A DNA stretch of 64,000 nt, from the NCBI GenBank assembly GCA_964019415.1, contig OZ025870.1:888501-952500 (forward strand). Reading direction: 5' to 3'. Shown here piece after piece: positions 1 through 64,000 of the stretch; the stretch's first letter is position 1; each line of letters starts with the position of its first letter. Source of the stretch: Ianthella basta. Lineage: Eukaryota > Porifera > Demospongiae > Verongiida > Ianthellidae. The position numbers and the translations under genes are program-made. The notes under the pieces are model-generated. The model had not been told where the DNA came from, did no database searches, and saw only the letters and a program-made list of their open reading frames with translations.

Positions 1-1452
1 CATTTCAGAGGTACGGCTTATATGCCCATACGTTAAAACAATCATCACGTATGCATTAAAAGTATCAAAATATGACGAATTTGTAAAGGTAGTGGTAGTT
101 CGCTCGAGTAATCGACTCACGAATCATTTCTGAAGACGATTCTAAAGGGAAGCCGTTCGCACTGAACTGTCCCATGTTAAAGACACTTTCAAAACTCTTA
201 GTATAGACGATTTGCGGCAATCGTCAACTTCTGTGATGTTCCTGTCACTTGTCAGAGGTAGCGGTGCAAATCAGGGAGCGGCCATTTTCTGACAGCTGTT
301 CGAAATGTCCGGATTATTGGGTGGGGTTTATACAGAGTTGCATAGGGCGGTACACACAGGGCAGCCAATTAGCACTGTATACCTAATATGTGCTTCTGCC
401 ATTGCACCCTACTTGACTGCCTCTTGTGATCAATTAACTTGTTAACGACTGTGCGCGTGCGTACCTGTCACAAGCACTAGTTATGCACGTAATACCTGGC
501 CATGGAAGTGCGCATGCATGCATCCCTCTGCACAATAACATCTGTAAGCCAACGCCCCGCCTGTCATGCTTCTGTACAAATAGACATCCCATATAATTAT
601 ATGTGTTATTTAATATATAGCCAAATGGACACCTTGAAGCCAGACACACTGGCACATTCCTGCAGGGCTATCTTATACAATCTTGTACTCTAAATATCCA
701 TACCTGTGATAGGTCCATCCCACTACATATAGACTTATTGTGATTGCATACTTTAGTTACATAGACCGGATGCATGCCCACGTTCGTACCATGTGCTGAT
801 AAAGTTGAACAAGGTGGCATAACATGATCCATTATATTGCAGCTGTTGGGTCACCTTGCAGCAGTTCTTCCACAACTAGTGCAAATTTGCACTAACACTG
901 TATATATGTGCTTTTGTACAAGAAATGGCTTCAAATGACTCTAGCCCTGGACAGCTATTATCTTATAGAGCAATATTAACCAATTGCACCAGCCTGCAGA
1001 TGATCGAGGTGTGTAGTTGTTGCCTGTGCTGTAAACCTTGTAGGGTGTTACATAAAAATGTCATGTCAAATTTAAAGAACACTGTACAGTACAATAGTGG
1101 CAGCCATCGTGTCTACTACTCATGTATATACACAGGTTAATGTCATGCTTTCAAAGGAAGATATAGGTGAAGGGATAGCCCCAATATATATCTGTCCCTT
1201 ATCTTACCATAATTTATGCTGATGTAAGACTATCCCATAGTCAGCTACACTGGTACACTTGTCAACTGCGATATGATCTTGCCTGTGCAATATAACATAT
1301 AGCAAGTCAAATAGAATGACCACATTCCATCCCTAAACTGCTTTGTAGCATATAACAGGTCACGCATACAGCACGCGCTGTTAAGGTTGACAATGTACAG
1401 TGTGGTTAAGATGTTGTGCAATGTTGAAGGCATACAAGTAATAGACCATACA

Positions 1453-2134
1453 TTACTGCTTGTCGGTAGTTTTGGGCACTACGATGTCCATATTGTCAGC
1501 CCACAGTGGGCCATACCAATGTCTACCATTAGGGAGTGGTACTGTGGAGTGCTCAGTAGTTGAGTGAACACGAATAGTGTTGAAGGCACTCTCGGAGAGG
1601 ACAGCTTGATCTTGGAGGTGTTGTTTCATCTCACAAACCCAATCCCCCTGTTTTGTCATGAAGAATGCGCCAATGTCAAAATCTGGTTGGTTTCGCTGCT
1701 TGGTACTTTGGTACTGGGAGCACATCTGCAAATGTCAAGGCAAGTAGGAATGTGTCCCATTTGACACCAATATTGCTGCATTTCTTGATTGTATCAAAGA
1801 ACCTGCTGCGTAGTCGTGTGTCATTTATTGGTAGGCAGTAGATGACGAGTGATAGGGAATCACCACGAATCCGTATTTTGATTGTTTTGAAGTGTTTGTG
1901 AGTGTCCTCCTCGACTCCGTAGCTGATGTAGAACACGAGTGGGCACCCGTCAGCTGACACAAAGTAATCACGCAGTTCTCCATGCTTGCCTCGGAGCTGT
2001 AATCCAAATAAGCTTTGTATTAGTGTTGACTTGCCACTTCCCGGTTCCCCCACAACTAGGATCCTAAGGAGTGTATCTCCAAGTTGATTTCTTTCTTTCA
2101 GTTTAGCAAAAGCATTCTTTTGCACACTTGCAGC
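1453..2134 (-). pseudogene. AIG1-like GTPase terminal exon, unit 1, frameshifted
   Basis: Reading starts after a TTTTCACAG acceptor at 2134 and ends at a TAA at 1453. It has an intact P-loop (GEPGSGKST), a degenerate switch (FYISYGVEE in place of DTPG), the family motif ALTFAD and a PLPNGRHW block. Just after ALTFADVLPVPK the frame breaks: five bases (TGCTT) stand where the intact fourth copy has a single A, a net +4. The second part of the domain continues in another frame to the same stop. As drawn it would give a protein truncated after G4, so it is probably a pseudo-exon or an unused alternative 3' end. Confidence 0.75.
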
Positions 2135-2494
2135 CTGTGAAAAGTGAATACAGTCAGCGGTATGACGTAATCCAGAAAATGGAGTCAAGGTAGTGATCTG
2201 GCTCACAAGGCTGGTCAGTCCCTAATGTGTGGTGCGCACAGTGCAGTGTGGCACTAAGCTTTCAACATTGTGTAAGTTAATGTGACTGCATGTATGCTTT
2301 CCTGCACATGCACGGTTTATAATTGAGGAGTATAAGTATCCAAACTTGCCATCACAGGAATACCTAAGCATGATGCACCTAGTCATGTACCAGCACAAAT
2401 TATGTGTATAATGTGACTGCAGCGAAAGTCGGTCTCAAGGCTACATATTATATGCAGCTACACATAGCTATAGCTGACAAACTTTGTCGCTCAC

Positions 2495-2559
2495 TTCAGT
2501 CGCTTCTGCCATTTGTGGCCTTGGTGCATGTGCTGTGGTGCTAACACAGATCGAGGCTC
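2495..2559 (-). CDS. Linker exon, unit 1
   Basis: This is a 65-base minus-strand exon between a GTATGCAG acceptor and a GTGAGC donor. Phase is 1 in and 0 out, matching both the upstream CARD exon and the downstream GTPase exon. It encodes a short Ser/Thr/Ala-rich linker containing VSTTAHAP and QMAEATE. It is shorter than the intact copy at 11117-11208 by an internal 27-base deletion that keeps the frame. The unit has no CARD exon of its own. Confidence 0.55.
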
Positions 2560-2615
2560 CTGCATACGTATATATGGTGGGTAATGCAGGCAACATCTAC
2601 ATCACACAATGGACT

Positions 2616-3018
2616 ACAGTGGAACCCCTTTAATGCGGACACCCTTCGGAACAAGGGAAGCGTCCTGATCATAGGGGTGTCCGCATTTCAGAGGTACGGC
2701 TTATATGCCCATACGTTAAAACAATCATCACGTATGCATTAAAAGTATCAAAATATGACGAATTTGTAAAGGTAGTGGTAGTTCGCTCGAGTAATCGACT
2801 CACGAATCATTTCTGAAGACGATTCTAAAGGGAAGCCGTTCGCACTGAACTGTCCCATGTTAAAGACACTTTCAAAACTCTTAGTATAGACGATTTGCGG
2901 CAATCGTCAACTTCTGTGATGTTCCTGTCACTTGTCAGAGGTAGCGGTGCAAATCAGGGAGCGGCCATTTTCTGACAGCTGTTCGAAATGTCCGGATTAT
3001 TGGGTGGGGTTTATACAG
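2616..3018. mobile_element. MITE-like segment at the repeat-unit boundary
   Basis: The left end reads CAGTGGAACCCC after a TA and is followed by TTTAATGCGGACACC, which resembles ends of Tc1/mariner-pogo type elements. The right end, read in reverse complement, is CTGTATAAACCCC followed by an AATCCGGAC block. The match between ends is only partial. No transposase is present. Equivalent copies lie at 5299-5701 and 7982-8384, with a right-hand part at 1-335. The fourth unit has no copy at its outer edge (near 11267). The pogo assignment rests on end resemblance alone. Confidence 0.4.
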
Positions 3019-4135
3019 AGTTGCATAGGGCGGTACACACAGGGCAGCCAATTAGCACTGTATACCTAATATGTGCTTCTGCCATTGCACCCTACTTGAC
3101 TGCCTCTTGTGATCAATTAACTTGTTAACGACTGTGCGCGTGCGTACCTGTCACAAGCATTAGTTATGCACGTAATACCTGGCCATGGAAGTGCGCATGC
3201 ATGCATCCCTCTGCACAATAACATCTGTAAGCCAACGCCCCGCCTGTCATGCTTCTGTACAAATAGACATCCCATATAATTATATTTGTTATTTAATATA
3301 TAGCCAAATGGACACCTTGAAGCCAGACACACTGGCACATTCCTGCAGGGCTATCTTATACAATCTTGTACTCTAAATATCCATACCTGTGATAGGTCCA
3401 TCCCACTACATATAGACTTATTGTGATTGCATACTTTAGTTACATAGACCGGATGCATGCCCACGTTCGTACCATGTGCTGATAAAGTTGAACAAGGTGG
3501 CATAACATGATCCATTATATTGCAGCTGTTGGGTCACCTTGCAGCAGTTCTTCCACAACTAGTGCAAATTTGCACTAACACTGTATATATGTGCTTTTGT
3601 ACAAGAAATGGCTTCAAATGACTCTAGCCCTGGACAGCTATTATCTTATAGAGCAATATTAACCAATTGCACCAGCCTGCAGATGATCGAGGTGTGTAGT
3701 TGTTGCCTGTGCTGTAAACCTTGTAGGGTGTTACATAAAAATGTCATGTCAAATTTAAAGAACACTGTACAGTACAATAGTGGCAGCCATCGTGTCTACT
3801 ACTCATGTATATACACAGGTTAATGTCATGCTTTCAAAGGAAGATATAGGTGAAGGGATAGCCCCAATATATATCTGTCCCTTATCTTACCATAATTTAT
3901 GCTGATGTAAGACTATCCCATAGTCAGCTACACTGGTACACTTGTCAACTGCGATATGATCTTGCCTGTGCAATATAACATATAGCAAGTCAAATAGAAT
4001 GACCACATTCCATCCCTAAATTGCTTTGTAGCATATAACAGGTCACGCATACAGCACGCGCTGTTAAGGTTGACAATGTACAGTGTGGTTAAGATGTTGT
4101 GCAATGTTGAAGGCATACAAGTAATAGACCATACA

Positions 4136-4817
4136 TTACTGCTTGTCGGTAGTTTTGGGCACTACGATGTCCATATTGTCAGCCCACAGTGGGCCATACC
4201 AATGTCTACCATTAGGGAGTGGTACTGTGGAGTGCTCAGTAGTTGAGTGAACACGAATAGTGTTGAAGGCACTCTCGGAGAGGACAGCTTGATCTTGGAG
4301 GTGTTGTTTCATCTCACAAACCCAATCCCCCTGTTTTGTCATGAAGAATGCGCCAATGTCAAAATCTGGTTGGTTTCGCTGCTTGGTACTTTGGTACTGG
4401 GAGCACATCTGCAAATGTCAAGGCAAGTAGGAATGTGTCCCATTTGACACCAATATTGCTGCATTTCTTGATTGTATCAAAGAACCTGCTGCGTAGTCGT
4501 GTGTCATTTATTGGTAGGCAGTAGATGACGAGTGATAGGGAATCACCACGAATCCATATTTTGATTGTTTTGAAGTGTTTGTGAGTGTCCTCCTCGACTC
4601 CGTAGCTGATGTAGAACACGAGTGGGCACCCGTCAGCTGACACAAAGTAATCACGCAGTTCTCCATGCTTGCCTCGGAGCTGTAATCCAAATAAGCTTTG
4701 TATTAGTGTTGACTTGCCACTTCCCGGTTCCCCCACAACTAGGATCCTAAGGAGTGTATCTCCAAGTTGATTTCTTTCTTTCAGTTTAGCAAAAGCATTC
4801 TTTTGCACACTTGCAGC
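4136..4817 (-). pseudogene. AIG1-like GTPase terminal exon, unit 2, frameshifted
   Basis: This copy is nearly identical to the unit 1 exon, with the same +4 frameshift after ALTFAD and the same stop position. A substitution changes IRIRGDS to IWIRGDS after the switch region. The P-loop GEPGSGKST is kept. The shared lesion shows that units 1-3 were copied after the frame was lost. Confidence 0.75.
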
Positions 4818-5177
4818 CTGTGAAAAGTGAATACAGTCAGCGGTATGACGTAATCCAGAAAATGGAGTCAAGGTAGTGATCTGGCTCACAAGGCTGGTCA
4901 GTCCCTAATGTGTGGTGCGCACAGTGCAGTGTGGCACTAAGCTTTCAACATTGTGTAAGTTAATGTGACTGCATGTATGCTTTCCTGCACATGCACGGTT
5001 TATAATTGAGGAGTATAAGTGTCCAAACTTGCCATCACAGGAATACCTAAGCATGATGCACCTAGTCATGTACCAGCACAAATTATGTGTATAATGTGAC
5101 TGCAGCGAAAGTCGGTCTCAAGGCTACATATTATATGCAGCTACACATAGCTATAGCTGACAAACTTTGTCGCTCAC

Positions 5178-5242
5178 TTCAGTCGCTTCTGCCATTTGTG
5201 GCCTTGGTGCATGTGCTGTGGTGCTAACAGAGATCGAGGCTC
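5178..5242 (-). CDS. Linker exon, unit 2
   Basis: Same 65-base linker exon as in unit 1, with acceptor GTATGCAG and donor GTGAGC. One base differs from unit 1 (Cys to Ser in the ASISVSTTAHAP stretch). It is kept in phase with a G-domain exon that is itself frameshifted. Confidence 0.5.
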
Positions 5243-6818
5243 CTGCATACGTATATATGGTGGGTAATGCAGGCAACATCTACATCACACAATGGACTAC
5301 AGTGGAACCCCTTTAATGCGGACACCCTTCGGAACAAGGGAAGCGTCCTGATCATAGGGGTGTCCGCATTTCAGAGGTACGGCTTATATGCCCATACGTT
5401 AAAACAATCATCACGTATGCATTAAAAGTATCAAAATATGACGAATTTGTAAAGGTAGTGGTAGTTCGCTCGAGTAATCGACTCACGAATCATTTCTGAA
5501 GACGATTCTAAAGGGAAGCCGTTCGCACTGAACTGTCCCATGTTAAAGACACTTTCAAAACTCTTAGTATAGACGATTTGCGGCAATCGTCAACTTCTGT
5601 GATGTTCCTGTCACTTGTCAGAGGTAGCGGTGCAAATCAGGGAGCGGCCATTTTCTGACAGCTGTTCGAAATGTCCGGATTATTGGGTGGGGTTTATACA
5701 GAGTTGCATAGGGCGGTACACACAGGGCAGCCAATTAGCACTGTATACCTAATATGTGCTTCTGCCATTGCACCCTACTTGACTGCCTCTTGTGATCAAT
5801 TAACTTGTTAACGACTGTGCGCGTGCGTACCTGTCACAAGCACTAGTTATGCACGTAATGCCTGGCCATGGAAGTGCGCATGCATGCATCCCTCTGCACA
5901 ATAACATCTGTAAGCCAACGCCCCGCCTGTCATGCTTCTGTACAAATAGACATCCCATATAATTATATGTGTTATTTAATATATAGCCAAATGGACACCT
6001 TGAAGCCAGACACACTGGCACATTCCTGCAGGGCTATCTTGTACAATCTTGTACTCTAAATATCCATACCTGTGATAGGTCCATCCCACTACATATAGAC
6101 TTATTGTGATTGCATACTTTAGTTACATAGACCGGATGCATGCCCACGTTCGTACCATGTGCTGATAAAGTTGAACAAGGTGGCATAACATGATCCATTA
6201 TATTGCAGCTGTTGGGTCACCTTGCAGCAGTTCTTCCACAACTAGTGCAAATTTGCACTAACACTGTATATATGTGCTTTTGTACAAGAAATGGCTTCAA
6301 ATGACTCTAGCCCTGGACAGCTATTATCTTATAGAGCAATATTAACCAATTGCACCAGCCTGCAGATGATCGAGGTGTGTAGTTGTTGCCTGTGCTGTAA
6401 ACCTTGTAGGGTGTTACATAAAAATGTCATGTCAAATTTAAAGAACACTGTACAGTACAATAGTGGCAGCCATCGTGTCTACTACTCATGTATATACACA
6501 GGTTAATGTCATGCTTTCAAAGGAAGATATAGGTGAAGGGATAGCCCCAATATATATCTGTCCCTTATCTTACCATAATTTATGCTGATGTAAGACTATC
6601 CCATAGTCAGCTACACTGGTACACTTGTCAACTGCGATATGATCTTGCCTGTGCAATATAACATATAGCAAGTCAAATAGAATGACCACATTCCATCCCT
6701 AAACTGCTTTGTAGCATATAACAGGTCACGCATACAGCACGCGCTGTTAAGGTTGACAATGTACAGTGTGGTTAAGATGTTGTGCAATGTTGAAGGCATA
6801 CAAGTAATAGACCATACA

Positions 6819-7500
6819 TTACTGCTTGTCGGTAGTTTTGGGCACTACGATGTCCATATTGTCAGCCCACAGTGGGCCATACCAATGTCTACCATTAGGG
6901 AGTGGTACTGTGGAGTGCTCAGTAGTTGAGTGAACACGAATAGTGTTGAAGGCACTCTCGGAGAGGACAGCTTGATCTTGGAGGTGTTGTTTCATCTCAC
7001 AAACCCAATCCCCCTGTTTTGTCATGAAGAGTGCGCCAATGTCAAAATCTGGTTGGTTTCGCTGCTTGGTACTTTGGTACTGGGAGCACATCTGCAAATG
7101 TCAAGGCAAGTAGGAATGTGTCCCATTTGACACCAATATTGCTGCATTTCTTGATTGTATCAAAGAACCTGCTGCGTAGTCGTGTGTCATTTATTGGTAG
7201 GCAGTAGATGACGAGTGATAGGGAATCACCACGAATCCGTATTTTGATTGTTTTGAAGTGTTTGTGAGTGTCCTCCTCGACTCCGTAGCTGATGTAGAAC
7301 ACGAGTGGGCACCCGTCAGCTGACACAAAGTAATCACGCAGTTCTCCATGCTTGCCTCGGAGCTGTAATCCAAATAAGCTTTGTATTAGTGTTGACTTGC
7401 CACTTCCCGGTCCCCCCACAACTAGGATCCTAAGGAGTGTATCTCCAAGTTGATTTCTTTCTTTCAGTTTAGCAAAAGCATTCTTTTGCACACTTGCAGC
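6819..7500 (-). pseudogene. AIG1-like GTPase terminal exon, unit 3, frameshifted
   Basis: Third frameshifted copy. The P-loop reads GGPGSGKST instead of GEPGSGKST because of one base change. The frame is broken at the same place as in units 1 and 2. The second half also has Phe to Leu (GALFMTKQ) relative to the other units. Confidence 0.75.
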
Positions 7501-7860
7501 CTGTGAAAAGTGAATACAGTCAGCGGTATGACGTAATCCAGAAAATGGAGTCAAGGTAGTGATCTGGCTCACAAGGCTGGTCAGTCCCTAATGTGTGGTG
7601 CGCACAGTGCAGTGTGGCACTAAGCTTTCAACATTGTGTAAGTTAATGTGACTGCATGTATGCTTTCCTGCACATGCACGGTTTATAATTGAGGAGTATA
7701 AGTGTCCAAACTTGCCATCACAGGAATACCTAAGCATGATGCACCTAGTCATGTACCAGCACAAATTATGTGTATAATGTGACTGCAGCGAAAGTCGGTC
7801 TCAAGGCTACATATTATATGCAGCTACACATAGCTATAGCTGACAAACTTTGTCGCTCAC

Positions 7861-7925
7861 TTCAGTCGCTTCTGCCATTTGTGGCCTTGGTGCATGTGCT
7901 GTGGTGCTAACAGAGATCGAGGCTC
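7861..7925 (-). CDS. Linker exon, unit 3
   Basis: Third copy of the 65-base linker exon, with the same acceptor and donor and no disabling change. It lies upstream, in the minus-strand sense, of the unit 3 GTPase pseudo-exon. Confidence 0.5.
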
Positions 7926-9501
7926 CTGCATACGTATATATGGTGGGTAATGCAGGCAACATCTACATCACACAATGGACTACAGTGGAACCCCTTTAAT
8001 GCGGACACCCTTCGGAACAAGGGAAGCGTCCTGATCATAGGGGTGTCCGCATTTCAGAGGTACGGCTTATATGCCCATACGTTAAAACAATCATCACGTA
8101 TGCATTAAAAGTATCAAAATATGACGAATTTGTAAAGGTAGTGGTAGTTCGCTCGAGTAATCGACTCACGAATCATTTCTGAAGACGATTCTAAAGGGAA
8201 GCCGTTCGCACTGAACTGTCCCATGTTAAAGACACTTTCAAAACTCTTAGTATAGACGATTTGCGGCAATCGTCAACTTCTGTGATGTTCCTGTCACTTG
8301 TCAGAGGTAGCGGTGCAAATCAGGGAGCGGCCATTTTCTGACAGCTGTTCGAAATGTCCGGATTATTGGGTGGGGTTTATACAGAGTTGCATAGGGCGGT
8401 ACACACAGGGCAGCCAATTAGCACTGTATACCTAATATGTGCTTCTGCCATTGCACCCTACTTGACTGCCTCTTGTGATCAATTAACTTGTTAACGACTG
8501 TGCGCGTGCGTACCTGTCACAAGCACTAGTTATGCACGTAATGCCTGGCCATGGAAGTGCGCATGCATGCATCCCTCTGCACAATAACATCTGTAAGCCA
8601 ACGCCCCGCCTGTCATGCTTCTGTACAAATAGACATCCCATATAATTATATGTGTTATTTAATATATAGCCAAATGGACACCTTGAAGCCAGACACACTG
8701 GCACATTCCTGCAGGGCTATCTTGTACAATCTTGTACTCTAAATATCCATACCTGTGATAGGTCCATCCCACTACATATAGACTTATTGTGATTGCATAC
8801 TTTAGTTACATAGACCGGATGCATGCCCACGTTCGTACCATGTGCTGATAAAGTTGAACAAGGTGGCATAACATGATCCATTATATTGCAGCTGTTGGGT
8901 CACCTTGCAGCAGTTCTTCCACAACTAGTGCAAATTTGCACTAACACTGTATATATGTGCTTTTGTACAAGAAATGGCTTCAAATGACTCTAGCCCTGGA
9001 CAGCTATTATCTTATAGAGCAATATTAACCAATTGCACCAGCCTGCAGATGATCGAGGTGTGTAGTTGTTGCCTGTGCTGTAAACCTTGTAGGGTGTTAC
9101 ATAAAAATGTCATGTCAAATTTAAAGAACACTGTACAGTACAATAGTGGCAGCCATCGTGTCTACTACTCATGTATATACACAGGTTAATGTCATGCTTT
9201 CAAAGGAAGATATAGGTGAAGGGATAGCCCCAATATATATCTGTCCCTTATCTTACCATAATTTATGCTGATGTAAGACTATCCCATAGTCAGCTACACT
9301 GGTACACTTGTCAACTGCGATATGATCTTGCCTGTGCAATATAACATATTACAAGTCAAATAGAATGACCACATTCCATCCCTAAACTGCTTTGTAGCAT
9401 ATAACAGGTCACGCATACAGCACGCGCTGTTAAGGTTGACAATGTACAGTGTGGTTAAGATGTTGTGCAATGTTGAAGGCATACAAATAATAGACCATAC
9501 A

Positions 9502-12157
9502 TTATTGCTTGCTGGTAGTTTTGGGCATTGCGATATCCAATATGTCAGCCCACAGTGGGCCATACCAATGTCTACCATTAGGGAGTGGTACTGTGGAGTG
9601 CTCTGTGGTAGAGTGTATGTGAATAGTGTTGAAGGCCCTCTCGGAGAGGACAGCTTGATCTTGGAGGTGTTGTTTCATCTCGCTAACCCAATCCCCTTGT
9701 TTTTTCATGAAGAATGCGCCGATGTCAAAATCTGGTTGGTTTCGCAGGTACTTTGGTACTGGGAGCACATCTGCAAATGTGAAGGCAAGTAGGAATTTGT
9801 CCCATTTGACACCAATCTTGCTGCATTTCTTGACTGTGTCAAAGAACCTGCTGCGTAGTCGTGTGTCATTTATTGGAAGGCAGTAGATGATGAGTGATAG
9901 GGAATCACCACGAATCAGTTTTTTGATTGTTTTGAAGTGTTTGTGAGTGTCCTCCTCAACTCCATAGCTAATGTAGAACACGAGTGGGCACCCGTCAGCT
10001 GACATAGAGTAATCACGCAGCTCTCCACGCTTACCTCGGAGCTGTAATCCAAATAAGCTTTGTATTAGTGTTGACTTGCCACTTCCCGGTTCTCCCACAA
10101 CTAGGATCCTAAGGAGTGTATCTCCAAGTTGATTTATTTCTTTCAGTTTAGCAAAAGCATTCTTTTGCACAATTGCAGCCTGTGAAAAGTGAATACAGTC
10201 AGCGGTATGACGTAATCCAGAAAATGGAGTCAAGGTAGTGATCTGGCTCACAAGGCTGGTCAGTCCCTAATGTGTGGTGCGCACAGTGCAGTGTGGCACT
10301 AAGCTTTCAACATTGTGTAAGTTAATGTGACTGAATGTGTGTGTTCCTGCACATGCACGGTTTATAATTGAGGAGTATAAGTGTCCAAACTTGCCAGCAC
10401 AGGAATACCTAAGCATGATGCACCTAGTCATGTCCAGCACAAATTATGTGTACTAGCTGAATGCCTGCCCTACGGGCAGGTTGCCAGCCTCTTGCAAGCC
10501 AGCGAGTCGGTCCCTTGCCAGTATTGAACTATCTGCACAGGTAGCAATGGAGGCTGGCTGCTATAACGACAGTAGAGTTTAATTCGAACATTTGCAACAA
10601 CGAATAAGATCTCACGTAACCGAAAGTTCTAGAGACCAATAATTAAAAATGGTGTCTCGGCCCGCGGGAAAAAGGAAGCACTTTCTTCGGCTGCAGGGCA
10701 GCTAGGTGAACTGCACCCCTCTAAGCTCATATCCCCTCACTCCCTTAAATGGCATGGCTCGTATCATCAAGTACGCCAATGACCAGGTGTGGAAGGGCGG
10801 TCAATAATGTTAAAAATGGCGTGTCGGCCCGCGGAGAGTTGACGAAGAACATATATATCGTTTTTTGGCTGCAAGGCAGTTGGGCGAACGGCACTCTGCT
10901 AAGAACATGGCCCCCGAGCCCCTCCACTGGCACGGAGCGTCTCAAGCCGATTCCCTGCAAGTCGCCAATTTTATGGCTGAACAAACATACATAAAACATA
11001 CATAAAAATTCTAGATCCCATGAATTATAGTAAGATAGTGTGCCTGCAGCGAAAGTCGGTCTCAAGGCTACATATGCAGCTACACACAGCTATAGCTGAC
11101 AAACTTTGTCACTCACCTCAGTCAAGACAGGTTGAGGTGGGACTTGCGTAGCTTCTGCCATTTGTAGCCCTGGTGCATGTGCTGTGGTGCTAACAGAGGT
11201 GGAGGCTCCTGCATACGTATATATGGTGGGTAATGCAGGCAACATCTACATCACACAATGGACTAACTAACAGTGTTTGCATACTTTGCACCGTCTACTA
11301 TAATAGTTAAGGTTTGCGTTGTGTATACGTGAGTGTATTTGGTTGTCAAGCAGTTAATTGCCATAATTATGTAGCTATGTGTATAGCTGGTTGCATGTCT
11401 GGAAGATAGGGTTTATCCAAACAAACAAGGAATACATACGTACGTTCCCACAGATGGACAGAGTTTCTGATAGAACTGGTGGCATATGGATAAGATCAGG
11501 AATTCAGTTAGCTAAGTGTCATCTGAACATCGCTCTTGTTGCACCTGTGGCCAGCCTAGACAACCTACACACGTGTACAATATACCAGTCTGCTTACACA
11601 TTGCCAAATATACACACTGTAGATGACATCCTAGTATCGTATGTAATAAATACATGTACAATACATACACCATTCTTAATGTGGCATTTACTTTCTCAAG
11701 CTTCAAACTGCTCACAGCAAACTGCACATTGGTGATTATGCATACGTCGAACAAGCGACAATCTGAAGGTCTCTGGTGTCTCCATTCGACTTACCTCTCA
11801 ATTTCTCTGCCCAGTGCTTGTAACCATTTCCCTCAAGGACAGAACAGAACTTGTCAAAGTGATCCTTTGTCTTTGTCTTCAGAACTGCAATCAACTCATC
11901 CACTTGTGACACATTGTCTGGCTTGTTCTGAATCTGAGCAAATTCAACATCTGTCAGAGAAAGCCTGTGAAGTTCAGGTAAAAAGTTTTGGACAATGATC
12001 CCTGTTCTGAGCTCCTGGTGGTGGGAATTCAGAGATTCCTTCCATATCTCAATGGGCAGTCTCGCCATTTCATCAATCATTTCATCTGTGTGTTTGGTGC
12101 GATACACAATGTCATGCAGGTATCTAGACAGATCTGATGCAAGGTTAGTGTCAATGC
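9502..12157 (-). CDS. CARD-linker-AIG1-like GTPase gene (intact copy; 5' end unresolved)
   Basis: Exons in transcription order are 12157-11795 (CARD, acceptor TTCTTGTCAG, donor GTAAGT, ends phase 1), 11208-11117 (Ser/Thr/Pro-rich linker, phase 1 to 0) and 10179-9502 (G domain, phase 0, stop TAA). All phases agree. The CARD exon has the six-helix pattern seen again at 61604, including LTDVEF, VDELIAVL and FDKFCSVLEGNGYKHWAEKL. The G domain has P-loop GEPGSGKST, a degenerate switch (FYISYGVEE), ALTFAD in place of a normal G4, and LPNGRHW. The start may be the Met of MARLPIEIW, which aligns with the start of the CARD gene at 61604, or an upstream exon may exist. Inferred role: a CARD adaptor driven by a GTPase switch. 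This is the only intact G-domain copy in the tandem array. Confidence 0.68.
10452..11040. mobile_element. Insertion in repeat unit 4, unclassified
   Basis: The unit sequence stops after AAATTATGTGTA and resumes at about 11041 with CTGCAGCGAAAGTCGG. In between is foreign sequence with a CCTGCCC-TAC-GGGCAGG hairpin near the left end. It also has two diverged copies of a block of about 175 bp, each beginning AAAAATGG then GTGTC or GTCTC and CGGCCCGCGG (near 10645 and 10811). The right end has ACATACATAAA repeats, a 3' tail style seen in some LINE/SINE elements. It sits in the intron between the linker and GTPase exons. Confidence 0.5.
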
Positions 12158-13360
12158 CTGACAAGAACTGGTCAGTTTACATTACACATGTAGCATTTGA
12201 ACCAGCGAAAAAGCATAATTATACAGTGCACTTTAGTGCACAGAATGTCACATGATCCAACAGAGCACAATGGTTAATATCTTGCCCAGACAATTAAAGC
12301 ATACACAGCACAAGTCAGTACATATCAGTATATACAACCTACTCTTAAGGTAGATATGAACTTAAAATGCACAAACGGCCTGGGAGATAATGAGCCGGCA
12401 AAAGGCAAACAATGTTCCTCAAAGCCACTTTTCCTAGACAGGCTATAGCTATACCAAGACACATTGTGATCTAAGCCCATGCATAGCTTGCTATAGGAGA
12501 GATTTCAGACACTGACTATAACTCGATCCGTGCACTTTACAACACGTAGGCACTGTGACATTAAGGTGCCCCTTAATTCTGGCGAACTTCTCAATTCCTG
12601 CCAAATAAGACCTACTTAGCTATAGCTAGCTACAAGGGATCCTGACACTGAACCATTCGTCGTTGCACACACGCTGTGGTCCCGCGAGTGTCACAAACTA
12701 CGTACGAGGATGTCATGCGAGTCTCTTCTATTGATAAGTCAGTATGCGACACGGTAGAGCCGGCTCAACAAATCTTAGGCAGCTACACATCCGTTCGAAT
12801 AGCTAGGTAGTTGGCTAGATAGCTGCGCCTGAAAGTTAACTATAAGTTGGCTCCCTACACCACAATGAGCGCGTCTTCTTAGCTAGCTAGCTACTTACCA
12901 AAGAGTTTGAGGAAGAGATCTTCTTCAGAATTGAAGACAAACAGCTACGCAGATTGAGCGCAGGCTACACGCGGTGTCCCCTCAGGAAGTTTAGAATGGA
13001 GGCGAATCGAAGTAGCTATAGGTATACACGACTATTCCATCCTCAAAGAACTCCGGGTCTTTTGCGTTTTCGCGTGAACGCGAACGTGAACGCGACTGAG
13101 TGCACGCACCTGGTGACACTGCAATATTGATGTCCCTTTTATCAGGTAAGATCACATATGCTCACACTACACGTAGCTAGTATTATTGACATTGGGTTAG
13201 GTTATATCTTTGAGTAACATGTATGAATATCTTACACGCATTCACAGATTTGGAGTTGCTGACTTCCTGCTGCAGAATTAGCAACAACTAAGTAAGTTAC
13301 TGTGCTGTAGGCACAGATTAGGATATGGGCATGGATACACATGCAAGCAATGAGACACAT
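12158..13360. other. Intergenic or 5' intron region upstream of the CARD exon
   Basis: I see no supported coding exon. On the minus strand a GTAAGTAG donor lies at 12898-12891, and the sequence before it is open for only about 13 codons with no ATG. A non-coding first exon of the CARD gene is possible. GAACGCGAACGTGAACGCG-like short repeats occur near 13070-13100. Confidence 0.4.
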
Positions 13361-14229
13361 ACAGGTAGACTAGGGCACTCACAGAGGCAGACTAGGGCAC
13401 ACACAGAGGTTGACTAGGGCACACACAGAGGCAGACTAGGGCACTCACAGAGGTAGACTAGAGCACTCACAGAGGTTGACTAGGGCACACACAGAGGCAG
13501 ACTAGGGCACTCACAGAGGCAGACTGGGGCACACACAGAGGTAGACTAGGGCACACACAGAGGTAGACTAGGGCACACACAGAGGCAAACTAGGGCACAC
13601 ACAGAGGCAGACTGGGGCACACACAGGCAGACTAGGGAACACACAGAGGCAGACTAGGGCACACACAGAGGCAGACTAGGGCACACACAGAGGCAGACTA
13701 GGGAACACACAGAGGCAGACTAGGGCACACACAGAGGCAGACTGGGGCACACACAGCGGCAGACTAGGGAACACACAGAGGCAGACTAGGGAACACACAG
13801 AGGCAAACTGGGGCACACACAGAGGCAGACTAAGGAACACACAGAGGCAGACTGGGGCACACACAGAGGCAGACTAGGGAACACACAGAGGCAGACTGGG
13901 GCACACACAGAGGCAGACTAGGGAACACACAGAGGCAGACTGGGGCACACACAGAGGCAGACTAGGGAACACACAGAGGCAGACTGGGGCACACACAGAG
14001 GCAGACTAGGGAACACACAGAGGCAGACTGGGGCACACACAGAGGCAGACTAGGGAACACACAGAGGCAGACTGGGGCACACACAGCGGCAGACTAGGGA
14101 ACACACAGAGGTAGACTAGGGCACTCACAGAGGTAGACTAGGGAACACACAGAGGTAGACTAGGGAACACACAGAGGTAGACTAGGGGACTCACAGAGGT
14201 AGACTAGGGAACACAAAGAGGCAGACTAT
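13361..14229. repeat. 22-bp minisatellite, about 40 copies
   Basis: The tandem unit is about 22 bp (AGAGGCAGACTAGGGCACAC plus AC) with base variants. From about 13800 to 14100 the copies alternate between ...CTAGGGAACAC... and ...CTGGGGCACAC..., giving a 44-bp higher-order period. Open frames through it, such as a Cys/Leu/Pro/Val repeat on the minus strand, are low-complexity by-products. Confidence 0.95.
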
Positions 14230-14300
14230 GGTACGAGTTTTAGGCAGGTAAGGGCGCTTTAAGTTACGCACAAGTTACTTCAAGGTGTTGGCCAGCAATG

Positions 14301-14962
<662 letters not shown>

Positions 14963-15371
14963 CGTGCATCAGAATTGGGGGGACAATGCATGACCATTTC
15001 AGTGGTCAGTTATCAAACATGAATGAATTCTAATGCATAAATGCATTCAGTCTAAAGACAAGAATACTACTTGGTACCATGCAGCTGACTAACAATGAGA
15101 AATGAACAAGGCTCCTGTACATGCAATGATAAGAAGGGGTTAAAGTTTAACTCAATGCGCCACTGAAGCAGTACCAGTCATGTGATCAGATATCATGCTA
15201 CGTATGAGTGTGTACGAATACAATGAACTTGAGAAACGTCATGTACACGTGTTGCTGAACTGCCTAATTTTGAGCACCGTGTGCATGTGCTTAATGCAGG
15301 AAATAAACTTACAACACGCAGCTAACACCAGAATAATACATAAACTTTAGTGAATTCCCTAATGTATTTAG

Positions 15372-18157
15372 TCATTTACTACTCGTATCTTTAGATCTGC
15401 TAAGATATTTCCACATGTTGTATCCAACTCCACCAAGGGCAGCAAGCACTCCAGCTCCTGCAACTCCAGCAGCAGTAATTGGGACTGCAATCGGAGCGGT
15501 TGCAGCCACTGCGATGGCTACTACCACTCCACCAACAATAGCTGCCGCTGTACCTCCAATTGCAAAGTAGCCTGCCTTTTTCAGATCAGAATATTTTTTC
15601 AAGGCAATCTCATTAAAACGCTCGGCATCTTTACCCATCAGGTGTATCGTAGCTTTCTCTCCAGTAAATGAAATGTTGTCGTGGTGTATCTGAAGGAACC
15701 TGACATAGGCAGCTGGTGGTAGGAGATCGAGAATGTCCAACCACAGAGGAATGAACCAGTCCTTGCCATTTGGGAGCTTCTCTGTAATGTCATCAGTAAC
15801 CGGTCTGACGATGATGGTGTCAGCCTTTGACGGAGCGATACCAATCTCTGCAACAATATTTTCTCTGATTTGCTTAACTTTATCTTCAAAGTAAGTTGCC
15901 GCATCAAAATTTGGACTTTCACGGATTTCCTTAGGTGCTTTCAACTGTCCAGCAAATGTCACTGCAATAATGGTGTTGGTCCATTCAACACCAGCTGCTT
16001 GGTACGCTTTCAACGTCTCAGTGTGTTCTGCTCGCAGACGAGCCTCCATCAATGGAAAGCAGAAAATGGTAAGGTGAATCTTCTTGTCTTTATTTAGAGC
16101 CTTAATGTGACGGAGCACTTCTTTGTCCCATGTGACTTCTCCTGCATTAATTCCTGGTGTGTCATATATTGCAATGGGAACCCCGGCAACTTCTGCTTTA
16201 TAAGCTGTGATTGCATCTGTGGCAGTTTCAGTTGATTGACTCACTTGTGCAACCTCTTGCCTTAAGAGGCTGTTAACCAGGGTGGACTTTCCATAGCCTG
16301 TTTCGCCAATCACAAGGATACCAAATTCTGGGCAGTCTTTAGCTGTTTTCTGCATATCCACAATGAACTCCTATGCAACAAGTTGAAAGTTGAGTTAATT
16401 TAGGTGCATGAAGGATATAAAGCAAGGTGTAGAACATGCTGGCATCCATTTTCTTGCTGAATAGCAGAAATTTGTAAATTGAACAAAGGTATGCTGAAAG
16501 TATTGCGAAGGCAGTGGAATGGGGGGGGGGGTGCTATATAGGGGGGCTATAGCCCCCAAAATTCCGGAGCCAGATAATAGTGGCTAGCAAACTTGCTAAC
16601 TATAGGCCTCAAAATTTTCCATTCCATTGCCTTTCACCGCACAATTTTGCCGAGTTATCCTGCATATAGCTTCCAATTAGTAGCCTGCATGCTGCCTTCA
16701 CAGCTCACCCTCATTTGATATTGGCAACTTTTATGCCAAAATAACATCTTGCAAGCATCAACTGCGTTCTACTGCATAAGGAACACTTAAGTGTACACAT
16801 CAAGAAGATATTGCACAGTTAACAATGTGCGATTGGGCATTATCCAAGATGCATGGTGTGGGAAACAACTGAGTTAGTTGACATCATCTTGTTGTTCGTT
16901 AGTACACGCGTAGCTAGTTAGCTAAACAGTACCAGCACGTGACTGAAGTTCAGCACTATCACTGTTGCATTGCTTGCAATAAGTGGAGCAAACCTCATCG
17001 CCATAGCTTAGAGACACCATTTGAAAGTCGCTAAACTGGGATCACAAACATCTGATTGGTAGAAAGGTCACCTGATCATTAATAAACACTAATAATATAC
17101 TTCACAGGCATCACATGTTTTAATGTGCACACTCTGATGATGCAATAGTGGTCCTCAGTTATGTAATGCACTCACTTTCGGCTTGTGCATTATGTAACCT
17201 CAACTGACATCGTATCATCTTCGTGCGTTCATGAAAATATATAATTCCAGCAAAGTGTTCCATTATATAAGTATGCAAATATAATTATTATGTAATGTGG
17301 TGCAGATGGTGACTTACTATGGAACCAAAGGCAACTTTGCCGGTCTCAACATCCAAAATGGCCTGATCAGGAAAGAACACAAGCTGTACTCCTCTGCGTT
17401 GTAGGTCAGCTTTGCTGTCTGCTTCGTTGCACAACGTGTGAAAGAATGAGACAACGGCACTAGCAGGGATATAGATGACTAGGCTAGTGCATCCATCCCC
17501 CAGCCCAGCCAGAAGAATCGTGCTTCCTTTGAGGCTCTTCATCTTCCCCAGAAAGTCCTTCAATTCGACTGCTTCATTCACTGAAGGTGTCAATGACCCT
17601 TTCATTGCAACCACCAAGGTTTCGTACCCTGGAGGTGATGCCACTGTAGCTTCGCCGTCCCAATGGGCAGTCTTGAGCTGCACAAGCAGTGCCTTCTCAT
17701 ATTCTGTGACTAAGCGCTTCAAGTCACAATCACAGAGGTGAGTGGATAGAGATTTGAGAAAACTGATATCGTGGGGGTTCCAGTATTGCTGTGCAAGCTT
17801 CATTAGGTCTTCAGGCGAATCAGGAACAATTGGCTGTTTGTCCTCTGGAATTTCGGGAAACAGCTTATCTTTCAGGAACTGTTTGAGCTTCCCAACTTCA
17901 GCAGATTTCAGTTTCTGTACCACTGCACACATCTGTCCAATGATTTGTGCTAAAGTTTCTTGCTGCAGTTTGCCGGGTAGAAAGATATTCGTAGGAGACC
18001 CAGGCACCTGCTGATTACCTGTGTGCACAGAATTTATAAGGTCACATAACATGAATATAGAACTATTGACTAGCTAGCTATAGCTAACTATAAGATCAAC
18101 TTCTATACAAGACATCTTATAGTTTTTACCTAGATCTGTGTTGACACTTTCTGCCAT
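15372..18157 (-). CDS. Three-exon AIG1-like GTPase with N-terminal helical and beta/alpha modules (gene A)
   Basis: Exons are 18157-18130 (MAESVNTDL, GTAAAA donor), 18018-17318 (phase 1 in, 0 out, GTAAGT donor) and 16370-15372; the protein is about 575 residues. Residues about 80-125 form a helical module (LMKLAQQYW..FLKSLSTHL..LKRLVTEYEKAL). Residues about 125-235 form a beta/alpha module (VELKDFLGKMKSL..ILLAGLG..LVIYIPASAV). I know similar unnamed pairs from sponge and cnidarian immune-like proteins, but cannot name the domain. The G domain has P-loop GETGYGKST near 265, DTPGIN, AVTFAG (family TFAD with D to G) and LPNGKDWF. The C-terminus is a Gly/Ala/Val-rich hydrophobic stretch near 515-560, probably a membrane hairpin. 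The paralogue at 23688-26334 has identical exon phases. Confidence 0.8.
16508..16635. mobile_element. Small MITE in intron 2 of gene A
   Basis: The terminal inverted repeats are GAAGGCAGTGGAATGG on the left and, on the right, CCATTCCATTGCCTTTC (reverse complement GAAAGGCAATGGAATGG). Inside are a run of 11 G (16521-16531) and the 16-bp palindrome GGGGGCTATAGCCCCC (16542-16557). No coding capacity. Confidence 0.6.
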
Positions 18158-18514
18158 CGTCCTGCCTTTAGCTAGCGCACTAAGAGACTGTGGTAAGTGG
18201 TGAACCACCTGGATATTGAAAGTAAGGGTAACAATATTCATAATCTGTGGGTCTACTCCTCCAGGGTTGGACTGAACCCACTGTATGTGAGCGTATTCAT
18301 ACACCTGGGGATGTAATCTCTCATACGGTTTTTGATAAGGTCATGTTATATTGAGTATTGTATGTTGTTTGCTTTTTCTGATAAAGCAATGAACGTATAT
18401 ATTTTACTATTTGATTTGTCAAACTTTGTAGAAACATACACAGAATGAGAATATAAAGTTTTAAAAAGGTGCAAGATGGCGGCCATATTTGAGGTTTCCA
18501 GTTATAACTACCTT

Positions 18515-18900
18515 GTGCATGGTGTGGGAAACAACTGAGTTAGTTGACATCTTGTTGTTCGTTAGTACACATAGCTAGTTTGCTATACAGTGCCAGCACG
18601 TGACTGAAGTTCAGTGCTGTCGCTATTGCACTGCAGCTATACAAGACATCTTATAGTTTTTACCTAGATCTGTGTTGACACTTTCTGCCATTGTCCTGCC
18701 TTTAGCTAGCGCACTAAGGGACTGTGGTAAGTGGTGAACCACCTGGATATTGAAAGTAAGGGTAACAATATTCATAATCTGTGGGTCTACTCCTCCAGGG
18801 TTGGACTGAACCCACTAAATGCATGTGAGCGTATTCATACACCTGGGGATGTAATCCCTTGTACGGTTTTTGATAAGGTCATGTTATGTTGAGTATTGTA
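18515..18900. repeat. Duplicated promoter and exon 1 of gene A, with a copied intron piece
   Basis: 18636-18900 is a close copy of 18100-18363, which holds exon 1 and the upstream region of gene A. The copy keeps the ATG, the reading MAESVNTDL and the GTAAAA donor (minus strand, 18691-18664). 18515-18640 is a copy of a stretch of intron 2 at about 16854-16980 (GTGTGGGAAACAACTGAG...). The copy could serve as a second promoter and first exon that splices to 18018 in frame. Confidence 0.75.
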
Positions 18901-19650
18901 TGGGTTTTGCTAGCTGCCACAATGCATGGGTTGGCCTGTGCAACATGCCCTATTTTGGGTAGGAGTGCATGTACTCACACTCATCACATAATTTAATGTA
19001 GCTATACATTTGTGGGCAATAGTGCTTCCCCATTCACAAGGCACTGTGAATGTGGATTAGCATCCAGATCATTAGAATTGGTTTAAGCTATATGAAACTC
19101 TGATGGCATGTGCTTATAATATACGTATATGTAGCTACATACATAAACATAATATTATATTGTTCTTTGATATGCAAATCTTGTCTATGGCTATATATAC
19201 TGTCCAACGTACCCTCCATACTATAAAACATGTACTCTAGAGAACCAGTGTATATAAATTAAAGCTTGCCTGCCATCATGATGCCACTGATTGTAGCAAC
19301 CAGTAAATTGTGTGAGTAGTGTTATAGGTGGCATTCACCAGTGACTTCCAGTGTACATCGGACAAGAAATGGAATACAGCATGTGGCCAGGGATAAAATT
19401 GAATGTCTGCAAATTGTAAATTCTATGTTCTATATATATATTCTGTGAATGCAATGCAAAATGCTCCATTCCCTTCCCTCAAGTAATGATCTTGTAATTG
19501 CTTAATTAAGCTTCCGCTATTGCCCAACCGCCTCGCCTATTATGTAAGCAGAGGTGGTGTAAGCATAATAGCTACTTGGGCTTGGCTATAGATACCTAGT
19601 CTCGAACCCAGACCCATTCCGCCATTTTATAATTGGGAGGGGCGGAAAAG
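18901..19650. other. Intergenic, no gene seen
   Basis: AT-rich spacer without a supported ORF. A TAGTCTCGAACCCAGACCC string near 19597 resembles element ends seen elsewhere in the window (44502, 45587). Confidence 0.5.
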
Positions 19651-19658
19651 GCACCTGT

Positions 19659-19720
19659 CACGGCTGTTTCGCACCATATAAATTGTGGCATCTTAGTTTT
19701 GGTTTGGAAACTGGGAACAG
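19659..19720 (+). promoter_or_regulatory. Promoter-like module CACGGCTGTTTCG plus TATA box
   Basis: CACGGCTGTTTCGC is followed by a CATATAAAT TATA-like box and then a GGCATCTTAGTTTTGGTTTGG block ending in GGAAACTGGGAA. The same order recurs, with changes, on the minus strand at 21920-21850, on the plus strand at 54364-54420 and on the minus strand at 56753-56690. The promoter function is inferred from the TATA spacing and the recurrence. Confidence 0.5.
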
Positions 19721-19872
19721 GCGGGGAGACTGAGCTCGAGGTTTAAACGGCAAAAGGGAATAGGCTTTTACCCCATGGAAATTCTACCAATGCAGAAGTA
19801 ACGTCGGTACGCAGTAGACATGACAGGTTTCCAGTGAGTCCTAGCCTTTAAAGCATAGTTTTTACTATTACA

Positions 19873-20040
19873 ATGGCGAAATTACAGCCGACCCTGGCGT
19901 CCTTTAATCTTCTCCTAGCGCTCTTCTGCCAGTTTTCACGCTATCGTGCTATACCTTGTATGAAAGCCCAAGCTGTCTATAACATGGCGGTGAAGTGCCT
20001 GTTCTACGGCGCATCGCAGATTTTAGGTTACAAGTGCTAA
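19873..20040 (+). CDS. Small 55-residue hydrophobic-start peptide (IR1 left copy)
   Basis: This ORF runs from ATG to TAA. The protein begins MAKLQPTLASFNLLLALFCQ, a hydrophobic start like a signal peptide or short membrane anchor, followed by a short tail with Cys residues (AIPCMKAQ, VKCLFYG, GYKC). A second intact copy is on the opposite strand at 21550-21717. The three differences between copies in the coding part are all amino-acid changing (Arg/Cys, Ala/Gly, Met/Ile), so purifying selection is not shown. No known family recognised. It may be part of an intron or transcript leader rather than a real gene. Confidence 0.3.
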   Translation: MAKLQPTLASFNLLLALFCQFSRYRAIPCMKAQAVYNMAVKCLFYGASQILGYKC

Positions 20041-20372
20041 TACATGGAGCATCGTATTTCACGGCCGTCACAGACATAAGCCCACGCGAATAATTATAAT
20101 TGGTATCTAGCTAGTACTACCAATAACTATTGTAAGATAGTTCTGATGGCAGTGGTTCTCAATGACACATTTAGCTCGGAGGTAAACAAATGCCAGCTGC
20201 TCAGCTGGGCATACATACACACATGCTCTTGTACCTTTACCTATAGGAACTGATCATGAGATACCTTGTAGGCAGATGTTTGTTATATACATGTTCTTTG
20301 TTCGATGAGCTTTTTATTCTTGACAACTAAACGTGTAAATATGTATCATGTCTTAATCTGTATACAACATTT

Positions 20373-20870
20373 TTAAAAATAAAGTACAGAAAGATAATGG
20401 AAAAGAGTAATGTCAAGGGTTAGCCTTCTTGCATTATCTATTAGGCTAAGCTTATAAGACTTGGTGAGTGCCATTTCAATGCAGTTCAGTACTCCGATTC
20501 CAAGATGATATCCTGCCCAATGCATTAAGATGGCCTGCAGCACAAATGAATCTGTGCAGGAAGAGTGCAGGTACATAATAATAGTAAAACAGCAACTACA
20601 GGTATCCGTACATGAACAACAGACTGTGAAGATTATGGAGGTCAGCAGTAGTGGTCGGTGCTTCCACACAAGCAATTGAAATGGTTTTGGAATTACATGA
20701 TGCAGTGCATACTACATATCTGAACTGCTCCTTGGGATATCTTTTTGTGACAATAAACTTAGCACTGAGCATTCCTTGAAAAGTACCACCGGTTGGGTGC
20801 TTGGTGAACATGTGTGCAATAACACTTACATATGCACTTTCCTAAGTAGAACATAAAGAAGAATTCACTT
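20373..20870 (-). other. Possible unrecognised minus-strand exons inside IR1
   Basis: Two open stretches lie between the IR1 arms. 20811-20596 reads FTKHPTGGTFQGMLSAKFIV and onward. A second, after a GTGCTGCAG acceptor near 20537, reads AILMHWAGYHLGIGVLNCIE and ends in TAA. They lie downstream of the minus-strand promoter-like block of the right arm. I recognise no family and could not fit one clean joint reading. Confidence 0.22.
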
Positions 20871-21537
20871 GACTATTAGTGATGTGAGGAGTGATCAGTG
20901 GGTGATTGGGCGTGGGAGGGGTGCCATCTTCCAATGCAGCACACAGTAGTTTAGTGCATGTAATGAAGGCAAGCCTTATGAGATGCACTGTACAAGTACA
21001 CATGTGTATACATGTAGTACTACACATAAGTGTCACATGAATGCTCTAATTTTATCTGTTGAGAGAGGAAAGCAAAAACAAGAACCCAACAAATTGATCT
21101 CTCAAGAGAATGCAGGACTAACAAGTGTTTTTGAAAGCACAATTGCAGTAAGGTGTCATGCATGTAGTGTCACCTGGCTTTTACTAGACAAACGATACAA
21201 TGCACTACGTATGCCCCATTGCAGCAACCAAAGTGGAACTCTGACAAGACCATTGCCAAGCAATGAAACAAGAATTACTTAGGAACTTGAATAGTTAACT
21301 AGCAATTCAAAGTATGAAACTGGGAATGATGGAAGCCCAATTTTGTAGCCAGCTATATATAGCTACGTACATGGCACAAACATTGACCAATGTGTAGCTA
21401 AATGGTCTTTACTTCACATATGCACACAGTACCATGGCACTGTTGAGAGTAAGAGACAGATTGCATCACATGGTGACTGCAGTAGGCATCGTGCATTCAC
21501 TGTAGCTCTATAGTTATGCAGTACATATTGCAACATG

Positions 21538-21920
21538 ATGCTCCATGTATTAGCACTTGTAACCTAAAATCTGCGATGCGCCGTAGAACAGGCACTTCAC
21601 CGCTATGTTATAGACACCTTGGGCTTTCATACAAGGTATAGCACAATAGCGTGAAAACTGGCAGAAGAGCGCTAGGAGAAGATTAAAGGACGCCAGGGTC
21701 GGCTGTAATTTCGCCATTGTAGTAATAAAAACTACGCTTTAAAGGCTAGGACTCACTGGAAACTTGTCATTTCTGCTGCGTACCGACGTAAAACCTGCAC
21801 TTCTTCAGTATTCGTGGAGAACAAGGAAGCTGAATTTGTGTCTTCTTGGATGGAAAAGATCCCAGTTCCAATTCCCAATTGGCGGCTATAAATCTAAGTT
21901 GCCACTGCGAAACAGCCGTG
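21538..21920. repeat. Right arm of inverted repeat IR1
   Basis: 21538-21789 is the reverse complement of 19801-20053. The outward part to 21920 holds the minus-strand version of the promoter-like block (GCGAAACAGCCGTG at 21907-21920). It ends only about 20 bp before the ATG of the plus-strand GTPase gene at 21943, so the block may act on both sides. Confidence 0.85.
21550..21717 (-). CDS. Small 55-residue peptide (IR1 right copy)
   Basis: Inverted copy of the ORF at 19873-20040, with intact start and stop. It has Cys for Arg before AIPCMKAQ, Gly for Ala and Ile for Met compared with the left copy. Same caveats as the left copy. Confidence 0.3.
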   Translation of the reverse strand: MAKLQPTLASFNLLLALFCQFSRYCAIPCMKAQGVYNIAVKCLFYGASQILGYKC

Positions 21921-21942
21921 CTGTCAGGACCTTCTCTCTAAA

Positions 21943-22776
21943 ATGGCTGCTACAAATGTAGTGCTTAGTATTTCCTCCGAGGAGACTACAGGCATCCTTG
22001 TGGTCGGTGAGCCGGGATCGGGGAAGACGACTTTCATAAGTAACATGCTCGGAGAATCGGAATCACAGGACTGCGACTCGAGATTAGACTCCCTCACGGT
22101 CACCAAAGGTATGGTTAAGAACACCTCTATCACCGTTTACGACGCCAGCGGAGTGGAAGCAGCACGGGAGGGATGGGATAAGATGCGCGGCAGCGGGCAC
22201 AGTAACTGGGTGACTGTCTTCTGCATCCCACTCACGGAGACTAGGATGCGTGCAAGCTTAATCCGCACTTTCCAGGAGTACCACGACTTGGGGATCAATT
22301 GGAGCAAGACCGTGTTTGCGCTGACCTTTGCCGATTCAATACCGATTCCAAAGTCCGTCAAGCGAGACCAAACGTACTCCTCGGGCAGGTACTTCGAACA
22401 ACGAGTGCAGGAGTGGGAAGCACACATCAGGAAGGTCTTCCGCGAGCAGATCTGCGGCGGCGCTATTACAGCTGCGAAGATGTTCCCTACCACCGGAGAC
22501 AGCGGTGATAAGCTCCCCAATGGCGTGGAGTGGTTTGATACTGCATGGTCCAGCATTGCAATGACTGCCCCTCGAGATCCTGCTCCGCCAGATGAAGGGA
22601 AGCCATGGATCGTGCTCTTCCTCTTGACCATTCTCATGTTGATTCAAGGTGGTGTCGTAGCTTGCTGGAATACAGTTGGAACTACATTAGTAGCTGCTGT
22701 GTGGAAGGTGTGTCGTTTAATCTGGAGCACTGTTTGGTTTGGTATTTCCTCTGTTAAGAAATTACTCACAGGTTAA
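21943..22776 (+). CDS. Single-exon AIG1-like GTPase with C-terminal membrane segments (gene C)
   Basis: 277 residues. P-loop GEPGSGKTT lies at about 22-30. The switch reads YDASG rather than DTPG, so water positioning and hydrolysis may differ. ETRMRASL and ALTFADSIPIPKSVKRD follow, then PTTGDSGDKLPNGVEWF. Two hydrophobic segments close the protein: WIVLFLLTILMLIQGGVVAC near 207-227 and TTLVAAVW..IWSTVWFGI near 232-262. Start chosen at AAAATGGCTGC, the first in-frame ATG after the IR1 arm. It is very close to the gene at 26996 through the G domain, which marks a recent duplication, but the two tails differ. Probably membrane-anchored, facing the cytosol (inference). Confidence 0.85.
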   Translation: MAATNVVLSISSEETTGILVVGEPGSGKTTFISNMLGESESQDCDSRLDSLTVTKGMVKNTSITVYDASGVEAAREGWDKMRGSGHSNWVTVFCIPLTETRMRASLIRTFQEYHDLGINWSKTVFALTFADSIPIPKSVKRDQTYSSGRYFEQRVQEWEAHIRKVFREQICGGAITAAKMFPTTGDSGDKLPNGVEWFDTAWSSIAMTAPRDPAPPDEGKPWIVLFLLTILMLIQGGVVACWNTVGTTLVAAVWKVCRLIWSTVWFGISSVKKLLTG

Positions 22777-23687
22777 TTTGTACTCGGCAAACGTTGTGTG
22801 CTCCCATTCACTATATAGGCTATTACACTTCGTATTTCTTTTGCTTACGAATTTGGCAATGTGTATGTGCACAATTTCAGATTAATTTTTGTGACAGCGA
22901 TGAGTGAAGTGCATGGAGCCTGTCTAAGATGGTCACGGTGTTAGGCAGCCTCTAAAGCAGCCAGCTTCCCTGCATGGCCCCCAAAATAGCACTGCAATCT
23001 ACCACTGTAGAGCAACCACCTCCCTGTAGAGGTCAGTTAGGAGTGGCCCTTGGCTGGTTACGGGCAGTTGGCAATCAGGTATCACTGCAATAGCTACTAA
23101 ATACTAATATTACACATGTAGAGGTGAAATGGTTCCCATTTATCAACACAATATCACTACATGCACAGTGATCCGAGGTTTAGTGTATGTACATCTAGCT
23201 TTGATTTAATTTGTGCATGAAGAGTAATTGATGACTCTTTGTGATGTGTGTTGTCGTACATGTATTGCAATCAGTGAAAGACAATTATACTTACCCTTAA
23301 GCACACAGCGCAAGCTCTACCTATAGCTATGCAGCTTGCAATGGGAATATACCCATGCACGCAGCAGCCCGGCCCTTTCAGAAGCACATGGTAATGATAA
23401 TTGTGTACACGTTTTAATGGTATTCTTATTACGTTGCAAAGGAAACAACGTCAAGTACAATAATGAGCTGCAGACTATATTAAACAGATCATACAATGCA
23501 TGCATGCAGTACGTCACTCTGTGCTTCAGTGAGGTAATATACACTGTACATCTTGAAATAATGCCATGCATAACACCTAACAAAATCTACAAAAATTTTA
23601 CCCTGCATGCTGTTTTTGGAAGCGCCTACGTAGTTTAATAATAAGTGACAATTCACAAATCTACCCAAATTACTACATACTATAAAG
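22777..23687. other. Intergenic, no gene seen
   Basis: Spacer between two converging GTPase genes. Overlapping short frames on both strands at 23317-23704 have no recognisable motif. Confidence 0.5.
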
Positions 23688-26334
23688 TCACTTTTTGTCA
23701 GCACTTGTTCCTCTTTTGAAGTAGTTCCTTACATGGTGAATAGCTCCACCGAGGGCCACAAGTACACCTCCGCCCGCTGCAACTCCAACCACAGCAAGCG
23801 GGATACCGATGCCAAAGCTTAAGGCTCCAGTTATACCAATAATGGCTGCCGCTGCACCAATGCCAGTACCTACACCAATGCCGGCTGCTATCATACCTCC
23901 TAGTAGAGCTAAGCCTGCTTTTTTCATGTCAGAAAATTTCTTATCTGCAATCTCCTGGAAGCGTTTAGCGTCTGCACCCTTGAGCTGTATGGTAGCTTTC
24001 TCTCCTGTGAAGGAAAATTTTCCTCGATGCATTTGCAAGAATCTGACATAGGCGGCAGGAGGGAGGAGATCGAGGATGTCTAGCCACAGAGGTATGAACC
24101 AGTCCTCGCCGTCTGGGAGTTTCTCGGCCTGGTCATCTGTTACTGGCCTGATAACTGTGGCATTAGCTTTTGCCTGAGGTATGCCAATGTCTGTGACAAG
24201 TTTTGCTCTGATTTCTATTTCCCACATATGTACCCTTTCCTTGAAGTATGTGGCCACGTTGAAGTCTGGACGTCCGCTGACTTCCTTAGGAGCTGTTTGC
24301 GCATTCACTAGACCAGCAAATGTCAGTGCAATTATTGCATTGGACCAATCGACACCAGCAGCTTGGTACGATTTCAACGTTGCAATGTAATTTGCTTTCA
24401 GACGAACCTCTCTCAGCGGAAAACAGAATATCGTGAGGTGAATCTTTTTGTCCTTCTTCAGATCTTTTATGTGGCTGAGCACTTCTTCATCGCATGTTAC
24501 TGATGATGCATTTATTCCTGGTGTGTCGTATATCGCTACAGGAATCCCAGCGATGTCAGCTTTATATGCTGTGATTGAGGTTGTCTTCATGTCAATTGTA
24601 TTGCTTACTGCCACCACGTCTTCTCCTAACAGGCTATTGACAAGAGTGGATTTTCCGTCACCTGTTTCACCAATCACAAGAATACCAAACTCAGGGCATT
24701 CCTTCGTTACCTTCTGCATATCCACAATGGAGTCCTATAGCAAAATAAGAGTGTTCGATCATTAAATTTTAATGGTAGGCAAAACCTAGCTATAGCTGTA
24801 GCTGTATCTGTTTAGTTCTCTTCCTGTTTAGTGCAAGCCACAGCAACATTGTGGTTGTACACAGTGTTGATTTTCGGCAGTGTATACGGATGTGCTCACA
24901 CAGTATGTACTCGCAGGTGTTCTGCCAAGGAGCAAACACATATAGCTAATGCCAATACATGCATGACAGGAGTCAGCCAAAATCTATTGTACATTGCATA
25001 GCAGTATGTGGAAACTGCTCACAGTTTGTCTTGCATCACTACATCACATAATTAGCTTCTAGTAAATGTGCGTATAGCTGCATGCACTTGTTTTCTATTG
25101 TTGTGACAAGAGATTATGCTGAACTTTCTAGACACCTATATGTTATTGACATGATTGGACTGACATGACTTGATCTGTGTACTCTAGAACATTCTCCACA
25201 GAAGCCTATAAATAAGATCTTTGTACTGCATTTGCCAGTCCTGCCTTGCCTAATCATTGATTTGAGCAACTGCCCACTTTGTATGCTTACGGTGCCTGCG
25301 AACGCAACACTGTTATGAACTCTTAGAAGTATAAAGGCAGCATTGGGCATATATATTGCTTTCGTCAAGCATGAAGAACAAGGTGCAGATCTGGCTTCAA
25401 GGAGTGTGCATATCTGATGGTCTAATGGCAAATAAAATCATTTTTATAGCATGCACATACATACTGTACAATGACTTACCATTGAACCATAGGCAACACT
25501 GCCAGTCTCAACATCCAAACTGGCCTGGTTGGGAAAGATCACGAGCTGAACTCCTCTTTGGTGCAGATCAGCCTTGCTCTTCTTCTCATGGTGCAGCCTT
25601 TCAAAGAATGAGACAACGGTACTAGCGGGGATGTAGAAAACTATGCTCGTTCCATCATCCGTCAGCCCTGCCAGAATGATCACATTTCCTTTGAGGCTCT
25701 TCATCTTTCCCAGAAAATCCTTAATGTCAACTGCTTCTTTTGCAGAGGCTGTCAAAGAGCTCTTCATCCTGATCACCGTGATCTCGTACCCTTGGGGTAC
25801 CACCACTGGAGCCTCACTGTCCCACTTAGCACTAGCTAGCTGTGCCGGCAGGGCCTTCTCATACTCAGTGACCAGGCGTGTAAGTTCACTATTTGAGAGG
25901 TGAGTGGACAACAGTTTGAGAAAACTGACGTTGTGGGGATTCCAGTAATGTTCAGCAAACTTCATTAGGTCTTCAGGTGAATCAGGAAGAGCCGGCTGTT
26001 TGTCCTCTGGATAGCGAGAGAAGAGCTTGTCTTTCAGGAACTGTTTCAGCTTCACAATGCCATCAGGTTCTAGTTTCAAAATGGCTACAAGCATTTGTCG
26101 AGTGATTTGTGTGAAAACCTCTTGTTGCTGCAGTTGGCCAGGGAAGAGTACCTTTGTAGGAGGTCCTGGCACCTGAGGTTCACCTGTGTGCAGAAGCATA
26201 GGGTATTAACAGGTGTTTAAGGAAAGGCATACATGTGTAAAATGTATATAGCTACTTAGCAAGGTTCAGTTGTTTCGATAGTTCTTACCAGGATGTTCTG
26301 TAATCTCTAGATCTGTGTCGACACCCTCCGCCAT
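23688..26334 (-). CDS. Three-exon AIG1-like GTPase with N-terminal helical and beta/alpha modules (gene B)
   Basis: Exons are 26334-26289 (MAEGVDTDLEITEHP, GTAAGA donor), 26183-25480 (phase 1 in, 0 out, GTAAGT donor) and 24734-23688; about 598 residues. Same order as gene A: helical module with LMKFAEHYW and LTRLVTEYEKAL, beta/alpha module with IKDFLGKMKSLKG, IILAGLT and FYIPASTVVSFF, then the G domain. The P-loop is GETGDGKST, the switch DTPGIN, the G4 position ALTFAG (D to G, as in gene A), with LPDGEDWF following. The tail has a long Gly/Ala-rich hydrophobic region (ALLGGMIAAGIGVGTGIGAA and further), likely a membrane hairpin. Exon boundaries and phases are identical to gene A, so they arose by whole-gene duplication. 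Confidence 0.82.
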
Positions 26335-26757
26335 TGTCCTGCCTTTAGAATACACTGTAGCACACTGTATAACAAACCCTGGGACCTTTGATCTGTGTGG
26401 TATGTAGTTGTGCATACTGAAAGTAGTAGCGACAATATTCATAACTTGTGGGTCCCTTTGGGTTGGGCTATCTTCCACTAATTGCCCATGCACGAGTGCA
26501 TTCATACACTTGGGGAAAGTTGTTTGTAAGGTTTGAGGGTCATGTTATGCTGACAGTATTTATAAGGATTCTGTTGCTCCCAAGGTTTGGTCTTTTCACC
26601 TTTAGCTAGTTGTGTACGTCACTTCAAGAGTTGGAGTAGCTATACACAAGTACACATTAGCATGCACAGGTGGTACGTTAGGAACCACCTGCTAATGATC
26701 CTAAACTTTGGTTGACATAATTTATATAAAGAGAGAAAGCTCGAGACACCTGCATAC
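26335..26757. other. Divergent intergenic region between gene B and the gene at 26996
   Basis: No gene seen. The part next to gene B matches the gene A upstream region in layout (open frame ...QVMNIV... just before exon 1), so it is probably shared promoter or leader sequence. Confidence 0.4.
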
Positions 26758-26988
26758 TTGCTGCTGCATGGCTATATGCCTCTGCATGCATTGCGCTCTC
26801 TAGTGAGTGTCACTGCTAATGATGCAGGTCAACATAATTGTATTCATGACAAAGCGATTACTCGCGTGCGCAGTGTATATTTAGTACTTCTAAATGCGCC
26901 TATATTACTAATACTATTGATTAACGGGTGTGTGGAGAAGAATCCCTGCCGCAGTGGTGCCTGCTTAGGCACGAGACTCGCGACTTGA
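26758..26988 (+). other. Upstream ORF with degenerate 2A-like end
   Basis: A 76-codon frame ends eight bases before the ATG of the GTPase gene at 26996, in another frame. Its C-terminal part has a hydrophobic run (VLLNAPILLILLINGCVEKN) and then PCR. This resembles the 2A skipping motif (xGDVExNPGP) but lacks the key Asp, Gly and final Pro. Probably a leader or upstream ORF, not an active 2A. Confidence 0.25.
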
Positions 26989-26995
26989 AGGCCCA

Positions 26996-27904
26996 ATGGC
27001 TGTTATACCTCCTGCTTCGACTGGTTTTGCAACATTCCTAAAAGAGTTGAGGAATTCTGGGAACACTTTGGGCGTCCTAGTTATCGGGGAAGCTGGTTCG
27101 GGAAAGACAACTCTGATCGACAACCTTCAACTGAACTCACAAGAGACCGCCGGGCTTGTCACCGTATATGACACCAGCGGACTAGAAACAGCACGAGCTG
27201 CCTGGGAGAAGATTGATAATGGCAAACACGATAAATGGGTGGTCATCTTATGCATCCCTCTCACCGAGACCAGAATGCGAGCAAGCCTCATCGATAGCTT
27301 CAATGAATACCACGACCTGGGGATCGACTGGACCAAGACCGTGTTCGCGCTGACATTTGCCGATTCTATACCCACTCCAAAGTCCGTCAAGCGAGACCCA
27401 ACCTACACCCCAGTAAGGTACTTCGAACAGCGATCACGGGAGTGGGAAGAGCACATCAGGAGGGTCTTCCGTGATCAGATTTGTGGGGCCGCTATTACAG
27501 CTGCGAAAATGATCCCTACTACCGGAGACAGCGGCGATAAGCTCCCCGACGGCGTGGAGTGGTTCGAAGTTGCACGGTCCTACATCGCAGCCGCTGCCTC
27601 ACGCCAGATATCAGTACCACAACCTTCTCCAATATCTGGAGCTGTTCCTGTGGCGCCGCTGTCTTGGCGCAGTATTCTTATCATCTCCATGGTAGCTAGC
27701 TCATTCCTTGGGCTGTTTTTGGGAGGGTCTATTGGAGCAGCTTTTGGTTCACCAGGACGAGACAAAGGTATTGATATCGGTACTTCGGTTGGTGCAATTC
27801 TGGGAGCACTGGCAGGCGCTCTGGTCGGCTTTGGAGGGACTGCAGCGTTGAAAAAGTACACTATGCGCCGCCAAGGTGAACTGAACACTCCTTTGTTGTT
27901 GTGA
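26996..27904 (+). CDS. Single-exon AIG1-like GTPase with Gly-zipper membrane tail (gene D)
   Basis: 302 residues. P-loop GEAGSGKTT at about 31-39, switch YDTSG, then ETRMRASL, ALTFADSIPTPKSVKRD and PTTGDSGDKLPDGVEWF. The G domain is closest to the gene at 21943, but the region between P-loop and switch is shorter. The tail holds two hydrophobic, Gly-spaced stretches (near 222-248, ILIISMVASSFLGLFLGG; near 258-285, GTSVGAILGALAGALVG), a pattern suited to packed or oligomeric membrane helices. It ends with a short basic and leucine-rich tail. Start: first ATG in frame, AATGG context. Confidence 0.85.
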   Translation: MAVIPPASTGFATFLKELRNSGNTLGVLVIGEAGSGKTTLIDNLQLNSQETAGLVTVYDTSGLETARAAWEKIDNGKHDKWVVILCIPLTETRMRASLIDSFNEYHDLGIDWTKTVFALTFADSIPTPKSVKRDPTYTPVRYFEQRSREWEEHIRRVFRDQICGAAITAAKMIPTTGDSGDKLPDGVEWFEVARSYIAAAASRQISVPQPSPISGAVPVAPLSWRSILIISMVASSFLGLFLGGSIGAAFGSPGRDKGIDIGTSVGAILGALAGALVGFGGTAALKKYTMRRQGELNTPLLL

Positions 27905-28629
27905 AGGATTACCTGTAATGCATATTTTTACGCATCTTTACTTTTAGTCGCAGCACCAATAGCTCATGTAGTCGTATATGCTTTTTACAGCCTGTGTTTT
28001 GTGTTTAGATTGGACCTGTTGGTGTACCAGTCTTGTACCAAGACCCATCTCTACTGTTCTACCACCAAAGTTTGGAATGAGAGGACTAAAATGTCTGCAG
28101 AATGGCAGAGATGGGTCTGGCCATGAGACTAGTCAATGTACGTACCAGACAGTACAATAGGGCTATCCTTTTAATGGATGCATGGTGTTGGTGATTTGCA
28201 TACTCTGTTATAAGCAGAAGGTATAGTAGTGTACTGGTTGCAGCTATAATGTAATACCACCTCATCATTATCGGCCTCTCGCTCAGTGCATGCCGCATGT
28301 CATTACTGCGTTCGTACATGTGTGTAAACACAGGCAATGTATAGTGGCATGGACACAAATGCATACACACAATTGCACACTAGTCACACACACACACACA
28401 CACACACACACCTGAGCCCCTATTTGAATGCATAGCAGCATGGTTTTCTTGATAATAGTGTAGCTACAGTAAGATTGCCATAATTATTATTGTTTAACGT
28501 TAACTTCAAAACGCGAACACGCGAATACGCAACCGTGTGGGTGGAAATTCCAAGAAGTTACAAGCGCATTCATGGAATAGAGGCGTGGATTTGTGGTTGG
28601 CCATTAAGCGGCTGGAGCGCAGGGGCAGG
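27905..28629. repeat. Intergenic region with a (CA)n microsatellite
   Basis: No gene seen. (CA)n lies at about 28385-28410. The frame before 28630 is open up to a GTG at 28537, but the first ATG that starts a family-like protein is at 28630. Confidence 0.5.
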
Positions 28630-30531
28630 ATGGCCGCATATGTTTGGCGAACTTATGAACGAATTTGGGGAAGGACAGAGTCGACCCCGCCGCTACCTGA
28701 AGCTGAGGCGGAGCCCTTTGGAATCCTCGTTGTCGGTGATACAGGCACAGGCAAGTCGACCCTTATAAACAGGCTTATCGGGGAAGACGCAGCGATAGTA
28801 CTACATTCCCCAAAGCGAGATCGGCCGCCGTCGGTGATCGGTTACAGTGGAAAGATCCATGGCGTCCCGGTGATTTTGTACGAATCGCCTTCACTGGCAA
28901 GTCAAAGCGGTGCGAAGCCTAGCGATGTTAAGCAGGAGCTACAACTCCTCGAGAAGTCGCAGAAGGTGCATGCCTTTATCTGCTGCATTGCGATGTATGA
29001 GACCAGACTGCGTGGCAGCGTCGTAGCAGCTTTGGAGGACTACCAAAGTATTGGATTGGACTGGAGTAAGACAACTGTAGCACTCACATTTGCCGATTGC
29101 ATTCCAGTTCCAAAGGAAATCAGGCAGAAAACTGATCGTGTAAGTCAACACTTCACAGAGCAATTGACACAGTGGCAGAGCGAGCTCAGGAAGTTACTGG
29201 TGGAGAAGTTAGAAGTTACAGGAGATGTCGCAGAGAAGATGAAAGTTTATCCAACTACTGGTGACCGTGACAAGCTTCTCTCAAATGGACAGCAATGGCT
29301 TGTTCCTCTCCAAAACGCTCTTGTTAAGTTGCTACCATCTGGTGCAGCAATGGACTATATCTTAGAGAGTTTTCAACAATCGGCTACAGGCAGTCATAAG
29401 GAGACCCGTGCGTCAACTTCCAGCCTTCCTGCAGCTGGTTCCAATCCTGTGGAGCGTGAAGACAAGCACATCTCAACTGCCAGCCTACCTATTAATAGCA
29501 TGCACATCTCACCTACACCTACGAGCACTTCAGAACGTCAGGACAAAGTCACAAGTGCTTCAACTATGCACTCTGCCACAAACACTACAGAATCCAGAAC
29601 TACATCCGTTACTCCCTTAGATGACCTGACACAGTTCTGGCAGTCCATCAGGGGCATACTCTCACGATTGAGAAAGGACTGCCCCATTTTTGGTGTATTG
29701 GTCATCGGAGAGACTGGCGCTGGCAAATCGACGCTCATCAACAACCTCTTGGGAAGTGAAGTTGCACCTGTTGGACACACTATGGAATCAAAGACTCAAA
29801 AAGTAACCCCGCATGAGCTATCGGTAGAGGGAGTGCCCGTGGTTGTATATGACACACCAGGGCTGGACGACACAAAGGGAAGTGAGTATGATGAAGAACA
29901 CTTGAAGATAATGAAGAGCCTTTTGGACAGAGGAAAGATCCACTTGGTAATCTATTGCTGGAAGATGATAGAGAACAGGTTGCGCGCTGGTCTCAAACGC
30001 ACGTTTGAAGAGTACAGCAAGATTGGTGTGCCTTGGAAACAGACTGTTATTGCACTCACTTTTTCTGATATGGAGAAGGCCATTGATAGCAAACTGGCAG
30101 AAAAGCGCAGTTGCTTGACAGAGGTACTTATTGATAAAGCTGGATTGTCTGAAGATACAGCAAAGGGTGTCAAGATCCATCCAACTACAGCTGACCCCGG
30201 AGAACTTCTTCCCAACGGGCGTCCATGGTATGTACCCTTTTGGCTTGTTGTTCAGGAGATCCTAATCCCAGCTGCAATGCCTCACTTCCTCGACATGCAT
30301 AAGAACAACATCCGTGACACAACAGTGCAATCTGGCAGTAACCCCAATAGCCAGGTGCAGCTTATCTTCACTGCTGAAGAGGAGGTGGTGAAATTTGTGA
30401 AGGCATTTGCTGCCAAAACTGCTATTAGTGAGGCAGACCAAGACAAGCTAACTGAAGCCATTTCGCTCTCACCTTCGAGCTCGTTCCGAAAGATGCTCTC
30501 AGCCGATGATGCTACTCACACAATGACATAG
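28630..30531 (+). CDS. Double-G-domain AIG1-like GTPase (gene E)
   Basis: 633 residues from the first in-frame ATG (MAAYVWRTYERIW). The first G domain has P-loop GDTGTGKST near 37 but a degenerate switch (YESPS). The second has P-loop GETGAGKST near 359 and a canonical YDTPGLDD switch. A Ser/Thr-rich linker of about 100 residues separates them. The first domain has ALTFADCIPVPK and PTTGDRDKLLSNGQQW; the second has ALTFSDMEK and PTTADPGELLPNGRPW. The C-terminal 60 residues (VQLIFTAEEEVVKFVKAFAA and on) look helical and have no family I can name. The design suggests a pseudo-GTPase regulating an active partner in the same chain. The same order is found at 58382 and 61604. A 3'-end copy lies at 37415. 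Confidence 0.85.
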   Translation: MAAYVWRTYERIWGRTESTPPLPEAEAEPFGILVVGDTGTGKSTLINRLIGEDAAIVLHSPKRDRPPSVIGYSGKIHGVPVILYESPSLASQSGAKPSDVKQELQLLEKSQKVHAFICCIAMYETRLRGSVVAALEDYQSIGLDWSKTTVALTFADCIPVPKEIRQKTDRVSQHFTEQLTQWQSELRKLLVEKLEVTGDVAEKMKVYPTTGDRDKLLSNGQQWLVPLQNALVKLLPSGAAMDYILESFQQSATGSHKETRASTSSLPAAGSNPVEREDKHISTASLPINSMHISPTPTSTSERQDKVTSASTMHSATNTTESRTTSVTPLDDLTQFWQSIRGILSRLRKDCPIFGVLVIGETGAGKSTLINNLLGSEVAPVGHTMESKTQKVTPHELSVEGVPVVVYDTPGLDDTKGSEYDEEHLKIMKSLLDRGKIHLVIYCWKMIENRLRAGLKRTFEEYSKIGVPWKQTVIALTFSDMEKAIDSKLAEKRSCLTEVLIDKAGLSEDTAKGVKIHPTTADPGELLPNGRPWYVPFWLVVQEILIPAAMPHFLDMHKNNIRDTTVQSGSNPNSQVQLIFTAEEEVVKFVKAFAAKTAISEADQDKLTEAISLSPSSSFRKMLSADDATHTMT

Positions 30532-31027
30532 ACCTTATCTTTACCTTTCATTTTTTTTGTTCAGTCTTGTATATAAATGAAAACACACACCTACCTGCTT
30601 TAATATGACTTTGTAAGTAATAATGATTCAGATTGCAAGCTGAGGTGCATGTCTTTGTGATAATGTATAAATGCATAATTATATATTCTGTGAGTGCATG
30701 GGATCTAAAACATCTGATCGTGAATAATCATAATATCAACATTATTCATTGGGTGAGGGGACTCTCATGGGTTCATGGGGTACAGATGCTCCTGATAAGA
30801 GTCATGAAATGGAATATTCCAGAACCTAGTATCCAAACACTCCATTAACGTACAATAAAATTTATATTGACGTTATTTCTATATTGATTTGTATAGAAAC
30901 AGTGAAATTATATCTAGCAAAGCCAAACTTACCCAGGAGAAGGCGAATTGGACAGTACTAGTGCTAGTGACGACAGAGTGGAGCCACGAATCACGCACGT
31001 ATACAGCTACTGCTAGGCACACGTGCA
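30532..31027. other. Intergenic and promoter region before the exon at 31028
   Basis: No gene seen. 30895-31020 resembles 40040-40160 upstream of the CARD gene copy (GGCGAAT/GACGATT, GCTAGTGACGA, GAGTGGAGCCA), so a shared promoter is likely. Confidence 0.45.
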
Positions 31028-31363
31028 ATGGCTGTCGCGAAGACTAGCGGTGAAAAACCGACTAACAGCGGGCCCGGAGAATACGAGTTCGGTTCGTTTC
31101 GGGACAGAGATGGCGGTTCAATCTTGCAGGACCCAAGCACTCTCCAGAGAGGCAATACCTTTAAACAAATTCATTCAGATCCCATATACGAAAATACACG
31201 TCAGATGTCACTAGCAGTACGCGCTGGTAGCCAGCACAGAACTCGTAACGGCGAGGGAGAACTCGAAGAAGGCCAAGACTTGAAGGGAGCAAAAACACTT
31301 CCAAGGACTGATGAAGCACACAGTGTAGCACAGCCTCGGGGAGATTTGGGCAGGATGCATGAT
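31028..31363 (+). CDS. First exon of a gene related to the CARD gene at 40163
   Basis: 112 codons from ATG to a GTAAGT donor after GCATGAT (phase 0). The protein is low in hydrophobics and matches the N-terminal part of the gene at 40163: DGGSILQDPSTLQR against DGSTPRDPSPLQR, and HSDPIYENTRQMSLAV against HSSPIHENARQMELTV. There is no CARD on this exon, and I could not place the next exon with confidence. A small candidate begins after an ATGTGCAG at 31584. It may be a partial duplicate, or a gene whose CARD exon has been lost. Role unknown. Confidence 0.45.
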
Positions 31364-31803
31364 GTAAGTATATAAGCGTTAACACACGTACTGTGTGCTA
31401 GTCAATTTCCTATGTTTGCTCATTATCAGGATAAGACGTGCACTCATCCATGTGTATGTCATGTGGATTCGAAGCTTGCATTTGCTTTCTGTCAACTCCC
31501 TGCACCTCTAGGCAATTCCTGTGCAGTGCAAACAACCCACATTCTCTAGACTTGCTAATACGACGCTGCCACCACATGTGCAGGGTATGCGCAATGCAGG
31601 CCAAAGTACAGGTTAGATAACAGCAACCTTAAGACGTAATATCTCTGAGTGTAACTCTATGTCGACTTTTAAGGTACAAAATGCTGTGCATTGTTTGTGC
31701 ATACATGTGTATATATAGCAAACCATAACGTCTGCGCTCTGTAAATGTATTAACTTTAATACAGCTAGTGCTGCAACATGTAGCTATATATTGGAGCCGA
31801 TTA

Positions 31804-31828
31804 TGTACATCAACTATTGCGCAAGTCT
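31804..31828 (+). promoter_or_regulatory. AACTATTGCGCAA motif before the membrane-protein start
   Basis: CAACTATTGCGCAAGTCT lies just before the ATG at 31842. The related string occurs before the sister copies at 42164-42181 (ACTATTGTGTAAGTCT) and 52450-52467 (AAACTATTGCGCAAG). TTGCGCAA is a C/EBP-type palindrome. The last two copies also have a CRE palindrome, TGACGTCA, at 42156 and 52442. Regulatory role inferred. Confidence 0.45.
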
Positions 31829-31841
31829 CAATAGAATTAAA

Positions 31842-32420
31842 ATGGCCGTCGACCTTGGTTTGGCAGGTATCATAACTTTGACTACTGGATTAGTCGCTAC
31901 AGTGGGCTATATCATCAGTTCAATCTCAATTGGAGCAGCACTGGGAGGAATCTCAGGTTCGGGAGCGGGTATGATAGCTGCTGCCATCTTGCACCGCTTA
32001 CGACCATACATTTTCAATGTGACTGGGGCTGGCGGTCAATGGCTGGTCGCATCTGGAGTCGTTACTCTAGCGACTGGATTTGGCGTCACAATAGGATACA
32101 GTGCTAGCTCAGTGCCAGTTGAAGCGGTACTTCTTGCGATCTTAACTGCAGGATTAGGAATGCTAGTCGATTGTAAGTTCAATTTCCTGTACAGTTTTAT
32201 TGACAGAGGGTACTTGAAATCAGCCGGTCTTATTGCGTTGGCTACTGGATTTGGCGCCACCATTGGACGCTACGCCTTTTCAGCGTCAGCTGGAGCATTA
32301 TTAGGAGGGATATTTGGAGCTGGGGTAGGGATGATTGCCGCAGCTGTGACATTGAGTGAAGTTGACACCTCGGCTGGCACTACCCGTGTGACTAACTATA
32401 AGACAGAACACTTACAGTAG
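31842..32420 (+). CDS. Gly-zipper membrane protein with three internal repeats (intact copy)
   Basis: 192 residues from AAAATGGCCGTC (an upstream in-frame ATG at 31803 is possible). Three repeats of about 35 residues, at about 12-46, 74-108 and 132-168, follow LATGFGATIGY..SS.P.A.L..I..AG.GM. Each is a hydrophobic, Gly-every-fourth hairpin. The repeats are separated by short polar or aromatic loops (HRLRPYIFNVTGAGGQW; CKFNFLYSFIDRGYLKSAG). The tail is polar. The look is of a multi-helix membrane protein with glycine zippers. Related copies: 36268 and 42197 (broken), 52484 and 56860 (short). Gly-rich tails of the GTPases at 15372, 23688 and 26996 have similar texture. No known family recognised. 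Membrane partner or effector of the GTPases is inference. Confidence 0.7.
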   Translation: MAVDLGLAGIITLTTGLVATVGYIISSISIGAALGGISGSGAGMIAAAILHRLRPYIFNVTGAGGQWLVASGVVTLATGFGVTIGYSASSVPVEAVLLAILTAGLGMLVDCKFNFLYSFIDRGYLKSAGLIALATGFGATIGRYAFSASAGALLGGIFGAGVGMIAAAVTLSEVDTSAGTTRVTNYKTEHLQ

Positions 32421-33255
32421 GGTTGTCGAGTGTATGGGGTCAGTGGTGTATTGGTAGACATGGAGCACAGCTGGAACATATAGTTTTCTTAATCCAATTT
32501 TGCAATTCCTACTTTTGTACATTTTTATGCATCATTGATGTAATATAAACAGTTGATCTGGTGTACATGTTGGCATAATGTGCTAGAACAAGTTGTAACG
32601 GTGTCTGTGATATGTGTTCATGGCCTGTGGAACTGTCGCTCTAATGGCACTTGTACAGGATATTGCTAATAACCTGAATTGTTGATTATTTTAGGGTAAT
32701 GGGCTTGAAATTTATTTTATACATGCATACACACAGTGTCAGTTGTTAATAGAAAGAAATTTATGTACTGCAAGACGTCAGCACTTGTTTGGCTCTCCCT
32801 TCTGCTACTTTGAACTACATGCATAATCTCAAACTCAGTCAGTGCCAGTGGTCTTCGTGTGATCACTAGAAACCAATAGGTGACAATTTATTGCTTGATC
32901 CAATTGTGTAGTTATTTAGGTCCACAATGGTCCGCTCCACATGCATGCTTAATTCCCTCTCTCATTGTATCTCTATGTGATTTCTGAGTCACCTTCACAA
33001 TGCAAGGCTGGAATTAATGTAAACAGAACTAGACGTTCTATATCTAACTAGTCCATAATTTATTTAATAATATTGATAACGTTTATGGAATGCGAGCTCG
33101 AAGGGAAAGGAAATTCGTGGTCTTCTTACACCTGGTTACAACACAGCTTAGGGTGGAGGAGCTAGCATGCCATACTGTCCTGTTTAGACAGCCTTTTATA
33201 TACGTATATACATGTACGTAGCCACTTAAAGTTATAATCAAGTATAGAGAGAAAA
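32421..33255. other. Spacer shared by three cassette copies
   Basis: No gene seen. The stretch from about 32421 to 32995 is repeated downstream of the membrane-protein copies at 36822-37400 and, more diverged, at 42780-43240, which shows that membrane gene, spacer and GTPase were duplicated as one block. Confidence 0.6.
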
Positions 33256-34185
33256 ATGGGTCAGAGATTGTCTAGATTGAGTACAGAGGAAAATTATCTG
33301 ACCCACTCGTGGCGTTTGAAGTTTACCAGATTGGGATGTGGTGATGAGTTGGCACCTTGCAGCGTCCTAGTGATTGGAGAGGCAAAAACGGGGAAGTCTA
33401 CCCTTGTTAAAAACCTCTTGAGGCATGAAGACACTGAAGAGCGTTCAGGACAATCGAGCACGCATGAGGCGGACGGGCCTTTGTACGCTGTCGAACTTAT
33501 TGATAATCCTGTGGCGAACGATTCAGGTAGAGGAAGAAATGAAGAGCCCCTTCACAGTAGAAGCTTTAGGTTAACATATGAAGGGCCCCTGCGGGGTGAC
33601 AGAGATGGGCAGTTTTTTGATCTCGTCAAAGAAAACTGCCTTCGTTCATCGTACATTGATTCCATTGAGTGCTTTTTACGGAAGAAGAAGATTGATCTTG
33701 TTATCTTGTGCTTGAAAATGTCTGCAGTGAGATCTGCTTGGGGTATTCCCAGCAATGTGCGCACCTCTGCAGAATTCAGCCAGATAGTAAGGAAGGTAAA
33801 GAGAACTGTAGTTGCACTTACTTTTCCTGATTGCTGTTTAGCTGGCATAGGAGAGGCCCACGGCCCCTCTGCACGAGTGGTCGACTTTAATCATGAACTT
33901 GAAGAATGGAAACACATATTGCACCAATGGGATGGTGTGAACCGAAAGATACAGGTATTCCCCACAAGCAATGACCCTGAACAACTGCTCCCCAATAACA
34001 AGCCATGGCTTTCCCCACTTGTGCTGGGTATTCATGAAATGCTGTCACGTAAAGCTGTTAAGTACCTGAAACAGCATGCAGCATCGTACAAACCAAACAA
34101 GAGCTTGCCTATCTCAGATCCACACCCAGATTTCCAAACAGGGGCATCTCGGTCTGCCAAAAGTGCCTCATCACCAGAATGGTAA
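33256..34185 (+). CDS. Myristoylation-motif AIG1-like GTPase; Death domain cut off by a stop (gene F)
   Basis: 309 residues to the TAA at 34183. It starts MGQRLSRLS, a good N-myristoylation signal. P-loop GEAKTGKST at about 41-49. There is no clear G3 (a DSGRGRNEE stretch lies nearby). The family block reads VVALTFPDCC (TFPD for TFAD), with LLPNNKPW near the end. Against the sister gene at 43315 the stop is a GAA-to-TAA change 27 bases before the expected donor (AAAACAG|GTATAAG at 34210, phase 1). Downstream exons 34525-34605 and 35059-35342 are intact and in phase. So this is either a recent loss of the Death domain, a shortened membrane GTPase, or a sequencing error. Confidence 0.72.
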   Translation: MGQRLSRLSTEENYLTHSWRLKFTRLGCGDELAPCSVLVIGEAKTGKSTLVKNLLRHEDTEERSGQSSTHEADGPLYAVELIDNPVANDSGRGRNEEPLHSRSFRLTYEGPLRGDRDGQFFDLVKENCLRSSYIDSIECFLRKKKIDLVILCLKMSAVRSAWGIPSNVRTSAEFSQIVRKVKRTVVALTFPDCCLAGIGEAHGPSARVVDFNHELEEWKHILHQWDGVNRKIQVFPTSNDPEQLLPNNKPWLSPLVLGIHEMLSRKAVKYLKQHAASYKPNKSLPISDPHPDFQTGASRSAKSASSPEW

Positions 34186-34524
34186 AAGCCCACAAACAGC
34201 AAGAAAACAGGTATAAGTGGCATGCTTACAATTGAAGAAGGTTACAATATTACTCGAGCTACTGTGTATTTAGTCAGTACTGCAACTTACTACTATGACT
34301 CACGATCCTCATAGTGATTACAATAATAATCATACAATGTCACATAACATATGCATACTTGTAGCTTTGTGTGCAGTTACATTAACTTGTGGGTCAGTGG
34401 TCAGTATAGTTCTGTTCATACTAATCTGAAGTTTAACAATTAAAGCATTACCTTCTGCAACATACAAGCATTACTCTGTATCTAGTGTTTTGACTATTCA
34501 TTTCTCACCTGCATGCAAACATAG

Positions 34525-35342
34525 CTACATCGGCAGATGGACAGCAGAATCAGACACCTACTGGCAGTGGCTGTAAAGCATCCATCTTGTCACAGAATGT
34601 GTATGGTGAGTGTTAGATCAAAGGTAATGTGATTGGAGCCTTACCTGTGTTGCTTTATGATAATATTCAGTGTAATTGACTAATAAGAAGAAATGTTGGA
34701 TGAATTTGATAGCATCAATACCAATGCCATGTACATGCTCGCACTTACCTAGAAAGCTGTTATGCCGAAACTCTAGAGTGATGGCACTTTATTTGAAAAA
34801 TGCACTAATAGTCATGCATCGATCATACATGGTGCAAATGAGTGTATCTCCTATAAATTATGTTGACCATAATTATGCAATACAAGTGTCACAGTGGCAG
34901 TTGAGAATAGAATGGAAAATGGCACTGAATCATTCGTGACCTAATACAGTGTGAATCGTGCACCATGCCTATGATTGGCTGATATGAACGTGTTCTTCAC
35001 TTTTTTGGCTATCTTTCATGATGGAGAATGGGAAAGTTGATCCTTACTTTCCATGCAGAACGTCAAGGCCATCTCATGCTCCTCAGAAAACATGTGAGCA
35101 GGAACGCTGCAGGCAAGGGGAGGTCACTTTTGGAAGGACTGTGGCTTGAAGCAGCTGTGATAGAGGCATGTTTTAGTGACCACCCCAAGAGTGAGGAGGC
35201 TGTGCAAGCTGGGATTATCAAATGGACTGGAGGTGAAGGCCGAAATCCACCCACCTGGAGGGTACTTCTTGAAGCAATGGACTTTTCCAAAATTTCACAG
35301 CAATATATTCAAAATCTGAAGAAGGACCTCGGCCTTTCCTAA
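34525..35342 (+). pseudogene. Linker and Death-domain exons of gene F, cut off by upstream stop
   Basis: 34525-34605 (81 bases, acceptor AAACATAG, donor GTGAGT) encodes TSADGQQNQTPTGSGC and on. 35059-35342 (acceptor CCATGCAG, stop TAA) encodes a Death-like domain with HLMLLRKHVSRNAAGKGRSL, EAAVIEACFSDHP, GIIKWTGG, PPTWRVLLEAM and ISQQYIQNLKKDLGL. Phases are 1-1-1, as in the gene at 43315. The 453-base stretch between them is intron without a supported gene. No lesion is seen in either exon; only the stop at 34183 separates them from the G domain. Confidence 0.6.
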
Positions 35343-36267
35343 GGTGAATGTTGCTAGCTACAGCTTACACATATGCGTAGTGTTTTCATGCATGTTAGAG
35401 ATGTCATTGCTTGTAGCTATAATATTATATCTAAGTATATAGCTTACCTTCGAGTAACTATGCTCTTTATCTATTATACATCTTTCTCACAGTTGTACTC
35501 TGACACCCAACCAAGAACCAATTGTGGGAAAGAGACTGTGCACAGCTGAATGTATGAATTGGCTATTTTGTTCCTGTTGATGTATTAACTGAACTATGCA
35601 CATTGTACTGAATTGTGTAGCATGCTATTTCTTGTAGCATGCTATTCATTATATATAGCTAGCTAGCTACAAATACGTAGCTAGCTAGCTAGCTGGTCAT
35701 GATATTTTTCCCCTCGTGTTGTGTTGTAGCCTCATACTTTATAACTAGTTGCAATTACTTGCAATTAATTGTCTTATAATTGTATTGTATGTGCACGTGT
35801 CATAACTAATGATTTGCAATTGATCGTGAGAACATAAATTCAAAATGGATCTGGACTCAACCTACGTAAGTGTGTTGGAGTTGTAGATCGTCGATCATCT
35901 CAAGGTGTCCTCCTGCCTGACAGTCTGCTTGAATTATCTGTAGCTTGTGCAAGAAGCTGCATTTCACCCTCAACGTGCCACAGGTGAGAGAGAAGGAGAG
36001 CTAATAACTGTAAGACAAGGAAGGGTCTCAGTTTGGTGTGTTGTAGCAACCTGCTATAGATATAGCTACATACGTAGGCATGTTCAGGTCCTCATTACCT
36101 ACGGATATTTAAGCACCCTTACATTGGAAGTGATTGATTACATGTATCTGCATAATCATGAGAATTACTATGTACTTTTAATATTACTTCTTAGGCATTG
36201 TGGGCGTCTTTGCAGCTATATACTTAACCATTAGTAATGATTCTTGCGTGCTCACCTATGTCCACTA
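35343..36267. other. Intergenic, no gene seen
   Basis: Contains TAGC-rich simple sequence near 35657-35692. A 95-codon frame at 35947-36234 has no motif I can recognise. Confidence 0.45.
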
Positions 36268-36821
36268 CTGACTACTGGATTAGTCGCTACAGTGGGCTAT
36301 ATCATCAGCTCAATCTCAATTGGAGCAGCACTGAGAGGCTAGGGATCTCAGGTTCGGGAGCGGGTATGATAGCTGCTGCCATCTTGCACCGCGTACGACC
36401 ATACATTTTCAATGTGACTGGGGCTGGCGGCCAATGGCCGGTCGCATGTGGAATCGTTACTCTAGCGACTGGATTTGGCGCCACAATAGGATACTGTGCT
36501 AGCTCAGTGCCAGTTGAGGCGGTGCTTCTTGCGGTTTTAGCTGCAGGATTAGGAATGCTCGCGATCGTTGAGTGTAGGTCCAACTTCCTGTACAGTGTTA
36601 TTGAGAGAGGGTACTTGAAATCAGCCGGTCTTATTGCACTGGCCACTGGATTTGGCGCCACCACTGGACGCTATGCCTTTTCAGTGTCAGCTGGAGCATT
36701 ATTAGGAGGGATATTTGGAGCTGGGATAGGGATGATTGCCGCGGCTGCCACGTTGAGTGAAGTTGACACTTCGGCTGGCACTACCCGTGTGGCTAACTAT
36801 AAGACAGAACACTTACAGTGA
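36268..36821 (+). pseudogene. Gly-zipper membrane protein copy, frameshifted and 5' truncated
   Basis: Homology to the copy at 31842 starts inside the first repeat (ACTACTGGATTAGTCGCTAC). After GCAGCACTGAGAGG the insert CTAGGG replaces a single A (net +5), which brings in an in-frame TAG. The same kind of insert (CTAGGT) is in the copy at 42197. Repeats two and three stay open to the normal end (ANYKTEHLQ). A product from an internal start (MIAAAILHRV) is conceivable. Confidence 0.65.
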
Positions 36822-37414
36822 AGTTGCTGAGTATATGGGGCAGTGGTGTATTGGTAGACATGGAGCACAGCAGGAACATATAGTTTACTTCACCCAATTT
36901 TGCAATTCCTACTTTTGTACATTTTTATGCGTCATTGATGTAATATAAACAGTTGATCTGGTATACATGTTGGCATAATGTGCTAGAACAAGTAGTAGTG
37001 GTGTCTGTGAAATGTGCTCAAGGGCTATGGAGCTGTCGCTATAGCAGCACTGGTATAAGGCTGTTGTGAATAACCTGAATTGTTGATTATTTTAGGGTGA
37101 TGGGCTCAGAAAGAGTAATCTATTTTGTATATGCATACACACAGCGTCAGTTGTTAATGGAAAGAAATTTATGCACTGCAAGACGTCAGCACTTGTTTGG
37201 CTCTCTCTTCTGCTACTTTGAACTGCATGCATAATCTCAAGCTCAGTGCCAGTGGACTTGTTCATGTGAGTACTAGAAACCTGTAGGTGACAGTTTATTG
37301 CTTGATCCAATTGCGTAGTTGTTTAGATCCACAATGGTTCACTCCACATGCATGCTTAATTCCCTCTCTCATTGTATATCTCTATGTGATTTCTGAGTCA
37401 ACGTCATCTGTCAC

Positions 37415-37735
37415 ACGACAGTGCCTTTTGGCAGTAACCCCAATAGCCAAGTGCAGATTACTTTCACTGGATATTTGTGAGGGCAATTGCTGCCAACACT
37501 GCTATTACTGAGGCAGACCAAGACAAGCTAACGGAAGCTATTTCTCTCTCACCTTCAAGCTCTATTCAAAAGATACTGTCGGATGATATTGATGACAGCA
37601 CACACACACAATGACATAGACCTTATAATTATCCTTTGCATTGTTCAGTCTTGTATGTAAATGGAAACACACATATACACCTTCTTTAATGTGCATGAGT
37701 TTGACGTCATTATTCAGGATTGCAAGCTCAGGAGT
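37415..37735 (+). pseudogene. Truncated copy of the 3' end of gene E
   Basis: Matches 30318-30640: GGCAGTAACCCCAATAGCCA, then GAGGCAGACCAAGACAAGCT, then CACACAATGACATAGACCTTA and about 100 bases of 3' flank. The coding part has indels and no G domain. It abuts the membrane-gene spacer at about 37401, which is a recombination junction. Confidence 0.8.
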
Positions 37736-37797
37736 GGTCCGTCGATTATGTATGTATTCCGTGAGTGCATGCATGTCAAAGACAGCACCTGATCATG

Positions 37798-38856
37798 AAT
37801 TATTGGGGCGAGCGAAGCGAAGCCCCTCTCATCTGGGTGGTGCGAAAATCGGAAGTTTGGTACGTCGCGGTTGCGCAATAGTTTTAGGTACGTCGCGGTT
37901 GCGCAATAGTTTTAGGTACGTCGCGGTTGCGCAATAGTTTTAGGTATGTTGCGGTTGCGCAATAGTTTTTGGTACATCGCGGTTGCGCAATAGTTTTTGG
38001 TACGTCGCGGTTGTGCAATACTTTACCTTATATGGGACGTTCGCTGCATTGCGCAATAGTTTGGGGGTTGTTGCGTTTGCGCAATAGTTTACCATCTTTG
38101 GTATGTAAGTAAGGTCTCTTACGCTTGCTTGCTACAGCCGCCTCTGTGACGGGCTACTTTTGATTACTGCGCAATTGCTATTACGCAGTCTCTGGTTGGT
38201 AGGTAGTTAAGGTCTCTTACGCTTGCTTGCTACAGCAGCCTCTGTGACGGGGTACTTTTGTCTCTTGCGCTGGTGCAATTGCGCAGTCTCTGGTGCCGGC
38301 TTTTAGTGTACTCTTCTGCTGGACAGGTGACTGTCAAGATAGTGAAGGTGAACTGGCCGGTTTAGCCATACAAGGACTGTATGGGCCAGGTGGGAAGTGT
38401 GCTGTTGCTTTGATAGTGAAGTTCTCTTACTCTTGCTGGCCATATTATGGAATTGGGCAATATTTAGCACACCGCAGCTGCCAGTTCCTGGCTGTTCAGA
38501 TGTACAGTTGATTTCAGAATGACTGGCCAACATGGCAAATGACAAATGACGTGATGTCACAGCAAATGACAATACTGAACAATAGGTGTGACATAATAGC
38601 AAGCAGCGAAACTACTAGTGACGTCACGTGCTGCCATTTGCCATTTTGGCCAACCATTCTGAAATCCGCTGTAGTCTCTGTCATACCCAGACCCCACCCA
38701 TCTGCCCGCCGGCAATATTATTATGACAGCATGCGCTACAACTAATTTCTAACTAAATCCTGATCGCAATTGTACGCATGTGTGCATGTATGTCCTTGAT
38801 AATAATAAAAAATAAAAGGACAAAAACAAAATAAACTTCCCGCTCGCCCCCACAAT
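37798..38856. mobile_element. TIR element with GCGAAGC tip, copy 1
   Basis: Left end GGGGCGAGCG then AAGCGAAGCCCC, a stem-loop whose loop holds two overlapping GCGAAGC units. Right end CGCTCGCCCCCAC, reverse complement GTGGGGGCGAGCG. Inside are about six 28-bp units carrying TTGCGCAATAGTTT (37861-38035). There is also an internal foldback with arms 38510-38543 and 38634-38666. A second copy starts 1,214 bases later. No transposase. Confidence 0.7.
37861..38035. repeat. 28-bp tandem array with C/EBP-like palindrome
   Basis: Unit GGTACGTCGCGGTTGCGCAA followed by TAGTTTTA, about six copies (the last is TTGTGCAA). Each carries the TTGCGCAA palindrome. The second element copy has about four units at 39074-39185. 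Confidence 0.85.
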
Positions 38857-39011
38857 GCCTTGCATTCGTCTAGTTATTAATGTTAGCGTTATTCATTGCA
38901 AGAGGGGATGTTAGTTCTATAATAATTTCATCGGAGTGGCTATTGGTCCGGCAGCCAGCTCAGCAAAATAGTATAAAACAACACCGTAGGTTGCGTATTA
39001 TATCCTGTATA

Positions 39012-39940
39012 AATTATTGGGGCGAGCGAAGCGAAGCCCCTCTCATCTGGGTGGTGCGAAAACCGGAAGTTTGGTACGTTGCGGTTGCGCAATAGTTTTT
39101 GGTATGTCGCGGTTGCGCAATAGTTTTTGGTACGTCGCGGTTGCGCAATAGTTTTTGGTACGTTGCGGTTGCACAATACTTTACCTTATATGGAACATTA
39201 GCTACATTGCGCAATAGTTTAGGAGTTGTCGCGCGTTTGCGCAATAGTTTGCCATCTTTGGTACGTAGCTAAGGTCTCTTACGCTTGCTTGCTACAGCCG
39301 CCTCTGTGACGGGGTACTTTTGTCTCTTGCGCTGGTGCAATTACACAGTCTCTGGTGCTGGCTTTTAATGTACTCTTCTGCTGGACAGGTGACTGTCTAG
39401 ATAATGAAGGTGAACTGGCCGGTTTAGCCATACAAGGACTGTATGGGCCAGGTGGGAGGTGTGCTGTTGCTTTGATAGTTAAGTTCTCTTACTCTTGCTG
39501 GCTATATTATGGGATTGGGCAATATTTAGCACACCGCAGCTGCCAGTTCCTGGCTGTTCAGATGTACAGTTGATTTCAGAATGACTGGTCAACATGGCAA
39601 ATGACAAATGACATGTGTCACAGCAAATGGCAATACTAAACAATAGGCGTGATGTAATAGCAAGCAGCTAACTACTAGTGACGTCACGCCATTCGGCCGT
39701 TCTGCCATTTGCCATTTTGGCCAACCATTCTGAAATCAGCTGTAGTCTCCGTCATACCCAGACCCCACCCATCTGCCGGCCGGCAATATTATTCTGACAG
39801 CATGCGCTACAACTAATTTCTAACTAAATCCTGATTGCAATTGTACGCATGTGTGCATGTATGTCCTTGATAATAATAAAAAATAAAACCATTGAGGACA
39901 AAAACAAAATAAACTTCCTGCTCGCCCCCACAATGCCTTG
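39012..39940. mobile_element. TIR element with GCGAAGC tip, copy 2
   Basis: Same ends and interior as copy 1, about 90 percent alike by eye, with a shorter 28-bp array. It contains a second copy of the 160-bp foldback (about 39572-39735). It ends just before a telomere-like run at 39968. Confidence 0.7.
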
Positions 39941-39967
39941 CATTTGTCTAGTTTTAATTATTTAGTA

Positions 39968-39987
39968 TTAGGGTTAGGGTTAGGGTT
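39968..39987. repeat. Interstitial TTAGGG repeat
   Basis: TTAGGG occurs three times in tandem plus TT, directly after the right end of the second TIR element. The animal telomere unit inside a chromosome can mark repair of a break or an insertion. Confidence 0.85.
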
Positions 39988-40162
39988 GATTTTATATAAT
40001 TTTGCTGAGCTGGCTGCCGACCAATAGACACGGGTATTTATATAGAAACAAAATAATAAATACTATCTGGCAACACAAGCTTTCTCAGGCGAAGACGATT
40101 AGACGCGTATACGAGGCTAGTGACGATAGAGTGGAGCCAATTAAGCAGCACGCATACACTTA

Positions 40163-40782
40163 ATGACTCAGATCAGCGATGAAGGAATGCTGCCAAGCAG
40201 CAGTGCATACGAGCCCGGTTCACCTTGGGTAGGAGATGACGGTTCAACCCCGCGCGATCCCAGCCCGCTCCAGAGATGCTATGCTGTTAAAGGCCCAAAA
40301 CAGCCTTCCCAGGCCACCACTCAAGTACATTCAAGTCCGATACACGAAAATGCACGGCAAATGGAACTAACAGTGGGCACTGCTAGCCAGCGCAGAAATT
40401 GCACAGAGGAGAGTACAGAGGAAGCTGTCCGGAAGCTCTTGAAGTCCTTCGGAGAACGCTTTGTGAACGAAGTCCGGGCAAAGGGTAACCTGGCCTTACT
40501 GCCAAGCTACATCGACAAGACATTATTCCTGAGGACATTCAGAACAAGGTGGAAGAAGCTCATAGCCATGAGTCAGCTAACAGTATCCTCCTTAAATTCC
40601 TCTCCCATCAATCGACCTGTGAGTCCTTGCGAAAGCTGATCACAATTATGGCCGAGGCCAAGGATTATCCTGCCATGAGCCAATTGGGAATTGATATGAG
40701 ATTGAAAATGGATTTGTTTATGCCAGTTCCAAGTACTCGTCCTGCTCCTGGTAAACGTACATGTGGCACCCAAACAGTGTAA
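40163..40782 (+). pseudogene. CARD-domain gene with N-terminal Pro/Ser-rich region, one frameshift
   Basis: ATG at 40163. The first 75 residues match the exon at 31028 (SSPIHENARQMELTV). A CARD-like domain follows: VRKLLKSFGERFVNEV, LLPSYIDK, then, after loss of one base near 40527, IPEDIQNKVEEAHSHESANS, ILLKFLSHQ and LRKLITIMAEAKDYPAMSQL. The end is GKRTCGTQTV. The CARD at 51590 aligns through the break (NVIPERIENRI; YLLYDFL; MIEAEGHPAMNRLG), which places the frameshift. Gene may be recently inactivated, or the base may be an assembly error. The CARD here is on the same exon as the N-terminal region. Confidence 0.62.
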
Positions 40783-42196
40783 TATGTATGCAATCACTAT
40801 AAATTAAAACCACTATAAGCCCTCGCCGTCACTAGCTATAGCACTCTATACACAGTGCATGGCATACAAGTACACTCACAATGTGCAGTCACAATGTGCA
40901 GTGGGTGTAATGTTTGTTCTTTATAAATGGCAAGCAGTACACACTAGTATAGGGCTTTAATTGCATATATAGCCATTGATAACTTTCTGGAACAAGTATG
41001 CTTGTATCTATATACTGCTCTGTGAGAATTATAATGATCTGTTAATGCAGCTGTTTATAAAATATAATATTGTCTCATTATCATATCAATCATTGTTTAT
41101 ATATTATTCTTATGAATTGGAACCAGAGCTGCTTGCAAGATATATTATAATACAACTATTTAATTGTGCCCATCCACACTATTATATACACCGCCGTGCA
41201 TATTGCAGTTGTTACCTCTTTAATAGTAGCTACCAAATTATCCATGCAGTAATCAGTGCAAATTATGGTCATGGCCGCAATATATATACTAGTGCCTGCA
41301 ATTAAAGTATTGGTGTCAGCTGTCCTATAAGCTATAGCTAGCTATACACATGTACATTGCTGACAGACTCCTAATCAGAAAACACTAAGCTAGTCTACAT
41401 TGCCCACGTGTTTACATGGGATGGCTTATAGAAACACCATGAAGTGGAACTCAAATTTCCTGGAATCTAGGATACATGCAAACACAGCGTCAAGATTCTG
41501 TAGTTTGCTCATGAGAATATGTACGATTGCGCAATGTACAGCGCAAGTGCCATCAGAGTGGATCCACTTACCATGCGTATCAGTACTGCTAATGTGGTCA
41601 AGAGCATGCATATGCATTCATACTAAAATGAATATTACTGCATGTCATGCAGATTGCCACAAAGAAGTACTGCCAAACTGCAGTGCACGTGACTTGCGAG
41701 CTCATATCTTCTTGAGTCGGAGATGGTGGTTTAAACTAGCATGCTCCCATTCTCCTCCATAGAGGCAATGCTGGAACTATACACACATTCGTATTTTGCC
41801 ACCCACACATGATCCAATTGATATTACTCAGCTATATATTTGGGTCAATAAATGCATGCATCATGCTGTCATTGCCTCATTAATAGTACCTAACAGATTA
41901 TGCATGTATTGATCAGTGCAGGTTATGGTCATCGCCCCGATGCTAGTGCCTGCATGCAAGTGGAATGTTGATGCCATCCGCCTAGCCTCCTAAGATGTGT
42001 TGATCTGCACATAAATTTGCATTGCAATTGCCTAAACATGTTTACATGGGATATCGACGTTCTAGCAAGATCGGCTATCTATGCAGCAGCAAATTGTGAG
42101 GGTTAGAAGTTTTAGAGTGAGCCTATAGCAAGAAAAGCATGCAGGAGCCGGACAATGACGTCACTAGACTATTGTGTAAGTCTTAAAAAGAATGAA
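40783..42196. other. Intergenic, no gene seen
   Basis: AT-rich spacer. Two diverged copies of a short block are visible (about 41220-41290 and 41870-41950: CATTA/CCTCATTAATAGTA, then GATCAGTGCA or TCAGTGCA and TTATGGTCAT). Frames at 40976-41305 and 41400-41762 have no recognisable motif. Confidence 0.45.
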
Positions 42197-42780
42197 AATG
42201 GCCGTCGACCTTGGTTTGGCAGGTATCACATAACTTTAACGAGTGGTTTAGTCGCTACAGTGGGCTACATCATCGGCTCAATCTCAGTTGGAACAGCACT
42301 GGGAGGCTAGGTATCTCAGGTTCGGGAGCGGGTATGATAGCTGCTGCCATCTTGCGCCGTGTGCGACCATACATTATCAATGTGACTGGGAAAGGCGGCC
42401 AATGGCTGATGGCATCTGGAGTCGTTACTCTAGCAACTGGATTTAGCGCCACAATAGGATACTGTGCTAGTTTAGTGCCGGTTGAGGGGGTACGTCTTGC
42501 GGTTTTAGCTGCAGGATTAGGATTGCTAGTCGATTGTAGGTCCAGCTTCCTATACAGTGTTATTGACAGAGGGTACTTGAAATCAGCCGGTCTTATATTA
42601 TTGCATTGGCCACTGGATTTGGCGCCACTACTGGACGCTACGTCATTTCAGTGTCCACTGGAGCAGTGCTGGGAGGGATATTTGGAGCTGGGGTAGGGAT
42701 AATTGCCGCAGCTGTGACGTTGAGTGAAGTTGACACCTCGCTTGATACTTCCTGTGGAATAACCTTAAGACAGAACACTT
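42197..42780 (+). pseudogene. Gly-zipper membrane protein copy, multiple frameshifts
   Basis: Starts AAAATGGCCGTCGACC like the intact copy at 31842. Lesions: extra bases in the first repeat (GGTATCACATAAC), the CTAGGT insert shared with the copy at 36268, and an ATATT insert before the third repeat. Homology runs to the end of repeat three. The upstream CRE (TGACGTCA, 42156) and ACTATTGTGTAAG motif are kept. Confidence 0.7.
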
Positions 42781-43314
42781 ACAGTAGGGTTGTTGAGAAC
42801 ATGGGGATGGTGGTGTATAGCGAGACATGGAGCATGACTGGGTCATGAGTTTTTACAACCAATTATTTGTATTATTGTCAACTTTTGTACATTTTAATAA
42901 TTGTGTATGTCACGGAAGTAATGTAAACAGTTGGTCTGGTGTACTTTTGCAGCTACATGTCAGCGAATTATGTTAGAGCGGGTAGCAGTGTCTGTGAAAT
43001 GTGCTCGTGCCATGGGCTGTGAAACTGTCCCTGGCATGGCGGCATGTGTTAGGGTATAATGTAAACTATTTACCCAAATCGGTTATTGTAGTGTGATGGG
43101 CTCAGAAAGAGTAAACTAACCGGTATTATCTGAATGCATTTAATGACAGTTCGTTTGTGGAGAGAAATGTATGCACTGCTAGACTCCATTCTGCTACTTG
43201 GCTGTGAGGGGTGGAGGGGCTAGCCTGCTATACTGTATATCACCCTAGCTTTTGTATGGGATACAGGTATAGCCACGTACTTATACGTAGTTAACCACAA
43301 GCGTAGAGAGAAAT

Positions 43315-46300
43315 ATGGGTCAGAGATCATCAACTTTGAGTACAGAGGAAATTCGTTTGGCCGATTCATGGCGCTTGAAATTTACCAGATCAGGATGTGC
43401 TGAAGAGTCGGCACCTTGCAGCGTCCTAGTGATCGGGGAGGCAGGATCAGGGAAGTCTACCCTCGTCAACAACCTAGTGAGGTATGAAGACAGTCACACT
43501 GAAGAGAGCGGCTCAAGACAATCAAGCGCACACGCGGCAGGTGCTGGCAGGCCTGTATATGCTGTGGAACTTAATGAATATCATTTGGAAGAAGACTCCG
43601 GTAGAGGAAGAAATGAAATGCTCCCTCAAAGGATAACATATCATGAAAGACCCTCGCGCGGTGGAGTTCGGGAAGATGAAGATTTTCTTCGTTTTGTTGA
43701 AGAGGACCGTCTTCGTTCTCAGTACATTTGGTCTATTGAGAGCATTCTACAGAAGAGGAAGATCGATCTTATTATTTTATGCTTGAAAATGCCTGTGCCA
43801 AGATCTGAGTTGGAGTTCCCTAACAAACTGCACACTTCTGCAGCATTTGGCCGGATTGTTAGGAAGGCAAAGAGAACTATAGTTGCACTTACCTTCGCTG
43901 ATTGCTGTTCAGCAGGCCTAGGAGTGGTCTATGGCCCCTCTGCCCAAGTGAGCCACTTTAATCGTGAACTTGATGAATGGAAACACACAGTACATCAATG
44001 GGCTAGCATGAGCCAGAAATTGGCCAAAAACGTACTGGTATACCCCATCTGCAATGATCCCAGAATGCTGCTCCCCAATCAAGAGAAATGGCTTCCCCCA
44101 CTTGTGCTGGGTATTCGTGAAATGCTGTCGCCTGAAGCAGTTAAGTACCTGATTCAGAAGCAGCATGCAGCATTGTGCAGATCAACAGAGAAGGTGCCTA
44201 AACTGGGGTACTTGTCTCAGTCAACCGAAAGTGCCACATCAGTAGAAAGGGAAACGCCCACAAACAGCAGGAAGACGGGTAAGAAGCATGCTTATAGTTG
44301 ATAATGTAGTTGCATGCATGCATGAATTTGGGCTATTTTTGTAACAATTTTATGCTACAACTTGATTTATGCTACAATCCAATTTATGCCACAACCTGAT
44401 TTATGCTAGTTGGAAATTGGGTAAATTACTAGATATTTTGTTAACCCTTCTACACTGTGGTGTTTCAGGAGGCTGGGGAGCTGTAGCCCTCTTAGTCCCT
44501 CTTAGTCTTGTTCCCAGCCCCCACAAAGTTGGTCTGGCACATTTGCTTGATATTAGAGAGGTTTAGCATAGCGTAAAACGATACAATTTACAATAACATA
44601 TTGTGCAATCACAAAGTAAGGTAAAATGCTTCCATATTTTACGATAGAACCGATCTTTATCATTTCTTTTAAACAGTATACACTTCGCCATCCTTTCAGT
44701 GTCTCCTGTCAGTGCCCTAGGCACTTCTACAGCATCTATGTGCAAGCCACTACTCACCCAGAGAGCGTTGCACAGCGTAGTTATCAGTGAGCAAGTATCC
44801 AGCTTTCTCAGCACCAGCGCGTGCCTTGGACTGTGCATGCTCCTTCTGCGGAGGTTCCTCTAGCTTATACGGCTGTCGGTCTTATTACAATGATACACAC
44901 AGATTCACCTGTACTTTTCAGCATTGCTGGCGACATCTTCCTGCTTTGCGAGTTCGTCGGACACGAGCAGACCAGCCTATATAGTGTCACCTGCCTCGGT
45001 GGAACTTGCTACCGGTGTAGCTTCTTGTACTCAATTGCGAAGGTGATGTCTTATTTCTTCTAATTGTCTTCTTGCTTTGGCAAGTAATCAGTCAATACGT
45101 GAGTTCCGTTGCTGCCATCTTACTAGTTCTACCGTTTTACCAAATTACCCTATGCCCAAGGCATCGTAATAACGGTACAATATCCACCATATCCATGGGA
45201 TACCGTAACATTATTACGCTATGCTAAAGCTCTCTATTCTGATTAATTGAAAAGTTTCAGTATGTTGCGTCACATGTATGCAAGAAGCACAAGGATTGGG
45301 GTGCTTACCAGAATTGCCTCTAGGGGCGGTAATGGACATTGAGAAACTGTACCAGGTCACCTTCTAAATATTTTGTAAGCAGTCAAATTGGGTGCAGAGT
45401 GGTCTCATTTGATAGAATACCAGAATACGACTCATGTAGGTTACATTGCGTGTCACAAGACATGGAGGAGCTTGCCAAGATGTTGGCAAGTGCCCCAAGG
45501 ATGGTATCAAAATATCAAGCAGATGTGCCAGACCACCTTTTGAGCCATTGCAAAATGACAGCCGGAAGTGGGCTGGGGATGAGACTATAGCCCTCTTTGA
45601 TGGCAGCTAATTTATGCTGGCTAGTATACTAGTATTCACGGCCCTATGACATAGTGACAGTATAATGTATAAATATACATGTATTAATACTATAGAAATT
45701 ATATTTATTATTTATAATTTATAGCTTTGCATATGGTTACAGTTTAACTTAGTAAATCAATAGCTGAAAACCTTCATATAGCTCTGTTCATACAAATGTG
45801 AAGTTACAGTCTTATTAGCACATGTAATATTAATGGCAGTACCATACCTTCTGCAACATAATATACAAACATGGATCAGTCAGTTGTGTATTCTCACCAT
45901 CAATTTCTCACCTGCAAACATAGCTACATCGGCAGATGGACAGCAGAATCAGACACCAACTGGCAGTGGTTGCAAAGCATCCATCTTGTCACAGAAAGTG
46001 TATGGTGAGTGTGAGGGCAAGGCTACTTAATGTTAATGGAAGCCTTGTGTCACTTGCTGTATTGTATAAGTATATTTATAGGTACAAGAAGTAATGCTGG
46101 ATGAATATGATGTAAAATAGCACCAATATAATTTTATTTATACCAATGCCAAGTAGATGCATTGTGCATATATAGAAGTTGTCATATTGAAACTAAAAGC
46201 ATGCAATGTCACTTCATAAGAAGTACACTTACAGTCATTGATTATACAATAGTGTTATACAAGTGTACATACTGTAATCGTAGAAATTTTCATGTGGGCA

Positions 46301-47603
46301 AAAATTGTGTCAAATTTTTGTGGGGCATAAATTTTGTGCCTGGGCTACCTACGAAATTTAACCCCCACAAATTGTAACTGTGTACACTGTCAAGCACAGC
46401 AGAATACAGAGTACTACAGTTAGCCAAGTGAAGGTCTCCTATATCTTTACTCATTCTCCGACGTATGCCTTCCTGACCGAATATGCTGTAGTCTCGTTGA
46501 CCAAATGATTCAGCTCCCTGGAAAAGAAGAAGCCCGTTGCTGCATCCATGCCACGACACAAGCAGAGTTCTAGCATATTTCGGTCCAAACCTAGGGCTAG
46601 CGGCGGCGCTGTAGTGCTGGTAAGGCCGGCGCTTCCCCTTCGCACTCTGTGCAGTGCAGACCTACATGTTCGCTTTTGTAATGGCCGTGAAGGTAGTATA
46701 GCAGACGCTAGTGAGCTGCATCAATCCGGAAATCCTTAACTAATTTCTGCTGTAGGCACCTCAGAAGAGCCATCCTTCACAGCTCCTACAAACATAAGTG
46801 CCGCGCGAGTTCAGACACAGACCTTCGTATTGCCTTAATATATTAGACGTATTATATTAGTTACTACTGTATTTTTGTGCATAAATTTTTGTGGGCATAA
46901 TTTCTGTGGATGGAGGCAACCACGAAAATTTCCACACAACGAAATTTCAACGATTACGGTATCTGCATGCTTCTATGATGTTGGCCATATCACACAAAAA
47001 GTACTGCGAGGACTTGCAGGAGGCCATTTGATGCAAATACATGGCAACCTAAGTACAAATGTGCACAATTAATGTGAAGAGTCTCTGCCTCCTCCGTAGA
47101 TCGTGAGGATCATCTCATGCTCCTCAGAGAACATGTGAGCAGGAAGGCAGCAGGCAAGGGGAGGGCAGTCCTAGAAGTGCTGTTGTGTGATGCATCCACA
47201 ATTGAAGCTTGTTTCACAAACAACCCCAGGGACGAGGAGGATGCTGTACAAGCTGGAGTTGTCAAGTGGATAGGAGGCACTGGCAAACAACCTACCACCT
47301 GGGAAACAATTCTATATGCCATGAATTTTGCAAGAATTGCCCAACAACACATCCAAAGTTTGAAAGAGGACCTTGGCATTCCTCAGGTAAATACATGCAT
47401 ACTTGCAATTGACAGAAACATTAAATCTGTACTCCGTCGTATGTACAGAGTAGAATGCCTTCACATGCATGCAACTACGTACGTACGATTTGTGAAGTTG
47501 CTATTGTTCACTGCACATGTACATAGTGCACTCTTCACATACACAGGCTATGGACGTCCAGACAGGACCCACAAGCGGAGATGAGCGTTCACACTACACT
47601 TGA
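43315..47603 (+). CDS. Myristoylation-motif AIG1-like GTPase fused to a Death domain (gene G)
   Basis: Four exons: 43315-44278, 45924-46004, 47100-47386, 47547-47603; phases 1, 1, 0 match throughout; about 462 residues. It starts MGQRSSTLS (N-myristoylation signal). P-loop GEAGSGKST at about 41-49, no clear G3, VALTFADCCSAG, LLPNQEKW. A Ser/Thr-rich linker (TSADGQQNQTPTGSGCKAS) is followed by a Death-like domain: HLMLLREHVSRKAAGKGRAV, STIEACFTNNP, GVVKWIGG, PTTWETILYAM and IAQQHIQSLKEDLGI. The last exon adds MDVQTGPTSGDERSHYT. Acceptors are CATAG, CCGTAG and TACACAG; donors are GTAAGA, GTGAGT and GTAAAT. Intron 1 and intron 2 each contain a MITE-like element. Inferred role: a lipid-anchored GTPase that recruits Death-domain partners. 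Confidence 0.75.
44502..45587. mobile_element. Mutator-like non-autonomous element in intron 1 of gene G
   Basis: Left end TAGTCTTGTTCCCAGCCCCC. Right end, reverse complement, TAGTCTCATCCCCAGCCCAC. TAGCCCTCTT is found close to the left end (44484-44493) and directly after the right end (45588-45597), a direct repeat of about 10 bp like a Mutator-type target duplication, although a few bases separate the left repeat from the end. The sister gene F has a 314-bp intron here, against 1,645 bp. No transposase. Confidence 0.55.
46268..46966. mobile_element. TIR element in intron 2 of gene G
   Basis: Left end ATACTGTAATCGTAGAAATTT. Right end in reverse complement ATACCGTAATCGTTGAAATT. Next to both ends are repeats of CCCCACAAAAAT/TTTTTGTGGG type. 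About 700 bp. An acceptor-like CTGCTGTAG at 46747-46755, followed by a 27-codon open end, lies inside. Confidence 0.55.
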
Positions 47604-48765
47604 ACCCTTACAATAATGTCCAATGATGTTAGTATTGTGTAACTATTATCTACATGAACAGATGGCAGACTCTGAATATTATGAAGAGAGTATTAACTTT
47701 GATGTACACTTTGAAAATTTGTTGCTTTTCATTTGCAATAGTCGGGTCAAACACCCAACAATAATTAGCAAGTGTGATATAATTGTTATCACTGCTCAAT
47801 TGAAGTTATTGTAATAGCTATATAGTCCAGTGTACCAACATAATTATGCTCCCCTTCAATATATTTAAAAAATGTGTGATTTGGCCAGAGATTCCGAATG
47901 ACTGCATGCACATGGTGATCATCTGCATCCCATGCCCAGGTGGGAGTACTAGTAGCTACTTACAAGTGAGCAGTACTAGTACTATAGTTTCATCTGCATA
48001 GTGCAATTTTATATAATTATTGGTTCACTTTAAATTTCATGAAGATTAGTTCCAATTGCAACACTCTTTGCTATATAATTATACTTACACCTCAGTTCTG
48101 GAGAATTAATGCTCTTTGCAGTGAGCATGAATAATAAATGGCAGCTGCAGCCTTTTGTATCTGCACTCATAGTGCATACCATGTCATCCAATTGGGAGCA
48201 GCTGGAATTGGCTGGCCCATGAGCATGAGCGATGGTGATATCCCTATAATTTGGCAAATTGCACAGTTTCATGGGTTGAGGCACCTGGCCTCAATCTCCC
48301 TAATGCTGCAGTGGTTAACACAGATTATAATCACTGCGCATCAAATAATGTCATACTTTGATTCATGTAGCTATTACTTTTGCAGTAATTATTGTATTGG
48401 ATGGTATACGTGTGAGGTAAATTTGATGTCCATTAATAAGAATGGCCATGTGCCATAATTATGCATATTATTGTGATGACTGTAGAGCACTACCGAGCTG
48501 TGCCATGCACATGATTGTCAGTATGTATAGTGTTAATTATGCGCAATGATCATTGACTCATGATATTTTTACATTAATATACTAATCTCTTACATGGCCA
48601 GCCCAAGAAGACTTTAGGATGCCCACACGTTATGCATTTGTACATATCCTGACATTCAATAATAATTCCATATACTTATAGCTAGCTAAACTTTGCGCAC
48701 TTAAATCGTTCAACTTGATGAGGATATAGAATGGCCCAATAAGAGAGTGGCACAGTAACTTCCAG
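47604..48765. other. Intergenic, no gene seen
   Basis: AT-rich sequence. Short frames near 47623-47814 and 48138-48458 have no motif. No promoter could be assigned for the zinc-finger exons that follow. Confidence 0.45.
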
Positions 48766-49292
48766 TGTTTTACCAAGTACGCCAAGTCCAACTGGTGACG
48801 TTGTAGGGAGTGCAAGAAATTCATCTCCAATTAAGGGAAGCGTGAAGATAGGACAAATTGTTCACGAGTGCAAATATGACAAGAAGGTACGCAGCTATGT
48901 ATGGTAACATGACAGTACTTTGGGAATGCGGGTGCTCTTAGTAGAATCAGCAATTGGCTATTGTTTACGCTGAATCAGTGCAATGAATGTTTTGTGGACA
49001 TCTGTTCATATGATTTTTTTCTACCCAGGTTGCACGCTGGCTCCATTTTATTTGCTTCTTCGAGAGCCATCACCCATCTTCCGTCAAATGCGTACATGGT
49101 TTTCACAGTTTGAGGGGTGATGACCAGAAGCGCATCAAGAATGCCACATCGAGGGGCAGTGGTTGTGTGACAAGGAAGGAGAATGGGAAATACTAGGGTC
49201 CTGTGACCCAGACCACGAAAGACAGCTTTTTGGTGGAGTATGCCAGGTCTGGACGAAGCCATTACAGAAAGTGTTCCAGTTTTGTTGAGCTG
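48766..49292 (+). pseudogene. Eroded PARP-type zinc-finger exons (finger 1 and start of finger 2)
   Basis: Exon 48766-48886 (donor GTACGC) reads YAKSNW, a TGA stop at 48796, then RCRECKKFI, then a frame shift to SPIKGSVKIGQIVHECKYDK. Exon 49029-49292 (acceptor TACCCAG, donor GTCAGT, phase 0-0) reads ARWLHFICFF, VHGFHSLRGDDQKRIKNAT, a TAG stop at 49194, then FLVEYARSGRSHYRKCSSF. The pattern (YAKSxxxxCxxC, KGxxxIG, WxHxxCF, GFxxLxxxDQ) is that of tandem PARP1/ligase III zinc fingers. Two stops and one frameshift break it. The first Cys of finger 2 is Tyr (HYRKC). Exon phases run into the intact exon at 49700. Confidence 0.62.
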
Positions 49293-49699
49293 GTCAGTTG
49301 TACTAGCTAGCAATGTCATCGTTAGTCTCACTTCCAACTAAACCATGGAATCTCTGTAGTTTAGTTGGCTTTGCCTTATGGGTACATGGCATAACTTTAT
49401 TCATATCTTTCTCCTCCCCCACAGTATAGTTTTATGATTTCTTGTACCGACTGCATAATGCATATTGAATCACACATGCCATGTGTTTGCTTCGTCTGAG
49501 TCATTCTCCTTGATATATATATGCATATGTTTAGTGCATGGGCATTAATCTTCTCTTCTCTTACCTACCTTGGGAGAACCACACAGGCAAGGTGATAAAC
49601 ATGGCATGTGTGAGTCATTGTCCCTCGTACACCATGTACAATGTACATTATGCAAATGGGGATAGAAATAGTAAATCTACTGTATCCCCGGTATTGCAG

Positions 49700-50105
49700 G
49701 GTACAGTGAGAATGGGTAAACTGGTGGAGTCTCAGTATAACACGAAGCCCTACTGTTATTGGTATCATCCAGTCTGCTTTCAGAAGGCTGGTGAGTTGGA
49801 CACTTCTGATGTAGCAGTTAATCACATCCAAGGCTTTGAGGAGCTCAAGCCAGTGGACCAGGAAAGCCTCATCGAAGTGTTTGGAAACCGTACCACTGTT
49901 TCCGGGTAAGTGCTGCAGTTGACCAGCTTGACAGAGTAATACTGTGATGCAATGTATTACTTACAGGCCGTCACAAGTATAACAATCATGCTGCACTACT
50001 GTGACAAACTAATAGCTGTCATAGCCACTGTAGTAGCTGTCATATGACAGCTACTACATGAAACCTGTGACAATTATGGGCAAGCAGACTGCACACTTAA
50101 TTGAA

Positions 50106-50143
<38 letters not shown>

Positions 50144-51900
50144 CATACTTGTGTATGCTACTGCAGTGTATGTTTGTTAGATGATCTCATTGTGGTTGCT
50201 TCAGGGAGAAACGGAGAGCAAGTGGCTCTGATGATGTAGACGCACCACTCCCAGAGTCAGAGAAGAGCAAGGATGTGATGACAGAAAATATACCACCTGA
50301 GGTGTGCTCACTAAATGTGTGGGTGGAGGAGTGGACCAGTTTTCTAATTTTCATTGACATATGGGCACATCTGGTATAGATTTCACTGCAAGTTCTAATT
50401 TGAACTCTGTTTTCAAACTAGAGGCTCTGAGCATTTGAGATAACAATCAAATACTGTATCATGAACATGGGAATTTGGCTTTTGTGAGCTGCTTAAGTGT
50501 ATGTATATGGCCGTGGCAGCCTGAGGGAGAAGTTAGTTTGAAGCCTAAATAAATATACACTGGCTCGGAATGGTTACTAAGCATTGCTTGCCACCGCATA
50601 ACAGTAAATTTTGGCTGGCTACTAAACACCAAAGGATTTGCTGAGAACTGCATGAGGGATTCATGCATTTGGGGGACAATTTATTCACTGCACATGCAAG
50701 TGAATTTACATAGATCATCTAGAATGTCACATTAATTGTCATGGGGCCTTTATTGCCATCTGCAAGCTCTGTTTTTGCTCCCATATGCATACAGGCGATG
50801 TATAGATATATACCCCCACTTTCTATCCCATGCAGGAGATGATTTGCAAACAGCCTATTGTGCTGCCCAGTCAACCCATGGCTACCTCCTCACAGAATGT
50901 AACAATGTTAATACCCCCATTTACACAGGACACAGCTGGTCACACTAAAGGTGAGATGGCTTCAGTGTGTGTGTGATGAAGAGTGCATGCCTCACTATGA
51001 AATCCATCGTCTCACATATATCTCTTGATGCAGTCCAGCCAGCTTTGAACCCATGTATGGCAAAAGCATCAAATCGCCGGGGGCGGGAAAGAAAAACATG
51101 AGTCCAGCAACAGTGGCTTTGAATTGCACTATCCTTAAAACATGGCGCTTGACATCGACAACGTACCTCTCCAACTGAAGTTAAGATGCCCAAGCTTAAG
51201 AAAATGCGATAGACTTACAAAGCTCCTGATACACAACATTTTATTCTCAGAATCTGTGATGGTCCATTCGCCATTCACCCGTGCTATACATTACCACAAG
51301 CTATGAATACTATTGACCAAGATTTTGGTCTAAACAATCTCATTGGTCAAACATTGTACAATTCAGAGCCGGTGTTGCGTTACCCACGTTTTTCCTTCCC
51401 ACCCCTGACACTTTGATGCTTTTGCCATATGTGGGTCCAAAGCTGGCTGGACTACTCTTGATGTTGCACACGCACAAACAACTACTTTTCTTGTGCACTA
51501 ATTAACAGCTGTTGTTGCTGTGGGATGCATTTCTGGCTTCATATTATTTCCACCTCTGCTGCATTCCACATTTGTATTTAACTGTTTAGAAGAAGTCCTG
51601 GCTTGTTTTAAGTCTTTTGGACAACGTTTTGTGAAGGAAGTGTGTTCACGAGACAACCATGCCTTTACTGCCAAGCTCCGTCTACAAAATGTTATCCCAG
51701 AGAGGATTGAGAACAGAATAGCAGCAGCAGACGACAGCGAGTCAGCCAACTACCTCCTTTATGACTTCCTTTGCCAGCAGGCGACTTCCGAATCCTTGTC
51801 CAAGTTGGTGGCAGCCATGATTGAGGCAGAAGGCCATCCCGCTATGAACAGACTGGGGAGAGAGATGAAGAGCACTATAACACTAGTTCACTCAAAATGA
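49700..51900 (+). CDS. PARP-type zinc finger to CARD gene, 3' part (gene H)
   Basis: Exons 49700-49905, 50205-50301, 50836-50950 and 51590-51900. Junction phases 2, 0 and 1 match at every step. The first exon is the second half of a PARP-type finger: GTVRMGKLVES, CYWYHPVCF, IQGFEELKPVDQES. The next two encode an acidic, Ser-rich linker (ASGSDDVDAPLPESEKSKD; PIVLPSQPMATSSQN). The last is a CARD-like domain: FGQRFVKEVCSRD, NVIPERIENRI, SESANYLLYDFL, LSKLVAAMIEAEGHPAMNRL. PARP fingers bind DNA breaks; a CARD would pass that to signalling partners (inference). The first half of the fingers is eroded (see 48766-49292). So the start is unknown, and the exons may also belong to a gene that now begins elsewhere. 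Confidence 0.5.
50030..50057. repeat. 28-bp perfect palindrome
   Basis: GTAGTAGCTGTCAT followed by its exact reverse complement, in an intron of gene H, a few dozen bases before a (GT)n run. Confidence 0.9.
50109..50142. repeat. (GT)n microsatellite
   Basis: About 17 GT repeats inside the first intron downstream of the PARP finger exon. Confidence 0.95.
51031..51455. mobile_element. Foldback element in the last intron of gene H
   Basis: Left arm from 51031 (GTCCAGCCAGCTTTG..CATGTATGGCAAAAGCATCAAA). Right arm is its reverse complement, 51389-51455. Arms are about 67 bp plus weaker inner similarity. It ends about 135 bp before the CARD exon acceptor. Confidence 0.7.
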
Positions 51901-52441
51901 AATTATCTGTGCAATAGTATTTCAAAACACATATTCTATATTTTAATTTATACTATAATATAATTCATACTTTGTGTATATTTTTGAGAATTATGCCTTG
52001 TACAAGTATGCACACTGTATATGTATCTGTGTATACTGTATACCTTATGAGAACCTCACGCAGCAGTGCATTAATTATATTATATTATTTTACTACTAAT
52101 GTGCATGTGTTGCTGATTTGGATAAATTAAACTTTGTTGGTGACTGTTCGATCATCCATTAATGAAGAAGTAGTCTATGTACCAGCTGTGCAAGCTGGTG
52201 ACGATCACATGGTGTTTATGGAATTCAGCAACAGCGCACTAGCGTGCAACTTTGCACAAAGGGCAAGCACACATAGGACTATATATGCATATGGGGTTAA
52301 GTGTCCTAGTGCAAATTAGCTATATAGGGCCATTTTAAGGAAATAAGCCCGGGGACGGTATAGCAAGCCAGGCTACTAGTACTAAAGGGTAGTCTCGCGC
52401 GCCAGCCCCTATTATTGTGCAATCGCACTGCGCCCCTGTTG
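51901..52441. other. Intergenic, no gene seen
   Basis: AT-rich 3' flank, then an upstream region leading to a CRE palindrome at 52442. Confidence 0.45.
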
Positions 52442-52467
52442 TGACGTCACAAACTATTGCGCAAGAC
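52442..52467 (+). promoter_or_regulatory. CRE plus C/EBP-like motif
   Basis: TGACGTCA (52442-52449) is followed at once by AAACTATTGCGCAAG, about 20 bp before the ATG of the short membrane protein. The 14-mer AAACTATTGCGCAA is the exact reverse complement of the core of the 28-bp array units at 37861 and 39074. Confidence 0.5.
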
Positions 52468-52483
52468 TGTGTGATCCACGTGC

Positions 52484-52711
52484 ATGAACCTGATGGAGAC
52501 CAACAGTGCGATCGGGACCTGCCTAGTTTCAGTCGGGATCATAACTTCTATGACCGGATTTGGCGCTGTAGTCGGATACATACTGAGCTTATCAAGTACA
52601 GCAGTAGCAGTACTAACTGGGATCTTAGGAGCGGGAGTTGGAATGGTAGTCGTTGCATTCTTGGTATTTGCTGTGACGTGGCAAGGTGGTTGGCGTACTC
52701 AGTCTCAGTAA
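52484..52711 (+). CDS. Short Gly-zipper membrane protein, one repeat
   Basis: 75 residues. Polar start (MNLMETNSA), then hydrophobic repeat SVGIITSMTGFGAVVGYILS and TAVAVLTGILGAGVGMVVVA, like one repeat of the 192-residue protein at 31842. A second hydrophobic part (FLVFAVTW) ends with QGGWRTQSQ. The CRE and ATTGCGCAA motifs just upstream are shared with the larger copies. Likely a membrane hairpin protein. Function unknown. Confidence 0.5.
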   Translation: MNLMETNSAIGTCLVSVGIITSMTGFGAVVGYILSLSSTAVAVLTGILGAGVGMVVVAFLVFAVTWQGGWRTQSQ

Positions 52712-54363
52712 CAAAAGTGTTGCAAGCATGCCTCGAGCTCACAGACACAGACGGGCTATTGAAGCCTAGGGCTTAATCGTGGAATACAGCTAGGTCGCTA
52801 CAGCTAGGGCTAGCACTTGGTCTCATGAAATCAAGGACGTGTATTGTCATGAATAGAGACAGGTAGCTAGCTATGTAGCTAGATACTAACTTGGTTGCAT
52901 GTTAGTTATTTTGATTTGATTTACAGTTACTGTACCTTTGTGCATGGTTAGTTAGAGTTAACCTTCATCTGGTACATTTATTTAATATTATTGAAAAATG
53001 AGCTTTGGAGTGGCTGCACAAAAGCACAAGGGTGGGATGGGGAATAAACTGGGAATTGATTGATGAATTTTCTTGGCTTTGTGAAAATGTCAGTGAGATA
53101 AACCAGTAAGCATCTGTCACATGTTTCAACAATGACATGATTCAGAGCTAGAATAACAGGCTTGCTTTCAGTGAAGAACTCTCTTGTATTTTTGATATGT
53201 TCATTGTCTTGTGCATCCAATGCATCATATTATTACCCATGTTAAGTGGCACTCTGTGTTCATACGGATTTCACTGGCTCTGAGTCTGTGCTTTTCTATG
53301 GCATTTCCAACTTCAAGTCTAAACCCTGGCCCAATATTGCGGCGGACATGTATTGTCCTTAAGTGTGTTAGCTACGTACGTGCTGATCAGAGACATTCGT
53401 GGTAGGGGAACATAAGGCTAAGGTCATGAAGTTCCCTTGTTAATAAGCTTTTGAAGGAAAAGTATACAGATTGCAATTGTCAGCATGTATTAATTGTCTA
53501 CATGATTCCATACTTGGAGCAAGGTACACTGTATCTCTGTCCTTCCTTGCAATTGCCCGTCTCCTCCTCTTCGTCTACTTGGTCTCATGAAATCAGTTCA
53601 TATTTGATGTACCACAGATGCGAAAGGAGGGCAGCTATATATGTCTGTGGAATTAGGACAGGTCTGGGTGTGTTGTACGTGTATGGCTTCTAGTTGATTG
53701 TTCACTTACCTTTAATATTGGCTTAAATTGGCTTAGAAGAGCCTAGCTAATGCAATTATAGTACAGATTTATCACTGTCATACCTTCCTAATAGGACTAT
53801 TCCTAATTTATAGGTCCAATGGTCCAACTCTAGATCTGCAGCTGCAACCTGGTATATACAATCATATGTCAATGTCTGGTCAATTTTTTGTAGTTTAATA
53901 AGGAATTTTTGGTAGCCTTGATCTTGACCCACTGCAATCTGCTCCACTTGTATTTGGCCTATAGCATGCAACTAGCACAGTTACACATTAATTGTGCCCC
54001 TACTATTGTAACATGCACTGTGTGAGTGTTGGAAGCTGTAGTATACGTAGTACTAGTAAACTAATGATTGGAATGCTGTTGGTGCCGGTGTAACGTAATG
54101 GCCATGCAGATACAATACAAGCCAGTGCATGCATGCATGTGTATATATAACTGTGCAAGTTGCATAGCTGCGTACAGTATTTGTATAGTAGCTACCAAGT
54201 AACCCATTAATTGCTTATAACTACTGCAGAATAATGATCCATCATAATTATATGGGCCTTTATCAATAATTATACATCGTACATGCGAAGTACGTACGTA
54301 CGTGTCCAGGAGCGCATAATGAACAAAAACGCGCTCCTAACGTGTCATAATTGGCTCTCTCAG
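52712..54363. other. Intergenic; one ORF with a degenerate 2A-like motif
   Basis: No supported gene. A 64-codon plus-strand frame at 53211-53405 has a hydrophobic run and then SSLNPGPIL, which resembles the end of 2A motifs (DVExNPGP) but lacks Asp-Val-Glu. It could be a remnant of an NLR or retroelement N-terminus. Confidence 0.25.
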
Positions 54364-54878
54364 CACGGCTGTTTCGAGGCGGCAGCTTAGTTTTTGCGAG
54401 TAAATTGGAAACGGGAATCCAACAGTTGGCGTATTCGGAAGGACGGCATGGTTTTTAGCCTTTTTCTTCGTGATCTCTTGGACAATCACTACGTTACGGC
54501 AACGACAGGTAAGCTTGATAGTTGTTAATGTACTTGTGGTTTTAAAAGCGTTGTTTACGCCTTTTTACTTGTGATATATGGACATATACTTTCTTATGTT
54601 CAATTGCTTGTAGCGCGATTCTCCGGGTTTTCCTGCAATGATGTTATACGTTTTGGGATAGTCCAGCCATCATACAACACTGTACTGTTGAGAGTGTTCT
54701 ACTGCCATTTTCCTACAACCCGTTTTAAGAGCAAATGTTTTGGTTATTATTGTGAACAGTGCAGCCATCTTTGTTGGGCTGACTGCATATCAATGCTTCT
54801 TTACAGGATGCCAGATTGCATCAGAGCAGTGCATTCTTTGAAATGCAAACTGCTGTACCATGTGGTCAAATTTACATG
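54364..54878. repeat. Left arm of inverted repeat IR2
   Basis: 54452-54865 is the near-perfect reverse complement of 56241-56652 (about 413 bp). The outer part starts with the promoter-like block CACGGCTGTTTCG (54364-54376). A CGACAG|GTAAGC donor-like site lies near 54510. A 100-codon frame in each arm (VQLLVARFSGFSC...) is identical apart from one residue and may only be repeat sequence. Confidence 0.88.
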
Positions 54879-54947
54879 ATAATTATGGATTTATTGGACT
54901 GATTGGATGTGGATGGTAACGTCAAAGGAATCTAAAGTATGCTAAAG

Positions 54948-55012
54948 TAGTTATCACCTAGCGATAACTTAGTTATCACTCGGTGATAACTAGTGTCGTC
55001 TAACGATAACTA
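54948..55012. repeat. Cluster of AGTTATC palindromes
   Basis: AGTTATCACTCGGTGATAACT (54970-54990) is a perfect 9-bp stem with a TCG loop. It is preceded by AGTTATCACCTAGCGATAACT (one imperfect pair) and followed by TAACGATAACT. The copies of AGTTATCRC alternate in orientation. Confidence 0.8.
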
Positions 55013-55039
55013 GAAATACTTGTTGAAAAAGGAGATGAT

Positions 55040-56130
55040 AGCAGTCACTATCAATATAATTATATATTTATCACCTCTTGACTTCTAGTTATTACCCTGA
55101 CAAGATGTTTGTAGTTGCCCTGATGCATGCTTCTCAGTCATTTGCAAGTAGAACACATGCTCATCCTTGCCCTGACCCAAATGATGCTAGTTTGGGTAGT
55201 CTTTCTGGTTGTGCCAAATGAGACTAAGTGTCATACCAATGACAAGGTTACTCTAAGTCACCGTGGAAGTACTGTTCATTGAGTCACCCATGCATGTTGA
55301 ACTGTTATGGCAACAGCAACATGGATTTCGTTCTATTGTAATTGCTGCATGTACTGTAGGGTGTGAAAGCAGTGGAGCACAGGCACAGGGCATTAAATGT
55401 AAGGTAAAGTGGGAGGTTCCTAATGAGACAGGGTTTCTCAACATGATGCACCGCCTATTGCTTGTAAGTGAGGGAATGTGACACTAGACTGGGTGTTCCT
55501 TCGCATACAGGCAAACAGTGGTGCCCTGTTTAGGTCACCCTATCTTGTTCCAAGCCCCCAATTTACTTTACTCATCCTTCAAACGGTTTGCGGGCATCTT
55601 TAGACCAGCTGGAAGCTTCTCAAGGTCCTATGGGAATCTTCTGCTGGGGTCTGGTGTCCCCACCTTAGCAACACTTTTGTTTGCCAGCGACAGGAGAAAC
55701 TGTTCTAGCTCACCCTAAGCAGAAGATGCATCTCTTCAGCGGTGCGTAATGAAGTTGAAGTCACACGCTGAACAGGATTTAAATGCATGCCCGATGAGCC
55801 AGTTGACAATGACAATTGCCTGTATAAAGAGGAATGGGGGCCGGGGGTGGAAACAGCCGCAGAGGACATCCCCCCAACACATCTATCTGGCCCCGATTGG
55901 GTGTTCGTGAAAGGAAGTGTTGTAACCAGGTATAAGCTAAGGAAGGAGAAGATAAAAAAATTAGATTACAAAATATAGCTATAGCAACCTACTAACATCA
56001 GACGCATTAGCTATACAGTATTGTTCATAATGTGTTGATTTTAATGATACTTTCCATGCAGCCAACTGTGGTGCAATCCCCACACATGTTTCAATTCAAT
56101 TTATACAATACAGTACAATGTTTGAAAAAG
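55040..56130 (+). other. Interior of IR2, unrecognised sequence
   Basis: A frame at 55263-55481 (reading VEVLFIESPMHVELLWQQQH at its start) ends near a GTAAGT donor at 55465. Frames at 55518-55718 and 55787-55978 are short and not recognisable. The interior could be a decayed gene or element cargo. Confidence 0.2.
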
Positions 56131-56227
56131 CAGCACTGCTACGCTGCATGCATGCAGAGTGTTTCTAGGATGCATAGTTGAAATTGCATTTTAGTACTAT
56201 CAGTATAACAACAGTAACTATATGTAC

Positions 56228-56753
56228 ATAAACTTTCAGCCACATGGTACAGCAGTTTGCATTTCAAAGAATGCACTGCTCTGATGCAATCTGGCATCCT
56301 GTAAAGAAGCATTGATATGCAGTCAGCCCAACAAAGATGGCTGCACTGTTCACAATAATAACCAAAACATTTGCTCTTAAAACGGGTTGTAGGAAAATGG
56401 CAGTAGAACACTCTCAACAGTGCAGTGTTGTATGATGGCTGGACTATCCCAAAACGTATAACATCATTGCAGGAAAACCCGGAGAATCGCGCTACAAGCA
56501 ATTGAACATAAGAAAGTATATGTCCATATATCACAAGTAAAAAGGCGTGAACAACGCTTTTAAAACCACAAGTACATTAACAACTATCAAGCTTACCTGT
56601 CGTTGCCGTAACGTAGTGATTGTCCAAGAGATCACGGAGAAAAAGGCTAAAATATATTGCGCGTGTCTTTGCGAGGGAGACACCCAGCACCTCGAGGCCA
56701 GTTCCCAAACCCAAACTAAACTGCCGCCATTTATATTGTGCGAAACAGCCGTG
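56228..56753. repeat. Right arm of inverted repeat IR2
   Basis: Reverse complement of the left arm. The outer end carries the minus-strand promoter-like block (CGAAACAGCCGTG, 56741-56753) with a TATA-like ATATAAAT (minus strand, near 56736-56729). It lies about 100 bp upstream of the plus-strand membrane protein at 56860, the same arrangement as IR1 and the GTPase at 21943. Confidence 0.86.
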
Positions 56754-56809
56754 CTCAGCTAATCACCGGCCCGGGGCGGGAAAAGGCCGGGAAAGGGCGC
56801 TTATCCTTT

Positions 56810-56829
56810 CCACGTGCACGTGCACGTGG
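56810..56829. promoter_or_regulatory. Triple E-box palindrome
   Basis: CCACGTGCACGTGCACGTGG, a perfect 20-bp palindrome with three tandem CACGTG E-boxes, 31 bp before the ATG at 56860. CACGTG is the site of bHLH-Zip factors such as USF, MYC and TFEB/MITF. Confidence 0.7.
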
Positions 56830-56859
56830 GTGCTACGGAGCTCAGCGAGCCGCCGTACT

Positions 56860-57105
56860 ATGGAGAGTCAGGCAAACCTCTTCGAAGGCGTGGCCAAGGC
56901 AGTCCTGGAGGGATGTATGAGGATAGCTTTAAGCTTAATTAGTGTATGCCTATTCGCAGCCGCTGTTGTCACATTGGTGGCTGGAGTTTGTGCTACGGTA
57001 GGATACTTCATCAGCACAGCTGTGGCAGTACTGGCAGGGATATTTGGAGCAGGGATAGGGATGTTATGTGCTGGGGGATGGTTAGTCAAAGAAGCTACGA
57101 AATGA
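56860..57105 (+). CDS. Short Gly-zipper membrane protein
   Basis: 81 residues. Amphipathic start MESQANLFEGVAKAVLEGCM, then two hydrophobic stretches, ALSLISVCLFAAAVVTLVAG and VGYFISTAVAVLAGIFGAGI, ending GMLCAGGWLVKEATK. AGIFGAGIGM matches repeat three of the 192-residue protein at 31842. Start chosen at ACTATGG after the E-box palindrome; the frame is open further upstream through the IR2 arm, which is probably not coding. Confidence 0.55.
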   Translation: MESQANLFEGVAKAVLEGCMRIALSLISVCLFAAAVVTLVAGVCATVGYFISTAVAVLAGIFGAGIGMLCAGGWLVKEATK

Positions 57106-58381
57106 GACCTGACTAAATCGGATATTCAATTGACAGACAGCTTTGCTTGATTTCGCATAGCAAGCAAGCTAACTGAATTGCTCATCAGTTTAATGCAGTT
57201 AGCTAGCTAGTTTTTACAGCGACCCTATCCACTGCCTTTTGTATACTAATAATTATTTGTCAATGTTTCATTGACACAGACTGTCTGATTGGCGTTTCTA
57301 GATCTGTTGTGTATGTCTATGAGCTAACCCGTATAGCCTTGTAACTTTGGTTTTGTGTTCTATATAGGATGATGCAGCACACATCATATGTATCGATCTA
57401 CAGAGCTATATATACATGCAACATATGCAACTATTGCAATGGCTGGATGTATATACGGGTTGGGAAGGTTTCTGAGTGTATTTTAACCATGTGGTGCACT
57501 TTGTTCATTGGAGCAAAACGCTTTAGCCCCAAATTCTGCCTCCTTCAGTTGTTGCAAGTGATATAAAATGCTCGGGCGTAAGTAGGTTCATCTATCACAC
57601 AGCACCACTATAGCTCTAGCTTTATACGTGGTGACCCAGAAAATAATGCACTTAACTAAAGGTGCTGCAGGGGATCACAGTCTAGTTGCAATTCCCCCCC
57701 CCCCCCCCATCACTCAAGTAGATGACCCAGCTGGATAGTGCCACCCATGTGCATGTAGTCTCATGCAGCCAGCAGAGTCTGAGCAAAATGGCAGTCGGCT
57801 ATGCGAGACTAGTGTGCATGCAACTGAAGCTTGAAATGTACAATATAATGTGTAAGTAGCACTCGCAATGCTACATAAATGAGTGGCAGAAATCAAGAGG
57901 TATGTATTTTGCATCTGTGTGCCTGTTCAAGCCATGGCATGACGATTGATTCAAATTTGCTAGAAGCACTGCCTATATATAGCGTCTAGCTTTGATATAT
58001 CAAATACTACCTCGCTTTTGCAATTGGGTTGATAGCTATGGGCTCAAAGAAGACAACCTATGTAGCTTAAATTGGAATAAATATTCACAGGTCTGTCTGT
58101 AGTGCTTGGTTGATGAAGAATGTAGTTACTGTCAATTACCTGGCAATGGACATGTGCACGAGCATTGCAGGAGTCAACATGCAAATTTGAAATGGATATG
58201 CAGGCACACAGTCTATGGCAGCATTGTACACTATACACTGTAATATCTCATGCTAGCTATGGAATCTCTAGAAGAAACCAAGACTTATACATGCATGGTC
58301 ACTTGTATGTTTCCATTTGGGCATTGTTAATGATATTCATTGCCTCACCACCGTATATGAGGGAACTACCGGTTAAAGAGA
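57106..58381. repeat. Intergenic region with a C15 run
   Basis: No gene seen. A run of 15 C is at 57694-57708. The 3' part leads to the ATG at 58382. Confidence 0.5.
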
Positions 58382-59929
58382 ATGGGGCAAGGGTCCTCTA
58401 GGAAAAGCACGCGCTGTAGTGAATGTGAAGAGCCTCTACCATTCGGTATCCTCCTGATTGGGGAGATAGGCTCGGGCAAGACAACTCTTCTCAACAACCT
58501 TCTGAGGAAGAAACGGACGAAAGACGACGATTTTGTGGCACCACCGTCAGACTTCTCCCCCGTGGTGAGGACAGTTGAAGGTGTGCCTGTTGAACTTTAT
58601 GACAAGCCTGGGTTCTGTGGCGATACAGATGGAGTGTACCTCGAATCCATCAGGGAGCTACTACATGGAAAACACAAGATCGACCTGGTTATCTTGTGCG
58701 TTAAGATGTCCGAGACAAGACTCCGCCACAGCCTCATCCGGTCATTCCAAGAACACGACAAGGTCGGTGTGGATTGGGAGAGAGTTATAATAGCTCTCAC
58801 GTTCGCAGATTGCTTCCCTGTTCCAAGCAAGCAGAGAAAAACGTTCCAAATTCCGCAGTACTTTAATCGTAAAGTGAGTGAGTGGCGAGATGTGTTGCAG
58901 AATGCTCTGTTTGAACAGGTTGGTGTGAAGCAAGAGGTAGCCAAGAGAATACCTGTATACCCCACTAGTAGGCTGCATGATGAGGCACTCCCCAACAGAG
59001 AGCAGTGGCTTGTCCCACTTTGGACTGCCATCCTGAAGAAGCGGTTGCTTGATGCTGCAAGGAGTGAGTGGGTGGAAGGGAAGTATAGTGTAATGAACAA
59101 TCATGATAGAGTGCAACAACAGACCGTCTCATCTACCCTTGAAACTCGACAAGAAGAGCTTCATTCACGGACGTGGTCACAAGAGTTGCAGAAGAGCAGT
59201 GTAAGCACATCGGCTATGCTTGAAACTCAAGATTTGCAGGTTGTGGTGGATGGTGCTAGTACAGAGTCAGAGCATCATGCAATTTTGTGGCGATCAGTCA
59301 AGCACAATTTCTCTGAAGTGCAGAAATCTTGCCCCATATTTGGTGTCCTTGTGATTGGTGAAACTGGATCGGGAAAATCGACTCTTATCAACAACCTGCT
59401 AGGGAGAGATGTGGCCAAAGTTGGTCACACAATGCAGTCACTGACGTCTAAAGTAACCCCTTACGATGTGGCGGTGGAGGGAGTTGGGCTATCCGTGTAT
59501 GATACGCCTGGACTGGATGACTCCTGTGGAGTTGACTATGAAAAGGGAGACCTGAAAATAATGCAAGACCTACTAGTCAAACGGAAAATCCACTTAGTCA
59601 TTTATTGCTTTAGAATGACTGAGACAAAGATGCGAGCTGGCCTTGTTCATGCGTTGCAAGAGTATGACAGGATTGGGTTACCATGGCAACACACCATCAT
59701 GGCACTCACCTTTGCCGACTGTGTGCCCAACTTTGACACCCGCCTGCCTGAAGTGCAAGAGATGCTAAGAGATGAACTCCTCAGAAGATTTTGGCCAAGA
59801 CGTGATGCCATAAACAAGATGAAGAGTTGTCCTACGACTGGTTGCATTGATAAACTGCTCCCCAATGGGACGCCATGGTTTACTACTTTCAGTTCAATGG
59901 TTGAAGAATCTCTGTCATCTTATGCTTAA
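58382..59929 (+). CDS. Myristoylation-motif double-G-domain AIG1-like GTPase (gene I)
   Basis: 515 residues. It starts MGQGSSRKS, a strong N-myristoylation signal. G domain 1: P-loop GEIGSGKTT at about 27-35, switch YDKPGF (T to K), ETRLRHSL, ALTFADCFPVPSKQRK. A Ser/Gln-rich linker runs from about 240 to 300. G domain 2: P-loop GETGSGKST near 326, canonical YDTPGLDDS switch, ETKMRAGL, ALTFADCVP and PTTGCIDKLLPNGTPW. It ends SLSSYA. Second domain very close to the one at 63401. Same order (diverged first, canonical second domain) as the gene at 28630. Single exon. Confidence 0.88.
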   Translation: MGQGSSRKSTRCSECEEPLPFGILLIGEIGSGKTTLLNNLLRKKRTKDDDFVAPPSDFSPVVRTVEGVPVELYDKPGFCGDTDGVYLESIRELLHGKHKIDLVILCVKMSETRLRHSLIRSFQEHDKVGVDWERVIIALTFADCFPVPSKQRKTFQIPQYFNRKVSEWRDVLQNALFEQVGVKQEVAKRIPVYPTSRLHDEALPNREQWLVPLWTAILKKRLLDAARSEWVEGKYSVMNNHDRVQQQTVSSTLETRQEELHSRTWSQELQKSSVSTSAMLETQDLQVVVDGASTESEHHAILWRSVKHNFSEVQKSCPIFGVLVIGETGSGKSTLINNLLGRDVAKVGHTMQSLTSKVTPYDVAVEGVGLSVYDTPGLDDSCGVDYEKGDLKIMQDLLVKRKIHLVIYCFRMTETKMRAGLVHALQEYDRIGLPWQHTIMALTFADCVPNFDTRLPEVQEMLRDELLRRFWPRRDAINKMKSCPTTGCIDKLLPNGTPWFTTFSSMVEESLSSYA

Positions 59930-60002
59930 AACTGCACGGTATGTATATACATGACACCCATTCTCATGACATTCCATATTTATACTATCAATTTGCTGTA
60001 TT

Positions 60003-60066
60003 TTTGGGGCGCCAAAGGCGCCCCTATATTGTTTTCAGATTTAGGTCTTCGTATGGCTTCATGTTC

Positions 60067-60102
<36 letters not shown>

Positions 60103-60855
60103 TGTCATTTTGCAAATGGCGGCGCTCACGTCGTTCTTTACAAAGCTTTAAATCCTCTCTAATGACGTTTCGCCGTGTTTGAATCGAACGAAATGTGGTC
60201 ATAAACATGTGTTAATAGAGTGATACTAATAAAAAGCCTAAGGAACGTCTCTTCTGCGAGATACAGCTCCAATTATCACTGACGGACATTGTAAAATGGC
60301 CGCGCGCTCGACGCGTTCTGTTTGCTAGGCTCAAAACCATCTTTCTTTAGATTTCGCCGTGTATCCAAAGAACGCAAAGTGTTTCTAGAACATGTTTAAG
60401 TAATATTATTGTGGTAGGAATCTTACTTAACTGTTTTTCAGCGAGGTACAGCCCTAAATACAACAGACGTCTAGTGACCCGTAGGCCAATAATGGAGGAC
60501 CTGCGAGTCATGACACATAATTAGAGTCATGATTCGCTCATATAGTCATCATAGGGTAGCCTTTTAGTCAGCACACTCCTCCTCCAGACACAAAGTAACA
60601 ATTGCTCATTCAGAATGTCATATAGATCAAAAAGCAGTAGGCAAACATTTGACAGTTTGGTAGGGATGCTTTCACTAGATATGACTGGCTGCTCTGGAGA
60701 CTTGAAACTCTTGCAAACCCAACGGTCTAGTGTGTCTTGATGTATCTTTCAGGCCAGCAACAATACTGTACCCCCAACTATCTGATTTACTGAACGTACA
60801 TGGGAAAATTGCTAGCAAGTAGTTCGAGGTTCAGGGGTGCCCTGGCGCCCCACGA
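60003..60855. mobile_element. Element with hairpin TIRs
   Basis: Left end TTTTGGGGCGCCAAAGGCGCCCC-like palindromic tip (stem GGGGCGCC/GGCGCCCC). Right end GGGGTGCCCTGGCGCCCC, its imperfect counterpart. The interior holds two diverged copies of a block of about 180 bp (60113-60290; 60291-60455), each with ATGGC..CG.GCTC.CG, TTTCGCCGTGT and GAGATACAGC or GAGGTACAGC. No transposase. Confidence 0.6.
60068..60100. repeat. (TA)n microsatellite
   Basis: About 16 TA repeats within the element above. Confidence 0.95.
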
Positions 60856-61603
60856 GTTTTTTAACTCGAAATACTTGTTCACCAGAGTTTGTGATGACCA
60901 CCCTGTTATAATTCTTGTGTGAATACTGTCTTTGTAATAATGTTAACATGTTTATATTTATGTTATCTTATGTATACATGAGTAAAGTATAACTCAACTT
61001 AAGACGGATACAACAGGGCTGCCATTTTTAATTGTATTCATACTAGAGCACATAGCTTGTGGCCATGGGCTGCATGTAATGAAGGCTAGAGGTGGCAGCC
61101 CAGTGAATGTATAACTGCATGCCTCATTACAATCGATAATATCACTATCTCAGGAAATTGAAGCGCTATGTAGCCCATAACTAGGACTCTGATGGTGACC
61201 GTGATTATACTGTACTGCATGTACAGTCACATGCGAATTCATCTATTTTGTGCTGTACAACTGAATTGGCTAAATGTATAATAATGCATGGTTGTTTATA
61301 TATTTAGGACCATGTTTCAGTATAAAATCAAGAGTTTCATCCCTCCATGGTGTGCCATATCACAATGTATTCAAATTACCGTAGCTAGTTAACCCATGAC
61401 TGTACATGTACCAGGCTTATCATCATCAACAGCCTATTCAGTTACGAAGGAGGTGCATGGCAAGGGCCATAAACTGCAGCCCGAGGCATTGAAAGCGGAT
61501 GTTCAGTTGAAAATTACCGCATCCTCACTGTGAAACAACACAACGAGCCACTACGTCATTAGTCACGTGCTCCTAGTCATTACTTCCGTATCGATCCTTG
61601 GAG
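60856..61603. other. Intergenic and promoter region of gene J
   Basis: No gene seen. The last 100 bp before the ATG at 61604 hold GTCACGTG (61562-61569), an E-box-containing string, and should include the promoter. Confidence 0.4.
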
Positions 61604-64000
61604 ATGGCAGAGCATAGACAATGGGTGGAGCCAGCGTGGAAAACGTCGCTGAAGAGACACCACAGCGAACTTAGAAGTGGCATCATTATTGCTAACGTGT
61701 TACCAGCTTTTCGTCCGCTGTTGACGGACGTTGAGTACCTGTGTGTTGACGAAAAAGTGGGCACCCCTGGGCGCGTCGATGAGTTAGTGAAGATACTGCT
61801 AACCAAAGACCACTCGACTTTTGATCGATTTTGTACTGCTTTGGAGAGAAACGGTTATTCTCACTGGGCCAGCAAACTGAGAGGAAATGATGATGAACGG
61901 TTTCCTGCAAGCTTTCGTGCGGACGCATTGCCACGTAAGTTTACTAAAGTAGTTTAGCTAGCTACGTACGTAGATAGGTGGCTAGCTATCCATCAATGAG
62001 TTTTGGGATATCCTGATAGTGTTGCATTGGTCACTAGTAGTTATATGCTTGTTCAGTCCGAGAGTATGACTGCTGGATGTGGGATGGGATGGGGACGAGA
62101 ATGTAGTTTCAACCCATCTTTCCAAACGGCTATAGCTAATACAATAGTGGTTTCCTATTTTAGAAGATTGGCATGGCTCAGGCCATAAAACCATAGATAC
62201 TTGATATAAAAGGTGATACCACCCTACACAGCACAAACAGTGAACAACGTCAAATGCATGCCCAAACCTCAAGATTGGTACCCAACACGTGATTGTAGGT
62301 TAACTATATCTAATGCTGCAGCCTCGTCTTTATAGCAAGTGGTAACTTGACAGAGTGTACAGATGTTATAGGTACTAGCTAAGTAGCTACTTAGCTAGCT
62401 ATAATAATGATTGATTTAAGCTATGCAATGTTGTCTTGACTGAAAATTTATAGCCAACTGCCACTAGTAAGCATGTTTCATATGGTGAGCCTCAAGCCCT
62501 GTGCAGCCATTATAGCTATATTATGTTCACTTATGTAGCTGTTATGAATCAGTAGCTGTTAATGTTACTTATAGTTTTAATAAGCTATCATTGTAAGTGG
62601 TATGATATTGTCTATTGAATATGTTATGCTCTATGTTTTCTATGCAGGTGTTCAAAGTCAGCACAGCGATTTTGGTATTCTGGTAGTCGGTGAGACGGGT
62701 ACTGGCAGGTCCACACTCATCAACAACCTCCTGGGGATTGACTTTCTGGCTGTTGGCAGCTCTTTTGTAGTCCGCCCTGAAATTATCAAAATTGATCGTT
62801 GCAGCATTGAAGGAGTGCCTGTTGCCTTGTATGACACTTATGGACTGAATAATTCCAGTTGCGATCGAGACGACCAGAATCTTCGAGAGATAGGAGGCAT
62901 CTCGAAGAGTGGCGCAATCCACCTAGTGATTTACTGTTTGAAAATGTCAGATACGAGGATGCGTAACAGCCTCATTCGCACATTCCAAGAATACAACAAG
63001 ATAGGTGTGAGATGGGAGCACACAGTAATTGCGCTAACATTTGCCGATGCTTTACCAGTGCCTGGAGCGAAAAGAAGGAAGCCAGGTTTTGAAATGGGTT
63101 ACTACTTTAATGATCGGGTGGCTTCGTGGTGTGCTCAGATTGCAAGAACATTAGTTGAGAGAGTGGGGTTAACACCTGAAGTTGCAGGCATGACTAAATG
63201 TTACCCGACAACTGAGGATCCTGATGAGAGGCTTCCTAATGGGGAAAGTTGGTATAATCCATTTCGGTTTGGTGTCTTGGACATGCTGTCCCCAAGTGCA
63301 GCACTAATGTTTCTGGAAAAGCACAAAGGCAGGAGGGAACTTGTTGGTGATCAAATGTAGAGTTTGTCAGCTCGTTTGCAAAATTAGTAAATCCTGCAAC
63401 ATTGTGGCGGTCAGTTAGAGAGAAGTTCACTCAGGTGCAGAAGCCTTCCCCTATTTTTGGTATCCTAGTGATCGGTGAAACAGGATCAGGCAAGTCAACT
63501 CTGATCAACAACCTATTGGGTAGAGAGGTGGCACTCGTTGGTCACACCATGCAGTCAGAAACGTCCACAGTGACCCCTTACGATGTGGCAATCGAGGGTA
63601 TTGGGCTGTCTGTGTATGATACACCTGGGCTTGATGACTCCTGTGGTGATGAGCATGAAACACAAGACCTGCAAATAATGCAAAAGCTTCTAGCCAGGGA
63701 GAAAATCCACTTGGTCATCTATTGCTTTAGAATGACTGAGACAAAGATGCGGAGAGCTCTGATTCATGCATTGCAAGAATACGACAAGATTGGTTTGCCA
63801 TGGCAGCACACCGTCATGGCACTCACTTTTGCTGACTGCGTGCCCAAATTTGACACTCACCTGCCTGAAGTGCAAAAGATGCTGAGTGGAGAACTCTTGA
63901 GCAGGTTTTGGCGGAAACGTGATGCCATAAACAAGATGAAGAGTTGTCCTACGACCGGTTGCGTAGATCAGCCATTGCCAAATGGGTCACCCTGGTTTAT
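61604..64000 (+). CDS. CARD fused to two AIG1-like G domains (gene J, 3' end outside window)
   Basis: Exon 1, 61604-61934 (ATG in GAGATGGCAG, donor CAC|GTAAGT, phase 1), encodes a CARD: WKTSLKRHHSELRSGIIIAN, LLTDVEYLC, VDELVKILL, FDRFCTALERNGYSHWASKL. Exon 2 starts at 62648 (acceptor TATGCAG) in matching phase. G domain 1 has P-loop GETGTGRST near 125-133, with Arg for the invariant Lys, and switch YDTYGL, so it is likely impaired. ALTFADALPVPG and LPNGESW follow. A TAG closes this frame at 63358. From 63401 a second G domain is open in another frame to the window end: GETGSGKST, YDTPGLDDS, ALTFADCVP, PTTGCVD. A frameshift, hidden intron or assembly error lies near 63330-63360; if real, the protein ends at 347 residues. 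Confidence 0.75.

Follow-up and report, generated by a model that had tools for sequence, protein, structure and literature searches.

Do the AIG1-like GTPase genes clustered in the genome of the sponge Ianthella basta encode one type of G domain that has been recombined with death folds and membrane-linked segments, and what kind of switch would such proteins form? The window analysed here is a stretch of 64,000 nucleotides of contig OZ025870.1 (assembly GCA_964019415.1, positions 888,501 to 952,500), and positions below refer to it. As read from the DNA, the cluster supports the view that a single G-domain type carries a CARD, a Death domain, a DED-like module, a second G domain or a membrane tail.

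The G domains and their place among AIG1-like GTPases

A profile built from the family itself, into which four of the window's own G domains went, matched 22 stretches of the window, which group as 16 G domains in 13 loci; the initial annotation had counted at least nine GTPase loci. Its proposal that these share a single G-domain type is borne out by the P-loop pattern, present in 16/16 domains (one with Arg replacing Lys), and by TF[A/P][D/G], present in 15 of the 16, with TFSD in the remaining one. The curated cut-off of Pfam AIG1 (PF04548, 27 bits) was passed by five of the 11 G ORFs given to Pfam (15372, 23688, 28504, 58361 and 63351); ORF 62584 scored slightly below it (25.9 bits), the other five did not reach it, and none of the best AIG1 stretches extends past position 128 of 212. 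Across the host genome, 48 of the 119 AIG1 matches listed fall on C3 between 0.68 and 1.66 Mb. Point estimates of dN/dS, which carry no significance test, range from 0.17 to 0.74 in 19 pairs and lie below 1 for the N-terminal CARD, the G domain, the DED module and the C-terminal CARD.

Several genes are single ORFs on the forward strand. A G domain is followed by a hydrophobic tail with a transmembrane segment at 21898..22776 (family profile 5.3e-49) and by a Gly-zipper tail at 26969..27904, where nine GxxxG repeats fall within the last 110 residues. Tandem G domains share one ORF at 28504..30531 and, behind an MGQ start, at 58382..59929, both recognised by the family profile and Pfam AIG1; the second G domain previously assigned to three genes is upheld by the family profile. 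By eye, the C-terminus of 28504..30531 resembles the segment that precedes the C-terminal CARD in paralogues.

Toc chains are the nearest solved relatives of this G domain, taking the top ranks whether a single sequence (two were used) or the profile served as query; the profile matches Toc34 at 4.3e-21 versus approximately 3e-9 for GIMAP4/7, whose matches are partial and lower-ranked. Similarity to Toc34 extends over the whole domain, including the C-terminal LPNG..W stretch common to Toc34/Toc159 and the window. Residues 29-228 of a related sequence, L018, match Arabidopsis T7I23.11, which we take to be Toc33, at 1.5e-11, and TIGR00991 matches its residues 28-232 at 4e-14, scoring 52 bits where the cut-off is 422. 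In a tree of short stretches the window G-domain family forms one clade (UFBoot 100), and the canonical group separates from Toc plus the window family at only 78. In these sequence and profile searches the domain is not closest to GIMAP/IAN proper, although the canonical proteins belong to the same Pfam family. Toc34 and Toc159 differ from the window proteins in being components of the chloroplast translocon and in having THA, whereas the latter are encoded in an animal genome and have death-fold partners and TFAD. Nor is the switch of the NLR/STAND type, as its matches are AIG1/Toc GTPases and it has a DTPG-type G3 and TFAD, and no LRR, WD or TPR occurs among the Pfam matches of the scanned ORFs. 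Elsewhere in the same genome, C7 holds a cluster whose AIG1 matches run over nearly the full length and whose tails look heptad-like by eye; the tails of the window G ORFs are hydrophobic or death-fold. Clustering of some animal AIG1-like sequences with Toc34 is described in part of an earlier study (PMC3723955).

Death folds and membrane-linked segments

An N-terminal CARD had been assigned to two genes, and both assignments stand. The first, on the reverse strand, has a predicted CARD exon at 11795..12176 (donor 11794, phase 1, score 7.7), whose ORF (11736-12176) exceeds the cut-offs of CARD_2 (29.2 versus 28.2 bits) and CARD (24.5 bits); its dN/dS against sibling locus L050 is 0.31. It is followed by a linker exon at 11117..11208 (acceptor phase 1, donor phase 0), approximately 80% conserved in L050, and by an intact G exon at 9505..10179 (profile E 5.5e-50; acceptor phase 0, score 6.3). 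The same strand carries three more tandem copies of this G exon (1456-2221, 4139-4904 and 6822-7587), all interrupted by an identical 4-nt frame break; no CARD match lies beside them and, at 97.6-99.1%, they are very recent. The second gene, on the forward strand, has its CARD exon at 61604..61934 (donor 61935, phase 1); the region 61577-61957 remains below the CARD_2 cut-off (23.1 versus 28.2 bits, E 7.6e-5) but is 51-60% identical to three CARDs of locus L047 that pass Pfam, and 53% identical to the first CARD of the window. Two G domains follow, G1 at 62648..63350 (acceptor phase 1; P-loop Lys to Arg) and G2 at 63351..63998 (Pfam AIG1 46.1 bits), which extends past the window end. These lie in different frames at about 63350; a short intron, a frameshift in the gene itself or an error of the assembly could account for this. 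A 1844-aa CARD ORF at C3:697 kb was rejected as a giant protein, since it spans an assembly gap of N.

The helical plus beta/alpha module noted earlier in two genes is present in both as an exon, on the reverse strand, and is 64% identical between them. It is read here as DED-like plus TRADD-N-like (ferredoxin/RRM-like). In gene 1 it occupies 17318..18022 (start approximate; donor 17317, phase 0) ahead of a G domain with hydrophobic tail at 15375..16370 (Pfam AIG1 44.7 bits; acceptor phase 0, by eye), and in gene 2 it occupies 25480..26183 (donor 25479, phase 0, score 6.5) ahead of a G domain with a Gly-zipper hydrophobic tail at 23691..24734 (39.9 bits; acceptor phase 0, score 5.8). A search with TRADD-N (PF13820) gave no match.

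Two Death-domain exons, homologous to one another, lie on the forward strand at 35059..35342, ending in its own stop, and at 47100..47386, both with acceptor phase 1. Pfam Death (PF00531) matched none of seven members scanned, these two included; the pair of Death domains originally proposed is recognised through relative L067, which is 50% identical and reaches 30.5 bits, above the cut-off of 22.6. Divergent G domains with an MGQ (predicted N-myristoyl) start lie upstream on the same strand, at 33256..34185, recognised by the family profile, and at 43315..44278 (donor 44279, phase 1).

A C-terminal CARD exon, absent from the initial annotation, is found on the forward strand at 51589..51900 (start approximate, region 51502-51900). 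It is a death fold of the CARD type but silent in Pfam, and no scored acceptor was found for it in the window. A linker plus C-terminal CARD at 40145..40779, also forward, has a broken frame, with profile matches in two frames. This copy, the breaks in the tandem G exons and the frame change between G1 and G2 are likewise missing from the initial annotation. Profiles of the C-terminal CARD, the Death exons and the DED module gave no meaningful match to PDB sequences.

Membrane-linked features are frequent. The myristoyl start reported for three genes corresponds to an MGxxxS start, predicted to be myristoylated, in three ORFs; of the four Gly-zipper tails, all are hydrophobic C-terminal tails of G ORFs, while GxxxG repeats are confined to two of them (four and nine). 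Four stand-alone hydrophobic ORFs also lie on the forward strand, two of them GxxxG-rich: 31719..32420 (eight GxxxG; no Pfam family at E 0.1), 36228..36821 (six; no Pfam match above cut-off), 42196..42696 (one) and 56620..57105 (two; no Pfam family).

Joined exons or neighbouring genes

The claim that splice phases fit at each junction holds for the two joins between module and G, for CARD–linker–G, for the CARD–G join from 61934 to 62648 and for the G–Death join from 44278 to 47100. It fails between the 33238 ORF and 35059: within the last 120 bases of that ORF the sole donor scoring above 0 is of phase 2, and its phase-1 donor sits past its stop. It is quite improbable, in our estimate, that some neighbouring exons belong to separate, densely packed genes, which would leave part of the set (the window CARD–G pair, the Death exon at 35 kb and the C-terminal CARD at 51.5 kb) unfused. 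That reading draws on the derivation of the window joins from DNA alone, a one-in-three chance of a phase match, the Death join without a donor, the C-terminal CARD exon without a scored acceptor, and a genome-wide proximity of CARD and AIG1 that is weak (from Pfam matches alone). Against it stand the linker between CARD and G, whose splice phases are 1 and 0 and which is conserved in L050, and the repetition of exon order in sibling loci: a CARD with a phase-1 donor again precedes G in L050 and L051, and L049 has the same order with a second CARD-like ORF in between. Among the 119 AIG1 matches listed, 11 are followed, on their own strand and at 0-4 kb, by a Death domain (150 Death places listed), at 1.13-1.25 kb in nine of the 11, one of the 11 being on another chromosome; none of the listed Death places is upstream of a G domain or on the opposite strand within 4 kb. 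At L021 this join would remove an intron of 164 nt whose donor and acceptor are both of phase 1 (scores 6.1 and 5.7). Random placement of 19 Death matches over C3 0.9-1.26 Mb (5000 runs) averaged 4.6 and peaked at 13, against 12 observed, so the tightness of the spacing is the stronger argument.

Most directly opposed to separate genes are siblings in which G domain(s) and C-terminal CARD share one frame, such as L023 (786 aa), L025 (815 aa) and L024 (622 aa, in which the first G is truncated); at C3:1133838 the G match and the C-terminal CARD match both give an ORF length of 527 aa. In all, 14 such proteins were found among 125 (the best 120 of 203 G matches plus five C-terminal CARD matches). 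Compared with six host paralogues, three reach 96-100% identity and are the host's own; of the others, one reaches 74% and ten 52-62%. In each of the 14 the G domain that precedes the CARD has retained its P-loop, and the protein ends at or shortly past the CARD. Fusion of G domain and death fold is supported by these single-ORF siblings together with the recurrent exon order.

A candidate GTPase switch for death folds

Toc34 and GIMAP G domains dimerise or oligomerise in a GTP-dependent manner. On balance we lean towards a tandemly expanded family in which a Toc34-like branch of AIG1/paraseptin GTPases has been recombined with death folds (N-terminal CARD, C-terminal CARD, Death, or DED plus TRADD-N-like) or with membrane devices (a predicted myristoyl start, hydrophobic or Gly-zipper tails), and serves to cluster death folds in defence or cell death. 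GTP-dependent association of the G domains would bring the attached folds together, and these could seed CARD, DED or Death assemblies that draw in partners of the caspase, kinase or NF-kB type. Where a member carries a myristoyl start or a hydrophobic tail, it might dock the switch on, or perturb, endosome or pathogen-vacuole membranes, and tandem pseudo-G/G proteins might act as built-in asymmetric dimers.

Two other functions appear unlikely, to a similar degree. The death folds may be fused, yet in proteins that mainly inhibit or act as decoys, as CARD-only and DED-only proteins do, or numerous copies may be decaying relics of birth and death. Sibling first G domains without a recognisable P-loop (by eye), the Arg of G1 at 62.6 kb, broken frames in three tandem G copies and one C-terminal CARD, the G1/G2 frame change at 63.35 kb and the recency of the tandem copies all point that way, whereas dN/dS below 1 in the four module types tested and the P-loop retained next to the CARD in all single-ORF fusions point away from it. 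Alternatively, membrane remodelling could come first, as in Toc34-, GIMAP- or IRG-like action on vacuoles or organelles, with death folds used for oligomerisation rather than for caspase or NF-kB signalling. Consistent with this, Toc34 is the nearest solved relative, and seven window G ORFs, including both G exons joined to the DED module, have a hydrophobic tail or MGxxxS start; the single-ORF C-terminal CARD proteins, however, stop at or just beyond the CARD, and Death, CARD and DED domains are signalling adaptors in well-studied cases.

The death-fold-clustering reading likens the family to NLR signalling, a reasonable analogy in that both join an NTPase switch to CARD, Death or DED, the switch being a STAND ATPase in the one and a GTPase in the other. 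A bolder proposal, tentative and rather less probable, is that an early animal lineage holds a combinatorial GTPase counterpart of the NLR/inflammasome repertoire, with a Toc34-type nucleotide switch and with CARD, Death, DED/TRADD-N-like and membrane-inserting modules exchanged around that switch within one tandemly duplicating cluster.

The suggestion that AIG1–death-fold fusions were unknown is not borne out by portions of two published studies. Biomphalaria glabrata has AIG1 proteins that carry, at the N-terminus, a CARD or Fas-type death domains, and 64 of its 91 genes are coiled-coil GIMAPs (PMC7053062); it shares with the window the fusion itself, tandem clusters, dual G domains and membrane segments, whereas the Toc34-like G domain, C-terminal CARD and Death, DED plus TRADD-N-like module and predicted myristoyl/Gly-zipper variants distinguish the window from what that portion describes. 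Amphioxus has CARD+AIG1(+HINT) GIMAPs, and the study's tree holds homologues labelled H. panicea (PMC12373286). An N-terminal CARD before AIG1 and tandem AIG1 are common to both; the window differs from that account in its several death-fold classes in one cluster and its other G-domain branch, and no HINT appeared in Pfam scans of window and related ORFs. NCOA6-clade TRADD-N proteins are described, in part of PMC8195603, from Amphimedon, Crassostrea and Branchiostoma, with AIG-GTPases among the TRADD-N partners in Crassostrea virginica; they too place a Death-superfamily domain before an RRM-like TRADD-N domain, whereas the window dyad precedes a Toc34-like G domain with hydrophobic tail. Among sponges, the glass sponge Aphrocallistes vastus likewise has expanded, tandem and mostly single-exon AIG1 genes, with no mention of death-fold partners in the relevant portion of the report (PMC10282587), and passages of PMC3723955 and PMC7053062 state Amphimedon to be without AIG1. 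Against this background, the G-domain branch, module mix and scale seen here look new.

If this reading is correct, the coupling of GTPases to death folds, described from a snail, from lancelets and, together with TRADD-N, from an oyster, would extend to a non-bilaterian animal and would occupy a second branch of the AIG1 superfamily, the Toc34-like one. Such clusters can conceal CARD, Death and DED-like modules on which Pfam is silent, and the proteins of this cluster would offer a set with which to ask if a GTPase drives death-fold assembly as STAND ATPases do.

Genomic setting and affinity of the GTPase family

The host genome comprises 209 Mb in 96 contigs, with the window at C3:888501-952500. 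On contig C96, mitochondrial COX1, which is followed by cox2, reads TGA as Trp 12 times and carries AGA at expected Arg sites, presumably conserved ones; this usage argues for genetic code 4 and thus away from bilaterians, and we take the sequence and gene order to be sponge-like. The host is hence placed among non-bilaterian animals, probably as a sponge. A profile of the family's own G domains (AIG1-type, Toc34-like) matched 22 stretches of the window; once grouped, these make 16 G domains spread over 13 loci, which bears out the initial annotation of at least nine GTPase loci in 64 kb. The window is a piece of a large AIG1 cluster, as C3 0.68-1.66 Mb holds 48 of the 119 listed AIG1 exon matches, counts that are lower bounds because scoring was limited to the best candidates. 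A second, separate cluster is located on C7, with near full-length AIG1 matches and C-terminal tails that are heptad-like by eye.

Positions 1-10452 consist of a 2683-bp tandem unit (~3.9 copies, 97.6-99.1% identity) containing one G exon per copy, and a 22-bp minisatellite of ~40 copies beside a 660-bp TG repeat (13355-14960) separates the CARD–G gene from a DED–G gene. ORFs resembling, by eye, reverse transcriptase and a RecQ-type helicase (loci L037, 1-840, minus strand, and L024, 1-539, plus strand) suggest that mobile elements may sit between GTPase genes. Four stand-alone hydrophobic ORFs (31719-32420, 36228-36821, 42196-42696 and 56620-57105; two GxxxG-rich), interleaved with the GTPase genes, are possibly partner or effector genes.

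Pfam supports the AIG1 assignment in part: five of the 11 window G ORFs scanned pass the cut-off, whereas the other six fall under it, one only just. The nearest solved structures are Toc chains (Toc34, T7I23.11, which we take to be Toc33, and Toc120/90), with E-values of 3.1e-9 and 2.7e-12 for single sequences and 4.3e-21 for a profile; GIMAP4/7 rank after these, with alignment confined to the first part of the G domain. The LPNG..W stretch flagged initially is also present in Toc33/34. Among NCBIfam models, all far below cut-off, Toc is on top in four of eight family proteins and Era, MnmE or a generic GTPase in the others. In a small tree, the family forms a single clade (support 100) that, with a weak support of 78, falls with Toc rather than with the canonical GIMAPs. 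Weiss et al. had described some animal AIG1-like sequences as grouping with Toc34 (PMC3723955).

Evidence for joins between G domains and death folds

The strongest evidence for fusion comes from sibling genes of the same cluster outside the window, three of which (L023, L024 and L025; 786, 622 and 815 aa) each encode G domain(s) and a CARD after the G domain (C-CARD) in one frame. This combination occurs in one ORF in 14 of 125 proteins compared (the best 120 of 203 G matches plus five C-CARD matches); identity to six host paralogues is 96-100% for three, 74% for one and 52-62% for ten, which may stem from other species. By eye, the N-terminal G domain of siblings L023, L025, L027 and L030 lacks the P-loop and keeps TFAD and LPNG..W, and may be a pseudo-GTPase joined to an intact GTPase.

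In the window CARD gene, CARD ends in phase 1, the linker exon after it begins in phase 1 and ends in phase 0, and G follows in phase 0. Locus L050 retains the linker block, L051 again joins CARD to G from phase 1 to phase 1, and L049 repeats the order, but with a second CARD-like ORF in between. In both window genes with a DED module (DED-like plus TRADD-N-like exon), the join to G is phase 0 to phase 0. The claim that splice phases fit at each junction holds for these joins but not for the 33238 ORF, where no donor has a fitting phase to the Death exon at 35059. This missing donor counts against fusion, as does CARD–AIG1 proximity, which is weak from Pfam matches alone. Loci L043, L044 and L045, three tandem, seemingly near-identical copies, place a CARD exon ~0.9 kb ahead of an AIG1 exon of another, more GIMAP-like type, with compatible phases in two and incompatible phases in the third. 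L047 (360-1999) holds three tandem CARDs in one ORF, and the exon after it shows similarity to the DED/TRADD-N-like module at E 4.8e-7.

With the 150 listed Death places, 11 of 119 AIG1 matches are followed on their own strand by a Death exon at 0-4 kb, nine of them at 1.13-1.25 kb and one on chromosome C21; up to 4 kb there is none on the upstream side and none on the opposite strand. Widening the limit to 8 kb gives 16 downstream on the same strand, four upstream and one on the opposite strand. In locus L021 this join has its donor at 2585 and acceptor at 2749, phase 1 at both. At three places Death is followed by C-CARD (35.1 then 40.5 kb; 47.1 then 51.5 kb; C3:1097376 then C3:1099383), but since a stop closes two of the three Death ORFs, these pairs may or may not share a transcript. 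The Death exon family occupies at least 150 places among 506 candidates genome-wide, on many chromosomes (e.g. loci L058-L063), and Pfam Death gave no match in all seven members scanned; this points to a very large stock of death domains, part of which is hidden.

Selection, precedent and proposed action

Pairwise dN/dS (19 values, without significance test) ranges from 0.17 to 0.74 across the CARD preceding G, the G domain, the DED module and C-CARD. The cluster is also decaying, as three tandem G copies of the 2683-bp units share a 4-nt frame break, one window C-CARD copy is frame-broken and the reading frame differs between G1 and G2 at 63.35 kb.

Published accounts describe dual AIG1, and AIG1 coupled to CARD or to Fas-type death domains, among 19 architectures in Biomphalaria (PMC7053062), CARD+AIG1+HINT in amphioxus, in a study whose tree holds H. 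panicea homologues (PMC12373286), a glass-sponge expansion of tandem AIG1 genes, most of them with a single exon (PMC10282587), and IAN/GIMAP genes responding to symbionts in Dysidea avara (PMC11229196). The open-access literature searched yielded no earlier report of death folds fused to a Toc34-like GTPase.

G domains of Toc34 and GIMAP dimerise via the nucleotide face. From the domain parts observed, we infer how these GTPase–death-fold proteins may act: a GTP-dependent G-domain switch coupled to polymerising death folds would provide a GTP-controlled seed for signalling complexes, the location of which would be set by membrane variants of the GTPases.
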